A stretch of DNA of 64,000 nt from positions 1,899,001-1,963,000 of the forward strand of contig OZ004590.1 of assembly GCA_963924555.1 (NCBI GenBank), in the 5' to 3' direction. Positions 1 through 64,000 of the stretch are shown piece after piece. The translations under genes were made by a program, and so were the position numbers. Under the pieces are notes generated by a model. That model had not been told where the DNA came from, searched no databases, and saw nothing but the letters and a program-made list of their open reading frames with translations. Each line of letters starts with the position of its first letter. Position 1 is the stretch's first letter. This DNA is from Crambe crambe (Eukaryota > Porifera > Demospongiae > Poecilosclerida > Crambeidae).

Positions 1-396
1 CAAGTAACTAACTTAGCTAAAAAACAGTTCTTGACTCAACAATAATGCAACACAAAACAATCATGGTTTTTTTCATTCCTCCCACCTAATGTCAATTTCA
101 TATGTCCATATCTCTTCTCTGGTATTCTTGGAGTTAACATGAGAAATGAAAGCTAGAAGGGACACACTCATAACAACATGAGCATGAGCATGATCATGCT
201 CACAATAGACATCATCTGATTTTTTCTTCGAATTCCCCATGAAAATTGTTTGTAGCTAATTCACAATTCTTACTCATGCACATGTAGTAGTTAAGTATAG
301 CTACGTATAATGTTTTATGGTGTATCTGTAAACAACAAAATAATAACTCGTCATAATGCATCTAGCTAGAAACAAGAGTGTGTACTTTATACCAAA

Positions 397-451
397 GGAA
401 TGTTCCCTGTAAACAGTATAGGTATGCAGTACTGTTTACAGAGAGCATTCC
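397..451. repeat. Short inverted repeat (hairpin)
   Basis: Two ~22-nt arms (GGAATG...AACAGTA and its near complement TACTGTTT...CATTCC) face each other across a short loop. This is likely a tiny non-autonomous element or its relic; there is no coding content. Confidence 0.6.
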
Positions 452-1650
452 TTAGATATGCAATACACATTTTCATTTTTTAGAGTGTACGTAGTTATTC
501 AGTTGTCTTCATTTCTTCCCAATGTATGTTGTCCTTTTTCAAAGGTAAAAGAGTTGAAACCACCAGATGGTGCTGAATATTTAATTACACATGACTAAAG
601 GGAGTGTGCCATTAATAATAAACTGAATTGAATAATATGAAAGTGAATTGTAATGTTATCCCCAAATGTATGCTTACTCTAGAGTTTGGGAATGCTTGGA
701 GTGGTGCAGTTAGATCTGTACTTATAACTATAGATATGTAAGTATAGTTAGCATTCTGGAGTGTACAGGGCACTGGTTGTGTGATGCATTGTAGTGCAAA
801 ATAATATAGACTCTTTCCTTATAGCTATTATATACGTAGATCAAATTGGATATTCCACAATGCATGCACCTTTAATAGAGCCTGCTTATAGCAATGGTTT
901 CCTAAATACTTATTTCCTTGAAACTGCATGCTATCTAATGTTGCTGGTACTTACTGAAAAGAAATCTGCTGTAATCATTGTGTGATAGCTAAACATGATA
1001 AACATGATAACATCCAGTCAACTGCTGAACTAGTACGAATTAAGAGTACAATATTATGATAGTAAACAATGTTTTCAGGCAGTTTGTACATGTCCCGTCT
1101 CACTGAGCACTTTATGATGTGTGAGAGGGTGTGACCATATATTATGAGAATAACTTCTGTTGATCCCATGAGCATGTAATATTATTTGCTAAGGAGCAAA
1201 TGATGAGACCTTAAGCAGTGGTGCCATCATAGATTTCTATGTTGTGTCGATATAGTACCCACAAACAAGAGTGAATGTACAGGAACTCCTCCACATGCAT
1301 GGCCTAGTGATGGACCCTTTTTTCCTAGTTCCTGCATGCCAGTACTTACTAACTGGATGGACTAACATTGTCCATCGTGTGCATTGTTGGTACATTGCAG
1401 TGACCACTGAACAAATCTTTTTGGAATGAAAAATTGCAATATCTGATGCAAATAAAATGAGCTAAAATCATGATAAAAGTCATACTATGCAATGAGTCCT
1501 AAAATCAATACTAAGATAATAAAATCAGACCTACATTTGTGAAAAAAAATTTAGTTTCTTCTTTTTTAAAGAATCAATCTGCATTGAGATTAAAATGCCT
1601 TTATTAGCTAGTCAACTACTAGCTAACTGAATGATGTCTGCTTTTTTCAC

Positions 1651-1744
1651 AAAGTGTTTACTGCACACCATTTTGTCCCAATGCACACACTGTTTTGTTT
1701 TTGGTGTGTGTATTGGGACAATTTAGTGTGCAGTACACACTTTT
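1651..1744. repeat. Palindromic MITE-like element
   Basis: Arms of ~43 nt rich in TGTGTGCA-type sequence are inverted around a T-rich loop (around 1690-1705). It is predicted to fold into one long hairpin. No target duplication could be fixed with confidence. Confidence 0.6.
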
Positions 1745-1995
1745 GTTTTTACAGTGTATGGATAACAAGCAGAAATGGAACACCATTTTCAGTTACAAGA
1801 TGGTTTTGGGATCTGTAACTAATCTTATTACAGATTCTCATAATCATTACTTTTAGTTATGTACATCCTAGTGCTATGTAGTTATCTAAAATAAAATATG
1901 TAGGAAAGGTACTCTCCTTCTTTCTATTCCCAGGGTGGCATAGTACGTTATGCATGCGCAGCAAGGGGTAAATTGATTGGGCTTGGTGTCTGTGT

Positions 1996-2801
1996 ATATA
2001 TAAGGGAAAAAGCATTTTGTGAAATGAAAAATGATGTAGGGATGACCACTGCTCAAAAAAATAAGGAAACAAGAAGGATGGAAATGGGATCAATCTTTGT
2101 TCTGTATATCCAGCCAACAATCCCTACATATACGTCGGGTAGCTTCAGATTATAGTGTAGTAATGTACGTATATGTAGGGATTGTTGGCTGGATATACAG
2201 AACAAAGATCAATCCCATTTCCATCCTTCTTGTTTCCTTATTTTTTTGAGCAGTGGTCATCCCTACATCTTTTTTCATTTCACGAAATGCCTTTTTCCCT
2301 TACTTGTTCCTGGTCTTTTTTCCTCTCTTTTATATGGTTTTAGCTATGTATAGAGTTCATTCTTCTATGTGTATACAGGGACAGATGAAAGAAGAATAGT
2401 TCTCCAGCATACCAGCCCAATCATTATCAACGAGTCAAGGTGTTGTGTTATTGTTGAGCTATACTTGGAGGTCAAAGGAAGATGCTGAAATAGAGTCTAC
2501 CGTCGTGAATCTAAATCCCTGAGTCGATACAGTAGTCTATCATCATTATCTAGAGCTAGCTAGCTAGCTAGCTAGAGACAGCTGAGTAATATTATAATAA
2601 TTGGATATCAAATACATGCGCATGCGTATTATAGAAAATCCTAATTGAATTAGTCGAGTGCTGTGCTCCGTAGTGTCTCCTTTTTCATCGACTCTTTCGA
2701 GGATCAACGAGTAGAAAAGATCGTAGTTCGTAGAATTTGGAGTGGATTTATCCAGAAATCATAGCTGTAGCTTGAGTGGTTCGAGAGATATGGTTGTCTA
2801 A

Positions 2802-2851
<50 letters not shown>

Positions 2852-3085
2852 GAGAAGAAGAAGAATCCAGCGATTTACCTGCTTGCCGTATTTCTGAAAC
2901 GGTAAGCTCCCTGGTCCTGAAACTTGGTCTGCATATTGTAGTAGGCTCTAGTAGGCTGGATAATCATTCACAGTAGCTTTTGTTAGGTCTAAGTGGGGGA
3001 ACTAGAATTTCACTTTTATATTAGTCTATAGGCGGCGCGCGCGGCCGTCCGAGTCATCCCTACATAGAGAGTGCTCTGATACAGA
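1996..3085 (-). mobile_element. Old copy of ~1.1 kb hairpin-ended repeat (copy A)
   Basis: Read on the minus strand this matches the element at 47984-49096 along almost its whole length. Shared landmarks are the GC-rich CGGCGCGCGCGGCC block (about 3031-3046), the AGCTAGCT tract with the CGCATGCG motif (about 2560-2630), and a terminal hairpin (about 1996-2310) whose ~150-nt arms flank a short loop. No ORF in it looks like a transposase, so it is non-autonomous. Copy A is more degraded at its hairpin end than copy B and carries an (AAT)n expansion. Confidence 0.75.
2803..2851. repeat. (AAT)n microsatellite
   Basis: An uninterrupted run of AAT triplets inside copy A of the hairpin-ended repeat. 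The other copy (around 48200) lacks this expansion, so it arose after insertion. Confidence 0.9.
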
Positions 3086-3627
3086 AAAAAAATCTTTAGC
3101 GATCAACTCATGTTGTGAATCATTGGTAGAGGAATAGTCACTCTATTATTCTTGCTATTATTCAGCGGCTTCAGAAGGCAGAAACTGTTTTTAAATGCCA
3201 TCGTGACCTATTCATCACAGTTACGGTCATGATGTCAACGTATGTAATGTGTTCCGTATACTTACTTTGTGCAGGGTATGAATCTCCGATTGCTCTCATT
3301 ATAAATGTGGTATCATAAACTGGGAAATATTTTGAGTTAACAATAACTCATTAACAAGATGAAATTTCTACAGTTATAAATACTGGAAATTCTGGAATGT
3401 CGGCATCATGTGACCATAATACTATAATACTAATTAACTAGCTAATACTCTTCCATTATTGATAGCTATACCTTTAATTATGACTCCACTGTTTTAGACA
3501 GCAATCTGAGAATACGTTACATCTTGGGCATTCCCGTCATTGCAGGATGACTGTGCTTGCTCTGGATCTGAATATATCTGGCCCTATTGTACATAACTTA
3601 ATCCATATGCATGAGCACAATTCTGAA

Positions 3628-6022
3628 CTAGCAAACTACCTCTGGATCGGTCAAGGGATCAATAACTTCATAATCCAGTTTGTTGACTGGTGGTGGGCTA
3701 TCCAACTCAAAGCTATTGTCTGGCTGATTTTTCTTAGCTTTTTTAGTTTTATCAACTTGGGCATAGATTGCTTCTGCATAATTGATAATCACATACATAA
3801 TAATAATAATAGTAGCTATAATGGATCTTTTGTTTAACCTGATGGTTGCTCTTTTATATCTGCTGTATCATAGAGAGATAGAGAGAGAATGATAATGAGA
3901 CTCACTATGTATTCGAGAGCTATTTGAATAGCTAGCTAAGTAAGATCTAATTAGAAGGCTTTTCAGGTTCACATATCCAGTAATTACTGCACCAACAGCA
4001 TGGGCTTCCAGCTTGGATACTGTATCTAATAGCTATAGGGCACAATAGTCATGGTTGCTTCAATGGCTATCAGCCACTATTGTCTCAATTACAGTGGAGC
4101 CTCCGCATAATGGACACGTTTAGGACCCAGCCTTTTGTTTTTTGTAGAAAGGTTGTCCTATATAGAGGTTGTCCTATATAAAGTCTGAAACTCTAGATTT
4201 TGGCAGCATAACTATATGTCTAATATCATATAGCATGACTGTGCAATAATACTATAGCTAGCATGCTAATACCTTTAATACTTTTAGGATCTTCCTTAAT
4301 AGGTTCTTCATTTGGACCAACATGTACTCTATTCTATATGAAAGGATGCAGTTGTTATAAAATAATAGGTTTGCATAAGTAACATGTAGAATTAACAACC
4401 ATATACTGCATAGATCATGAATCTATTAAAAAATAGGAAGGTGACACCCTGTTACACATTAAAATCTTGAACCATGCAAGGCTAAAATGAGACCATTGCT
4501 ATTTTATTAGCTAGCATGAAATTTTTATGGATTAAAACTTTTGTGGTTTAATTAATTAATAGAGATTAAAATGATACAAAGAGCTAACTCAGTTATGAAT
4601 TTTTCTCAAGCAATTTATTAGAGTAAGATTAATAGCCCCATCTTACATATTTGAATATACATCTGATAATTATACCAGCAACAATGAGAATCATCAAAAT
4701 CACGATAACAGATACTGTAACACCTGCAGCTAAAATTTGCAGCAAAAGATAACATACTGTAATTCACCAATATTTCATGTTAAAAATAATAAATGTTCAT
4801 ATTTTATATTTATTAAATTAATTTCGTACGTATTAAGCTCTAATACTAATTACATATTTCGTTATAAATAATTTTCGTACATGTACAAGTGTATGAAAAT
4901 ATTTTAATAACGAAATAAAAGCAAATTATGGTATTAATCAAAATAGCCGTAATGCCATGGCTTTTGAACTGATGACTTCTGCATGATGGCAAGACTATAG
5001 CTATATGAACATGTCTAGCCATGTACAAAGCATTATACTTACTCCTTGCTGTAGTATTAGCATCAATATCAACTGCAGTAGTAATGATTTCAACTGTTGT
5101 TATACCTTCCTCCTCCACACAAGCTGGATTAGATGCTGAATAAATTTAGATTAGATTTAATAAGACATCCAACTCTCAATGTAAACTACCATTGAATAGG
5201 TTTGTATCCTTTGTTCCATTGCCAGCAGGATTCACTGGAGTGATGGTGTAGACACTGGTCTGACATAGGTCTGCATCCAGTGGAATAGTGACACTTGTAG
5301 TATTAATACCACATTGAGAATATAATGTATTGTTGAGAGAGTCCATCACATCCACACAGTAAGTGATGTCAGGTTCCACATTAGTGAGGTCAAGTGTGAA
5401 AGGAGCCTCCCACATGAGGGAGACTGACTGATCCTGAATAGAGACACTAGTGATGTTGACTCTCTCCAGAGTACCTGGAATTCCAAATCAATCTCACCTT
5501 AGCTGTGGCTCCCCCAATTATAAACAAGTGAGCTATACACTATAGCTAATCATGAGGCATAGCTAATAATTACTTAGGTCAGATATGTTACTCAGCTAAT
5601 CATGGCTTTAAATACTTAATGCAGATACCTTGAACATAAAGCTGAGCATTAGGTGATGATGATATTGTGCCTGATGATGTACTGAGCCTACACTGTATAG
5701 TAGTGGAATTCAAGTCTGTGGACACATTAGCAATTCTTAATCTGGCTCCAATTCCCATAGAGAATAGTGATGTTACTCCACTGAGATTCAATTCCTCCAG
5801 TCGAGAGCCATTTAAGAGCCAGGTTACTCCTGTGGGGTCTGACCCTCCAGAAGAGAAACAGGCAAAAGCGGGTGTAGAACCAACAGCTACCACATTCAGA
5901 GCTGGAGCTAGTGTTGCTATAGATGTATAACATTAAAATTAGCTATAGCTAGTGATAGAATTATTATCACCTTGTTGGCTGTAGACACCATTGCAATTCA
6001 TCAGAACATTCATGAGTATTAT
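3628..6022 (-). CDS. Ig-FN3 single-pass receptor with YxxΦ tail motifs (5' exon missing)
   Basis: Seven minus-strand exons join with matching phases: 6022-5971, 5916-5629, 5474-5190, 5123-5043, 4729-4647, 4333-4273 and 3773-3628 (TAG), about 331 codons. The first exon found encodes the end of a signal peptide (ILMNVL...GVYS); the initiator exon upstream was not found. Exon 2 is an Ig-like domain (FAC...TWLLNG...IQC). Exon 3 is an FN3-like domain (VSLMWEAPF...YTITPVNPAGNG). Exon 4 is a Thr/Ile-rich stalk. Exon 5 is a hydrophobic TM helix (VTVSVIVILMILIVAGIII). Exons 6-7 form the cytoplasmic tail. The ectodomain introns are phase 1, typical of shuffled Ig/FN3 modules, and there are many NxS/T sites. 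The tail has two tyrosine sites, IYAQV and LDYEVI; the second fits the ITIM consensus. Likely a surface adhesion or signalling receptor; ligand unknown. Confidence 0.75.
4100..4195. mobile_element. Possible Tigger/pogo-type terminus
   Basis: The start CAGTGGAGCCTCCGCATAAT followed by GGACACG resembles the CAGTGGAACCT...GGACA ends of Tigger/pogo elements, followed by a GGTTGTCCTATATA repeat. Only one end is seen. It lies in the last intron of the Ig-FN3 gene. Confidence 0.4.
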
Positions 6023-7333
6023 CTAAAATTGAAAAGTTTCAGTGCATCAACTAATAATTGAGTATTGCTGGTGTATTTGTATGAGTATTTGCTATAATTA
6101 TGGATTAGCTAGTAGAATGCTAGCTCTGTTGCAGGTATATCTGACTGTATCATAATATGTATGTTAAGCAATCTATAATGGTAATGAATTCATTGTACAT
6201 TATTGTGCAATAAGTATGCATATTGAGATATCTGTATACCTGAGTACATTTGAATATCTGTTAGGTCAGAACTGGAACCTCTGAAGTATAATTGATGCAT
6301 GATCTCACTAGAGTCTGCAGGACCTGCTTTGAGGTTGGAATTTTATGAAGAGGCGAAAGTGAAGACATAACAGTGTGTCCCACCCTTACTTTCAGTACGT
6401 AGAGGAGACTCGCTGAAAGAAGACTGAATGGGTGGCAAAAGAGATCACTAATTAAACTTTGAACTTGCTATCAGGGGGTGAGAAATACTGTTGCACTGTT
6501 ATGTCATCACTTTCACCTCATACAATTCCAGCAGATCCTGCAGTCCCTAATGAGATCATCAAGCATTAAATATACAATTCCAGCAGGTCCTGCAGTCCCT
6601 AATGAGATCATCAAGCATCTAATTTTTACTGATGTAGATATGCTATTTTTTAATGCACATCTTAGCTATAAAGGAAACTGACGAATGCACTAAATAAAAA
6701 GGTTATGTAGGGATCATAACCCTAAATCTAGCTGCTGGGCTGTATAATAATCCATATGCTCTCACTTTTGGTTTGTGAGTAAAATTAGCCACCATGTTAA
6801 TAATTATGGTTTTAACTATGACTGTATGCAACTTCACTTACTGTGATCCTGATATTGAATGAAGTCATCCTCACACTTGAAACTAATGATCAGGTTAGCT
6901 ATGTAACTAGCTACTGTGCTGAGAGTAGCTAGCAATAGGTTATGAATCTATTCTGTAGAGGTAATCAAATTTATTCTCATTTCCTTTTGGGATGATTGAT
7001 TCTTAGGAACAATAAATTCAGTATTCATCACACTGGCACTATATACACCTGCATCAGTAGTTGAGTAATGTGGGTGTGGTATTGAAATTAGGAGGGTATA
7101 GACTCTCTTGTTTATGAAATTTACACACAGCTGTCTATTTTTGAATATTTTTTTCTTTTACTCGTGATCTCATAGTTAATGGTATATAGCTACATATGTT
7201 TATACAGTAGTTACTGAAGTATATAATTAGCTATACAAGTGCTGAGAATAGCTACCAATAAGTTATGCACAATCCACTTTATCAAGGCTGTAGACAGGAG
7301 AGCTTGAGAAATAATTATTGCTAAAAAAATTTA
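6023..7333. other. Intergenic spacer between two minus-strand genes
   Basis: The spacer lies between the 5'-most exon found of the Ig-FN3 gene and the stop codon of the RBR ligase. It should hold the missing first exon and promoter of the Ig-FN3 gene, but no ATG exon ending in phase 0 with a good donor could be chosen. An inverted repeat is listed separately. Confidence 0.5.
6290..6617. repeat. Inverted repeat with partial tandem duplication of one arm
   Basis: The arm at about 6290-6385 is the near complement of 6488-6573 (shared CACTGTTATGTC, CACTTTC, CCTGCAG, GAGATCAT). Part of the right arm (about 6522-6568) is then repeated in tandem at 6571-6617 with two or three changes. Confidence 0.7.
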
Positions 7334-10300
7334 TCACGAGTCTTCTATATCTGATCTGAGTGCCTTCATTAGTTTTGCATCGTCTTTCAGAGAAGAAGAC
7401 TTCTTGCAGCCATACTTCTCATTGAAATGATAGAGACCAAAACAGGGCTGACCACAGAGGTAACAATACTGGAAGGAACATCTGTAACAGTGCATCCAGT
7501 TATTATCTGAAGTCTTCACTTCAATCTGAAAAAAATGCAATCAGTGTTTGATGTTTGGTAGTCATAAAGATTCGACTACAGCTACTCAAGCTTATGGCCT
7601 TTTCTTCCTCCCTCCTTCTGAAATATAAATGGTACAATTAATTTTATTATGGCTCATTAGATTACGTCATCATTTCTATATTGAATAACCTTGGTTGGGT
7701 CTCAGGGAACTAGCTTAGTGCATGACACTCAAAATTATGAGGACTATGTCATGAATAGAAATCTGAATCGATAATTACCCCACCCCAATTTTTCGGTTAT
7801 GTTTCATCCCCTGGCTGAATGAAGTCTTACCCTTCCACACCTAGGACACTGTGTTCTCATCACCATCTCCAAATCCTCCAAGGTGTCAAAGTCTTTAAGA
7901 TCTTTTTCTTTGGTGGGTGGCAAATAGTCTTCATCTCTGAACAACACACATTTGTTCCTTTTACTGTCAAAATGTTCATATCTGAAAATGATACACAGTA
8001 TGCATTACCAGCAGACTTGCATGTACAATATAGTACACCCAACAATAATGTATTCTATCATTATAAATCACCTCCTGGATATTTTTAACCCCTTAAATAA
8101 AGACATATCCCTTTTCTATTTACACCAATGCAGATCAGCCTCACCCAGAAATGGCTTTCCCACACATCCAACAGAAGTAATTGCCACACGATGAGCACAC
8201 CATTTTGTTGCATCCACCATTCTTCTGGATGTTGGCACGACAGTTGGGGCACTGACGGACATTGTCAGATGATAATACCCAAACAACACTCTGTATGAAA
8301 ATGTTTAGCTCACGTCACTAGTGGTGGGAAAGAACATCCTAAGGTAGGTAAACAGAGCTTATGATATGTAACAGCCTGACACCTGACATTTTCCGGCCAA
8401 TATTGGCATAATTATGTCTGGTCATTATTTGTTTGTCAGGACAAAAGAAAGTATATACTTGTCAAAATGCACACTGATGCAAAATATCTTATAACACACA
8501 GTTACCTTGTTTTGTAGGCCTCATTATTTTCTTTAGTAACCTACCAGCGTTTACTAAGAGCCTATGGCACTTAGTAAGCCTACTATTGTAGCTAAAGGCA
8601 CTTAGTACCCTGTGGTGGGCAGCAATTAGAAGTATAGTTATGAATCCGTAGTAACCAACCAACCCCACCTGGTAGGCTAGTTTCTTGCCTTCTGATGCTA
8701 GTGAGTACCAACTAAAGAGTAACAAGGTACCGAAGGTAGCGTAGAAAGCTTAGTTCATATTTTCAAACGTATAAGCTAGAAAGCCTACCTTAGTTCTGGT
8801 GATTTTCAGCTGCTGGATTTTCTGTGCATGAAGCTTTCATGGCTGACTTTTAGTGATTGATTTGAAGCCTTTCTATTTTAGTCTAAGTTCCAAAACTATG
8901 TCGCTATATTCTAAATAAGTTAGGGGTCATTCCAAGTCAGTTCAACACAAAAAAAAAAAAAAAAAAAATCACAGTCATGGATTTTAGTGAAACTTGGTAC
9001 AGATATAGTGTATGATGAGATATTACTTCTTAGTAATTTTTAGGACCACACATTAAATGGCTTCCCTGTTATGCCCAATACAAAATCAGTTTTTTTTCAC
9101 CAGTTTTTGGTGAACTTGTGGTTATTCAATTGGCCATATCTTTGCTTTTATTTGCTACAACTTATACCATCTTGTAGCAAATAGAATTTGCTTTCATATG
9201 ATATATCACAATACTGTATTTCATATAATTATTGTAGGTCAAAGGTCACTGTAGGTGCACTTTGAGCTTTATTGTTTCAATAACGGATGTCTCAATTTAC
9301 ACAAATTTTCTTCTAAATGTTCGTTAGGTATTACTCTTTAGTTGGTATAAATTTTGTTTTGGGACTGCCATGGGTTCAGGAAATATATGAATTTAATTAG
9401 CTAAAAGTACGTATACTAATGGTAATTAACTATAGTAATATGGATATTGACACTTTAATTGGTAGCCATAGCAACACTAAATTGTTCTGTTGTAGTTTCA
9501 GTCTCCTGTTTCATTAATGTGTACACATGACCAGTGACAGTTCTTGGATCCACTTTAGGAATGCTGATGATATGCTGCTTAGCAGGATACCGGAATGAAT
9601 GTGATGGCCCATGAGGGTGAAGCAAGGTAACTTGATGTCTGCATTGATTTGTAGCACACATGCTACCCACCACTGTTTGTCAAAGCAGCATGTTACAAAT
9701 CCAGAGATTCCATCCAAAGCTACTTCATTTTCATTAACAGATACCCTTGCTTCTTTTGAAACAGTTGAGAGCTTTGTTATCACTATCTCTCTTGATTTCG
9801 AATGAAGCAGTGAAGCTTACGAGTCCCAGCAATTGTTTGTGCTTTCTGAAATCGGTCCTCTAAATAGATCTGTTCTCTCTGGTACTCTTGAGTGCTGCAA
9901 TACTCAAAGGTGATTTCATATTCGGAAGCCCATTCAAATAACTGACGAGGAGTCATAATTTGTTCATCTTATGGTCTTTGTAGGCTAGCTTTGGCAGCAA
10001 GACATTTGACTGTGCCACCAAGCCCGTCACAAGCACCTATGTCATGAGAAGTTGCAGAAAAATGCCATTCGGCTGAAATACCAAAATCTTCTCTATGATG
10101 GCACAAATTGATAAAATTCTTACGGTTTTAATATTGTGATACTGCTCCATCAGAAAAGTAGTAAATTTTTTGAGGAACTGACGGAATAGGCAATTAAACT
10201 CTTCTGGAAGAGATAGACTGCAACTGTATCATGATGCATACAGTCTGATATAATAACATAACTTAGATGATTAGGCTGTTCAAAAGGGTTGCAGCAACAA

Positions 10301-12173
10301 TTGGTCCACTGTGATTGGGCCATGATTATTGCAATATTTGGAGATGTGAGATGTAGTAACGATTCTATTAGCTAACTGAAATGTTTCTTGATTTGAAAAT
10401 GTAACAGATTAAGATTGCTATTTATATTGAGTTGGCAATGCATCATCATCATCATCATGAAGGAAGCAGGTAGTTCCTCTAACTATATTATGACATAGCT
10501 GTACTCTCATAAGTACAGCGCAAAGTTTAATTCAGTTAAGCTCAGAGGAGGAAATAGTAAGTTCCTTTTGATGTTTATGATGCACTAATCATGAAGAAAC
10601 AGGATATGTTCCATAGATAATTGAATTCTCTACTAGGGGAATCAGCATTGCGCAAGCGAAATGCATGCATACATAGCAATGGTGTGCATGCAACAAGCAG
10701 AGTGTATGATTTGTGGGGCAGTAGTTACAAAGCTACTGTACGGGCATGGGTTCTATTATATATCTTCCAAACCCATTGCAGTCCCAAAACAAAATTTATA
10801 CCAACTAAAGAGTAATAACTAATGAACATTTAGAAGAAAATTCGTGTAAACTGAGACATCTGTTATTGAAACAATAAAGATCAAAGTGCGTCTACAGTGA
10901 CCTTTGACCTACAATATATGAAATGCAGTGTTGTGATAGATCATATGAAAGCAAATTTTATTTGCTACAAGATGGTGGAAGTTGTAGCAAATAAAAGCAA
11001 ACACAGTGAGAGATATGGCAAATTGAATAACAACAAGTTCACCGAAAACTGGTGAAAAAAACTGATTTTGTGTGTATTGGGCATAACAGGGAAGCCATTT
11101 AATGTGTGGTCCTAAAAATTACTAAGAAGTAATATCTCATCATACACTATGTCTGTACCAAGTTTCATTAAAATCCATGACTGTGATATTTTTTTGTGTG
11201 TTGAACTGACTTGGAATGACCCTTAGGTGACCAATGGGATCTAAGTTCAATAGAATTAGTTCTCATAAAATTAGCTTATGAAACAGTGCATGTCTGAAAA
11301 TTTGAAGAAACTGTATTCTACTGTGCATGTGATAGACAAAAAAAAAGAAATTGGTGGTTTGTTTCATAAGCTAATTTTATGAGAACTAATTCTATTGATC
11401 ATGTTAGCTGAGAAAAATAAGCAGGGATCTAAGTTATTCAGAGACCCTCGGGCCCTTAGTAGCGCCCTTGCTGCACTCGGGTTGCTACAGCCCAGGGCCC
11501 TCAGGTCTCTAAATAACTTAGATCCCTAGGTCTTGTTGTCTAACTATTATACACATCATGTCCAGTCAATATCAATTTCTTATCATAAGCACTGCAGTTA
11601 TACAACATGACTATATCCTATTTTCATATAATGTACCTATAGATTATCTTATTTACATAGTGTGTACATACAGAAAGGTCACTTGGGACAGCAAGGGACA
11701 GTATGCATATGCTCCCCTCTTCATGGCTATATCTGCTGAGGGGGAGGAATGTTTTCCTAAATAGGTAGGATTCTTCTTCAATTTTTCAGTTCAATTTTGG
11801 AGTACACTAGTACAATGATTTTTAGAGCATACTGAGCTACACTAGTAAATTACTAGTATACTGCTAACTAGCTAAACTAGTAAATTACTAGTATTTTTTT
11901 CTAGGCAAAAATTGGACAAGCCAGCTGCACTCAATAATGTACACACACACATACGTACCTGCAGTTCTTCTATTCTTCTTTGTCTGCTTTCCTCACTCTC
12001 TGCCTTTTTCTCCCCGTCATTCTCATCACTTTCTCTCTTCAGGGCCATCACCTGCGACACACACATGAAAAAGAACAACAATAAGAGAAGGATATTGGTG
12101 AGAGACTGTGTGTATTTGCCACTGATGAGTTTGTTAGTTCTTTGATTCACAAGTCTCTGCTATATGTACATGA

Positions 12174-12209
<36 letters not shown>

Positions 12210-15186
12210 AACAAATTCTTGGGGAGGAATATTTTATGCTTTTGCAAAGATTTAGTTCCCAATTTTAATTTCTCTACGAGAACTCCATTACATTTTATAT
12301 ACAATGAAGATTATAACTCTTTTGAAATGATCTGACAAAAATGTCAGACCATGGGAAGAGTTGATCATCCATATTATGATATGGCCTTTAAATGGATACA
12401 TTTCTAAGTTCAATAATATGCGTGTCAGACAAAGCAAATCTTGTTATCAAAGATATGAACCTTGTAGGGGATGTACTCTATCTAGGGTGTGTACCTTATC
12501 AAGGGCTGGACATTTTCCTGGTCCATGCCAGGTTTGCTGACATGTCTTGCAGAACGGGAATGTGCACTCAGGGTTGTCGCACATGGCCACAGGAGAGTCT
12601 GGATCCGAGAGAGTTCTGGTCTCACAGCGTGGACAAAACACCATTCCAGGGATTGAATCCAACTCAACTTTCTCTCTCAACATGATGTATCTAAGACACA
12701 AATTAGAGATGATCAGTTACTTTGATGATCCTTACCAAATAAAAAATTTCTACATGGATTTTACTGACTAGCAAGCAGGCTTTATACTGTGCTATAATAT
12801 GCACCTTTGATAGAAGTTTTCTGGAAGAATGGTTTTCAGGTAGATGTCTGGCAGTACATCATGGCAGTTCGGATCCAAACACTCCAACTGCACCATCTTC
12901 TTACCTCCTATACAGGACTACACAATGGAGAAAAACGAACCATGTTGAGAGGTCTAGCTACATAGGGGATGTCTATTCCAGGATGTTAAAGAGGTCTAGC
13001 TGCCATGTTGGATACTAAACAATCCACGGTTGCTCTAGCTGCTGCTAAGCAAAACTAGCACTTGGTTGGGCTCTCTCTCTCTCTCTCTCTCCAATGAACT
13101 AGACTGTACCTTGCAGTAGTCATGGAGACACGTTTTGCAATAGAGCAGACCACACTTTGCACATGGTTGGCACATGAATTTGCCCTGCACTTGCTCAAAG
13201 CACACTCCACAAACATGCTCAGTAGATTGGAACTCTTGAAACTTCTCAAACTTGTCATATTCCTCCATGTCATTGACCAGTGATGTGCTACGCAGAAAGA
13301 TTTGGCAACAAGTACCTGAATTATCACCACCTTCTGTATTTGTGGAAGGAGCAGTCTATACCAAGAAGGCAAGATTAGTAAAATATACCAACAAAACAAA
13401 ACAACAATGGATGATCAAAGAGTGAGCTGAATATCTAACGAATGTTGTGTAAGGAAATGGAATATACATCAGCAGGCTTATAGCTACAAAGGTGCATTAT
13501 TTCAGCACATACAAATACCGTGCTCATGGGAACTCACACTGAAGACTATGTAGATGCTGCTATGTTAATAACAGCAAAGTGTCTTTCAAGGACACTTAAA
13601 TTTACGTAGCAGCATCTAGTCTCGTACAGACTTTCCTGGATGGGTGGGGCTTCACTGGTAATTGTGGCCAGGTTTCAGTGGACACTGCAGGAATTTGTGG
13701 CAGCACCAATTGGATCGCAGATTTTAAAAAATGGGTGTGAATGTCATGTGATCATGAATATCAGCTATAAACGATCACGCGTTCAGGGCACGGTGAAGAT
13801 AGATATCTCTCTTGCTATCAAAGAAGCTATCAAGGAGATGCACTCTGTATCTTGGCCATCTCCATTATTAGCATGTAGATAATTAAATTCTTTTTTGTAT
13901 GTGACAAGTGCATGTGACTGCATTCCAGAGTGTCCACTGAAACTTGGCCATAGTTACAGCAACCTCAAATTCAGGCTCTAGCTAAAATTCTAAGGAGGAA
14001 TAATATTGTCTCCTACTGTACGTACCTGTTTGTCTCCCTTGTGCTCACTTTTGTTCTGTTGCTGTATGTATTCCTGCACCATTTCATCCTGCAGGAACAT
14101 GATCCACTCGTATACCACAGGACAGGACGGAGTAAACATGCTCTTCAGTTGAGCAGTCAGGGACGGCACCAGTTGAGTGTCCATCCATCGAGCAGAGATG
14201 TGGCAATCAGGAGGAGTGTGGGAGGGATATGAGGGAGGGTACTTGATATAGAGGGTGACCTCTGGGAGGTGTGTAACTTCTCTGGGTGTGGTAGCTGTAA
14301 CAGATGTCAGTGGGAACAGCAGAAGCTTGTCTCCAATTCGAGGAGATACTTTAACCTGCATGCATCAAGAGAGATATGTATAAGCATTTAATAAAACAAC
14401 TCGTGGATCCATTCCATCAATGGTAGTACATGATTAGTGTTTGAAATAAAGTACTGATGTCATCACTGTAGCTGGTAAAATCCTATCAGCAGCTAGCCTT
14501 ATGGACTACTGTATTCCTTTAGCCTCTTCCCCAGGTGATTCCATGTGTAATAATTGTGCGTGGAATCACCTGGGTCCTTGACGTACATCTTTGGTCTTCT
14601 GTTCATAATTACAGCCACATATATAAATTAACCCATTCTGTGTGCATTGAAGTGTTAGGGGCTATTTAGAATGGCGGGGCTATTCCGTAGGTTCAAATAT
14701 ATCTGAAACTACTGAGACTTCTGAGCTCAATGTTAGAGGATATAATCTGCTATAAATCTTTCGAAATAGAGTTTGTGAGCTTGTGGATTTTTGAAAATAT
14801 TTGACCCTTTGGAATAGCCCCGCCGTTCGGAATAGCCCCACTTTGCCTTACACTGCAGATTTATTTTGTGGCTCAACAAAAGATTTACTTTAAGATACAC
14901 TTTTTATTATGTTATTCGTCTGGCCCACCAAAAATGACAGAACTGATTTGCATATGCCATGATGGGATCTATTATGGTGGATCTATTTTTTATTTGAACG
15001 CACTATGTACTCTGTTCCTGGGTTAATGACCACAATCTGTTTACTGTCGAAGATATTCTGAAGCATATCCATCTCAGTGGCCTGCTCTTCTCTATTTTGA
15101 GTTTCCTCTTCTGGAGAACACTTGGCAATGGCCTCTGCCATCGCCCTTCTCAGCTCAGTGGGGTACAAAGGTGAGCAGAGCCGCAT
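7334..15186 (-). CDS. RNF14: RWD-RBR E3 ubiquitin ligase, RNF14-like
   Basis: Nine exons join in frame: 15186-15004, 14355-14026, 13355-13110, 12917-12805, 12690-12495, 12051-11959, 8290-8145, 7981-7831 and 7525-7334, giving 549 residues. An N-terminal RWD domain (about 24-160; EMDMLQNIF, YPPSYPS, FLQDEM) is followed by RING1 (from Cys220, CGVC...CKTC), IBR (from Cys310, CPRC...CKTC) and RING2 (from Cys401, CPNC...GGCNKMVC). Cys414 in GGCNKM is the expected thioester-forming Cys of RBR ligases. The order matches human RNF14 (474 aa). Beyond RING2 there is GYEHF and a further Cys-rich module (481 to about 520, CPRCG...HCYRC...CYLCG) that vertebrate RNF14 does not have as I recall it, but plant RNF14-like proteins do. 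Exon 6 encodes a charged linker between IBR and RING2. Expected role: RING/HECT-hybrid ubiquitin transfer from an E2. Confidence 0.93.
8924..11222. mobile_element. 2.3 kb DNA transposon with ~450 bp terminal inverted repeats
   Basis: The ends GGGTCATTCCAAGTCAG at 8924 and its complement ending at 11222 are flanked by TTAG on both sides (8920-8923 and 11223-11226), a likely 4-bp target duplication close to TTAA. The arms 8924-9375 and 10773-11222 are inverted over about 450 bp. The interior (minus, about 9455-9790) keeps decayed coding sequence in shifting frames, with DKQWWVACVL and LLHPHGPSHSFRYP segments. These look like an accessory or transposase domain of a long-TIR element; no intact transposase remains. 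It sits in the 3.7 kb intron between the IBR-side and RING2 exons of the RBR ligase. Confidence 0.75.
8941..8967. repeat. Poly-A tract in transposon TIR
   Basis: A long A-run lies just inside the left terminal inverted repeat. The matching right arm has only a short T-run, so the tract expanded after insertion. Confidence 0.8.
11248..11397. mobile_element. MITE, 37-bp terminal inverted repeats
   Basis: A 150-bp element whose ends CAATAGAATTAGTTCTCATA... and its exact complement are inverted over about 37 nt around a non-coding core. It lies just beyond the right end of the 2.3 kb transposon, in the same intron. Confidence 0.75.
11423..11527. mobile_element. MITE-like palindrome
   Basis: The ends AGGGATCTAAGTTATT and AATAACTTAGATCCCT are complementary, and the GC-rich inner part (CCCTCGGGCCC / GGGCCCTCAGG) continues the palindrome. 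No coding content. Confidence 0.7.
12173..12209. repeat. (AAC)n microsatellite
   Basis: An uninterrupted AAC/ACA triplet run inside the intron between RBR ligase exons 5 and 6. Confidence 0.85.
13069..13092. repeat. (CT)n microsatellite
   Basis: A run of CT dinucleotides in the intron just downstream (minus strand) of the RING1 exon donor. Confidence 0.85.
13540..13625. repeat. Short inverted repeat
   Basis: The arm TAGATGCTGCTA is complemented by TAGCAGCATCTA, with inner AAGTGTC/GACACTT also paired. A small hairpin element in an RBR ligase intron. Confidence 0.55.
14531..14575. repeat. Short perfect hairpin
   Basis: CCAGGTGATTCCA and TGGAATCACCTGG are exact complements around a ~16-nt loop, in the RWD-splitting intron. 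Confidence 0.6.
14655..14844. mobile_element. MITE with ~45-bp inverted ends
   Basis: The left arm (GGGGCTATTTAGAATGGC then GGGGCTATTCCG) is the near complement of the right arm (GGAATAGCCCCGCCGTTC then GGAATAGCCCC). About 190 bp, non-coding, in the intron that splits the RWD domain. Confidence 0.75.
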
Positions 15187-15321
15187 CCTATTGGTCGATG
15201 GGTCAGTGCTGAGTCATCAAACATTAATTTTTCAAAAAAAAAATAATAATAATTTATTTTTGTACTCGACTGCTTTATTCAAGTCTGTGAGCTAGTTCAG
15301 CTACTCTGCTGTCAATAAACC
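15187..15321. promoter_or_regulatory. Candidate bidirectional promoter
   Basis: Only 135 bp separate the RBR ligase ATG (minus, 15186) from a plus-strand ATG at 15322 in a good context (AAACCATGT). An ATTGG (inverted CCAAT box) lies at 15190-15194, next to the ligase start. No clear TATA box is seen for either side, which is usual for head-to-head housekeeping pairs. Confidence 0.45.
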
Positions 15322-15507
15322 ATGTCTATGGAGGGATCCATTGCAACAGGTAAGATTAAGATTACGGATTGCGGGTATAAAAATAGTGATTGCTTGATAC
15401 TACCCACAGCTAACTTCAGCCTGGAGGATCTCCTGGACTTTCTGTATATCTGCGAGGCAGGTAATTTCGTTCAAATCAAGCTGCCCAAGGAAACACTTCG
15501 AGAAAAG
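15322..15507 (+). CDS. Candidate 5' exon, probably of the GCNA-type gene
   Basis: An open frame from ATG 15322 encodes about 62 residues (MSMEGSIATG ... LPKETLREK) ending in phase 0 before GTTACT, a weak donor. Stronger donors lie inside it at 15351 (GTAAGA) and 15463 (GTAATT), but both leave phase 1. The large GCNA exon at 17430 begins in phase 0 and has no initiator Met, so it needs an upstream exon like this one. The region 15731-15920 is also open and could be another exon. The join is not proven; this could instead be a separate small gene. Confidence 0.35.
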
Positions 15508-15990
15508 GTTACTTACTATCATTGACGACCCTTACCTTCATGTGTCATTAGCATGTACAATCAGAGCTTCCACTAAGTGTTTCTAATGAGGGGACTCCCC
15601 CCCTCTGTATAGCAAGCAAAAGAAACCTGGTGTTTGTTAAATATGAAAATCTGGTAGGTACTAGTGTAGTGTGCAATATTACTGCTGGCTACTGACTGCT
15701 GGCCACTTTCTGACCATTTTTCTCTTTAGCCAGACAATTTCAACTTTACAGAAGAAGTCACATCATATAGATACTCAAAGAAGATAAATAACTTGCTACT
15801 CTTATTTTTTGTACACTGCAGTAGTGGTATGTCTGTTCTTTATGGCTCTCCATTTGGAAAGTGCAGAGTCAAAGTCAAAATTATGAAGAGAGGGGCCTTC
15901 CAACTTGAGGGTAGATGTATGTATTTATTTTTAAACGTCCACATCTTCATGATACTACCTCCTATAGAGAATGCTTTCCAGTGGTTACTA

Positions 15991-16008
15991 CCACCCCCCC
16001 CCCCCCCA
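15991..16008. repeat. Poly-C tract
   Basis: A homopolymeric C run in a non-coding stretch. Such runs recur in this window (22567-22587; as G at 39601 and 49148). Confidence 0.8.
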
Positions 16009-16725
16009 TATGCATGACCTCAACGGTTATGATATTCCTTCTATGAGCCTAGCTGCTTTGATTTTACAAACGGAGAGGGGGTATGTGAATGAAATATATT
16101 TGGATATAATTATGGGGTGTGTAAAGTAGTAACTAAGTATGTACACCATTGGAGAGCTCTCATCTCTTATAGAAGTTCAGCAAGCTCTACAAAAGAATCT
16201 GTAGATTTGGGGAAAAACATGGCAAATCATCCAGATCTTGAATTCTTCATTCAGATATTGCTGGTAGTGTGTGGCTTACTGAAAACCCGAAATTAGCTAG
16301 TGGGGTAATTGCTTTTGTTGCTAAATAAAATTTTAGTGGCCGTCATAATTTTGGAATCAGCTTCTGATTTCATTACCTGAGGTGGTTTCTTGCTACACTG
16401 TCTCCAGCGTGACAGTGCCTACATGGCAGTGGCTAGCTAGCTCTGCTAGTGGACTGGGCAAACATAATCATTAGGAATAATAATGGGAGTATAATAGTGG
16501 TGTATTCGAGGGAATAATGGCTAGCGTTTTGGAGCATAGAATCAGGGTCCTCCCCAGTGGAACTGATCAGAGCGGTGCTTGAATACCACATTAAAAGATT
16601 TTGATATTCTCGTGGCTATCAAATACATTGTTGTAACCACATTAAAGAAAAATGGGCCCCATTAGAGTGGTGTTGCACCTCTCTAACACCCTGAGGGGAG
16701 AACCCTGATAGAATGCACCTAAGCC

Positions 16726-17221
16726 TATAGACCATTTTTTGTCGGGGGTGTGTAGTCACATGATACCGTAGAAGGTATGATGATCCTTACCTAAAAATCG
16801 TTCTTACGTAGGGCAGAAGCTTCAAAGCTGGCTAGCTGTACTGAAGAATGCCTTCTAGTTGCTGTGCAATAGGCTGCACTAAGCGAAGAAAAAGGACAGA
16901 TTCCTATCAATTAAAATCTCCAAACGGCCACTTAAACATTATCAATCCACATAACTCCAGGTACCATATGGATCAGGCAAGTCTTCTTTGTCAATCTTGA
17001 GCTTTTCAGCATACCTTCTTTCTAGAGAAGTACAATAGGATCGTGTAAAATGCTCTGATACAGGCATCTATAGCTTGCTGTCTGAAAATAGTATTACTTT
17101 TCTATTAGCTGCCAGTGTTTCTTGCCCTACACAACATGCGACAAGCGCGCCCTAGCTAGTCGTGTGGGTGAGTCTATCATGTGAGCTTATGAGTCACACC
17201 CCCGACAAAAAATGGTCTATA
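16726..17221. mobile_element. MITE-like element with ~27-bp inverted ends
   Basis: The ends TATAGACCATTTTTTGTCGG and CCGACAAAAAATGGTCTATA, with the adjoining GGGTGTG/CACACCC, are complementary over about 27 nt. The ~440-bp core has no convincing ORF. It lies upstream of the large GCNA exon, in its 5' intron if the 15322 exon belongs to that gene. Confidence 0.7.
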
Positions 17222-17429
17222 ACTGTGCACTTAAGACTGGATTTTACATCTAGAAAAAAACCAACTTGTTCACTTTCAGCAGAGCTATCTAGAATTTAGT
17301 GTGGTTACAGTTCAAGCAGAAGAGAGTGTAATTTTATTCAATATGCACGCAGCAACCCCTTGTTGCATGTTTGTGTACTGAGAATGCTCACTCGACCCTG
17401 TCATTATTTTTGGTATACTTTACATGTAG

Positions 17430-20400
17430 CTGGCGGTGATATGGAATGATGCTATAGGAAACGTTATTGATGCTGATGTGTCGTATAAAGCTTTTGTAAA
17501 TGGATTCTCTACTAAAAACTCTCCTTGTGATGACTCTCTTGAATGCCCACAGCATAACCATGCCCCAAGCCACTCCCCACTTGAACATTCAAAGCACTCC
17601 CTCAGCCATTCCTTACTTGAACATTTGAACCACTCCTCTAGCCACTCCCCACTCGAACATTCGAACCACTCCCCCAGCCATTCTTCATTCGAAAATTTGA
17701 ACCACTCCCCCAGCCACTCCCCACTTGAACATTCGAATCACTCCCCCAGCCACTCTCCACTTGAACATTCGAACCACTCCCTCAGCCACTCCACACTTGA
17801 ACATTTGAACCACTCCCCACTTGAACATTCAAACCACTCCCCCAGCCACTCCCCACTTGAACATTCAAGCCACTCCCCCAACCATTCCCCACTTGAGAAG
17901 CAGCAGAACCATTCTCCTCAACTGCTTCATGAGTTCCATGGCTCACTTGAACTTCCTCCATGTTCCTCCCCTCAAGGCATGCTTCCTCTTAACATTGATG
18001 CCAGTCCACCTCATCTTAGCAATAGTAAGTCTATATTTGTGAGCCACACCCACTCCACACCCACCATCTCAGTGCCTCATCCCGACAATACTTCAAACCA
18101 GGAGTCACCTGCAAGTCACACCCATGCCACACCAACCAGCTCCTCAGAGCCTTGTTCTGACCAGAAGTCTCCTTCACCACCTGAAAGCCACACCCACTCC
18201 ACACCCACCATCTCCTCAGAGTGTCATCCAGGTGATACTTCAAACCAGAGGTCTCCTGTGAGCAACACCCAGCCCACACCCACCAGCTCCTCAGAGCTTC
18301 CTCCTACCATCTCCTCAGAGCTTCCTCCTACCATCTCCTCACAGTCTTCTTCTGGCAATACCCAGGAGTCTCCTTCACCACCTGCAAGCCACACCCACTC
18401 CACACCCTCAGAGCCTCATCCTGGCAACCAGCAGTCACCTATAATCCACACCCACTCCACACCCATCAACTCCTCAGAGCTTCATCTTGGAAATAGTTTT
18501 AACCCGCATTCTTTATCTGTAAACCACACCCACTCCACTCCCACAAGCTCCTCAGATTTCAATTTCTCATATGGTGACATTCTGACACCAGAAGTGATAG
18601 TCCAATCAGCCAGTTTACATGCAGATGGAAGTCCTTTACTTTCCTCTGATAATGCTAATATTGATGATATAAACACGAGTAATGATAGTGATTGCATCGA
18701 TGCAAGTGGGGAAAGGACCAAACAGAATTCTGATAATCTCAGTTCCAGTATTGGAATGGATTCTGCTTTAAATTCGAATCCCAACTTGTGTACTGATGAT
18801 GAAGTGAGCATTGAACAACGGAAGAAGTTGGTATTTGAAGGATCAGGGAGTGTTATTGAGGCAAGCTGTAAGGACTCCACTGATTTGTCTCTCTGTGATC
18901 CTGAACTTCATGCATCGCTGGAACTTTCCTCTGTTGTGATGGTGGAGTCTTCTGCAAGTATTGCTTCACCTGGCAATGGTGGGTCATTGGGTGCACAAAG
19001 AGTCGAGAGCAGCTGGTCTGAAGCTTCTTCTCAGTGGGAGGAAGAAGAAAGGAAGTCTTATTCCAGCAGCGAAGATGATGAAAGCAGTGATGAAAAACTG
19101 GAGCAGTGTAGGTATTTAATTTGACAAGTATTTGTACATTTGCCTTATCTAGTGAAATTTAAATCAAGCATCTGTCCTCTCCCCTCCCCTCCCCTTTGCA
19201 GTGTTTTCTCAAATCAAAATCCAGTCGGAAAGAAAGAAGGCGACTTCAAAAGTCATTTCTCGTAAAAGGTATGGCGCGAGTAATGTTTGAGTAACCCTCT
19301 GAGCACTTGTTAAGAGAATAGACATTCCACTGAGCCTGGGAAATCATCTTCTTGGGTGGCACTTCTAAACCAGACAAATACCTAAATGCAGGCTGCTTGG
19401 ATATAGAACTTCAAAGAAGTGGGCTGGGTCTATGGCACTAATTGAATTATATTCTCATGGATATACTTGAACACCCTGTTTGAAAGTACAGCTAGGGGAG
19501 ACTCTGGATATTATTGTCCAAAATAACTGATCGTATATATTCACTTTGATTTTGTTGCTGCAGTCTCAGTGCCTTCATTGTAAGTGATTCTGAGAATGTT
19601 AGTGATTCTGAGAATGTTAGTGAAGATGAACAGGACAGAGTCCAAAATGATGAGAATCTCCCACCACCCAGCCTCCACTCACCACACCCACATTCAACCC
19701 CTCCCATTTACCACACCCCCTGCACCCCAAAGACTGGTCTGGTATTCTGGGGATCTCCGAGCAATGTTAACTGTCGCACTATCTCTTTCGTCCGAAGAAA
19801 GCCTTCACCGCTGACTCCAACTAACAAACCTCCACCATCTCTTAAGCCTGTCACCACGCCATCAGCTGCTAAGAGCTTCTCCCACTTCAAAGATAAAATG
19901 ATTCAAGAACTCTTTGAAGTCTTCAATGAAACTGTTTTTGATGGAAAGGTACTTCTAATAATGTGTGCAATTGAGACATGGAAGTTTGATATCCTCTTAG
20001 TAACCCAAGGCCAATAAAATTTGTAAGGATACATAATCCATTTGATGTGTGTGTAGTACTGCTCATAGTGACAGTTGGTCCAGCCCATTTCAGGTAGTAT
20101 GGAGTGGGGAGACTTCTGTCAGACATGATTTTATGGAGGAAATTTTTTCTTCATCCCACAATTAAATTTTTTTTGAATACATATACAATACCACAAGATT
20201 TTTCCCTATGGAAAGTAAATGATATTATCTTACCACACAGTAATTTTTTTGTGTGTGTTCCAGCTACCCAGAGACACTGAAGTGGTTTGGAACAAGAAGT
20301 TGCGAACCACTGCAGGTTATTGCTACTACCTGGGAACTGAGTCTTCAAGATGTGCCAAGATAGAGCTATCCTTCAAAGTGGTTGATTCCTATGGTAAGGC

Positions 20401-22803
20401 TGGGTACTAAGTATATGAGATTCTTTGAGAGCCCCAGGCTATGAGATTTCCATAAAACTGATTGCTCTGTGGTTACTATGACTACTGGAATTTCATAGGT
20501 GACCTTTCTACCTAGGAGGTGAAATGGAGGGACTGTACCTAATAGTTATAGCATGCCTAGGAGGATTTATCACATGAGCCTGAGGGCAAAGGAGATACTG
20601 CCCGGCACACGTGACATGAGCACATGCACACCAGGTTACTAACTAGCTAACCTGGTATAGGTAGGGGAGGCACAGACTCAGGCTTGCAGTCAATAAGCAA
20701 ACCAACTTTTAATATTAATTTTCTCACCATCCATAAATTTCCAGGGCTGATATAGACAGGCAGGCCTAGGAAACTGCAGATTGCAGTGATCTTGCAACAG
20801 GAAATCCAGAACAGCAAGACCAAAATTATATAGCCTCCTTTCAAAGTGGCTTTGGAGTCTGGCTACTTGAAAGGAGGCTATGTATAGTATTCTGAATTAT
20901 AATATGTTGCAAGATCACTGCAATATATCTGCTGTACATAGAGATTCATTTAGACATTAATAAAAGTAGGCACACTATCTGGCCTTAGAATTGCAACTGG
21001 TGATTCCCTTTGATGTAGCACTCAAATAGGGCATAAATAGTAATCTCAACCCATGGCTTCATGCAGTGTTAGGGTTGTGGTACTTACATGCACCTCAACC
21101 AATAGGAAATCAGGGCCCTTAATGCAAAGAAGTGTGTGGGATGTACCTATACATATGCATATGAGGTCATCATAATGGGGGCTTGCTTTGCTTGCCCCAA
21201 TCAAACTAACAATATGTGCATATGTGTGTGTCAGATCGGATCAGGTCCACACTGGTTCATGAGATGTGTCATGCTGCTACTTGGATTGTGGATGGCATAA
21301 AAGGAGGAGGTCATGGCCCCAAATGGAGAGTGTGGTATGTTAGATATACAGTCATATGTGTATGACATTTTCAATGACAGTCCATATACATAACCCAGTA
21401 TCAAGTATGTCTAGCTCTAAACCAGGCCTGTATGATGCAGCCCATGTACCTAGGTATTACAGTCCATATGCCTGAACCCAATCCAGATCTGAACCCTGTA
21501 TTACAGCCCCTATAGGCCTATGTAAGTCTAAACCCAATCCATAGGCCTGTATTACAGCCCCCATGTGCCTTTGCAAGATCTGAACCTGAGCCATGTATCA
21601 GCTGGCACTAACCAGGCCCTGCTGCATACTGATTAGATCTAAGTTCATTAGGACTTCTGCTTTGTGTTAGGGCAAACAAGGTCCACTGTGCTCATCCAGG
21701 ATTGAACCCTGTCACCCGTTGCCATAGCTACCAGATCCATTACAAGCACACTTACAAGTGTGTCTCGTGTGATTTCAAGTGAGTGAATGAAAGAGTAGAA
21801 GACACTAGTTGCTGGTCACCAAGGACCTTTGATTTGAGAAGGCAGGGCCAATTATAATTGTGACATTGGATGCCTGTTTTTCAAACACCTGCTACAAGAG
21901 ATTGTAAAATCTGAACAGCTCACTGCCTTCCTGGACTTAAGTGTATACTATTGTTTACTGATCTCAAGCATACAATCTCCTGTATACAACAGGAAAATAT
22001 ATACAGTGAATCGCAAGTTGGTTGTCCAAATGCAAATATGACAGTCGAGGGTAGAAATTGAATTCACGTTTTAGCAAAGTTTACTTTTGTCATGACTGAT
22101 GCTTTACAATAAAATTTTCTACCTTTCAAACTTTTTTTTTTAAGCGTGAATAAACTACCCTGGACTGTCACAAATGTAGAGTGCAGATTGACCGTGCATC
22201 TATTGAGAAAAAGCCACATATCTATTCAGGAACAGCCTCAAGTCTTTTAGATTTTGCATCTTATACATTGACAACCAATTTCATATCAAAACCAAGCCAA
22301 GCTGTGTGCACAATAGTGAGGTGACCTTAAGTAAACTGCTGAATTCTAGAGGCATTGTGGTAAGAGACTTTTTTTCTTAAAAATTATAGGATTGGAAGGC
22401 ACTCCAAGTCCCTAAATTTGAACACTTACAGGTGCCCTCATTGTCTCAGGTAAAGGAAGAAAGGCCAGTATTTGTATCACTGTTTGTATGTTTGTTTATT
22501 TATTTGTTCATTTGTTTTTATAATTGTATATATTTTTTCAGAAGTGTTAATTTGCACCCCTCCCCTCCCCCCCCCCCCCCCCCCCAGTTCAAAATAATGA
22601 TGCCTGGTGTTGCCTAAGTGGAGCACGGCTGCTAATATATAATTCAGATTACACATCTGCAATTATACAGGCACATGCCATGCATGATGTAGTTATTTGG
22701 TAGCAGATTAATGTCTTCTACTTTCATTGCAGCATGCAGACTCCAGTTGGTGGAGTATCATTTAATCATTAAGTGATCACCTGATCTCTGTCTCTGGGTT
22801 ATT

Positions 22804-22842
<39 letters not shown>

Positions 22843-23049
22843 GCACACACACACAGCTGTTTGGAGTATATGCCTCGCTTGAAAGTTGATGGTACACCAA
22901 TGAAAGAGCAAAAACTGAACAGATATGCACAGTTTGTGAAGGAGCACTATAGTGAGGTGAAGAGGAGTTCATCTGCTCTGTCACACAAACAAGTCATGGA
23001 AAAACTGAAGGAACTCTACTCTTCACAGAAGAATAAATACAGTGATTAG
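17430..23049 (+). CDS. GCNA: GCNA/ACRC-type SprT protease with HMG box
   Basis: Eight exons join with consistent phases: 17430-19107, 19202-19268, 19564-19948, 20264-20393, 21235-21334, 21671-21778, 22390-22449 and 22857-23049 (TAG), about 906 residues plus an unresolved N-terminus. The first exon is disordered: ~12-residue HSPSHSPLEHSN repeats, then SHTHSTPT-type repeats, then acidic sequence. Exon 3 carries a SUMO-interaction-like AFIVSDSE. The SprT-like domain spans exons 3-6: VWNKKLRTTAGYC, then the zinc-binding HEMCH (21258-21272) with a third His in GGGHG. A zinc ribbon follows, CVSC with IGRHSKSL and CPHC, split across exons 6-7. The last exon is an HMG-box-like domain (PRLKVDGTPMKEQKLNRYAQ...). 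GCNA proteins act in germ cells on DNA-protein crosslinks and chromosome integrity. AATAAA lies 32 nt past the stop. Confidence 0.93.
17555..17910 (+). repeat. In-frame 36-bp minisatellite in GCNA
   Basis: About ten imperfect tandem copies of a 36-bp unit encode HSPSHSPLEHSN. The differences are mostly silent or conservative (N/S, P/L), and one unit is partly deleted. The length is a multiple of three throughout, so the frame has been kept. Confidence 0.9.
18040..18550 (+). repeat. Second in-frame repeat block in GCNA
   Basis: Imperfect repeats of about 20-25 residues are built around SHTHSTPTISSE and S.ESP segments. They are more diverged than the upstream 36-bp block and also Ser/Thr/Pro-rich, so the region is predicted to be disordered. 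Confidence 0.8.
20829..20883. repeat. Hairpin in GCNA intron
   Basis: TATAGCCTCCTTTCAA is complemented by TTGAAAGGAGGCTATG across a ~20-nt loop. Probably the core of a small palindromic element. Confidence 0.6.
21365..21605 (+). repeat. Imperfect tandem repeat in GCNA intron
   Basis: Three to four diverged copies of a ~60-nt unit containing GAACCC, TATTACAG and CCATATG/CCATGTG motifs. Non-coding. Confidence 0.55.
22039..22170. mobile_element. MITE in GCNA intron 6
   Basis: The ends TGACAGTCGAGGGTAG and CTACCCTGGACTGTCA are near complements and the pairing continues inward (GAATTCACG / CGTGAATAA). About 132 bp, non-coding. One frame contains a chance CHKC motif that could be mistaken for the zinc ribbon. 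Confidence 0.75.
22805..22856 (+). repeat. (TC)n(AC)n microsatellite forming a splice acceptor
   Basis: About 18 TC repeats followed by CACACACACACAG run directly into the last GCNA exon. The dinucleotide repeat therefore supplies the polypyrimidine tract and the AG. Confidence 0.8.
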
Positions 23050-23080
23050 TAATAACTCTCAGCAAGGGGGAAACAGGAAA

Positions 23081-23086
23081 AATAAA
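23081..23086 (+). terminator. Polyadenylation signal AATAAA of GCNA
   Basis: The first AATAAA after the stop codon, 32 nt downstream. The next gene starts about 300 bp further on, so the 3' UTR is expected to be short. Confidence 0.55.
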
Positions 23087-23383
23087 ACAATTTGAGATTG
23101 AAATATACACCAAATCTCCTATGGGCGCGCGCGGCAGATTGGAGCTCTTTTTTGGAATTAGATTATACACAGACAAACAAACAAGTCCAAGTCATGGCAC
23201 TCCGTCTAGCTTGGAGCTCGCGCATGCGCAGCGCAGAACATGCTTTATACGTCATAGTACAGTCAAAGTTTAAGGGTCATACCAGGGTGCAGGGTTCTCC
23301 CTTCTAGATCTTCTGGCGTATTCTGGCTATAAAGGCACTCTCTACTATTTTTTTTTCTTTGAGGCCTGCATACAATCTCTACG

Positions 23384-26300
23384 ATGGCAGAGAGCAAAGG
23401 GAAGTTGAAGTTTCTGTATCTCTCTCAAGATGATGTACTTCAGGTGGATCTTACTATGGCTGAAGCAGTGGAGCTGTGCACCCAGAGTTTCCGCGAGCAC
23501 GCATCAGGCAAGATCGAGAACCCTCCAAAACCTGGTGTCCATCCCAACCCGGATTCCTTCATCCATGCAATGCCAGGTAATTCGAACTATAATATAAATG
23601 AATAGCTAATTCACTTAACTAGCTTAGTAGCTATAAGCTAGACCTGTCCACATATAACTGGCCTTTATCTCACAACACATGAACATGAAACTCATATCCA
23701 GCATTAGCTTGATAAATGTACTAACTACTCAAACACCAAATGAACCAGTTGGCTATGTTAACAGTTATCGCCATTGTTATATGGGAAAATGGAGCATTTA
23801 TATGCTTCACCTGTTCCTTGGGAAACCCACAGCAGTGGATAGGCCGTGTTATAAGCTAGCTAGTGATACTTAAACTATAACTGTCACGCAGCACAGGCCA
23901 GGCAAAGTTTCAGGAAATGTATGGCTTCCGGAATCGCTATAATAATAATAATTATTATGCAACCAATGATAACTTGTCACGTCACAGTTGACCTGACATT
24001 TGATTTCAAGTACCTGCTCTACTATTTCTATTGATAAGGGCAAATTCAAAATGAACACAGCTATAACAGACTGCTCTCTTTGGCAAGCTCCTAGTACTGG
24101 CAAAAAGAATGGCTGACGGTTTTGGCTGGGCATTACGTTTGTCTGCGACTACCTTCATTAGGAAAAAGAGCTAGCTGTGATGTATGTATAAGCATTATTT
24201 ATCGTCTTGCAGCTCTGGTGGAGCGGATGAAGATATCAGGAATCAAGTGGGTGTCTGGATTCCCTGCTAACATCCCCAAAGGACTACCTACCATTGTGGG
24301 AATCATTGTCCTCAATGACTATGAAACTGGTATGAATAGTTGTAATTCTTATGGCTCATGCTATTCAATAGTTGTTCTCCTGCCCATGCATGCTTGCCCA
24401 ATGGTGTGCCTAGACTCTTCATAGAGTGCTGTTGATATGCATTACACCACCCTTGCAGGAAGTATACACAAAATTACACTTAATGGGCTTGGCAAAAAAA
24501 AGTGTGCTACACCTATTGTAACACCTATGGTAAACTTCCTAGTTCAAGACCTATGAACTCCAGAGTAGAGGAACTTTGCTTAATATATCGGTCAGCTTCC
24601 CATTTTTGATGACATCATCCTTGACCTCTGGGTCCTTTTTTCCCCTCTACAGTATGAGTTATGTATCTATACCACTCAGACAAGCAGGATGGTTGTCCAC
24701 AGAGAAGTGCCTCATTATGTAGGTGTGGTTCCTTGCATCCTTTTTTTTTTTTTCCTTTTGTGGTCATGTGTGGTTAGTTTGTGGTTGGATATAATGGCAT
24801 TCCTTAATGACCTCAATTAATGTACAATTGTAGATTGGGTTTATGAATTCTCTGGCCCTGCCCTTTTTCAGACCCCCTATAGGTGGCATAGTCTTACAAT
24901 AATCTGCTGTGCCAGAGATAATAAATACGAAGGCTTCAAATATAGCACTAAAGTCAGTCAGCCATGAAAGCTTTGTGCACGGAAAACCAAGAGCAGAGAA
25001 TGTGGACTCCCTGAAATATTTATATTCAGTGATGTAGCATTTGTGTTGGTATGTTCACTTAAACATTTGGCATGTGTTAATGGTTAGTATTATTGTGAGC
25101 ACCTTGAGATGCTTGTCTTTGAAGGCGATGGGCTTGCTAGGGTAATGTCCTTTGACTACTACAGTGCAGTGCCTTCATTAATTGTGATGTCCCAAGTGAG
25201 AGTCCAGTCCAGGGAAGACTAGGATATGTTGTTAGTGGGGATAGTATCAGCACAGGTGATGGCGGATGATGAAAGAGATTCTAGATACAAAGTGAGTGAA
25301 GATAACCTATGGTGTTTGCAGCATGGCCTCTCAATTTTCCATTTTCAGACTGCTTTATCCATAGCTAACTGTCTGAATTCTTTAAATAAAGCACATCACA
25401 ATTTGCTGCACATGCTCTGCCAGATTATCATCACTAGCATAGGGCTCACTCAGGCTTGTCCTAATTAATTCACCCCTGAATTAAGGACACCTTCTAGTTG
25501 GGAGATCCCAAAAGTGTCTACCGAGGTTCCTAGCATGAGCTTACAAATATGACATCATAGATACTTGTTTTGGCCAGCTGTTGACACAACAGCATATGTC
25601 TAGAGCTTGGTATGAATATTTTTGTTTCAAGGAACCTGTTCTCTCATCCGTATGAAGTCCCATTGATCTATCCTAGAGAAATTGCAATTCAATTGTCCTC
25701 GTCCTTCCCAAAGATTGGTGTGTTTTATTTGGAAATTTTAGGACCTTCTCTTGGGTTGGTAAAGGGTTCAGCTAAAGATATATAATAACTGCATTGCTGC
25801 AGGTTTTCCTTCAGCCATATTGGATGGGACTTACATCACTGCCATTCGTACTGGAGCTGCATCAGGTGTGACAGCAAAGCACTTTGCACGTCCAGAATCC
25901 GAGACGCTTGCAGTCGTTGGAACTGGTGTGCAAGGAAAGTACAACACCATTTGCATGCTCCATATATTGAAAAACATCAAGACCATCAAAGTCTACGACT
26001 TGTACGATTCAAGTATCGAGAAATTCATTTCCCAAATCACTCCCTTTATCGCCAATAAAAATATCAAACTGGAGAAGGTTTCCGGTTATGAAGAAGCAGT
26101 GACCGATTCAGATGTTATCATTGCAGCAACTGCCATGTTGAACGAGCCTGTCTTTTTTGACAAATGGGTGAAGCCTGGAGCACTGGTACTGGCTGTACAG
26201 CGACATGGTTGGAATGAAGATGTCCTCACCAAATTCGATAAAGTTGTGGTGGATGATTTCGATCAATTTTCATCATTGATCAAAGCCAAGGGTTGCTATA

Positions 26301-26527
26301 ATCCTTTCCCCGATGCTCCCTATGCCGAGTTAGGGGAAGTGGTGACCGGGAAGAAACCAGGACGAGAGAGTGACACAGAGAGGGTCATCAATTTCAACTG
26401 TGGGCTAGGAATCCATGACATGATCGTTGGGGCTAATGTAGTGGAGAAAGCCAAGAAGTTGGGCTTGGGGGTAGAGCTGGAACTGATCGATTTTGATAAG
26501 CCCGTGCCACTTCCTCGTATGTCTTAA
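23384..26527 (+). CDS. Ornithine cyclodeaminase / mu-crystallin family protein
   Basis: Three exons, 23384-23576, 24213-24329 and 25803-26527 (TAA), all joined at phase 1, give 344 residues, normal for this family. The N-terminal part (FLYLSQDDVLQVDLTMAEAV, MKISGIKWVSGFPANIPKGL) forms the substrate lobe. The Rossmann lobe has LAVVGTGVQGKYN, the GxGxxG dinucleotide-binding loop, after the conserved DGTYITAIRTGAASGVTAKH stretch. Family members use NAD(P)H or NAD+ as ornithine cyclodeaminase, ketimine reductase or amino-acid dehydrogenase; the substrate cannot be chosen from sequence. The start has a good context (ACGATGG) and follows GCNA in the same direction at 335 bp. Its 3' end was copied into the array downstream (pseudogene at 56106). 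Confidence 0.92.
24214..25802 (+). other. Cyclodeaminase exon 2 end and 1.5 kb intron
   Basis: The intron between exons 2 and 3 (24330-25802) is non-coding, AT-rich, with a T-run near 24741-24755. I see no nested gene in it. Confidence 0.5.
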
Positions 26528-28478
26528 CTGCATGTGTGATGGAACTGAAAACAAAAGTAACTTAAGTAATCATAGCTAGCTACATTGTTGAATGGTTGTC
26601 ATTATTATTAGATTTGTATCGTTTATCAGAATTATTAGATTTGTTATCAAAGTTTTATCAAAGTTGCTTAGTACTTTGTGTATTAAATGAGCTCTGAAAG
26701 GACAAGCAATTTCAGTGGCCCCCAATTTCCACTGTATTGCATTCTGTTTTGGTATGTGCATCAGTGATTGTGAGACCTGTAATGGGGATTAATTCAGATT
26801 TGAGACATGGTAGACACGATTGTTGGCTCTTGTACGTGATGGCTGTGCAGATTTCAGAGACCAAGGAGGGCACTATGACTCTGAAGATATCTACGTATTA
26901 TGATTTGTCTGGAGTTTCCAGAAACATTATCTGGTTTCAGGATAATAGGTAGCTACCAGGAAGTCCATCAAGCCTCAAGGTGAATATGTTTGTCAATTAA
27001 ATCCAGAAAAAAGACTTCCTCCTGTGATAAACAGCTCGAAATTGATACAAATTATGCATGTGCTCCATCATTCTTACCAGACTTGATGGAAGGACTCTGT
27101 ACCTTCAATTTGTATATCTACGTAACAGCTCCCACTGCCATCATTATAATTATATATTTCACTTGTAGGAAGAGCAAAATATCCATGAGGTGAGTATTAG
27201 TATTAATTTTAGCTACCAGATGTCTTAAAAATGTAAAGAGATTCACACTGAGAAAGAGGACTTGTGGAATAGCTATTATAGTATGACTTTCAAAGGTAGA
27301 TTTATACAAAGAACTAAAATCTATCCACTTTTACAGGAATAGCTACTCCTTAAATTTAATGATATCCTGCTAAGATCAAGCCCTGAATGAGAAATAAGTA
27401 AAAGCTGTGTATTTTGGACACCCTGCACTTACAGAAGCTTCCAAGCATGCTTTGTGGTCATGTAGCTAGTCTCCTGGTCCCACCCCCTTACACATTTTTA
27501 TAGCTTCCATGATTCAGAGTATGCATATATGTAGTTTGTATGTACATTATTCATGATAATAATAATAATTAATATTATGTAGTCTGGACACAGTACAGCA
27601 GTAGCTATAGGTTCAATACCAACTAGCTATCTGCCACTGGCAGAGTGCACCTGCATGAATAAAGCCTAGACATCATTGAGGGTGAAATTGAAGCATTTTG
27701 CATGATTCCTATTGATTGTGTGGTTGATGTAGCTAAAAGCTTATCTGCTCATTGTATATAGTTAAACTCTGTGGTGAATACAGAACAACTTTGGGCTAAT
27801 AGATACATGCAAATTACTTTGCAGCTGAGTAAGCTTTATCAGTTACATCGATTCCACACCCAGTAGTGATTACCCAGTAGTGATTAGATCTTCAGCCTCA
27901 TTAATGTCGCTAAAAGAAATTGCTTGTTTTACTCTAGAAGGAAGGCAAGATTGTAGCACAACTCATCCTTCCAATAATTAGCTATTATGGAATGTAACTT
28001 TGTAAAAATGCAGTCCCTTATAAAAAACAGCGTACATGCAGTGTAGTCCACTTTCAAAATTATATTTACTAACTTATGAATGTAGCTGTTGCTACAGCAT
28101 TAGCAACATGATGGTAGCCATGTGTATGATAGTAGTTCTCGTAATTTTGAAAGTAATACAGCAAATTATTATTAAACTGTGCTCTTATCTTGAGATGCTA
28201 TTATTATAACTATTAGCATTGATTTTAGCTTCTTTGTAGTTGGATATCAATAACTAAATGTAGAAGCTCTTCAAAAGCCATCATAAACTGAGTAAGATTT
28301 GGTTGTATGGTTGATAAAAATGCATATACATTGCTGATCGAATTTGGGACTAGCTATAGATAAGTAAATTACTTATCCCATGCAAATTCAGCAACCTATG
28401 CATAATATTTATCAACCATACAATCAAAATCTTACTCAGTTTATGAATATTTACCTTCAGTATAGCTACCATCATCAT
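26528..28478. other. Spacer upstream of array copy 1; start of duplicated unit
   Basis: No gene is seen. From about 27170 to the ATG of copy 1 the sequence is closely repeated upstream of copy 2 (33200-34878) and, rearranged, upstream of copy 3 (41950-43412). From about 26530 to 26960 it is repeated downstream of the cyclodeaminase pseudogene (56506-56875). This marks the left edge of the duplicated unit. Confidence 0.7.
28282..28445. mobile_element. Palindromic MITE just upstream of copy 1 promoter
   Basis: The arms (CATAAACTGAGTAAGAT..., GGTTGTATGGTTGATAAA) and their complements flank a short centre with AAGTAAATTACTTATCCC. The right end is 33 bp upstream of the TATA box. Copy 2 carries the same palindrome (34667-34791) with shortened outer arms. 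Confidence 0.75.
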
Positions 28479-28486
28479 TATATAAG
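28479..28486 (+). promoter_or_regulatory. TATA box of array copy 1
   Basis: TATATAAG lies 45 bp before the ATG. It is followed by GAATTCATCCAATAGCCAAG, a block kept before every array copy. Confidence 0.65.
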
Positions 28487-28530
28487 CTAAAGGAAAGGAA
28501 TGAATTCATCCAATAGCCAAGCAGTTCACG

Positions 28531-31500
28531 ATGAAGAGTATTCTGTTCGCAGTTTTCTTGCTTCTGCAAGCTATTTCAATATCATCCAGTCAGGAAAGTT
28601 GTATTCTCAGTTTTAACGATAGTCTTGACTTGCAAAGTTGTACTGAAGTGCATTTAGACATTGATTTCATTGAAATTAATGAAACAATAGCAGTGTCAGG
28701 AAGCAGCAAGATCTTACTTCAAGGACTCGAAAATCGCAGCAAAGTTTCATGTTTGAGTGGCACTGGAGTTAAATTTGATCACATTGACAGTCTGAGAATC
28801 ATTAACATTGAGTTCACCAACTGTGGAATCCTGCATAATGTTTCCAATGCCAGTAAAAAAAAATTTCTCAAATCTGCCATTTTTATTTACAACAGCAGAA
28901 ATGTGACTATTCAGAACACACATGTTGAAGATTCTGATGGTTCAGGACTGGTGCTCATGAATAACCACAGGATTAATATCGAGCACAGTTCCTTCAAAGG
29001 TGGTAGCATAAAAATAAACTATTCCGACTTGAGTATATCTGGTGGAGGAGGCATATTTATTGCATTTACTTGTTTGGTGACAATAAAGAGCATCAATTTG
29101 AATTCAAATTACTGTGAAAATTCAAAAGTCAGCATCAAATACAGCCACTTTATTGATAACAATTCCGAGAATTTGAGAAAATATGGTTCTACAAGCTGCA
29201 TTGGTAATGTCTTTTCTGGTGTGAATGAAGGAGGAGGATTAAGTATCATTTTAAGAGATTCTTCAATGAACAATGTTTCAGTACTGCAGTCAGAATTGAA
29301 GAGTAACAAAGCTTTGTGGGGTGGAGGGTTCAAAGTCGTCATGTGTAGAAATGCAACGAATAATACCATAAACCTGAAGCATTCTGAGTTGAAGAACAAC
29401 AGTGTAGATGATCGTGGAGGTGGTGGAATTGACATTGGATTTATCGGCAATGGAGTAATTGGGAATTCTGTCAATGTGCATTCAGTCATATTTACTGGTA
29501 ATCATGCCCTCTATGGTGGTGGGGCCTCTCTCTTCATTTACCTCGCACACAATCAAGTTGAGAATGTTTTTACTTTGTCCAATTGCACTTGGAAGCAAAA
29601 TTATGCTCACTATGGAGCAGCCTTTTATGTATCTCCCCAAATAAAAGATGTCATTGGTAAAAACATATTGCCACGGTTGAATCTTATCAATTGCTCTTTT
29701 GAATCCAATTACATTTACTCTGAAAATATCACAGGCATTGTGAGAAGAATGGGTGATGGCATTGTCATGGTAACTGGCTACACCCTGAATTTAGCTGGAA
29801 ATGTAACATTTGCTAATAATCGAGGTTCCTGTATATATGCCACTTCAAGTGTTGTCCACTTCAGCCCTCGTACTTATGCTCTATTTCTTAACAACACAGC
29901 CTGGCAGGGAGCAGGCATTGCTTTATATGGGTTCTCATTGATCATCGCAAGTGAGCCATCACGCATTATATTTTGTAATAACTCTGTTTCTGATAGAGGA
30001 GCAGCTATATATTACTACTCCATTGATAAGAATGCTTACATTCGCACTCGAACTTGTTTCATACAATCTTCTCTGCAGTCTACCAGGAAAACAGTGTATT
30101 ATAATTTCTATGGAAACAAAGCTTTAAAAGACTCCACATATGATAATGGGGTGATGAGGGATGATTCCATTTATGCCTCATCATTGGCTTCATGTCTCTC
30201 AGAAAGCAATAACCAACTCACATTTTATGAAACTGCAAATTTTAATCACTACAATGTCTGTACACAGAATATGATCCCAATTCTCCATGCTAATATGAGC
30301 AATAATAGTTATCATGACTATGGAGAGCCTAAAGTATCAAGTATTGAAAAAGAAATCGAATTTGATGATAATGAAAGTACTGTCATTAACTTCATACCTG
30401 GAAAGAAGTTTGAGATACCACTTAAAGTAACAAAATATAGCTCCTTAAAAGTTAACACACCATTTCATGTGTTTATTAGGAATCATGGTAATTCCAATAT
30501 CACTCTTTCTAAAGCATACAGGTATATAACAGGACATTCATTACGTTTGAAGGGCTGTCCTGAAGACAATGCTACAATTACCTTACTTGAATCATGCTTC
30601 CGTAAGTATTCTATTTCTTTTCGGGTGTATGCACTACACTGTCCTCCTCTTTATCGGTTGGAGAATGGGGAATGTGTCTGTCGTTCTACTGTTGATCTGA
30701 TTTTTGTAGAGTTCCATAAATGCAACAATTCCAATTACCATGCAAGTATAAGGTTAGGTTACTGGATTGACTTCACACATGCCAAGAATCTCACATCAAA
30801 CACTTGTACAGAGCGTAGCTTTGCTTTGCTCACAAGCTATTGTCCATTTGGATACTGCTCACAAGGTGTAGATGAAGACATTTACATTGAACTTCCTAAT
30901 GATACGTTCTCTATATCAATTTGCAATTTCAGAAAGGAACAGCTGTGTGGCAAGTGTGAAGATGGAAGAGCTGTATTCTTTCACAGTGAGTCATTCAAAT
31001 GTGGTGAAACTGACTTGTGTTATTTAGGGCTCCTTTTTTACCTCCTTTCTGAGATTCTTCCCATCACACTTCTCTTCCTGATCATAATATTCTTCAACAT
31101 CAGTTTCACATCGGGAGATTTAAAGTGGTTTATATTCTTTGCTCAAGTTTATGACACAATATCGAATGTAGGAGGGAGTTTCATCACCCATTCCGATAGT
31201 TACAGCAAAATAAGTGTTGCTATTCGTCTCATTTATAAGCTTTTCAACTTTGACTTCTTTAATACTGATGAGCTTTCCTTCTGTCTTTGGAACACCCCCT
31301 CAACACTGGACATATTGGTCTTTAAGTATGTGACTGTCATCTATGCTTTAGTACTCGTTCTCGGCACCATTTGGCTGATTGGATTTTGCAGTAAGTTCAA
31401 ATGCTTGAAATTCAGGCGTCCAAAATATTCAGTCATTCAAGGTCTGTCAGCCTTCCTGGTCATGGCATATTCTCAATGTTCATATATCTCATTTTTAATA

Positions 31501-32313
31501 CTGTATCAAATCACAATTTACAATGAATCAACAGTATATAAACAGGTTGTGTATCTACAAGGAAACATCGAGTATATGACTAAAGCTCACTTTCCTTATG
31601 CCATTCCAGCTATCTTTTGCATTTGTTCCTTCATTGCTGTTCTCCCTATACTGCTTATCACTTACCCACTGTGTAACAAGGTGATCCTGTTCCTAGGAAT
31701 CGAGGAAAATTGTATTATCAAGTTCATATCTAGACTGATACCCATCACCAAAATAAAACCTTTTCTTGACTGTTTTCAAGGTACATTCAAGGACAAGTAT
31801 CGTTTCTTTGCTGGATTGTATTTCGTGTATCGTGTTAGTATCTTATCTTCCAGGTTTGCAACTGGAGTCATGCCGATATTTGTGATAATTGAGCTTCAAC
31901 TGATAGTCATGATGGCCCTACATACGATTACTTGGCCTTACCAGAAAAAGATACACAACATCATTGATTTCTTGGTTTTGACTAATTTAGCAATCATAAA
32001 CACACTGAAATTGCTGAATTTTTTCTATGCCGAAAATGGTAAGAGATCAGGAAGTAAGTCTCATATAATCCACTGGATTCAGCTTTTCTTCACTTGCCTC
32101 CCCCTCTTTTGTCTCGTCTTGTGGTGCTTTCTCTATGCTGCTCACAAGTTCAAGATTGTGTCGAGGATCATGAAAAAAATGGGCAGCATAAGTAGAACTG
32201 AGCATGATGGACATGATGAGGACAATGAGGATTTTTATGATCGAGATCGAACGCTTTCATCAGATTCATATCGTTTGGTAAAAGGAAGGCAATTGGAGAA
32301 TTTAGTAACCTGA
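28531..32313 (+). CDS. Array copy 1: β-helix (Pmp-like) multi-pass membrane protein
   Basis: An intronless ORF of 1260 residues. A signal peptide (1 to about 21, ILFAVFLLLQ) precedes a large N-glycosylated ectodomain. Residues ~160-520 carry repeats of the FxxNxA...GGG type (FTGNHALYGGGASLF, LKSNKALWGGGFKV, NNSVDDRGGGGI, NYAHYGAAFY, NNTAWQGAGIAL), like the Pmp/right-handed β-helix repeats of bacterial surface proteins. A Cys-rich stalk follows (CPPLYRLENGECVC, LCGKCEDGRAVFFHSESFKC). From about residue 833 there are 7-9 hydrophobic helices (near 833, 868, 926, 967, 1024, 1092, 1113, 1144, 1182), with KPFLDCFQGTFKDKYRFFAG before the sixth. The tail is acidic (DEDNEDFYDRDR). I recall similar β-helix plus multi-TM architecture in uncharacterised sponge and cnidarian proteins; function unknown. 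Probably a surface receptor; G-protein coupling is not shown. Confidence 0.9.
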   Translation: MKSILFAVFLLLQAISISSSQESCILSFNDSLDLQSCTEVHLDIDFIEINETIAVSGSSKILLQGLENRSKVSCLSGTGVKFDHIDSLRIINIEFTNCGILHNVSNASKKKFLKSAIFIYNSRNVTIQNTHVEDSDGSGLVLMNNHRINIEHSSFKGGSIKINYSDLSISGGGGIFIAFTCLVTIKSINLNSNYCENSKVSIKYSHFIDNNSENLRKYGSTSCIGNVFSGVNEGGGLSIILRDSSMNNVSVLQSELKSNKALWGGGFKVVMCRNATNNTINLKHSELKNNSVDDRGGGGIDIGFIGNGVIGNSVNVHSVIFTGNHALYGGGASLFIYLAHNQVENVFTLSNCTWKQNYAHYGAAFYVSPQIKDVIGKNILPRLNLINCSFESNYIYSENITGIVRRMGDGIVMVTGYTLNLAGNVTFANNRGSCIYATSSVVHFSPRTYALFLNNTAWQGAGIALYGFSLIIASEPSRIIFCNNSVSDRGAAIYYYSIDKNAYIRTRTCFIQSSLQSTRKTVYYNFYGNKALKDSTYDNGVMRDDSIYASSLASCLSESNNQLTFYETANFNHYNVCTQNMIPILHANMSNNSYHDYGEPKVSSIEKEIEFDDNESTVINFIPGKKFEIPLKVTKYSSLKVNTPFHVFIRNHGNSNITLSKAYRYITGHSLRLKGCPEDNATITLLESCFRKYSISFRVYALHCPPLYRLENGECVCRSTVDLIFVEFHKCNNSNYHASIRLGYWIDFTHAKNLTSNTCTERSFALLTSYCPFGYCSQGVDEDIYIELPNDTFSISICNFRKEQLCGKCEDGRAVFFHSESFKCGETDLCYLGLLFYLLSEILPITLLFLIIIFFNISFTSGDLKWFIFFAQVYDTISNVGGSFITHSDSYSKISVAIRLIYKLFNFDFFNTDELSFCLWNTPSTLDILVFKYVTVIYALVLVLGTIWLIGFCSKFKCLKFRRPKYSVIQGLSAFLVMAYSQCSYISFLILYQITIYNESTVYKQVVYLQGNIEYMTKAHFPYAIPAIFCICSFIAVLPILLITYPLCNKVILFLGIEENCIIKFISRLIPITKIKPFLDCFQGTFKDKYRFFAGLYFVYRVSILSSRFATGVMPIFVIIELQLIVMMALHTITWPYQKKIHNIIDFLVLTNLAIINTLKLLNFFYAENGKRSGSKSHIIHWIQLFFTCLPLFCLVLWCFLYAAHKFKIVSRIMKKMGSISRTEHDGHDEDNEDFYDRDRTLSSDSYRLVKGRQLENLVT

Positions 32314-33520
32314 GCTATAACAAAATTACTCTGCCAGCAACAGCTTATGATATCATTAAACTGATTATCTTCTTATTATAGTCATTTCCTGTAGCTAACC
32401 ACATTATTTTTTCATTACTGTATTAGAAAACACACTGAATTGACTGTATAATAACTAGCTAGCTATTTTCATCCCTTTTCTATCATACAAGATCATTATT
32501 ATATATATACAGTGAAGTATTAATAGTGAGTTGTGCATCACAAGCCATATGGATGGCAGTTATGCTTCATGATAACATACATAGATATACAAAATCACCA
32601 AATTATGAGCAGTGAAGTCAACAGTTTATAAGTGAATGAAGTATGTGTGGTATGATGCATTTTAGTGCTTGCACTGTGTGAATTGGTTAATGCAGCAGAC
32701 TCACTGGGACAGGCAAGCAAATCTAGCTAGTTTCCTAACTCATCAAGCAGTGATAAGATGAAACTTCTTGATCAATTTTGCTGACTCTTCATTATTATTA
32801 AGAGACAGAAAAAGTGACCACTTAGCTAAATCTCATAGCTAATACCAAACAAATATCTTCTTTTGGGTGGGGGAAAGCCACGGTGTGGCAATGAATGATA
32901 TCCCTAGTGAATAAATGTGTCCCCCCACCCCTCATACAGGGTAAAAAACTGTCCCTCCCAGTGAATATAAGCTCCATGGGCATGTATGTTTGTATGTTGG
33001 CAGCTTTGATTGGGAAGATATTTGGAGTGGGGAGTAATAAAACATGTATGCTGGACAAGGGGGAAATGTTTGGGTGGAGTGCCAGTGGTCATTGTCACCA
33101 TATTTTTTATTTTCTATGTTCTATGGTATATCTGTTATCATAATAAAGATGAAGCAAACTCACTATTAAAATTGTACGCTCCCACAAATGCCATCATTAT
33201 ACATTTCACTTATAGGAAGAGCAAAATATCAATGAGTTGAGTATTAGTATTAATTTTAGCTACCAGATGTCTTAAAATTGTAAAGAGATTCATAATGAGA
33301 AAGAGGACTTGTGGAATATTATAGTATGACTTTCAAAGGTAGATTTATACAAAGAACTAAACTCTATCCACTTTTACAAGAATAGCTACTCCTTAAAATT
33401 TATCCTGCTAAGGTCAAGCCCTGAATGAGAAATAAGTTTGAAAGCTGTGTATTTTGGACACCCTGCACTTACAGAAGCTTCCAAGCATGCTTTGTGGGTC
33501 ATGTAGCTAGTCTCCTGGTG

Positions 33521-33924
33521 CCACCCCTCCACCCCCCACCCCCCACCCTTCCACCCCCCACCCCTCCACCCCCCACCCTTCCACCCCCACCCCTCCACCC
33601 CCACCCTTCCACCCACCACCCCTCCACCTCCCACCCCTCCACCCCCCACCCCTCCACCCACCACCCCTCCACCCCCACCCTTCCACCCCTCCACCCCTCC
33701 ACCCCTCCACCCCCCACCCTTCCACCCCCACCCCTCCACCCCCACCCTTCCACCCCTCCACCCCCCACCCTTCCACCCCTCCACCCTTCCACCCTACCCC
33801 TCCACCCCCCACCCTTCCACCCACCACCCCTCCACCCCCCACCCCTCCACCCCCCACCCCTCCACCCCCCACCCTTCCACCCACCACCCCTCCACCCCCC
33901 ACCCCTCCACCCCCCACCCTTCCA
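33521..33924. repeat. C-rich minisatellite, G-quadruplex prone on minus strand
   Basis: About 400 bp of CCACCCCTCCACCCCC-type units, almost free of G on the plus strand. Sister units have only a short C-rich seed at the same place (27478-27490, 42180-42212). ORFs here in all frames are low-complexity artefacts. Confidence 0.9.
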
Positions 33925-34666
33925 CATTTTTAATTTTATAGCTTCCACGATCCAGAGTATACATACAGTTTGTACGTATGTACATTATTCATGATGAAAA
34001 TAATATTATTATGTAGTCTGGACACAGTACAGCAGTAGCTATAGGTTCAATACTAACTAGCTATCTGCCACTGGCAGAGTGCACCTGCATGAGACATCAT
34101 TGAGGGTGAAGTTGAAGCATTTTGCATGATTGCTATTGATTGTGTGGTCGATGTAGCTAAAAGCTTATCTGCTCATTGTATATAGTTACTCAGTTAAACT
34201 CTGTGGTGAATACAGAACAACTTTGGGCTAATAGATACATACAAATTATTTTGCAGCTGAGTAAGCTTTATCAGTTACATCGATTCCACACCCAGTAGTG
34301 ATTACCCAGTAGTGATTAGATCTTCAGCCTCATTAATGTCGCTAAAAGAAATTGCTTGTTTTACTCAAGAAGGAAGGCAAGATTGTAGCATAACTCACCT
34401 TCCATCAATAATTAGCTATTATGTAACATGAAAAATGCAGTCCCTTATTAAAAACAGCGTACGTACATGCAGTGTAGTCCACTTTCTTATGGATAGCTGT
34501 AGCTTAGCAACATGATGCTAGCTATGTGTATGATAGTGGTTCTCATAATTTTGAAAGTAATACAGCAAATTATTATTAAACTGTGCTCTTATCTTGAGAA
34601 GCTATTATTATTTAGCTTCTTTGTAGTTGGATACATGTATCAATAACTAAATGTCAAAAGCCATCA

Positions 34667-34791
34667 TTGGTTGTATGGTTGATAAAATATTACGCATATT
34701 GCTGAATTTGGGACTAGCTATAGATAAGTAAATTACTTATCCCAAATTCAGCAACCTATGCATAATATTTATCAACCATACAACCAAAATC
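34667..34791. mobile_element. Palindromic MITE upstream of copy 2
   Basis: The same element as at 28282-28445, with arms GGTTGTATGGTTGATAAA and their complements, but the outer arm is trimmed on the left. Near 43247-43347 only part of one arm is left upstream of copy 3. Confidence 0.7.
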
Positions 34792-34838
34792 TTACTCTGT
34801 TTATGAATGTTTACCTTCAGTATAGCTACCATCATCAT

Positions 34839-34846
34839 TATATAAG
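34839..34846 (+). promoter_or_regulatory. TATA box of array copy 2
   Basis: TATATAAG, 33 bp before the ATG, followed by the conserved GAATTCATCCAATAGCC block. The 12-bp insert seen in copy 1 between TATA and this block is absent here. Confidence 0.65.
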
Positions 34847-34878
34847 AATGAATTCATCCAATAGCCAGGCAGTTCATA

Positions 34879-37800
34879 ATGGAGAGTATTCTGTTCGCAG
34901 TTTTCTTGCTCCTGCAAGCTCTTTCGATATCATCCAGTCAGGAAAGTTGTATTCTCGGTTTTAACGATAGTCTTGACTTGCGGAGTTGTACTGAAGTGCA
35001 TTTAGACATTGATTTCATTGAAATTAATGAAATAATAGCAGTATCAGGAAGCAGCAAGATCTTACTTCAAGGACTCAAAAATCGCAGCAAAGTTTCATGT
35101 TTGAGTGGCACTGGATTGAAATTTGATCACATTGATAGTCTGAGAATCATTAACATTGAGTTCACCAACTGTGGAATCCTGCATAATATTTCCGATACTA
35201 GTAAAAAAATTTTTCTCAAATCTGCCATTTTTATCTACAACAGCAGAAATGTGACTATTCAGAACACACTTGTCAAAGATTCTGACGGTTCAGGACTGGT
35301 GTTGATGAATAACCACAGGGTTAATATTGAACACAGTTCCTTCATAGGTGGTAGCATAAAAACGAACTATTCTGACTTCGATGATGTGAGTATATCAGGT
35401 GGAGGAGGCATATTTATTGCATTTACTTGTTTGGTGACAATAAAGAGCATCAATTTGAATTCAAATTACTGTGAAAATTCAAAAGTCCTCATCAAATACA
35501 GCCACTTTATTGATAACAATTCCGAGAATTTGAGAAAATATGGTTCTACAAGCTGCATTGGTAATGTCTTTTCTGGTGTGAATGAAGGAGGAGGAGTAAG
35601 TATCATTTTAAGAGATTCTTCAATGAATGATGTTTCAGTACTGCAGTCAGAGTTGAAGAGTAACAAAGCTTTGTGGGGTGGAGGGTTCAAAGTCGTCATG
35701 TGTAGAAATGCAACGAATAATACCATAAACCTGAAGCATTCTGAGTTGAAGAACAACAGTGTAGATGATCGTGGAGGTGGTGGAATTGACATTGGATTTA
35801 TCGGCAATGGAGTAATTGGGAATTCTGTCAATGTGCATTCAGTCATATTTACTGGTAATCATGCCCTCTATGGTGGTGGGGCCTCTCTCTTCATTCACCT
35901 CGCACACAATCAAGTTGAGAATGTTTTTACTTTGTCCAATTGCACTTGGAAGCAAAATTATGCCCACTATGGAGCAGCCTTTTATGTATCTCCCCGAATA
36001 AAAGATGTCATTGGTAAAAACATATTGCCACGGTTGAATCTTATCAATTGCTCTTTTGAATCCAATTACATTTACTATGAAAATATCACAGGCATTGTGA
36101 GAAGAATGGGTGATGGCATTGTCATGGTAACTGGCTACACCCTGAATTTAGCTGGAAATGTAACATTTGCTAATAATCGAGGTTCCTGTATATATGCCAC
36201 TTCAAGTGTTGTCCACTTCAGCCCTCGTACTTATGCTCTATTTCTTAACAACACAGCCTGGCAGGGAGCAGGCATTGCTTTATATGGGTTCTCATTGATC
36301 ATCGCAAGTGAGCCATCACGCATTATATTTTGTAATAACTCTGTTTCTGATAGAGGAGCAGCTATATATTACTACTCCATTGATAAGAATGCTTACATTC
36401 GCACTCGAACTTGTTTCATACAATCTTCTCTGCAGTCTACCAGGAAAACAGTGTATTATAATTTCTATGGAAACAAAGCTTTAAAAGACTCCACATATGA
36501 TAATGGGGTGATGAGAGATGATTCCATTTATGCCTCATCATTGGCTTCATGTCTCTCAGAAAGCAATAACCAACTCACATTTTATGAAACTGCAAATTTT
36601 AATCACTACAATGTCTGTACACAGAATATGATCCCAATTCTCCATACTAATATGAGCAATATTAGTTATCATGACTATGGAGAGCCTAAAGTATCAAGTA
36701 TTGAAAGAGAAATCGAATTTGATGATAATGAAAGTACTGTCATTAACTTCATACCTGGAAAGAAGTTTGAGATACCACTTAAAGTAACAAAATATAGCTC
36801 CTTAAAAGTTAACACACCATTTCATGTGTCTATTAGGAATCGTAATAATTCCAATATCACTCTTTCTAAAGCATACAGGTATATAACAGGACATTCATTA
36901 CGCTTGAAGGGCTGTCCTGAAGATAACGCTACAATTACCTTACTTGAATCAGGCTTCCGTAAGTATTCAATTTCTTTTCGGGTGTATGCACTACACTGTC
37001 CTCCTCTTTATCGGTTGGAGAATGGGGAATGTGTCTGTCGTTCCACAGTTGATCTGATTTTTGTAGAGTTCCATAAATGCAACAATTCCAATTACCATGC
37101 AAGTATAAGGTTAGGTTACTGGATTGACTACACACATGCCAAGAATCTGACATCAAACACTTGTACAGAGCGTAGCTTTGCTTTGCTCACAAGCTATTGT
37201 CCACTTGGATACTGCTCACGAGGTGTAGATGAAGACAATTACATTGAGCTTCCTAATGATACGTTCTCTATATCAATTTGCAACTTCAGAAAAGAACAGT
37301 TGTGTGGCAAATGTGAAGATGGAAGAGCTGTATTCTTTCACAGTGAGTCATTCAAATGTGGTAAAACTGACCTGTGTCATTTAGGGCTTCTCTTTTACCT
37401 CCTTTCTGAGATTCTTCCCATCACACTTCTCTTCCTGTTCATAATATTCTTCAACATCAGTTTCACATCGGGAGATTTAAATGGGTTTATATTCTTTGCT
37501 CAAGTTTATGATACAATATCGAATGTAGGAGGGAGTTTCATCACTCATTCCGATAGTTATAGCAAAATAAGTGTTGCTATTCGTCTCATTTATAAGCTCT
37601 TTAACTTTGACTTCTTTAATACTGATGAGCTTTCCTTCTGTCTTTGGAATACACCCTCAACACTGGACATATTGGTCTTTAAGTATGTGACTGTCATCTA
37701 TGCTTTAGTACTCGTTCTCGGCACCATTTGGCTGATTGGATTTTGCAGTAAGTTCAAATGCTTGAAATTCAGGCGTCCAAAATATTCAGTCATTCAAGGT

Positions 37801-38679
37801 CTGTCAGCCTTCCTGGTCATGGCATATTCTCAATGCTCATATATCTCATTTTCAATACTGTATCAAATCACAATTTATAATGAATCAACAGTATATAAAC
37901 AGGTCGTATTTCTACAAGGAAACATTGAGTATATGACTAAAGCTCACCTTCCTTATGCCATTCCAGCTATCTTTTGCATTTGTTCCTTCATTGCTGTTCT
38001 TCCTCTACTGCTTATCACTTACCCACTGTGTAACAAGGTGATCCTGTTCCTAGGAATCGAGGAAAACTGTATCATCAAGTTCATATCTAGACTGATACCC
38101 ATCACCAAAATAAAACCTTTTCTTGACTGTTTTCAAGGTACATTCAAGGACAAGTATCGTTTCTTTGCTGGATTGTATTTCATGTATCGTGTGAGTGTCT
38201 TATCTTCCAGGTTGATAACTGAAGTAATGCTGATATATGTGATGATTGAACTTCAATTGATAGTCATGATGGCCCTACATACAATTACTTGGCCTTATCA
38301 GAAAAGGATACACAACATCATCGATTTCTTGGTTTTGACTAATTTAGCAATCATAAACACACTGAAATCGCTGAATTTTTTCTATGCCGAAAATGGTAAG
38401 AGATCAGGAAGTAAGTCTCGTATAATCCACTGGATTCAGCTTTTCTTCATTTGCCTCCCCCTCTTCTGTCTTGTCTTGTGGTGCTTTCTCTATGCCGCTC
38501 ACAAGTTCAAGATTGTGTCGAGGATCAAGAAAAAAATGGGCAGCATAAGCAGAACAGAGCGTGATGGACATTATTCTGATGATGAGGACAATGAGGATTT
38601 TTATGATCGAGATCGAACGCTTTCATCAGATTCATATCGTTTGGTAAAAGGAAGGCAATTGGAGAATTTAGTGACCTGA
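34879..38679 (+). CDS. Array copy 2: β-helix (Pmp-like) multi-pass membrane protein
   Basis: An intronless, intact ORF of 1266 residues with the same architecture as copy 1: signal peptide, FxxN/GGG β-helix repeats, Cys-rich stalk, 7-9 TM helices, acidic tail. Through the β-helix region (about residues 190-560) it is almost identical to copy 1. Near the C-terminus it departs from copy 1 and agrees with copy 3 (RLITEVMLIYVMIELQ, YQKRIHN, LKSLNFF), suggesting exchange between copies. The tail has an extra YSDDE segment. It is followed at 2 kb by the minus-strand GIY-YIG-like gene. Confidence 0.9.
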   Translation: MESILFAVFLLLQALSISSSQESCILGFNDSLDLRSCTEVHLDIDFIEINEIIAVSGSSKILLQGLKNRSKVSCLSGTGLKFDHIDSLRIINIEFTNCGILHNISDTSKKIFLKSAIFIYNSRNVTIQNTLVKDSDGSGLVLMNNHRVNIEHSSFIGGSIKTNYSDFDDVSISGGGGIFIAFTCLVTIKSINLNSNYCENSKVLIKYSHFIDNNSENLRKYGSTSCIGNVFSGVNEGGGVSIILRDSSMNDVSVLQSELKSNKALWGGGFKVVMCRNATNNTINLKHSELKNNSVDDRGGGGIDIGFIGNGVIGNSVNVHSVIFTGNHALYGGGASLFIHLAHNQVENVFTLSNCTWKQNYAHYGAAFYVSPRIKDVIGKNILPRLNLINCSFESNYIYYENITGIVRRMGDGIVMVTGYTLNLAGNVTFANNRGSCIYATSSVVHFSPRTYALFLNNTAWQGAGIALYGFSLIIASEPSRIIFCNNSVSDRGAAIYYYSIDKNAYIRTRTCFIQSSLQSTRKTVYYNFYGNKALKDSTYDNGVMRDDSIYASSLASCLSESNNQLTFYETANFNHYNVCTQNMIPILHTNMSNISYHDYGEPKVSSIEREIEFDDNESTVINFIPGKKFEIPLKVTKYSSLKVNTPFHVSIRNRNNSNITLSKAYRYITGHSLRLKGCPEDNATITLLESGFRKYSISFRVYALHCPPLYRLENGECVCRSTVDLIFVEFHKCNNSNYHASIRLGYWIDYTHAKNLTSNTCTERSFALLTSYCPLGYCSRGVDEDNYIELPNDTFSISICNFRKEQLCGKCEDGRAVFFHSESFKCGKTDLCHLGLLFYLLSEILPITLLFLFIIFFNISFTSGDLNGFIFFAQVYDTISNVGGSFITHSDSYSKISVAIRLIYKLFNFDFFNTDELSFCLWNTPSTLDILVFKYVTVIYALVLVLGTIWLIGFCSKFKCLKFRRPKYSVIQGLSAFLVMAYSQCSYISFSILYQITIYNESTVYKQVVFLQGNIEYMTKAHLPYAIPAIFCICSFIAVLPLLLITYPLCNKVILFLGIEENCIIKFISRLIPITKIKPFLDCFQGTFKDKYRFFAGLYFMYRVSVLSSRLITEVMLIYVMIELQLIVMMALHTITWPYQKRIHNIIDFLVLTNLAIINTLKSLNFFYAENGKRSGSKSRIIHWIQLFFICLPLFCLVLWCFLYAAHKFKIVSRIKKKMGSISRTERDGHYSDDEDNEDFYDRDRTLSSDSYRLVKGRQLENLVT

Positions 38680-40715
38680 GCTATAACAAAATTACTCTGC
38701 CAGCAACAGCTTATGATATCATTAAACTGATTATCTTCTTATTATAGTCATTTCCTGTAGCTAACCACATTATTTTTTCATTACTGTATTAGAAAACACA
38801 CAGAATTGACTGTATAATAACTAGCTAGCTATTTTCATCCCATTATTATATATACAGTGAAGTATTAATAGTGAGTTGTACATCACAAGCCATATGGATG
38901 GCAGTTATGCTTCATGATAACATACGTAGATTTAGGAAATCACCAATGAGCAGTGAAGTCAACAATTTATAAGTGAATGAAGTATGTGTGGTATGATGCA
39001 TTTAGTGCTTGCATTGTATGAATTGGTTAATGCAGCAGACTCACTGGGACAGGCAAATAAATCTAGCTAGTTTCCTAACTCATCAAGCAGTGATAAGATG
39101 AAACTTCTAGATCGATTTTGCTGACTCTCCATTATTATTAAGGGACAGAAAAAGTGACCACTTAGCTAAATCTCATAATACCAAACAAATATCTTCTTTT
39201 GGGTGGGGAAGTCATGGAGTGGCAATGAATGATATCCCCAGTGAATAATGTGTCCCCCCACCCCTCACACAGGGGAAAAAACTGTCCCTCCCAGTGAATA
39301 TACGCTCCATGGGCACGTATGTTTGTATGTTGGCAGCTTTGATTGGGAAGATATTTGGGGTGGGGAGTAATAAAAAAATGTATGCTGGACAAGGGGGAAA
39401 TGTTTGGGGGGAGTGCCAGTGGCCATTGTCGCCATATTTTCTATTTTCTATGTTCTATGGTATATCTGTTATCATAATAAAGATGAAGTAAACTCACTGT
39501 TAAAATTGTTCTGTATACAGGGATTGATACAGGCTTTTTTTATTACAAAATAGATGCTGAACTGGTATGTTGTTTTCAATGGGAATAGTATCAATTGGTT
39601 GGGGGGGGGGGGGGGGGGGGGGGGCAGGTTTTCACTACACCTCTGTATTAATCCCTGGTATATAAAATAATGATCTTGCATCCAATGATGATCTCAGTCA
39701 TATGCTCTGTTTTCTGTTCAAAAGAATGACCTAACTAAGTGTTATAAATAGTGCTGATCACATGCAGGAATGTCATTCAATGGTGCTGATTATGTTCAAA
39801 TAATGTTTCAAAGGCTGTGGTCTCTGCACGACTGCACAAACCTGCAGGGTCAGAAAGTGGTGTTATAGCTAATCCGGATTATTTTAAATACTCAACAATT
39901 CAGTTAAAGAAAACTTGCATGCAAAAGAAAACTGTGGGGGATCCTCATTAGGCTTATAATTCAGAATAATATAATTATAGGTAGCTAGTTAGGTAACTAT
40001 ACTGGAAACTAGGAATAATGTTAGAATAATAGGGATTCTTAGCATGCAAAATTTCAATTATCAATAATTACCACATTCTTTGCGTGCATGACATATCAAC
40101 ATGAGCTAGTGGCTACAGAGGAGCACTGCTCATCCAACCTTCCTTTGTAGCAGCTGAAAGAGTTTTTATCTCTGCTGGCAATAGCTATACTCTTTGTAAG
40201 ACCACATAATCAGGGAAATAATAATTATCGAGAATGATATGGGAATCCTATAGTAATAGCTAGGTACCTACATATGTAGCATGAGAATCCATGAGCCTAA
40301 TCACTACAACTACGTATACTATCTATTCAGTGTGGTTTGTTAGCTATGTCACCAATAATTAAGGGAAATTGGGAATCTTATAGGAATCTATAGGGTAAAT
40401 GAGAGAATAATGAGTACAACCAACACAAGAACCCAAGAATAGAATCTTCAGTAATGGAGGCATTCAGTTGTGATACTATCATATTATAGTATACTTGTTT
40501 TTATATGTACCCAAAAACATTAAAGACTTGTAGAGATGAAAAATTAAGCAGAGCTCTTAGAAACATTATGGTATAGCTAGCTAGCTACAATGATTTAACC
40601 CCATTTTAATAAAACTCAGTAATAATGATAAATTCAGTTGAGACACAAATCAAAAGAGAAGTTTTTCTTTAGTACTATAGCTGTTTCAGTATAGCTAACT
40701 TCAGCAACCATAATA
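38680..40715. other. Spacer downstream of copy 2
   Basis: To about 39490 it matches the region after copies 1 and 3; 39490-39680 matches 49120-49450; from about 39718 it matches 57310-58200 upstream of the second GIY-YIG-like gene. It holds a G24 homopolymer and no ORF of note. The empty site of the hairpin transposon is near 39465-39480. Confidence 0.65.
39601..39624. repeat. Poly-G tract (24 nt)
   Basis: A homopolymer G run; the homologous position after copy 3 (49379 onward) has only a short G run. A likely sequencing or assembly weak point. Confidence 0.85.
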
Positions 40716-41180
40716 TTATCCCAGTTTCCTCCTCTTCCTCTTTTCTGGACTCTTGCTTGATCTTTTCCTTGTACTCAGTAAGTAATCTTGAATGGCATCT
40801 TGAACAATGCCACAAGGGCAACTCTTTGTTGGTGAGTAAAACCATTCAGTATTTTTATGTCGTCGGTCAGGGAATGTGACTCTCTTAAAATCACCATTAT
40901 CATTCACTGCATTGAAAGCAGCACGCTCAGCAGCAAATACTTGACGGTCATTCACCTGCCAGTAGTTGGGATCACAATGGAAACGGAGTCGTCTTGGATT
41001 GCCAGTTTGAAGGTTTCTGAGTCTTTTTTCTGGGCGAACCGATTTCCCAATCTTGTAGTAGCCTGTTTTATCATCAATTTTATAACCTTCTCTTAGAACA
41101 TAAATGTATTGAGCGCCATTAGTGAAATTCACCATAAATATCCCAATGAAAAAGACAATACACAATGCCTGATACTCCAT
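40716..41180 (-). CDS. Small protein with hydrophobic N-terminus and T5orf172/GIY-YIG-like domain (copy A)
   Basis: An intronless ORF of 154 residues from ATG 41180. Residues 1 to about 22 form a signal peptide or membrane anchor (CIVFFIGIFMVNFTNGA). Then come QYIYVLREG and YYKIGKSVRPEKRL with LQTGNP, the GIY..YIG-like core and conserved Arg of the T5orf172/Mug113 branch of GIY-YIG nucleases. AERAAF supplies a candidate catalytic Glu and NTEWFY resembles the family's C-terminal EWF. A CPC motif and a basic tail (RKRSSKSPEKRKRRKLG, NLS-like) follow. The signal-like start and basic tail conflict, so location is open. It runs opposite to the array genes. Domain call is by motif only; nuclease activity is unproven. 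Confidence 0.7.
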   Translation of the reverse strand: MEYQALCIVFFIGIFMVNFTNGAQYIYVLREGYKIDDKTGYYKIGKSVRPEKRLRNLQTGNPRRLRFHCDPNYWQVNDRQVFAAERAAFNAVNDNGDFKRVTFPDRRHKNTEWFYSPTKSCPCGIVQDAIQDYLLSTRKRSSKSPEKRKRRKLG

Positions 41181-41218
41181 GGCAGAAAACTGAATGGCAA
41201 CTAGCTAGCAACGCATTT

Positions 41219-41227
41219 CCTTATATA
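41219..41227 (-). promoter_or_regulatory. TATA box of GIY-YIG-like gene, copy A
   Basis: On the minus strand TATATAAGG lies about 39 bp before the ATG. The same motif and spacing precede copy B. It supports the start at 41180. Confidence 0.55.
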
Positions 41228-41737
41228 GCTAGCTACTCCATATCCTCCTTGGTTCCTCATCTTGATAGCTAATACTTCCTCCAGGTAAAAGAAAATTGAA
41301 AGCTTTCCTCCAGATAAAGAAAACTGCAGGTGATCCTCATTATAGGCTTAGATATAATAATTATATATTATTATGCTAGCAGAATAATAGGGTAGCTAGC
41401 TAAAGCTATACTGGAGAATCCAGTATTATAGAATGTATAGGAGGGGTCAACAATTTTGAGAATCTTGGGGAATTCTTAGTGCCGAAGGATTGCATGCATG
41501 ACATATCAACTTGATGATCTATAGTGGCTGCAGAACAACCAACCTTCCTCTGCAGCCAGAAAGAGCTTTTTCTCTGCTGGCAAATTCTTTTAGCTATCTA
41601 GCTACAACTATAAACACCAGGAAATTGGTAAAAGTTGGGAAATGGGTATAGCTATACACTACTAAGTTAATTCAACCAAAATAATATATTTACAGTGTAG
41701 GGAAAAATTCGCTGAATCATTAATCATTCATTCATAG

Positions 41738-41910
41738 TGGAACCTTGATTATCTGGACACCTTTGCCCAAACATTTTATCCAGGCTGCCAGATAGAGTGA
41801 ACTACGTAGTCCGGATAGTGTTATACTGCATTGCTTATACGTATATAATTCTTTGGGTCCATATTGAGGGGCTCCAAAAATAATTATTAGTAATCAGGGG
41901 GTAATGACTC
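41738..41910. mobile_element. Tigger/pogo-like MITE (copy A)
   Basis: AGTGGAACCTTGATTATCTG with GGACACCTTTG and TCCGGATAG resembles Tigger-type ends. The same sequence is at 59239-59398 in the sister block, where the right end GGTCCACTGTA pairs with the left. It travelled with the block duplication rather than inserting twice. Confidence 0.5.
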
Positions 41911-43374
41911 ATGTGATGATACACAGAACAATAAAGAATGATACACAGAAAAAGGCGGGGCATGACAACTGTGAGAAAGAGGATTTGTGGAATAATATAT
42001 GACTTTCAAAGGTAGATTTAGTTCATATACAAAGAACTAAACTCTATCCACTTTTGCAAGAATAACTATACTCCTTTGATATCCTGCTAAGGTCAAAGTG
42101 GCCTGTGTATTAAGGACACCCTACAGAAGAGATTAAATTTCCAAGCATGCTTTGTGGTCATGCATGCAGTCTCCTGATGCCCCCTACCCCCTCCCTCCCC
42201 CTACCCCCCAGCCCTGCGTTTTCATAGCTTCCATAATTCGGAGTACTACTGTTATGAATACAGTATAACTTTGGACCATTCATGCATTACAATGAGCAGA
42301 TAAGGTTCTCAAGCTGTTATGTCAACCACACAGCCAATAGCAATGCTTCAACTTCACCCTCAATGATGTCTAGGCTTTATCCAGTTTGAAGTCTTAGCTT
42401 TTTATCAGTACATCAATTCCACAGCCAGTAGTGATTAGATCTTCAGCCTTATTAATGTCTAGCTAAATGAAATTGCTTGTTTGGAGAATGAGTTGTGCTA
42501 CAACCTTGCCCTTCTTCTAGAGTAGCTAAGACAAGCAATTCTCAGTTCCTTGTTAAAAACAGCATATGCAGATGTAATCCAGTAGCTATTAGCAACATGA
42601 TGCTAAGTGTATGATAGTGGTCGTCATAATTTTGGGAGTAAGTAGAGCTAAAATTGATTATTAAACTGTTCGTATCTTGAGAAGCTATTATTAGCATTTA
42701 TTTTAGCTCCTTTGTAATAACTAATGAGAAGCTTTTCAAAATTATTGAAGCTATCACAAACTGAGTAAGATTTTAGAATTATGTATGGTTGATAAATATT
42801 CTGTACATGTAATGTATACATTGCTGAATATCCTGTACCTATATGCTTTAGAAAGAGTGATATAATGATTCCTAATAGTCACATGAAAACTTTTAAGTCA
42901 TTACATTAACGAAATTGCTTGCTTTACTCTAGAAGGAGTAGCACTCCAATAATTATCATGGAATGTAAGATGCAGTCCCTTATTAAAAACAGCGTACAGT
43001 GTAGTCCATTTTCAAGATTATAGTACATCTATTTACTTAGCTGAACAGTATTAGCAACATGACACTAAGTGTATGATAGTGGTTGTCATAATTTTGGGAG
43101 TAGGTACAGCAGAATTATTAAACTGTGCTCTTATCTTGGTAAGCTATTATTATAACTATTAGCTAGCATTAATTTTAGTTTCTTTGTAGTTGGATATCAA
43201 ACTAACGAGAAGCTTTTTCATGAATCCCTGAAGCTAGCTATCATAAACTGAGTAAGATTTTAGGATTAGTATGGTCGTAGCTATGGTTGATGAAATATTA
43301 TGTACATGTATACATTGCTGGATTTGGGATAATAGATAAGTAATGTTTACCTTCAGTATAGCTACCATCATCAT
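41911..43374. other. Spacer upstream of copy 3, rearranged
   Basis: It corresponds to the upstream regions of copies 1 and 2 but contains an inverted segment (about 42265-42390, with the minus-strand form of 27640-27840) and an internal duplication (about 42470-42760 and 42900-43230 both match 27900-28260). No gene. Confidence 0.65.
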
Positions 43375-43382
43375 TATATAAA
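43375..43382 (+). promoter_or_regulatory. TATA box of array copy 3
   Basis: TATATAAA, about 31 bp before the ATG, followed by the conserved GTTCATCCAATAG block. The promoter is intact although the gene is frameshifted. Confidence 0.6.
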
Positions 43383-43412
43383 CGAGTTCATCCAATAGTC
43401 AAGCAGTTCACA

Positions 43413-46400
43413 ATGGAGAGTGTTCTGTTCACAATTTTCTTGCTTCTGCGAGCTCTTTCGATATCGTCCAGTCAGGAAAGTTGTACTCTCAGTTTTAACG
43501 ATAGTCTTGACTTGCAAAGTTGTACTGAAGTGCATTTAGACATTGATTTCATTGAAATTAATGAAACAATAGCAGTGTCAGGAAGCAGCAAGATCTTACT
43601 TCAAGGACTCAAAAATCGCAGCAAAGTTTCGTGCTTGAGTGGCGCTGGAGTGACATTTGATCACATTGATAGTCTGAAAATCATTAACATTGAGTTCACC
43701 AACTGTGGAATCCTGCATAATGTTTCAGACTCTAGTAAGATCATTTTTAAGTCTGCTATTTTTATCTACAACAGCAGAAATGTGACTATTCTTAACACAC
43801 ATGTTGTCGATTCTGATGGTTCAGGACTGGTGCTCATGAATAACCACATTGTTAATATTGAACACAGTTCTTTCATAGGTGGTAGCATGAAAACAAACTA
43901 TTCTGACTTCAATGATGTGAGTATATCTGGTGGAGGAGGCATATTTATTGCATTTATTTGCTCTTTGTCAATAAAGAGCCTCAATTTTAATTCAAGTTAC
44001 TGTAAAGATTCAACAGTCCTCATCAGATATGGCCATTTTATTGATAACCATGCCAAGAGATTCAAAAATGGAACTATGTTTGGTGATTCAACAAGTTGCA
44101 TTGATAATGTCTTTTCTGGTTTGAATAAAGGAGGAGGAATAAGTCTCATTTTAAGAAATACTTCAATGAACAATGTTACAGTACTGAATTCAGAGTTGAA
44201 AAATAACAAGGCTCAGTGGGGTGGAGGGTTCAGAGTTATCGTGTGTAGTAATGCAACAGATAATGTCATAAATCTGCAGCATTCTGAGTTAGAGAGCAAC
44301 AGTGTAGCAGCTGATCGTGGAGGTGGTGGAATTACAGCTGGATTTGTTGGCAGTAGAGTAATCGGAAATACTGTTAATGTGCATTCAGTTATGCTAACTG
44401 GTAACCATGCCCTCTATGGGGGTGGGGTCTCTCTCTTCACTTACCTTGAAGACAACAATACTTTTTATATTTCAAATTGCACCTGGAAGCAAAACTATGC
44501 CCACTATGGAGCAGCCTTTTATGCATCTCCCCAAATAAAAGATATCATTGGTAAAAACATATTGCAACAGCTGAATTTTATCAATTGCTCTTTTGAATCC
44601 AATTATATTTACTCTGAAGATATCACAGGCATTGTGAAAAGAATGGGTGATGGCATTGTCATGGTAACTGGCTACACTGTGAATTTTGCTGGAAATATAA
44701 CGTTTGCTAATAATCAAAAAGGTTCATGTATATATGCCACTTCGAGTGTTGTCCACTTCAGCACTCGTACTTATGCTCTATTCCTTAACAACACAGCCTG
44801 GCAGGGAGCAGGCATTGCTTTATATGGCTTCTCATTGATCATTGCAAGTGAGCAATCACACATCACATTTTGTAATAACTCTGTTTCTGATAGAGGAGCA
44901 GCTATATATTACTATTCCATTGATAAGAATGCTTACATTCGCACTCGAACTTGCTTCATACAATCTTCTATGCAGTCTACCAGAAAAACAGTGTATTTTA
45001 ATTTCTATGGAAATAAAGCTTTAAAAGACTCCACATATGATAATGGGGTGATGAGAGATGATTCCATTTATGCCTCATCATTGGCTTCATGTCTCTCAGA
45101 AAGCAATAACCATCTCATATTTTATGAAACTGCAAATTTTAATCACTACAATGTTTGTAAACAGAATATGATCCCAATTCTCCATGCTAATATGAGTCAT
45201 TATGACTATGGAGAGCCTGATGTATCAAGTATTGAAAGAGAAATTGAATTTGATGGTAATGAAAGTACTATCATTAACTTCATACCTGGAAAGAAGTTTG
45301 AGATACCACTTAAAGTAATGAAGTATAGCTCCTTAAAAGTTAACACACCATTTCATGTGTCTATCAGGAATCATGATAATTCCAATATAATACAGGTATA
45401 TAACAGGACTTTCATTACGTTTGAAGGGCTGTCGTGAAGACAACGCTACAATTACCTTACTTGAATCAGGCTTCTGTAAGTATTCAATTTCCTTTCGGGT
45501 GTATGCCCTGCACTGTCCTCCTCTTTATCGGTTGGAGAATGGGGAATGTGTTTGTCGTTCTACTGTTGATCTGATTTTTGTAGAGTTCCATAAATGCAAC
45601 AATTCCAATTACCATGCAAGTATAAGGTTCGGTTACTGGATTGACTACACACATGCCAAGAATCTCACATCAAACACTTGTACAGAGCGTAGCTTTGTTT
45701 TGCTCACAAGCTATTGTCCACTTGGATACTGCTCACGAGGTGTAGATGAAGACAATTACATTGAGCTTCCTAATGATACGTTCTCTATATCAATTTGCAA
45801 CTTCAGAAAGGAACAGCTATGTGGCAAGTGCGAAGATGGAAGAGCTGTTTTCTTTCACAGTGAGTCATTCAAATGTGGTAAAACTGACTTATGTCATTTA
45901 GGGCTTCTCTTTTACCTCCTTTCTGAGATTCTTCCCATCACACTTCTCTTTCTGTTCATAATATTCTTCAACATCAGTTTCACATCAGGAGATTTAAAGT
46001 GGTTTATATTCTTTGCTCAAGTTTATGATACAATATCGAATGTAGGAGGGAGTTTCATCACTCATTCCGATAGTTATAGCAAAATAAGTGTTGCTATTCG
46101 TCTCATTTATAAGCTCTTCAACTTTGACTTCTTTAATACTGACGAGCTTTCCTTCTGTCTTTGGAACACACCCTCAACACTGGACATATTGGTCTTTAAG
46201 TACGTGACTATCATCTATGCTTTAGTACTCGTTCTCGGCACCATTTGGCTGATTGGATTTTGCAGTAAGTTCCAATGCTTGAAGTTCAGGCGTCCAAAAT
46301 ATTCAGTCATTCAAGGTCTGTCAGCCTTCCTGGTCATGGCATATTCTCAATGTTCATATATCTCATTTTCAATACTGAATAAAATCACGATTTACAATGG

Positions 46401-47187
46401 ATCAACAGCATATAAACAGGTTGTATTTCTACAAGGAAACATCAAGTATATGACGACAGCCCATCTTCCTTATGCCATTCCAGCTATCTTTTGCATTTGT
46501 TCCTTTGTTGCTGTTCTTCCTCTACTGCTCATCACTTACCCACTGTGTAACAAGGTGATCTTGTTCCTAGGAATCGAAGAAAACTGCATAGTCAAGTTCA
46601 CATCTAGACTGATACCCATCACCAAAATAAAACCTTTTCTTGACTGTTTTCAAGGTACATTCAAGGACAATTATCGTTTCTTTGCTGGATTGTATTTCAT
46701 GTATCGTGTGAGTATCTTATCTTCCAGGTTGATAACTGAAATAATGCTGATATATGTGATGATTGAGCTTCAACTGATAATCATGATGGCCCTACATACA
46801 ATTACTTGGCCTTATCAGAAAAGGATACACAACATCATCGATTTCTTAGTTTTGACTAATTTAGCAATCATAAACACACTGAAATCGCTGAATTTTTTCT
46901 ATGCCGAAAATGGTAAGAGATCAGGAAGTAAGTCTCGTATATTTCACTGGATTCAGCTTTTCTTCATTTGCCTCCCCCTCTTTTGTCTCGTCTTGTGGTG
47001 CTTTCTCTATGCCACTCACAAGTTCAAGATTGTGTCGAAGATCAAGAAAAAAATGGGCAGCATAAGCAGAAGAGAGCGTGATGGACATGATGAGGACAAT
47101 GAAGATTTTTATGATCGAGATCGAATGCTTTCATCAGATTCATATCGCTTGGTAAAAGGAAGGCAATTGGAGAATTTAGTAACCTAA
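43413..47187 (+). pseudogene. Array copy 3: frameshifted β-helix/multi-TM gene
   Basis: Homologous to copies 1 and 2 over its whole length, but read in two frames: 43413-45437 (signal peptide, β-helix repeats; ends in an off-frame tail) and a downstream frame from about 45400 to 47187 (Cys-rich stalk, TM domain, tail). Around 45388-45394 fifteen bases present in copy 2 (between CCAATAT and ATACAGG) are replaced by one, a net loss of 14. No other stop or frameshift is seen, so the lesion is recent or polymorphic. The first frame alone would give a secreted 674-residue β-helix protein without membrane anchor. The β-helix part resembles copy 5 while the C-terminus resembles copy 2. Confidence 0.85.
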
Positions 47188-47983
47188 ACTATGCTCTGCC
47201 AACAGCTTATGTTCATATCATTAAACTGATTATCTTCTTATTATAGTCATTTCCTGTAGCTAACCACATTATTTTTTCATTACTTTATTAGAAAACACAC
47301 CGAATTGACTGTATAATAACTAGCTAGTTATTTTCATCCCATTATTATATATACAGTGAAGTATTAATAGTGAGTTGTGCATCACTATCCATATGGATGG
47401 CAGTTATGCTTCATGATAACATACGTAGATATACAAAATCACCAATGACCAGTGAAGTCAACAGTTTATAAGTGAATGAAGTATGTGTGGTATGATGCAT
47501 TTAGTGCTTGCACTGTGTGAATTGGTTAATGCAGCAGACTGGGACAGGCAAACAAATCTAGCTAGTTTCCTAACTCATCAAGCAGTGATAAGATGAAACT
47601 TCTAGATCAATTTTTCTGACTCTTCATTATTATTAAGGGACAGAAAAAGTGACCACTCGTAATACCAAACAAATATCTTCTTTTGGGTGGGGGAAGCCAT
47701 GGTGTGGCAAGCCATGGTGTGGCAATGATCGATATCCCCATTGAATAATGTGTCCCCCCACCCCTCACACAGGGGAAAAACTGTCCCTTCCAGTGAACAT
47801 AAGCTCCATTGGCACGTATGTTCGTATGTTGGCAGTTTTGATTGGGAAGATATTTGGGGTGGGGAGTAATAAAAAAATGTATGCTGGACAAGGGGGAAAA
47901 TGTTTGTTTGGGGTGAGTGCCAGTGTTCATTGTCACCATATTTTCTATTTTCTATGTTCTATGGTATGGTATATCTGTTATCA
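47188..47983. other. Spacer downstream of copy 3
   Basis: It closely matches the regions after copies 1 and 2, including the GGTGGGGGAAG and CCCCCCACCCCTCACACAGG blocks. Non-coding. It ends at the insertion point of the hairpin transposon. Confidence 0.65.
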
Positions 47984-49096
47984 GAGAGGGCGGTAGCACT
48001 CTCTATGTATATGTAGGGATGACTCGGACGGCCGCGCGCGCCGCCTATAGACTAATACAAAAGTGAAATTCTAGTTCCCCCACTTAGACCTAACAAAAGC
48101 TACTGTGAATGATTATCCAGCCTACTAGAGCCTACTACAATGTGCAGACCAAGTTTCAGGACCAGGAAGCTTACCGTTTCAGAAATACGGCAAGCAGGTA
48201 AATCGCTTCTATATTCTTCTTACTCTTCTTAGACAACCATATCTCTCGAACCACTCAAGCTACAGCTATGATTTCTGGATAAATCCACTCCAAATTCTAC
48301 CAACTACGATCTTTTCTACTCGTTGATCCTCGAAAGAGTCGATGAAAAAGGAGACACTACGGAGCACAGCACTCGACTAATTCAACTAACTAATTCGACT
48401 GTCTTTTCATCCAATATTTATTACTGTTGCTAGCTAGTCTAGCCTTTGTGATAAAATTAATTGATATGTAAAAAAAAAAAAAAAATTAGGAAGCCATCTT
48501 TTCTATAATACGCATGCGCATGTATTTGATATCCAATTATTCGAAATTATAATATTACTCAGCTATCTCTAGCTCTAGCTAGCTAGCTAGATAATGGACT
48601 ACACTATCGACTCGGGGATTTTAGATTCACCAATCCATCTACCGGTAGACTCTATTTCAGCATCTTCGACCTCCAAGTATAGTTCAACAATAACACAACA
48701 CCGTTTGACTCGTTGATAATCATTGGGCTGGTGTGCTATTGGAGAACTATTCTTCTTTCATCTAAAACCATAAAAAAAGACCAGGAACAAGTAAGGGAAA
48801 AAGCATTTCGTGAAATGAAAAAAGATGTAGGGATGACCACTGCTCAAAAAAGTAAGGAAACAAGAAGGATGGAAATGGGATCAATCTTTGTTCTGTATAT
48901 CCAGCCAACAATCCCTACATATACGTCGGGTAGCTTCAGATTATAGTGCAGTAATGTACGTATATGTAGGGATTGTTGGCTGGATATACAGAACAAAGAT
49001 TGATCCCATTTCCATCCTTCTTGTTTCCTTACTTTTTTGAGCAGTGGTCATCCCTACATCTTTTTTCATTTCACGAAATGCTTTTTCCCTTACTTG
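47984..49096 (+). mobile_element. Hairpin-ended non-autonomous transposon, copy B, with empty-site support
   Basis: It interrupts GTTATCATAATAAAG, which is intact after copies 1 (about 33134) and 2 (about 39469). Here GTTATCA, then 1113 bp, then TCATAATAAAG, so the element spans 47984-49096 with a 3-bp TCA duplication. The right third is a long hairpin: arms about 48792-48925 and 48960-49096 with a ~30-nt loop. The left end starts GAGAGGGCGG and carries the CGGCCGCGCGCGCCG block. It has no transposase ORF. The older copy is at 1996-3085 in the other orientation. Confidence 0.85.
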
Positions 49097-49147
49097 TCAT
49101 AATAAAGATGAAGCAAACTCACTAGGATTGATACAGAATTTTTTGCT

Positions 49148-49165
49148 GGGGGGGGGGGGGGGGGG
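49148..49165. repeat. Poly-G tract (18 nt)
   Basis: A homopolymer G run in the spacer after the transposon. An assembly weak point. Confidence 0.8.
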
Positions 49166-49483
49166 AGAAAATTTTATGGACGAAATGTATGCTGAATGTC
49201 AGATCTGTATTGGGAGCTTATTATCTATACTATAATTTTACTCTTTGCCATTCTTGAAGCATTGAAGGCCCTGAACTTTTTGAAGTAAACTTTAGTGAAA
49301 TTTTAGACATTTTTTAATTACAAAATAGACACACTGAACTGTATTTTATGTTTTCAATGGGAATAGTATCAATTGGTTGGGGGGGAGACACTCTAGGTTG
49401 GGGGGGGATCCCAGTTTTTCACTACCTCTGTATTAATCCCTGGTATATAAATAATGATCTTGCATGATCTCAGTCATATGTTC

Positions 49484-49786
49484 TGTTTTGCTTATGCTGA
49501 CCCATTTTTTTCTTGATTCTTGACACTAACTTGAACTTGTGAGTGGCATAGAGAAACCACCACAAGATAGGACCAATGAATTATATGAGATTAAGTCACT
49601 TCCTGATCTCTTACCATTTTCAGCATAGTGATTTCAGTGATTATGATAGGTAAATTTCCAAGAAATCAATTATGTCAATCACATGTATCTTTTTCTGGTA
49701 AGGCCAAGTATCAGTTAAAGCTCAATTATCACATACTCCAGTTGCAAACCTGGAAGATAAGATACTAACACGATACATGAAATACG
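49484..49786 (-). pseudogene. Inverted relic of array gene, 3' third
   Basis: Read on the minus strand this matches the coding end of the array genes: TTTCATGTATCGTGTTAGTA, CCAGGTTTGCAACTGG, CTTGGCCTTACCAGAAAAAG, GCTGAAAATGGTAAGAGATC, CTATGCCACTCACAAGTTCA and AAGAAAAAAATGGG occur in order. Several internal deletions and duplicated bits break the frame. It is a remnant of a further copy in the opposite orientation. Confidence 0.8.
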
Positions 49787-50838
49787 TAAGATCTTATACT
49801 ATCATAATCTGAACCAAAAACTAGCCTTTTTTGTGGGTAAAAAGATTAGGACACAATTTTCAAAAAAAAATTATGTTACAATTAGTTTAAAACTACAGCT
49901 GTGCATCTGGACTGGGACAGGAAAACAAGTCTAGCTGGCTTCCTATGAAAATATTATGACTTTTTTACAGTCACAATAAAATGATTAAATTTTACCGCCC
50001 ACCCGCTCGCAGGATTTGGTATTAAAGTGAACAGGAAATTGATTTGGAGTGGCCTAACTCTGCAAGCAATGAAGATTTTTCCTTGATTGTGCTGACTTTG
50101 CAGTGTACGTACGTAGCTACGTACTACTAAGTGTTGTTCCTGATTTTACAACAAAGGGGGGGGGACAATGCTTGAATGTGAGATTTAGCCCAACACATGA
50201 AGTGGTCCTTTTTCTCGTGCTCCACTTTGTTGTCCTGAACATTTCCTCTCAAGACATTTTCACTTAGGGAATGTAGCCCCTGAACTACAGATATTATTCC
50301 CTGGATATTCTCCCCTGTGAAAAAAAAAATCTACCCAATTGAAGCTAATGCTGCCACCATACACATATGGAGCTTATAGATTTTCCTTAGATAAAATATT
50401 CAATATCCTATAGGGAATAGTTTTCCCTGTCCAGTGGGATTCAAGTATACCCATGAGAAGAGAGAAGCTAGTTTGTTTTTTGTTGTTTTTTTTGTTGCTT
50501 TTTTTTGGCATTATGTCTTGTGTTTAAATGTAGCTATAGCCGATAATTACTGAAAGTGCAATTCATTTTCATTGTGATTCAGAGCCCTCAAAACAATTAA
50601 GTAGCTAAAGCTACAGCTATTGCTAATTATTTAGGACTAATAAATTGAATTGATGTTTACTTTCTGTATCCATACATACCATCATGTGACTGTGTAGCTA
50701 TGGTTTTAGCTATCAATGAATTGCTATTCATAAATATGATTAGCTGTGTAGCTGTGTAAGATTTTAGAATTTTTTAGCTACCAATATTTTGGGACTATTC
50801 AAGTAGCTATCCATACATGACATCATGTAATCGTGGCA

Positions 50839-50846
50839 TATAAAAA
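50839..50846 (+). promoter_or_regulatory. TATA box of array copy 4
   Basis: TATAAAAA in GTGGCATATAAAAAGAGTG, 34 bp before the leader block's ATG. The same form precedes copy 5, and it differs from the TATATAAG form of copies 1-3. Confidence 0.65.
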
Positions 50847-50879
50847 GAGTGAATTCATCCAATAGCCAAGCAGTTCACT

Positions 50880-53800
50880 ATGGGGAGTATTCTGTTCGCA
50901 ATTTTCTTGCTTTTGCAAGCTCCTTTGATATCATCCAGTCAGGAAAGTTGCATTCTCAGTTTTAATGATAATCTCGACTTGCAAAGTTGTACCGAAGTGC
51001 ATTTAGACATTGATTTTATTGAAATTAATGAAACAATAGCTGTGTCAGGAAGCAGCAAGATCTTACTTCAAGGACTTAAAAATCGCAGCAAAATTTCATG
51101 TTTGAGTGGTACTGGATTGAAATTTGATCACATTGACAGTCTGACAATCATTAACATTGAGTTCACCAACTGTGGAATCCTGCATAATGTTTCTAACACC
51201 AGTAAGATCATTTTAAAGTCTGCTATTTTCATCTACAACAGCAGAAATGTGACTATTCAGAACACACTTGTCGAAGATTCTGACGGTTCAGGACTGGTGC
51301 TCATGAATAACCACAGGATTAATATTGAGCACAGTTCCTTCATAGGTGGTAGCATGAAAACAAACTATTCTGACTTCAATGATGTGAGTATATCTGGTGG
51401 AGGAGGCATATTTATTGCATTTATTTGCTCACTGAAAACAGAATGCTTCGATTTGAATTCAAGTTACTGTGAAAATTCAACAGTCATTATCAGACATAGC
51501 CATTTTATTGATAACTATGCAAAGAGATTTAAAAATGGAACTATGTTTGATGATACAACAAGCTGTGCCTTTTCTGGTTTGAGTAAAGGAGGAGGAATAA
51601 GTCTCTTTTTAAATAATACTTCAAATAATAATGTCACAGTACTGCATTCAGAGTTGAAGAATAACAAGGCTCGGTGGAGTGGAGGGTTCAGAGTTGTCAT
51701 GTGTAGTAATGCAACAGATAATGTCATAAATCTGCAGCATTCCGAGTTGAAGAACAACAGTGTAGATGATCATGGAGGTGGTGGAATTAACATTGGATTT
51801 GTCGGCAATGGAGTAATTGGAAATGCTGTTAATGTGCATTCAGTCATACTGACTGGTAACCATGCCCTCTATGGGGGTGGGGCCTCTCTCTTCACTTACC
51901 TTGCACACAATCAAGACAACAATACTTTTAATATGTCAAATTGCACCTGGAGACAAAATCATGCCCACTATGGAGCAGCCTTTTATGTATCTCCCCAAAT
52001 AAAAGAGGTCATTGATAAAAACATACTGCCACAGCTGAATTTTATCAATTGCTCCTTTGAATCCAATTATATATGCTCTAAAAATATCACAGGCATTGTG
52101 AAAAGAATGGGTGATGGCATTGTCATGGTAACTGGCTACACTGTGAATTTTGCTGGAAATATAACGTTTGCTAATAATCAAAATGGTTCATGTATATATG
52201 CCACTTCAAGTGTTGTCCATTTCAGCACTCATACTTATGCTCTATTTCTTAACAACACAGCCAGGCAGGGAGCAGGCATTGCTTTATATGGCTTCTCATT
52301 CATCATCACAAGTGAGCAGTCACATATAACATTTTGTAATAACTCTGTTTCTAACAGAGGAGCAGCTATATATTACTACTCCATTGATAAGGATGCTTAC
52401 ATTCACTCTCGAACTTGTTTTATGTCTCAGTTTGGGTCTACCATGAACTTCTATGGCAACAAAGCTTTAAAAGATCCTACTTATGCTAATGGGGTGATGA
52501 GAGATGATTCTATCTATGCCTCATCCCTGGCTTCGTGCTCCTCAGGAAATGAATTTGCAAATTTTAATCACTACAATGTTTGTAAACAGAATATGATCTC
52601 GAATCTCCATGATAATACATGTTATAACGATGGGGAGCCTGTTATATCAAGTATCGAAAGAAAAATTGAATTTGATGGTAATGAAGGTACTGTCATTAAC
52701 TTTATACCTGGAAAAGAGTTTGAAATACCACTTAATGCTATGAATTATATCTCCTTGAAAGTTAACGCACTGTTTCGTGTGTCTATTAGGAATCATGATA
52801 ATTCCAATATCACTCTTCCTAAAGCATACAGGTATATTACTGGACATTCATTACGTTTGAAGGGCTGTCCTGAAGACAATGCTACAATTACCTTACTGGA
52901 ATCGGGCTTTCGTAAATATTCAATTTCTTTTCGGGTGTATGCGCTACACTGTCCTTTTCTATATCAGTGGGAGAATGGGGAATGTATCTGTCGTTCTACT
53001 GTCGATCTGATTTTTGTAGAGTTCCATAAATGCAACAATTCCAATTACCATGCAAGTATAAGGTTCGGTTACTGGATTGACTACACACATGCCAAGAATC
53101 TCACATCAAACACTTGTACAGAGCGTAGCTTTGCTTTGCTCACAAGCTATTGTCCACTTGGATACTGCTCACGAGGTGTAGATGAAGACAATTACATTGA
53201 GCTTCCTAATGATACACTCTCGATATCAATTTGCAACTTCAGAAAGGGACAGCTGTGTGGCAAGTGTGAAGAAGGAAAAGCTGTCTTCTTTCACAGTGAA
53301 TCGTTCAGATGTGGTGAAACTGACTTTTGTCATTTAGGGCTTCTCCTTTACCTCCTTTCTGAGATTCTTCCCATCACACTTCTCTTTCTGTTTATAATAT
53401 TCTTCAACATCAGCTTCACATCTGGAGATTTAAGTGGGTTTATATTCTTTGCTCAAGTTTACGATACGATATCAAAAGTAGGAGGGAGTTTCTTCATCCA
53501 TACTGATAGTTACAGCAATTTAAGTGTTGCTATTCGTCTCATCTATAAGGTCTTCAACTTTGACTTCTTTAATACTGATAAGCTTTCCTTCTGTCTTTGG
53601 AACACACCCTCAACACTGGACATATTGGTCTTCAAGTACGTGACTGTAATCTATGCTTTAGTACTCGTTCTCGGTACCATTTGGCTGATTGGATTTTGCA
53701 GTAAATTCAAATGCTTGAAATTCAGGCGTCTGAAATACTCATTCATTCAAGGTCTGTCAGCCTTCCTGGTCATGGCATATTCTCAATGCTCATATATCTC

Positions 53801-54629
53801 ATTTTCAATACTGAATAAAATCACGATTTACAATGGATCAACAGAATATAAACAGGTTGTATTTCTACAAGGAAATGTTGAGTACATGACTAAAGCTCAT
53901 CTTCCTTATGCTATTCCAGCTATCTTTTGCATTTGTTCTTTCATCGCTGTTCTGCCTATACTGCTCATCACTTACCCACTGTGTAACAAGGTGATCAGAT
54001 TCCTAGGAATCGAAGAAAATTGTATCATCAAGTTCACATCTAGACTGATACCCATTACCAAAATAAAACCTTTTCTTGACTGTTTTCAAGGTGCTTTCAA
54101 GGACAATTATCGTTTCTTTGCTGGATTCTATTTCGTGTATCGTGTTAGTATCTTATCTTCCAGGTTTGCAACTGGAGTCATGCTGATATTTGTGATAATA
54201 GAGGTTCAACTCATAGTCATGTTGGCCCTACATACAATTTCTTGGCCTTACCAGAAAAAGATACACAACATCATTGATTTCTTGGTTTTGACTAATTTAG
54301 CAATCATAAACACACTGAAATTGCTGAATTTTTTCTACGCTGAAAATGGTAAGAAATCAGAAAGTAAGTCTCATATAATCCACTGGATTCAGCTTTTCTT
54401 CACTTACCTCCCCCTCTTTGGTCTTATCTTGTGGTGTTTTCTCTATGCCACTCACAAGTTCAAGATAGTGTCGAGGATCAAGAAAAAAATGGGCAGAATA
54501 AGCAGAACAGAGCGTGATGGACATTCTGTTGATGAAGACAATGAGGATTTTTATGACCGAGATCGAACACTTTCATCAGATTTGTATCGCTTGGTTAAAG
54601 GAAGGCAATTGGAGAATTTAGTAACCTAA
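50880..54629 (+). CDS. Array copy 4: β-helix (Pmp-like) multi-pass membrane protein
   Basis: An intact intronless ORF of 1249 residues with the family architecture. It is the most diverged intact copy in the ectodomain: short deletions near residue 225 (TTSCAFSGLSKGGG) and around 515-560 (SQFGSTMNFYGNK, SSGNEFANFNHY) and changes such as CPFLYQWENGECIC. The TM domain is well kept; near the C-terminus it agrees with copy 1 (RFATGVM, YQKKIHN, LKLLNFF) rather than copies 2 and 3. Start chosen at the ATG after the conserved leader block. Confidence 0.9.
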   Translation: MGSILFAIFLLLQAPLISSSQESCILSFNDNLDLQSCTEVHLDIDFIEINETIAVSGSSKILLQGLKNRSKISCLSGTGLKFDHIDSLTIINIEFTNCGILHNVSNTSKIILKSAIFIYNSRNVTIQNTLVEDSDGSGLVLMNNHRINIEHSSFIGGSMKTNYSDFNDVSISGGGGIFIAFICSLKTECFDLNSSYCENSTVIIRHSHFIDNYAKRFKNGTMFDDTTSCAFSGLSKGGGISLFLNNTSNNNVTVLHSELKNNKARWSGGFRVVMCSNATDNVINLQHSELKNNSVDDHGGGGINIGFVGNGVIGNAVNVHSVILTGNHALYGGGASLFTYLAHNQDNNTFNMSNCTWRQNHAHYGAAFYVSPQIKEVIDKNILPQLNFINCSFESNYICSKNITGIVKRMGDGIVMVTGYTVNFAGNITFANNQNGSCIYATSSVVHFSTHTYALFLNNTARQGAGIALYGFSFIITSEQSHITFCNNSVSNRGAAIYYYSIDKDAYIHSRTCFMSQFGSTMNFYGNKALKDPTYANGVMRDDSIYASSLASCSSGNEFANFNHYNVCKQNMISNLHDNTCYNDGEPVISSIERKIEFDGNEGTVINFIPGKEFEIPLNAMNYISLKVNALFRVSIRNHDNSNITLPKAYRYITGHSLRLKGCPEDNATITLLESGFRKYSISFRVYALHCPFLYQWENGECICRSTVDLIFVEFHKCNNSNYHASIRFGYWIDYTHAKNLTSNTCTERSFALLTSYCPLGYCSRGVDEDNYIELPNDTLSISICNFRKGQLCGKCEEGKAVFFHSESFRCGETDFCHLGLLLYLLSEILPITLLFLFIIFFNISFTSGDLSGFIFFAQVYDTISKVGGSFFIHTDSYSNLSVAIRLIYKVFNFDFFNTDKLSFCLWNTPSTLDILVFKYVTVIYALVLVLGTIWLIGFCSKFKCLKFRRLKYSFIQGLSAFLVMAYSQCSYISFSILNKITIYNGSTEYKQVVFLQGNVEYMTKAHLPYAIPAIFCICSFIAVLPILLITYPLCNKVIRFLGIEENCIIKFTSRLIPITKIKPFLDCFQGAFKDNYRFFAGFYFVYRVSILSSRFATGVMLIFVIIEVQLIVMLALHTISWPYQKKIHNIIDFLVLTNLAIINTLKLLNFFYAENGKKSESKSHIIHWIQLFFTYLPLFGLILWCFLYATHKFKIVSRIKKKMGRISRTERDGHSVDEDNEDFYDRDRTLSSDLYRLVKGRQLENLVT

Positions 54630-55827
54630 ACTATAACAAAATTACTCTGCCAACAGCTTATGCTTATATTGTGACAGAGTGATAATATGTTGTTTATGCA
54701 TGTACGTAGTGTATGATTATTGGTTTGTGGGTAATTAGTGATTTCATTTCTTTAGCTGTTAGTCTTTTTGTGCTTGATTTTTCCTGCTGTGTTCTAGAAT
54801 CTTCTCTTGTGCCTGTTTTTCCTGCATGTGTGATTAAGTAGGTTGATTTTTGTGTCAGTTTGAGAGTTCCATTGTATTTGCCATAAAAAAATTCACTAAC
54901 TACAAATTCGGCTACGTTACATATACATATCATTAACTCCTCATTTTCCTGTAGCTAACCACATTATTTTTTCATTACTATAATATTTTAAAACACACAC
55001 AATTGTCAGTATAACTAGCTATTTTCATCCCTTTTGTATCATACAAGATCATTTTATGCAGTAAATTAATTGTGAGTTGTGCATTACAAACCATGGATGA
55101 CAGTTATGCTTCATGATAGCATACGTAGCTACGTAGATATAGAAAATCACTAATGAGCAAGTGAAGAGTCAACAGTGAAAGTATGTCTGGGCACGCAGCT
55201 TGGCACATCCTTCCTGCTTATTGAGAATGCACTGGCCCAAATATCCACTGACCAAGATACATTTTAGTGCTTGTGCTGCATATTTTGCTTATGAATTGGT
55301 TAATGCAGCAGACTGGGACAGGCAAACAAATCCAACTAGCTTCCTAAGGAGTGAACTTTCCTGATGAAAAGAAACTTCTAAATCAATTCTGCTGACTCTT
55401 CGCTATTATTAAGGGAAGAAAAAGTAACCACTTAAATCAAACAAATATCTTCGTTTGGGGAGTGGGGGGAAAGCCACGGTGTGGCAATGAACGATATCCC
55501 CAGTGAATAATGTGTCCCCCCACCCCTCACACAGGGGAAAAACAGTCCCTCCCAATGAACGTCATAAGCTCCATTGGCACGTATGTCGGCAGCTTTCATA
55601 GTTGGGGGAAATGTTTGGGGGATGCCAGTGGTAATTGTCACCATAGATCATAGGTACGTATGTTATCTTGAAGCCCTAATAAAGATGAATTAAAACTTGC
55701 TATCGAAATTTGCTGTATGTGATCTTGCAGGATTACATAATGTGTTCTAATACAAATTAAATGTAGCTACAAAAAAGTATAATAATAATGACTGTTTAAT
55801 GATATAAGCATAAGGTGTTGACAGAGA
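54630..55827. other. Spacer downstream of copy 4
   Basis: It matches the post-gene regions of the other units from about 54950, with a ~290-bp insert near 54665-54945 not seen in the sisters. No supported gene. Confidence 0.55.
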
Positions 55828-56105
55828 CTGAGTAACTTACCAAATTCTTCAATTGCCATTCTTTACCAAGCGAAATGAATCTGATGATGATCTCAGTCAT
55901 AAGAATCCTCATTATCCTTGTCATTGGTCCATTATGCTCTGTTGCCCATTGATTCTTGATGCTGATAACTTGTGAGTGGTATAGAGAAAGCACCATAAGA
56001 CAAGACCAAAGAGGGGAAGGGAAAGCTGAATCCAGTGAATTAAATAAAAGACTTATTTCATGATACCATTTTCAGTGTAGAAGCAATTTCAGTGTGTTTA
56101 TGATT
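55828..56105 (-). pseudogene. Second inverted relic of array gene 3' end
   Basis: On the minus strand AATCATAAACACACTGAAAT, CACTGGATTCAGCTTT, CCCCTCTTTGGTCTTGTCTT, GTGCTTTCTCTAT, GAGGATTCTTATGACTGAGA and CGCTTGGTAAAGAATGGCAA follow the last ~90 codons and stop region of the array genes, with small deletions. It abuts the cyclodeaminase pseudogene at 56106. Confidence 0.8.
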
Positions 56106-56505
56106 ACTCGATCCTTTTATTGCCAACAAAAATGTCAAACAGTGACCAATTCAGATGTTATCATTGCAGCAACTGCCATGTTGAACGAGCCTGTCTTTTT
56201 TGATAAATGGGTGAAGCCTGGAGCATTGGTACTGGCTGTGATAAATTTTCATCATTGATCAAAGCCAAGGGTTGCTATAATCCTTTCTCCAATGCTCCTT
56301 ATGCCGAGTAAGGGGAATTGGTGACTGGAAAGAAACTAGGACGATAGAATGACACAGAGAGGGTCATCAATTTCAACTGTGGGCTAGGAATCCATGACAT
56401 GATCATTGGGGCTAATGTAGTGGAGAAAGCCAAGAAGTAGGGCTTGGGGGTAGAGCTGGAACTGATCTATTTGGTAAGCCCGTGCCACTTCCTTGTATGT
56501 CTTAA
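56106..56505 (+). pseudogene. Ornithine cyclodeaminase-family pseudogene (3' part of exon 3)
   Basis: It matches 26045-26527 of the functional gene from PFIANKN to the stop codon. It has internal deletions (for instance between GTCAAA and CAGTGACC, and after CTGGCTGTG) and at least three in-frame stops (GCCGAGTAA, CGATAG, AAGAAGTAG). The homology continues through the 3' flank to about 56875, so it is a genomic duplication of the gene's 3' end and not a processed copy. Confidence 0.9.
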
Positions 56506-56875
56506 CTGCATGTGATGGAACTGAAAGCAAAAGTAACTTAAGCTACATTGTTGAATGGTTGTCATTATTATTAGATTTGTACCATCGTTTATTAGATTAT
56601 TAAAATTCAAAGTTTTATCAAGGTTCATAGGTGATTCAAAAAAAGTACTTTGTGAATTAAAAGGACGTGCAATTTCAGTGGCCCCCAATTAATCTGTTAT
56701 GTTCCACTGTATTGCATTCTGTTTTGGTATATTCATCAGATGACTGTGCAGATTTCATAGACCAAGGAAGCTCAAGGTACATATGTATATGACTTGTCTG
56801 GAGTTTCCAGAAACACATGTTTCAGGATAATTGAGAGAAAATTGAGATACCAAGTCCATCAACATGTAGCTATGT

Positions 56876-58220
56876 ATTAGCCCAAAGATATACTACTGTA
56901 TTCATCACAGAGTTTAACTGAGTACTCTGAATTATGGAAGCAATAAAAACATGTGTGGCTTGAGGGGGGGAGGGGGGGGAGGGGGGAGGAACCAGGAGAC
57001 TACATGTATAACCACAAAGCATTCTTGATAGCTTAATCTCTTCTGTAAAGTGCAGGGTGTCCAAATACACAGCTCAGTGCCAATTAAGGCCCAAGGCTGG
57101 TATAGCCTTTCAAAAGAATGACCTATGTAAGTGTTATAAATATCTGCTGATCACAGGTGGTGCTGATTATGTTTCAAAGGCTGTGGTTTCTGCATGTATG
57201 AACCTGCACGGTCAGGAAGAATTTCCTCCTTGGTTCCTCATTTCTCAGCAATTCAAAACTGCGTATTCCAAAGCTTATTTCCTCCATGCCAGCATAATGT
57301 GCCAAGGCTGGTATAGCCTTTCAAAAGAATGACCTAGCTAAGAGTTATAAATAGTGCTGATCACAATGTCATGCAGGAATGTCATTCAATGGTGCTGATT
57401 ATGTTCAAATACTATTTCAAAGCCTGTTGCCTCTGCATGACTTGCACATACTGGGCTATTGCCAGCAGAGATAAAACTCTTTCTGCTGCTACAGAGGAAG
57501 GTTGGATGAGCAGTGCTCCTCTGTAGCCACTAGCTATGATTGTCAAGTTGATATGTCATGCATGCAAAGAATGTGGTAATTATTGATAATTGAAATTTTG
57601 CATGCTATAAGAATCCCTATTATTCTAACACTTTTTGTAAGATCACATAAGTAGCTAAACACAATAATTGTCGAGAATATGGGAATCCTAAGTAATAGCT
57701 AGGTACGTACGTATGTAGCATGAGAACATCCATGAGCCCAATCACTACAACTACGTATACTACGTACGTATCTATTCAGTGTGGTTTGTTAGCTACGTAT
57801 GTCACCAATAATTAAGGGAAATAGGGAATCTTATAGGAATCTAGCTATAGGGTAAATGAGAGAATAACCAACACAATTAAGAACCCAAGAATAGAATCTT
57901 CAGTAATGGAGGCATTCAGTTGTGATACTATCATATACTTATTTTTACATGTACCCCAAAACATTAAAGACTTGTAGAGATGAAAAATTCAATTAAGCAG
58001 AGCTCTTAGAAACATTATGGTATAGTTAGCTAGCTAGCTACAATGATTTAAACACCATTTTTATAAAACTCGATAATAATGATAAATTCAGTTGCTTGAT
58101 GAATCACATTGATTTCATATAAACTAACTAAACTAGCTAAGACACAAATAAAAAAAAAGTTTTTTTTTTCTATAGTGCTTATAGCTATTTCAGTATAGCT
58201 AACTTCAGCAACAATAATTA
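56876..58220. other. Spacer with inverted and duplicated blocks
   Basis: 56880-57075 is the inverted form of 27400-27560, including a G-rich run from the minus-strand minisatellite seed (56966-56992). A segment starting CAAGGCTGGTATAGCC occurs at 57091 and again at 57303. From about 57310 it parallels 39718-40715. No gene. Confidence 0.6.
57089..57400 (+). repeat. Direct duplication of ~100 bp
   Basis: CAAGGCTGGTATAGCCTTTC with AAAAGAATGACCT and GTTATAAAT...GCTGATCACA appears twice, about 212 bp apart. One copy is also found at 39718. Confidence 0.65.
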
Positions 58221-58685
58221 TTATCCCAGTTTCCTCCTCTTCCCCTTTTCTGGACTCAGGCTTGATCTTTTCCTTTTACTCGGTAAGTAATCTTGAATGG
58301 CATCTTGAACAATGCTACAAGGGCAACTCTTAGTTGGTGAGTAAAACCATTCAGTATTTTTATGTCGTCGGTCAGGGAATGTGACTCTCTTAAAATCACC
58401 ATTTCCATTCACTGCATTGAAAGCAGCACGCTCAGCAGCAAATACTTGACGGTCATTCACTTGCCAGTAGTTGGGATTACAATGGAAATGGAGTCGTCTT
58501 GGATTGCCAGTTTGAAGGTTTCTGAGTCTTTTTTCTGGGCGAACTGATTTCCCAATCTTGTAGTAGCCTGTTTTATCATCAATTTTATAACCTTCTCTTA
58601 GAACATAAATGTATTGAGCGCCATTAGTGAAATTCACCATAAATATCCCAATGAAAAAGACAATACACAATGCCTGATACTCCAT
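58221..58685 (-). CDS. Small protein with hydrophobic N-terminus and T5orf172/GIY-YIG-like domain (copy B)
   Basis: 154 residues, with eight differences from copy A (for example R/H and D/N around the LxFHC segment, and several in the basic tail), about 95 percent identical. The hydrophobic start, YIYVLREG/YYKIGKSVRP core, AERAAF and EWFY are all kept. The ORF stays open 28 codons further upstream, but that extension crosses the TATA box and is not in frame in copy A, so the start is set at 58685. It lies between array copies 4 and 5, as copy A lies between 2 and 3. Confidence 0.7.
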   Translation of the reverse strand: MEYQALCIVFFIGIFMVNFTNGAQYIYVLREGYKIDDKTGYYKIGKSVRPEKRLRNLQTGNPRRLHFHCNPNYWQVNDRQVFAAERAAFNAVNGNGDFKRVTFPDRRHKNTEWFYSPTKSCPCSIVQDAIQDYLPSKRKRSSLSPEKGKRRKLG

Positions 58686-58727
58686 GGCAGAAAACTGAAT
58701 GGCAGCTACGTAGCTAGCAACGCATTT

Positions 58728-58736
58728 CCTTATATA
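58728..58736 (-). promoter_or_regulatory. TATA box of GIY-YIG-like gene, copy B
   Basis: TATATAAGG on the minus strand, about 43 bp before the ATG, as in copy A. Confidence 0.55.
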
Positions 58737-58769
58737 GCTAGCTACTCCATATCCTCCTTGGTTCCTCAT

Positions 58770-60608
58770 TAGATAGCTAATACTTCCTCCAGGTAAAAGA
58801 AAACTGAAAGCTTTCCTCCAGATAAAGAAAACTGCAGGTGATCCTCATTATAGGCTTATAGATATAAAATTATATATAATTATGCTAGCAGGATAATAGG
58901 GTAGCTAGCTAAAGCTATACTGGAGAATCCAATAATAGGGTCGAATTCTTAGTGCGGAAGGATATTGCATGCGCCACGACACATCAACTTGATGATCCAG
59001 TGGCTGCAGAACAACCAACCTTCCTCTGCAGCCAGAAAGAGCTTTTTCTCTGCTGGCAAATTCTTTTAGCTAATAATATTTATCTAGCTACAACTATAAA
59101 CACCAGGAAACTGGTAACTTGGGAAATGGGTAGCTATACACTATAGCTACATCATACGTACGTAGTCAATTCAAGCAAATTATATTTACAGTGTAGGGAA
59201 AATTCAAGCATAAGCCGAATCATTACTCATTCATTCATAGTGGTACCTGGACACCTTTGCCCAAATATTTTGTCCAGGCTGCCAGATAAGTGAACTAGTC
59301 TGGATAGTGTTATGGGTACTGCATTGCTTATATATAATTCTTTGAGTCCATATTGAGGGGCTCCACTAATAATTATTAGTATGTCAGGGGGTCCACTGTA
59401 ACAGAGACATTGCTGTGACCACTATAGCTACCTTTAAGCTTATTTTCATGATTAGGTATTATATAATCTCAGCATCATTATTGGAGTAGCAAAGCCCTGC
59501 TATATTATTCAAGCAATTCTATTCTTTTGTTCTCAAAAAACTGTGTAATTATTCCAGGAAATTCTCAGGGATACAATATTCACTACTCATTCACTGCTCA
59601 TGAATGAATTACTACTTATCCAGCTGTATATCCAGACTGGGACAGGAAATAAGTGTGTGGGAGATAAAGCAGTGAACATTTGTGACAATTATTGCTGACT
59701 CTTGCAGTCTACAACTAAGTGCTGTTACTTGATTCAATAGCAAAGGTGGTGACATGCAGTGCCTGAATGTGAGACTTCATGCACTCATTTACCCCAACAC
59801 AAGAAGATATATCTAAGCTTATAACTACTGGTCTATTTTTCTAATGCTCCACTTCGTCCCCCTGAAACATTTCCTCCTATGATCCCCAAGACAAGTGCAC
59901 TAGAGAATATTGCCCCTGAACATAATTATTTATTAGGGAATAATTATTGTTCCCCTGGACATTCTTCCAGGGCCCTGCATGTGTGAAAAATGTCTCCACA
60001 ATCGAAGCTATGACTGCCAATGTACGTATGTATACATGGAACTTAGCTTTGAATTTTCCACTAAGACATTCACTGGAAAGGACAGTTTTCAGTAGTAAAA
60101 TGGACAATCTTCCCTAGTAGCTAATATTGTTTGTGTCCAGGGGGTATTTATAATGAACATTATTCATTGCCACACCATACGCTCTGCCAACTCACCCAAT
60201 GAAAAAAAAAATTGATCCAGTGTGTGAGATACCATAAAATTATTGCTATTATTATAAGTATATGTACTCCATAGTGACTGTATAGTCTATTCCCAAGACC
60301 ATTAGCTAGCAAATACAGTTTAAAGTGGTTTTCATAATTCTTACATTAAACAGTGTCCTAATCTTTATACACATGAGAGAAGCTAGTTCTGTTTGTGTTC
60401 AGAAATTTTAAGTTAGCTATCAATAGCCAATATAAATTATGATTGAATTAGGTATGGCAAGCTTATATTGCTAGTGATTTGGGACTAGCTATTTTATTGA
60501 TGTTTATTTTCAGTGAATGTGTATCATTATTATTTTATGAAGCCATAATGAGAATTAGGTAGCTGCGTACACAATTTGGGACTGTTATCATTCATTGTGA
60601 CTGTGGCA
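58770..60608. other. Spacer upstream of copy 5
   Basis: To about 59400 it parallels 41240-41910 after copy A of the GIY-YIG-like gene; from about 59636 it parallels 49910-50860 upstream of copy 4. Non-coding apart from the Tigger-like MITE. Confidence 0.6.
59239..59398. mobile_element. Tigger/pogo-like MITE (copy B)
   Basis: The start TAGTGGTACC and the end GGGTCCACTGTA are complementary at the tips, consistent with a TA-flanked Tigger-type MITE. Sister sequence at 41738. Confidence 0.5.
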
Positions 60609-60616
60609 TATAAAAA
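60609..60616 (+). promoter_or_regulatory. TATA box of array copy 5
   Basis: TATAAAAA within GTGGCATATAAAAAGAGTG, identical to copy 4, 32 bp before the ATG at 60648. Confidence 0.6.
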
Positions 60617-60647
60617 GAGTGAATTCATCCAAGCCAAGCAGTTCACA

Positions 60648-63600
60648 ATGGAGATGGTACTGTTCACAGTTTACTTGCTTCTGCTAACTCCTTTGATATC
60701 ATTCAGTCAGAAAAGTTGTATTCTCAGTTTTAACGATAGTCTTGACTTGCGGAGTTGTACTGAAGTGCATTTAGACATTGATTTCATTGAAATTAATGAA
60801 ACAATAGCAGTGTCAGGAAGCAGCAAGATCTTACTTCAAGGACTCAAAAATCGCAGCAAAGTTTTATGTTTGAGTGGCACTGGATTGAAATTTGATCACA
60901 TTAATAGTCTGGAAATCATTAACATTGAGTTCACCAACTGTGGAATCCTGCATAATGTTTCTAACACCAGTAAGATCATTTTTAAGTCTGCTATTTTCAT
61001 CTACAACAGCAGAAATGTGACAGTTCGGAACACACTTATTGAAGATTCTGATGGTTCAGGACTGGTACTAATGAATAACCAGATTGTCAATATTGAACAC
61101 AGTTCCTTCATAGGTGGTAGCATGAAAACAAACTATTCTGACTTCAACAATGTGAGTATATCTGGTGGAGGAGGCATATTTGTTGCATTTACTTGCTCTC
61201 TGGCCATAAAGAGCTTCAATTTGAATTCAAATTACTGTAAAAATTCAACAGTCCTCATTAAACACAGCCATTTCATTGATAACCATGCAAGGAAATTAAA
61301 AAATGGAACTATGTTTAGTGATTCAACAAGTTGCATTGATAGTGTCTTTTCTGGTTTGAATAAAGGAGGAGGAATAAGTCTCATTTTAAGAAATTCTTCA
61401 ATGAACAATGTTTCTATGGTGCATTCAGAGATCAAGAGTAACAAGGCACAGTGGGGCGGAGGGTTCAGAGTTGTCATCTGTAGTAATGCAACAGATAATG
61501 TCATAAATCTGCAGCATTCTGAATTCAAGAACAACAGTGTGGCTTATCACGCTGGTGGTGGAATAGATACCGGATTTATTGGCAATGGAGTAATTGGAAA
61601 TGCTGTTAATGTGCATTCAGTCATATTGACTGGTAACCATGCCCTCTATGGTGGTGGAGCCTCTCTCTTCACTTACCTCGCACACAATCAAGATAGGAAT
61701 GCTTTAAATTTTTCTAACTGCACCTGGAAACAAAACTATGCTCACTATGGAGCAGCCTTTTATGTATCTCCCCAAATAAAAAACGTCATTGATAAAAACA
61801 CACTGCCACGACTGAATTTTATCAATTGTTCTTTTGAATCCAATTACATTTACTCTGAAAATATCACAAGTATAGTGAGAAGAATGGGAGATGGCATTGT
61901 TATGGCAACTGGCTACACTGTTAACTTTGCTGAGGATGTAACGTTTGCTAATAATCGAGGTTCTTGTACGTATATATGTCACTTCAAGTGTTGTCCACTT
62001 CAGCACTCGTACTTATGCTCTATTCCTTAATAACACAGCCAGGCAGGGAGCAGGAATTGCTTTATATGGCTTCTCATTCATCATCACAAGTGAGCAGTCA
62101 CATATAACATTTTGTAATAACTCTGTTTCTAACAGAGGAGCAGCTATATATTACTACTCCATTGATAAGGATGCTTACATTAACTCTCGAACTTGTTTTA
62201 TGGAGTCTCAGTTTCGGTCTGTCATGAGAAAAAGTGTTTATTATAATTTCTATGGTAACAAAGCTTTAAAAGATCCCACTTATGTTAATATGGAGGTGAG
62301 AGATGATTCTATCTATGCCTCATCCTTGGCTTCGTGCTCCTCAGGAAATAGTGATAAACCATTCAAATTTAATGAAAATGCAAATTTTAATCACTACAAT
62401 ATTTGTAAACAGAATATGATCCCGAATCTCCATGCTAATGTGAGCAATAATAGTTGTGACTATGGAGAGCCTGTTATATCAAGTATCGAAAGAAAAATTG
62501 AATTCAATGGTAATGAAAGTACTATCATTAACTTTATACCTGGAAAAGAGTTTGAAATACCCCTTAACGCTTTGAATTATATGTCCTTGAAAGTTAACGC
62601 ACTATTTCGTGTATCTATTAGGAATCATGGTAATTCTAATATCACTCTTCCTAAAGCATACAGGTATATTACGGGATATTTATTACGTTTGAAGGGCTGC
62701 CCTGAAGACAGTGCTACAATTACCTTACTTGAATCAGGCTTCCGTAAATATTCTATTTCTTTTCAGGTGTATGCACTACACTGTCCTCCTCTTTATCGGT
62801 GGGAGAACTGGGAATGTGTCTGTCGTTCTACTGTCGATCTGATTTTTGTAGAGTTCCATAAATGCAACAATTCCAATTACCATGCAAGTATAAGGTTAGG
62901 TTACTGGATTGACTACACACATGCCAAGAATCTCACATCAAACACTTGTACAGAGCGTAGCTTTGCTTTGCTCACAAGCTATTGTCCACTTGGATACTGC
63001 TCACAAGATGTAGATGAAGACAATTATATTGAGCTTCCTAATGATACAGAGTCGATATCAATTTGCAACTTCAGAAAAGAACAGCTGTGTGGCAAGTGCA
63101 TAGATGGAAGAGCTGTCTTCTTTCACAGTGAGTCATTCAAATGTGGTAAAACTGACCTGTGTCATTTAGGGGCTCTCTTTTACCTCCTTTCTGAAATTCT
63201 TCCCATCACACTTCTCTTTCTGCTCATAATATTCTTCGACATCAGCTTCACATCTGGAGATTTAAATGGGTTTATATTCTTTGCTCAGGTTTACGATACG
63301 ATATCAAAAGTAGGAGGGAGCTTCATCACCCATTCTGATAGTTACAGCAAAATAAGTGTTGCTCATCGTATTATTTATAAGCTCTTTAACTTTGACTTCT
63401 TTAATACTGATGAGCTTTCCTTCTGTCTTTGGAACACACCCTCAACACTGGACATATTGGTCTTTAAGTACGTGACTGTAATTTATGCTTTAGTACTTGT
63501 TCTCGGCACAATTTGGCTGATTGGATTTTGCAGTAAGTTCAAATGCTTGAAATTCAGGCGTCCGAAATATTCAGTAATTCAAGGTTTGTCAGCCTTCCTG

Positions 63601-64000
63601 GTCATGGCATATTCTCAATGTTCATATATCTCTTTTTCAATACTGAATAAAATTACGATTTACAATGGATCAACAGCATATAAACAGGTTGTATTTCTAC
63701 AAGGAAACATTGAGTACATGACTAAAGCTCACCTTCCTTATGCCATTCCAGCTATCTTTTGCATTTGTTCCTTCATTGCTGTTCTTCCTCTACTGCTCAT
63801 CACTTACCCACTGTGTAACAAGGTGATCCGATTCCTAGGAATTGAAGAAAACTGCATCATCAAGTTCACATCTAGACTGATACCCATCACCAAAATAAAA
63901 CCTTTTCTTGACTGTTTTCAAGGTGCTTTCAAGGACAATTATCGTTTCTTTGCTGGATTCTATTTCGTGTATCGTGTTAGCATCTTATCTTCCAGGTTTG
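60648..64000 (+). pseudogene. Array copy 5: frameshifted, truncated by window end
   Basis: Start set at 60648 (MEMVLFTVYLLL) after the TATA box and leader block; an in-frame ATG at 60576 lies upstream of the TATA box and is rejected. The signal peptide and β-helix repeats read normally to GSC at about 61965. There four extra bases (TGTACGTATATATG against TGTATATATG in copy 1) shift the frame and it stops at 62030. Read in the restored frame, the rest is open through the Cys-rich stalk and TM helices to the window edge with no stop seen. One recent lesion, as in copy 3. The 3' end is outside the window. Confidence 0.8.

Follow-up and report, generated by a model that had tools for sequence, protein, structure and literature searches.

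Several hundred beta-helix and short-headed multi-pass membrane proteins in the sponge Crambe crambe, a candidate family of recognition receptors

Why should a sponge keep row upon row of a large surface protein, most often encoded in a single open frame? Sponges feed on bacteria, share their bodies with them and reject tissue that is not their own, and the molecular basis of this discrimination is an old question, usually studied via SRCR, NLR and aggregation-factor genes. The window analysed here is a stretch of 64,000 nucleotides of Crambe crambe DNA. A preliminary description of it reported five same-strand copies of a protein of about 1250 residues, some of them broken, and saw in them the pattern of a recognition family. 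The five copies are there, all on one strand: three are intact single-exon genes and two, copies 3 and 5, are each split by a frameshift, which may be either a mutation or an assembly error. Besides them the window holds two inverted family fragments. The features are listed below.

28531..32313, + strand: copy 1 (P0001), intact, single-exon open reading frame of 1260 aa; full-length paralogues exist
28531..28593, + strand: copy 1, residues 1-21, signal-peptide-like start, a hydrophobic N-terminus peaking at residues 5-12 (segment end set by eye)
28594..30630, + strand: copy 1, residues 22-700, probable Pmp-like right-handed beta-helix ectodomain, judged by N.A.(W/Y)GGG and FxxN repeats
30631..31041, + strand: copy 1, residues 701-837, Cys-rich juxtamembrane stalk with 12 Cys, also present in class B (see below)
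31042..32139, + strand: copy 1, residues 838-1203, membrane domain; 8 hydropathy peaks, 9 helices in a hand-set model
32140..32310, + strand: copy 1, predicted cytoplasmic tail with a YRLV (YxxPhi) motif
34879..38679, + strand: copy 2 (P0002), intact open reading frame of 1266 aa; recent gene conversion with copy 1
43413..47187, + strand: copy 3, frameshift-broken, frames 43413-45437 and 45421-47187
50880..54629, + strand: copy 4 (P0003), intact open reading frame of 1249 aa
60648..64000, running past the window edge, + strand: copy 5, frameshift-broken, frames 60576-62030 and 61945 to the edge; first family Met at 60648, family matches extending to about 64455 in window numbering
49478..49785, - strand: inverted fragment, 3' membrane part, about 66-68% identical to the copies
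55764..56108, - strand: inverted fragment, 3' membrane part, about 70-71% identical to the copies
27479..33175, + strand: duplicated unit around copy 1, 93% identical to 33911-39509
33911..39509, + strand: second copy of that unit, around copy 2, 93% identical to 27479-33175

Tandem amplification, which had also been suggested, is evident from the last two lines. As these 5.7-kb units contain flanks and are 93% alike, the duplication involved DNA with its flanks and not mRNA, and a retrocopy origin of copies 1 and 2 is rejected. A bacterial contaminant is likewise rejected, since the 7.57 Mb contig holds exon-sized pieces of animal-type genes.

The ectodomain is probably a Pmp-like right-handed beta-helix, as had been proposed. 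P0001 contains 11 FxxN motifs (shuffled mean 3.7), 12 GG[AGIVLS] motifs (shuffled mean 2.0) and 23 N-glycosylation sequons (shuffled mean 12.5), the last agreeing with the many such sites noted earlier. At E 0.1, the Pfam model Chlam_PMP matches 19 of 22 family ectodomains (best E 1.4e-9) and Beta_helix 14 of the 22 (best E 1.6e-10). P0001 itself scores under the Pfam cut-offs of both models; two of seven other full-length beta-helix proteins, L060 and L022, pass one, in both cases that of Chlam_PMP. When PDB sequences were searched, the ectodomain profile gave no match at E 1 and P0001 nothing significant. The ectodomain alignment has no stretch conserved enough for a prokaryote scan. A run of the PF02415 profile over the sponge's own genome gave one match above threshold, and such a count is unsuitable because the model is only 19 residues long.

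FxxN and GGx beta-helix repeats are common to the sponge proteins and the chlamydial Pmps (Chlam_PMP PF02415, Beta_helix PF13229). Pmps are bacterial autotransporters, according to an excerpt of PMC11166332, whereas the sponge beta-helix is fused to a multi-pass helical domain; no Pfam match to a C-terminal autotransporter beta-barrel was found, and the C-terminal part of the sponge protein is hydrophobic-helical by hydropathy. Since the Pmp repeat model also matches the E. coli control (one of 14 control genomes), the likeness is one of repeat and probable fold and does not point to chlamydial descent. A chlamydial origin of the ectodomain, for which there is no evidence, is rejected.

How far does the family extend? 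The preliminary description had asked for a genome-wide count, and the answer is far above a single copy: the core of the membrane domain matches at least 492 loci in the 143 Mb genome, a lower bound, with 37, 104 or 150 of 333-840 candidates scored per search (fragments less than 330 bases apart were merged into one locus, and later-added loci were picked by eye). The array is real in the window, but copies are not limited to it: 19 contigs carry family members. Nor is the architecture always the one first described. The fusion of beta-helix and membrane domain defines class A (at least 154 loci on 16 contigs), while a larger class B (at least 338 loci), which had been overlooked, consists of short genes that carry the membrane domain without a beta-helix; assignment was by frame length, and for short frames by whichever query found them. 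The profiles of the two classes are homologous across 483 columns (Prob 100, E 1.8e-53). Direct inspection of sequences covered 25 proteins of class A and 8 of class B. A tree of 33 sequences drew on 28 of the 30 loci L029-L058, with 12 left out for stops in the frame read; one class-A sequence, L059, lies with class B when the root is set at the midpoint. A full-length single open frame is found at no fewer than 321 loci (at least 110 of class A and 211 of class B). The other 171 of the 492 are partial, broken or possibly intron-bearing: a short frame may mark a broken gene, a piece of one, or one exon of a member that has introns. Copies are many and clustered, as in a recognition repertoire: among the first 395 loci, 343 lie no more than 20 kb from another member, compared with 42 expected if they were evenly spread.

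We suggest that these genes form a birth-and-death family of internalising sponge surface receptors in which the beta-helix does the recognising, a reading, drawn from sequence, that we hold to be evenly balanced between right and wrong. A glycosylated beta-helix rod would stand outside the cell and bind variable ligands derived from microbes, food or other sponges. Binding would be relayed by the stalk to the membrane domain, which might signal, bring the receptor into the cell via YxxPhi or dileucine motifs of the tail, or both. In class B this transducer would bear a small ectodomain, and the repertoire could be renewed by duplication and gene conversion.

Other explanations have to be weighed. 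If the beta-helix were a stiff glycosylated adhesin or spacer in contact with cells, matrix or prey, many copies would simply give dose or variety. Its repeats do carry many sequons, and the Pmp resemblance is to adhesins (PMC2997323, in the part available). A conserved multi-pass domain would, however, be a costly anchor, and class B retains that domain with no beta-helix to hold. The tails also speak against simple adhesion: YxxPhi motifs occur in 16 of 25, compared with 7.1 after shuffling, a count reached in none of 500 shuffles (the 25 proteins were chosen without near-identical copies, and related tails are not independent). Such motifs are known from non-receptor membrane proteins too. 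On balance we consider an adhesion or glycocalyx family unlikely.

The membrane domain bears on a further possibility, that classes A and B are chemosensory receptors or ligand-gated channels for waterborne small molecules. The 7-9 helices and the Cys-rich stalk of the preliminary description are both recovered. An automatic hydropathy profile based on 23 class-A proteins longer than 1200 aa has eight peaks after the signal peptide. A ninth helix, residues 865-885, lies below the hydropathy threshold and was added in the hand-set model; once it is included, the loop charges and sequons agree with an N-out/C-in topology. The number of helices is uncertain, eight or nine, with nine the better fit. 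One sequon falls within predicted TM1. Several hundred clustered multi-pass genes with single open frames do recall the olfactory receptor expansions. Yet a search for GPCR, TRP-like and transporter families, also proposed earlier, points elsewhere: Pfam, read to E 5 for 14 members of class A and 8 of class B, gave no 7tm, gustatory, TRP, ion-transport or transporter match, and membrane-domain profiles run on PDB sequences gave noise and no family. Judged in this way, the domain lies outside the Pfam and PDB sequence families searched, and at the level of sequence we reject a place for it among known GPCRs or transporters. The class-A membrane profile gave 26 pattern hits in a prokaryote genome collection and 77 in viral contigs, and the class-B profile seven in viral contigs, with none confirmed in any of the three. 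Five of 14 members give a DUF7630 signal in the Cys-rich stalk (best E 0.1), which is weak noise. A 700-residue beta-helix would also be unusual for sensing small molecules, and we give the chemosensory explanation a low probability.

We return to the receptor reading and to how the copies evolve. Rates were compared in 19 pairs from the same 23 proteins (dS saturated in three pairs, one C6 group). The dN/dS of the membrane part is 0.11-0.28 in all pairs, and its helices are under constraint. Both halves of the ectodomain exceed it in 19 of 19 pairs, which are not independent; an ectodomain that diversifies faster than its transducer is what a recognition repertoire would have, and this adds to the earlier reading. 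The highest domain value is 1.00 (L004/L005, outside the window) and the remainder are 0.12-0.79; diversifying selection is unproven, because no domain value is above 1. Relaxed constraint alone would likewise raise ectodomain dN/dS. The copies are also mosaic, as had been noticed: blocks at residues ~200-250 and ~500-650 vary between groups of copies, and copies 1 and 2 share an identical run of 438 nt, equalled in one of 500 permutations.

Clustered, mosaic, fast-evolving ectodomains would equally suit allorecognition loci, where individual-specific class-A haplotypes govern graft fusion or rejection, and self/non-self discrimination does occur in sponges (PMC5450542, in excerpt). The scatter of the family over so many contigs speaks against this, as does the absence of the words 'receptor' and 'transmembrane' from the main text of the Amphimedon graft transcriptome paper, and we find it improbable. 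A selfish or near-neutral expansion, in which genes duplicate in tandem and decay with little function for the organism, would fit the third or so of loci that miss a full-length frame and recent tandem copies such as the five 591-aa frames at 15-17 kb spacing on C17, but the many full-length frames retained and the low dN/dS of the membrane part in every pair weaken it to an improbable reading.

For the receptor family, amplification, broken copies and mosaicism all stand, and the recognition interpretation as a whole is partly supported. In the sequence comparisons, neither outcome named beforehand as contrary to it, an ectodomain other than a beta-helix or a single-copy housekeeping transporter, was seen. 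That it amounts to a new sponge recognition system, a membrane superfamily of some 500 or more loci with a beta-helix or a short Cys-rich head on a shared transducer, diversified as copies arise in tandem and their ectodomains undergo gene conversion, is a more tentative proposal, and one we rather doubt. If true, the family would fill in sponges the role taken elsewhere by SRCR/NLR arrays, olfactory receptors and Ig-type alloreceptors.

We know of comparable systems. Olfactory receptor-type families have intron-free coding regions, clusters and many pseudogenes, in common with the sponge family; their membrane domain is unrelated, and sponge class A has a large beta-helix ectodomain besides. 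SRCR, NLR and TIR proteins cross the membrane once, are secreted or lie in the cytosol. Their sponge expansions, also with hundreds of copies per genome and a candidate recognition role, were not found to share a domain with the family described here, which is multi-pass. In an excerpt of one sponge-genome paper, a domain table gives SRCR values that open with 389, 408 and 375, in columns that the excerpt does not identify (PMC12465263); the number of loci here is of the same order. Amphimedon Rhodopsin and Adhesion GPCRs are also multi-pass receptors expanded by duplication, with Rhodopsin clusters of 2 to 8 (PMC4302439, in part), but the Crambe family gave no 7tm match, and eight or nine helices are predicted for it instead of seven.

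No description of the family was found in the open-licence PMC literature, which is weak evidence of absence; this is apparently an undescribed, very large family of sponge surface proteins with largely intron-free genes. Domain surveys would miss it because the transducer has no Pfam model and the ectodomain often falls under the beta-helix cut-offs. It provides a defined list of genes to follow in studies of grafting, of exposure to microbes and of single cells, and its multi-pass domain deserves a structure. As to the genome itself, silicatein-type exons are present, which fits a siliceous sponge.

The five copies on contig C13, one of 119 contigs in the 143-Mb assembly that we searched, differ in integrity. 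On C13 the window occupies positions 1,899,001-1,963,000. Copies 1, 2 and 4 are intact intronless ORFs of 1260, 1266 and 1249 aa respectively, and copies 3 and 5 carry one frameshift each. A 5.7-kb unit is common to copies 1 and 2 at 93% identity, and since it includes the flanks, the step between these two copies was a duplication of DNA. Further copies of the family, together with fragments, lie on C13 beyond the window at about 1.968, 2.044 and 2.139 Mb. Inside it we also find inverted fragments and neighbouring genes:

5603-5932, minus strand, Ig-domain exon of a neighbour gene
12450-12716, minus strand, IBR-type exon of a neighbour gene
25763-26524, plus strand, neighbour gene for an ornithine cyclodeaminase/mu-crystallin
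49478-49785, first inverted fragment of the membrane part
55764-56108, second inverted fragment of the membrane part

Other features of the region can be mentioned. Between copies 1 and 2 (33521-33925) there is a C-rich 15-bp tandem repeat of about 27 copies with strong strand skew. A dispersed repeat occurs at 82-97% identity both in the single-gene part (2001-3075) and in the array (47995-49097). A small T5orf172/MUG113-domain gene with a signal-peptide-like start is present twice on the minus strand (40719-41180 and 58224-58769), having been duplicated along with the array (40189-41902 versus 57630-59392, 84%). A secreted member would be odd for that family.

The copy 1 protein (P0001) begins with a hydrophobic N-terminus, followed by an ectodomain of about 680 residues and a stalk with 12 cysteines. 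Its ectodomain is rich in FxxN (11 against 3.7 in shuffles; 9-13 in seven other members), GG[AGIVLS] (12 against 2.0; 8-15) and sequons (23 against 12.5; 17-27), and in a 22-sequence alignment N-x-A-x-(W/Y)-G-G-G is repeated throughout. At E 0.1, 19 of the 22 members match Pfam Chlam_PMP (best 1.4e-9) and 14 match Beta_helix (best 1.6e-10). P0001 by itself stays under the Pfam cut-offs for both; of seven other full-length class-A proteins, two pass one of them. Judged from sequence, the ectodomain of class A, as we call proteins of this architecture, is of the beta-helix type.

Beyond the signal peptide, the averaged hydropathy profile of the membrane protein has eight peaks. Our nine-helix model is set by hand and adds a helix at residues 865-885, below the hydropathy threshold; it would place the N-terminus outside and the tail inside. 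Under this model P0001 has five inside segments, of which four contain K/R and the fifth is just four residues long. Its inside loops lack sequons, though one, at 856, lies within predicted helix 1 towards the inner side. Mean sequons per inside segment are 0.00-0.17 across 23 members. An eight-helix alternative would flip the charge and sequon signs beyond helix 1.

The family extends far beyond C13. Each search of the genome scored only part of its candidates, so locus counts are lower bounds: at least 492 loci on 19 contigs in the union of searches (at least 395 in the first union). Class A accounts for at least 154, of which 110 have frames of at least 1100 aa. Class B, short genes without the beta-helix, outnumbers it with at least 338, of which 211 have frames of 500-700 aa; the other 171 loci have shorter frames, classed by the query that found them. 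Among the first 395 loci, the lengths of full-length frames peak in the ranges 500-699 and 1200-1299 aa. Another family locus lies within 20 kb of 343 of these loci (42 expected if evenly spread), and in the biggest cluster, on contig C6, 47 class-A loci are packed into 0.32 Mb. The sequence shows a very large and clustered family, and two thirds of its loci read as one full-length frame.

All eight class-B proteins inspected retain the Cys-rich part and membrane domain behind a short N-terminal region, and the class-A and class-B profiles align over 483 columns (probability 100, E 1.8e-53). A tree of 33 sequences unites all eight from class B in a single group (support 0.996) and places the copies of the C13 array together; with midpoint rooting, one class-A locus (L059) falls on the class-B side. 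Class-B loci, which combine this membrane domain with a Cys-rich head alone (for example L061-L068), lie on C18, C8, C16, C3, C14, C12, C17 and C21. On C17, five class-B frames, each exactly 591 aa long, stand 15-17 kb apart at about 4.917-4.981 Mb; four are equal in score, and the series looks like a recent tandem amplification. One member (C10, 5404086-5405243, minus strand) lies in a 2031-aa open frame, far longer than the others, possibly through an additional ectodomain or a fusion.

Compared with one another, 23 class-A proteins have a median identity of 28% for the ectodomain, 34% for the stalk and 39% for the membrane part, where dN/dS is 0.11-0.28 (19 pairs, four groups). Both ectodomain halves exceed the membrane part in dN/dS in all 19 pairs (maximum 1.00, between L004 and L005, two loci outside the window), a consistent trend rather than 19 tests, since the pairs overlap in membership and dS is saturated in three of them. 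Along the copies, identity changes in blocks. Between copy 4 and L004 it is 93-99% over residues ~150 to 500 and 71-77% in the following three 50-residue blocks; against copies 1 and 2, copy 4 drops to 73% at residues ~200-250. Copies 1 and 2 share an identical run of 438 nt, a length reached in 1 of 500 permutations, and their dS is 0.010 over residues 301-600 versus about 0.1 elsewhere; gene conversion leaves just such a signature. These comparisons show a constrained membrane domain and mosaic ectodomains.

The tails contain two known endocytosis motifs that bind adaptors. YxxPhi is present in 16 of 25 tails (7.1 in shuffles; reached by 0 of 500) and acidic dileucine in 6 (2.1; reached by 9 of 500), the tails being related and hence non-independent sequences.

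We infer for classes A and B a surface location and parts in recognition, transduction and uptake; most likely, sponge cells would use them to recognise variable molecules from outside. Other suggestions can be made. Adhesion, small-molecule sensing and allorecognition are rival roles, and near-neutral expansion of the copies is a further rival. In none of the 19 pairs does any domain exceed a dN/dS of 1, so that relaxed constraint is also a possible reading of the higher ectodomain values.

Pfam, at E up to 5, gave no credible family for the membrane domains of 14 class-A and 8 class-B members, nor did PDB sequences searched with profiles of both classes. The class-A profile found no confirmed relatives in a prokaryote genome collection or viral contigs, and the class-B profile none in viral contigs. 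In the open-licence literature searched we found no published account of the family. Its architecture and membrane domain appear to be new; expanded receptor families are already known.

Elsewhere in the genome, many papain-fold exons are closely grouped on C9 and C15 (L069, L071-L073), and on the strength of two of them we take the sponge to be a siliceous one. Three of five papain-type exons fetched retain the catalytic cysteine; in the other two, both on C15 (L072 and L073, "CGSSYAF" and "CGASYAF"), serine replaces it, which is the mark of silicatein.
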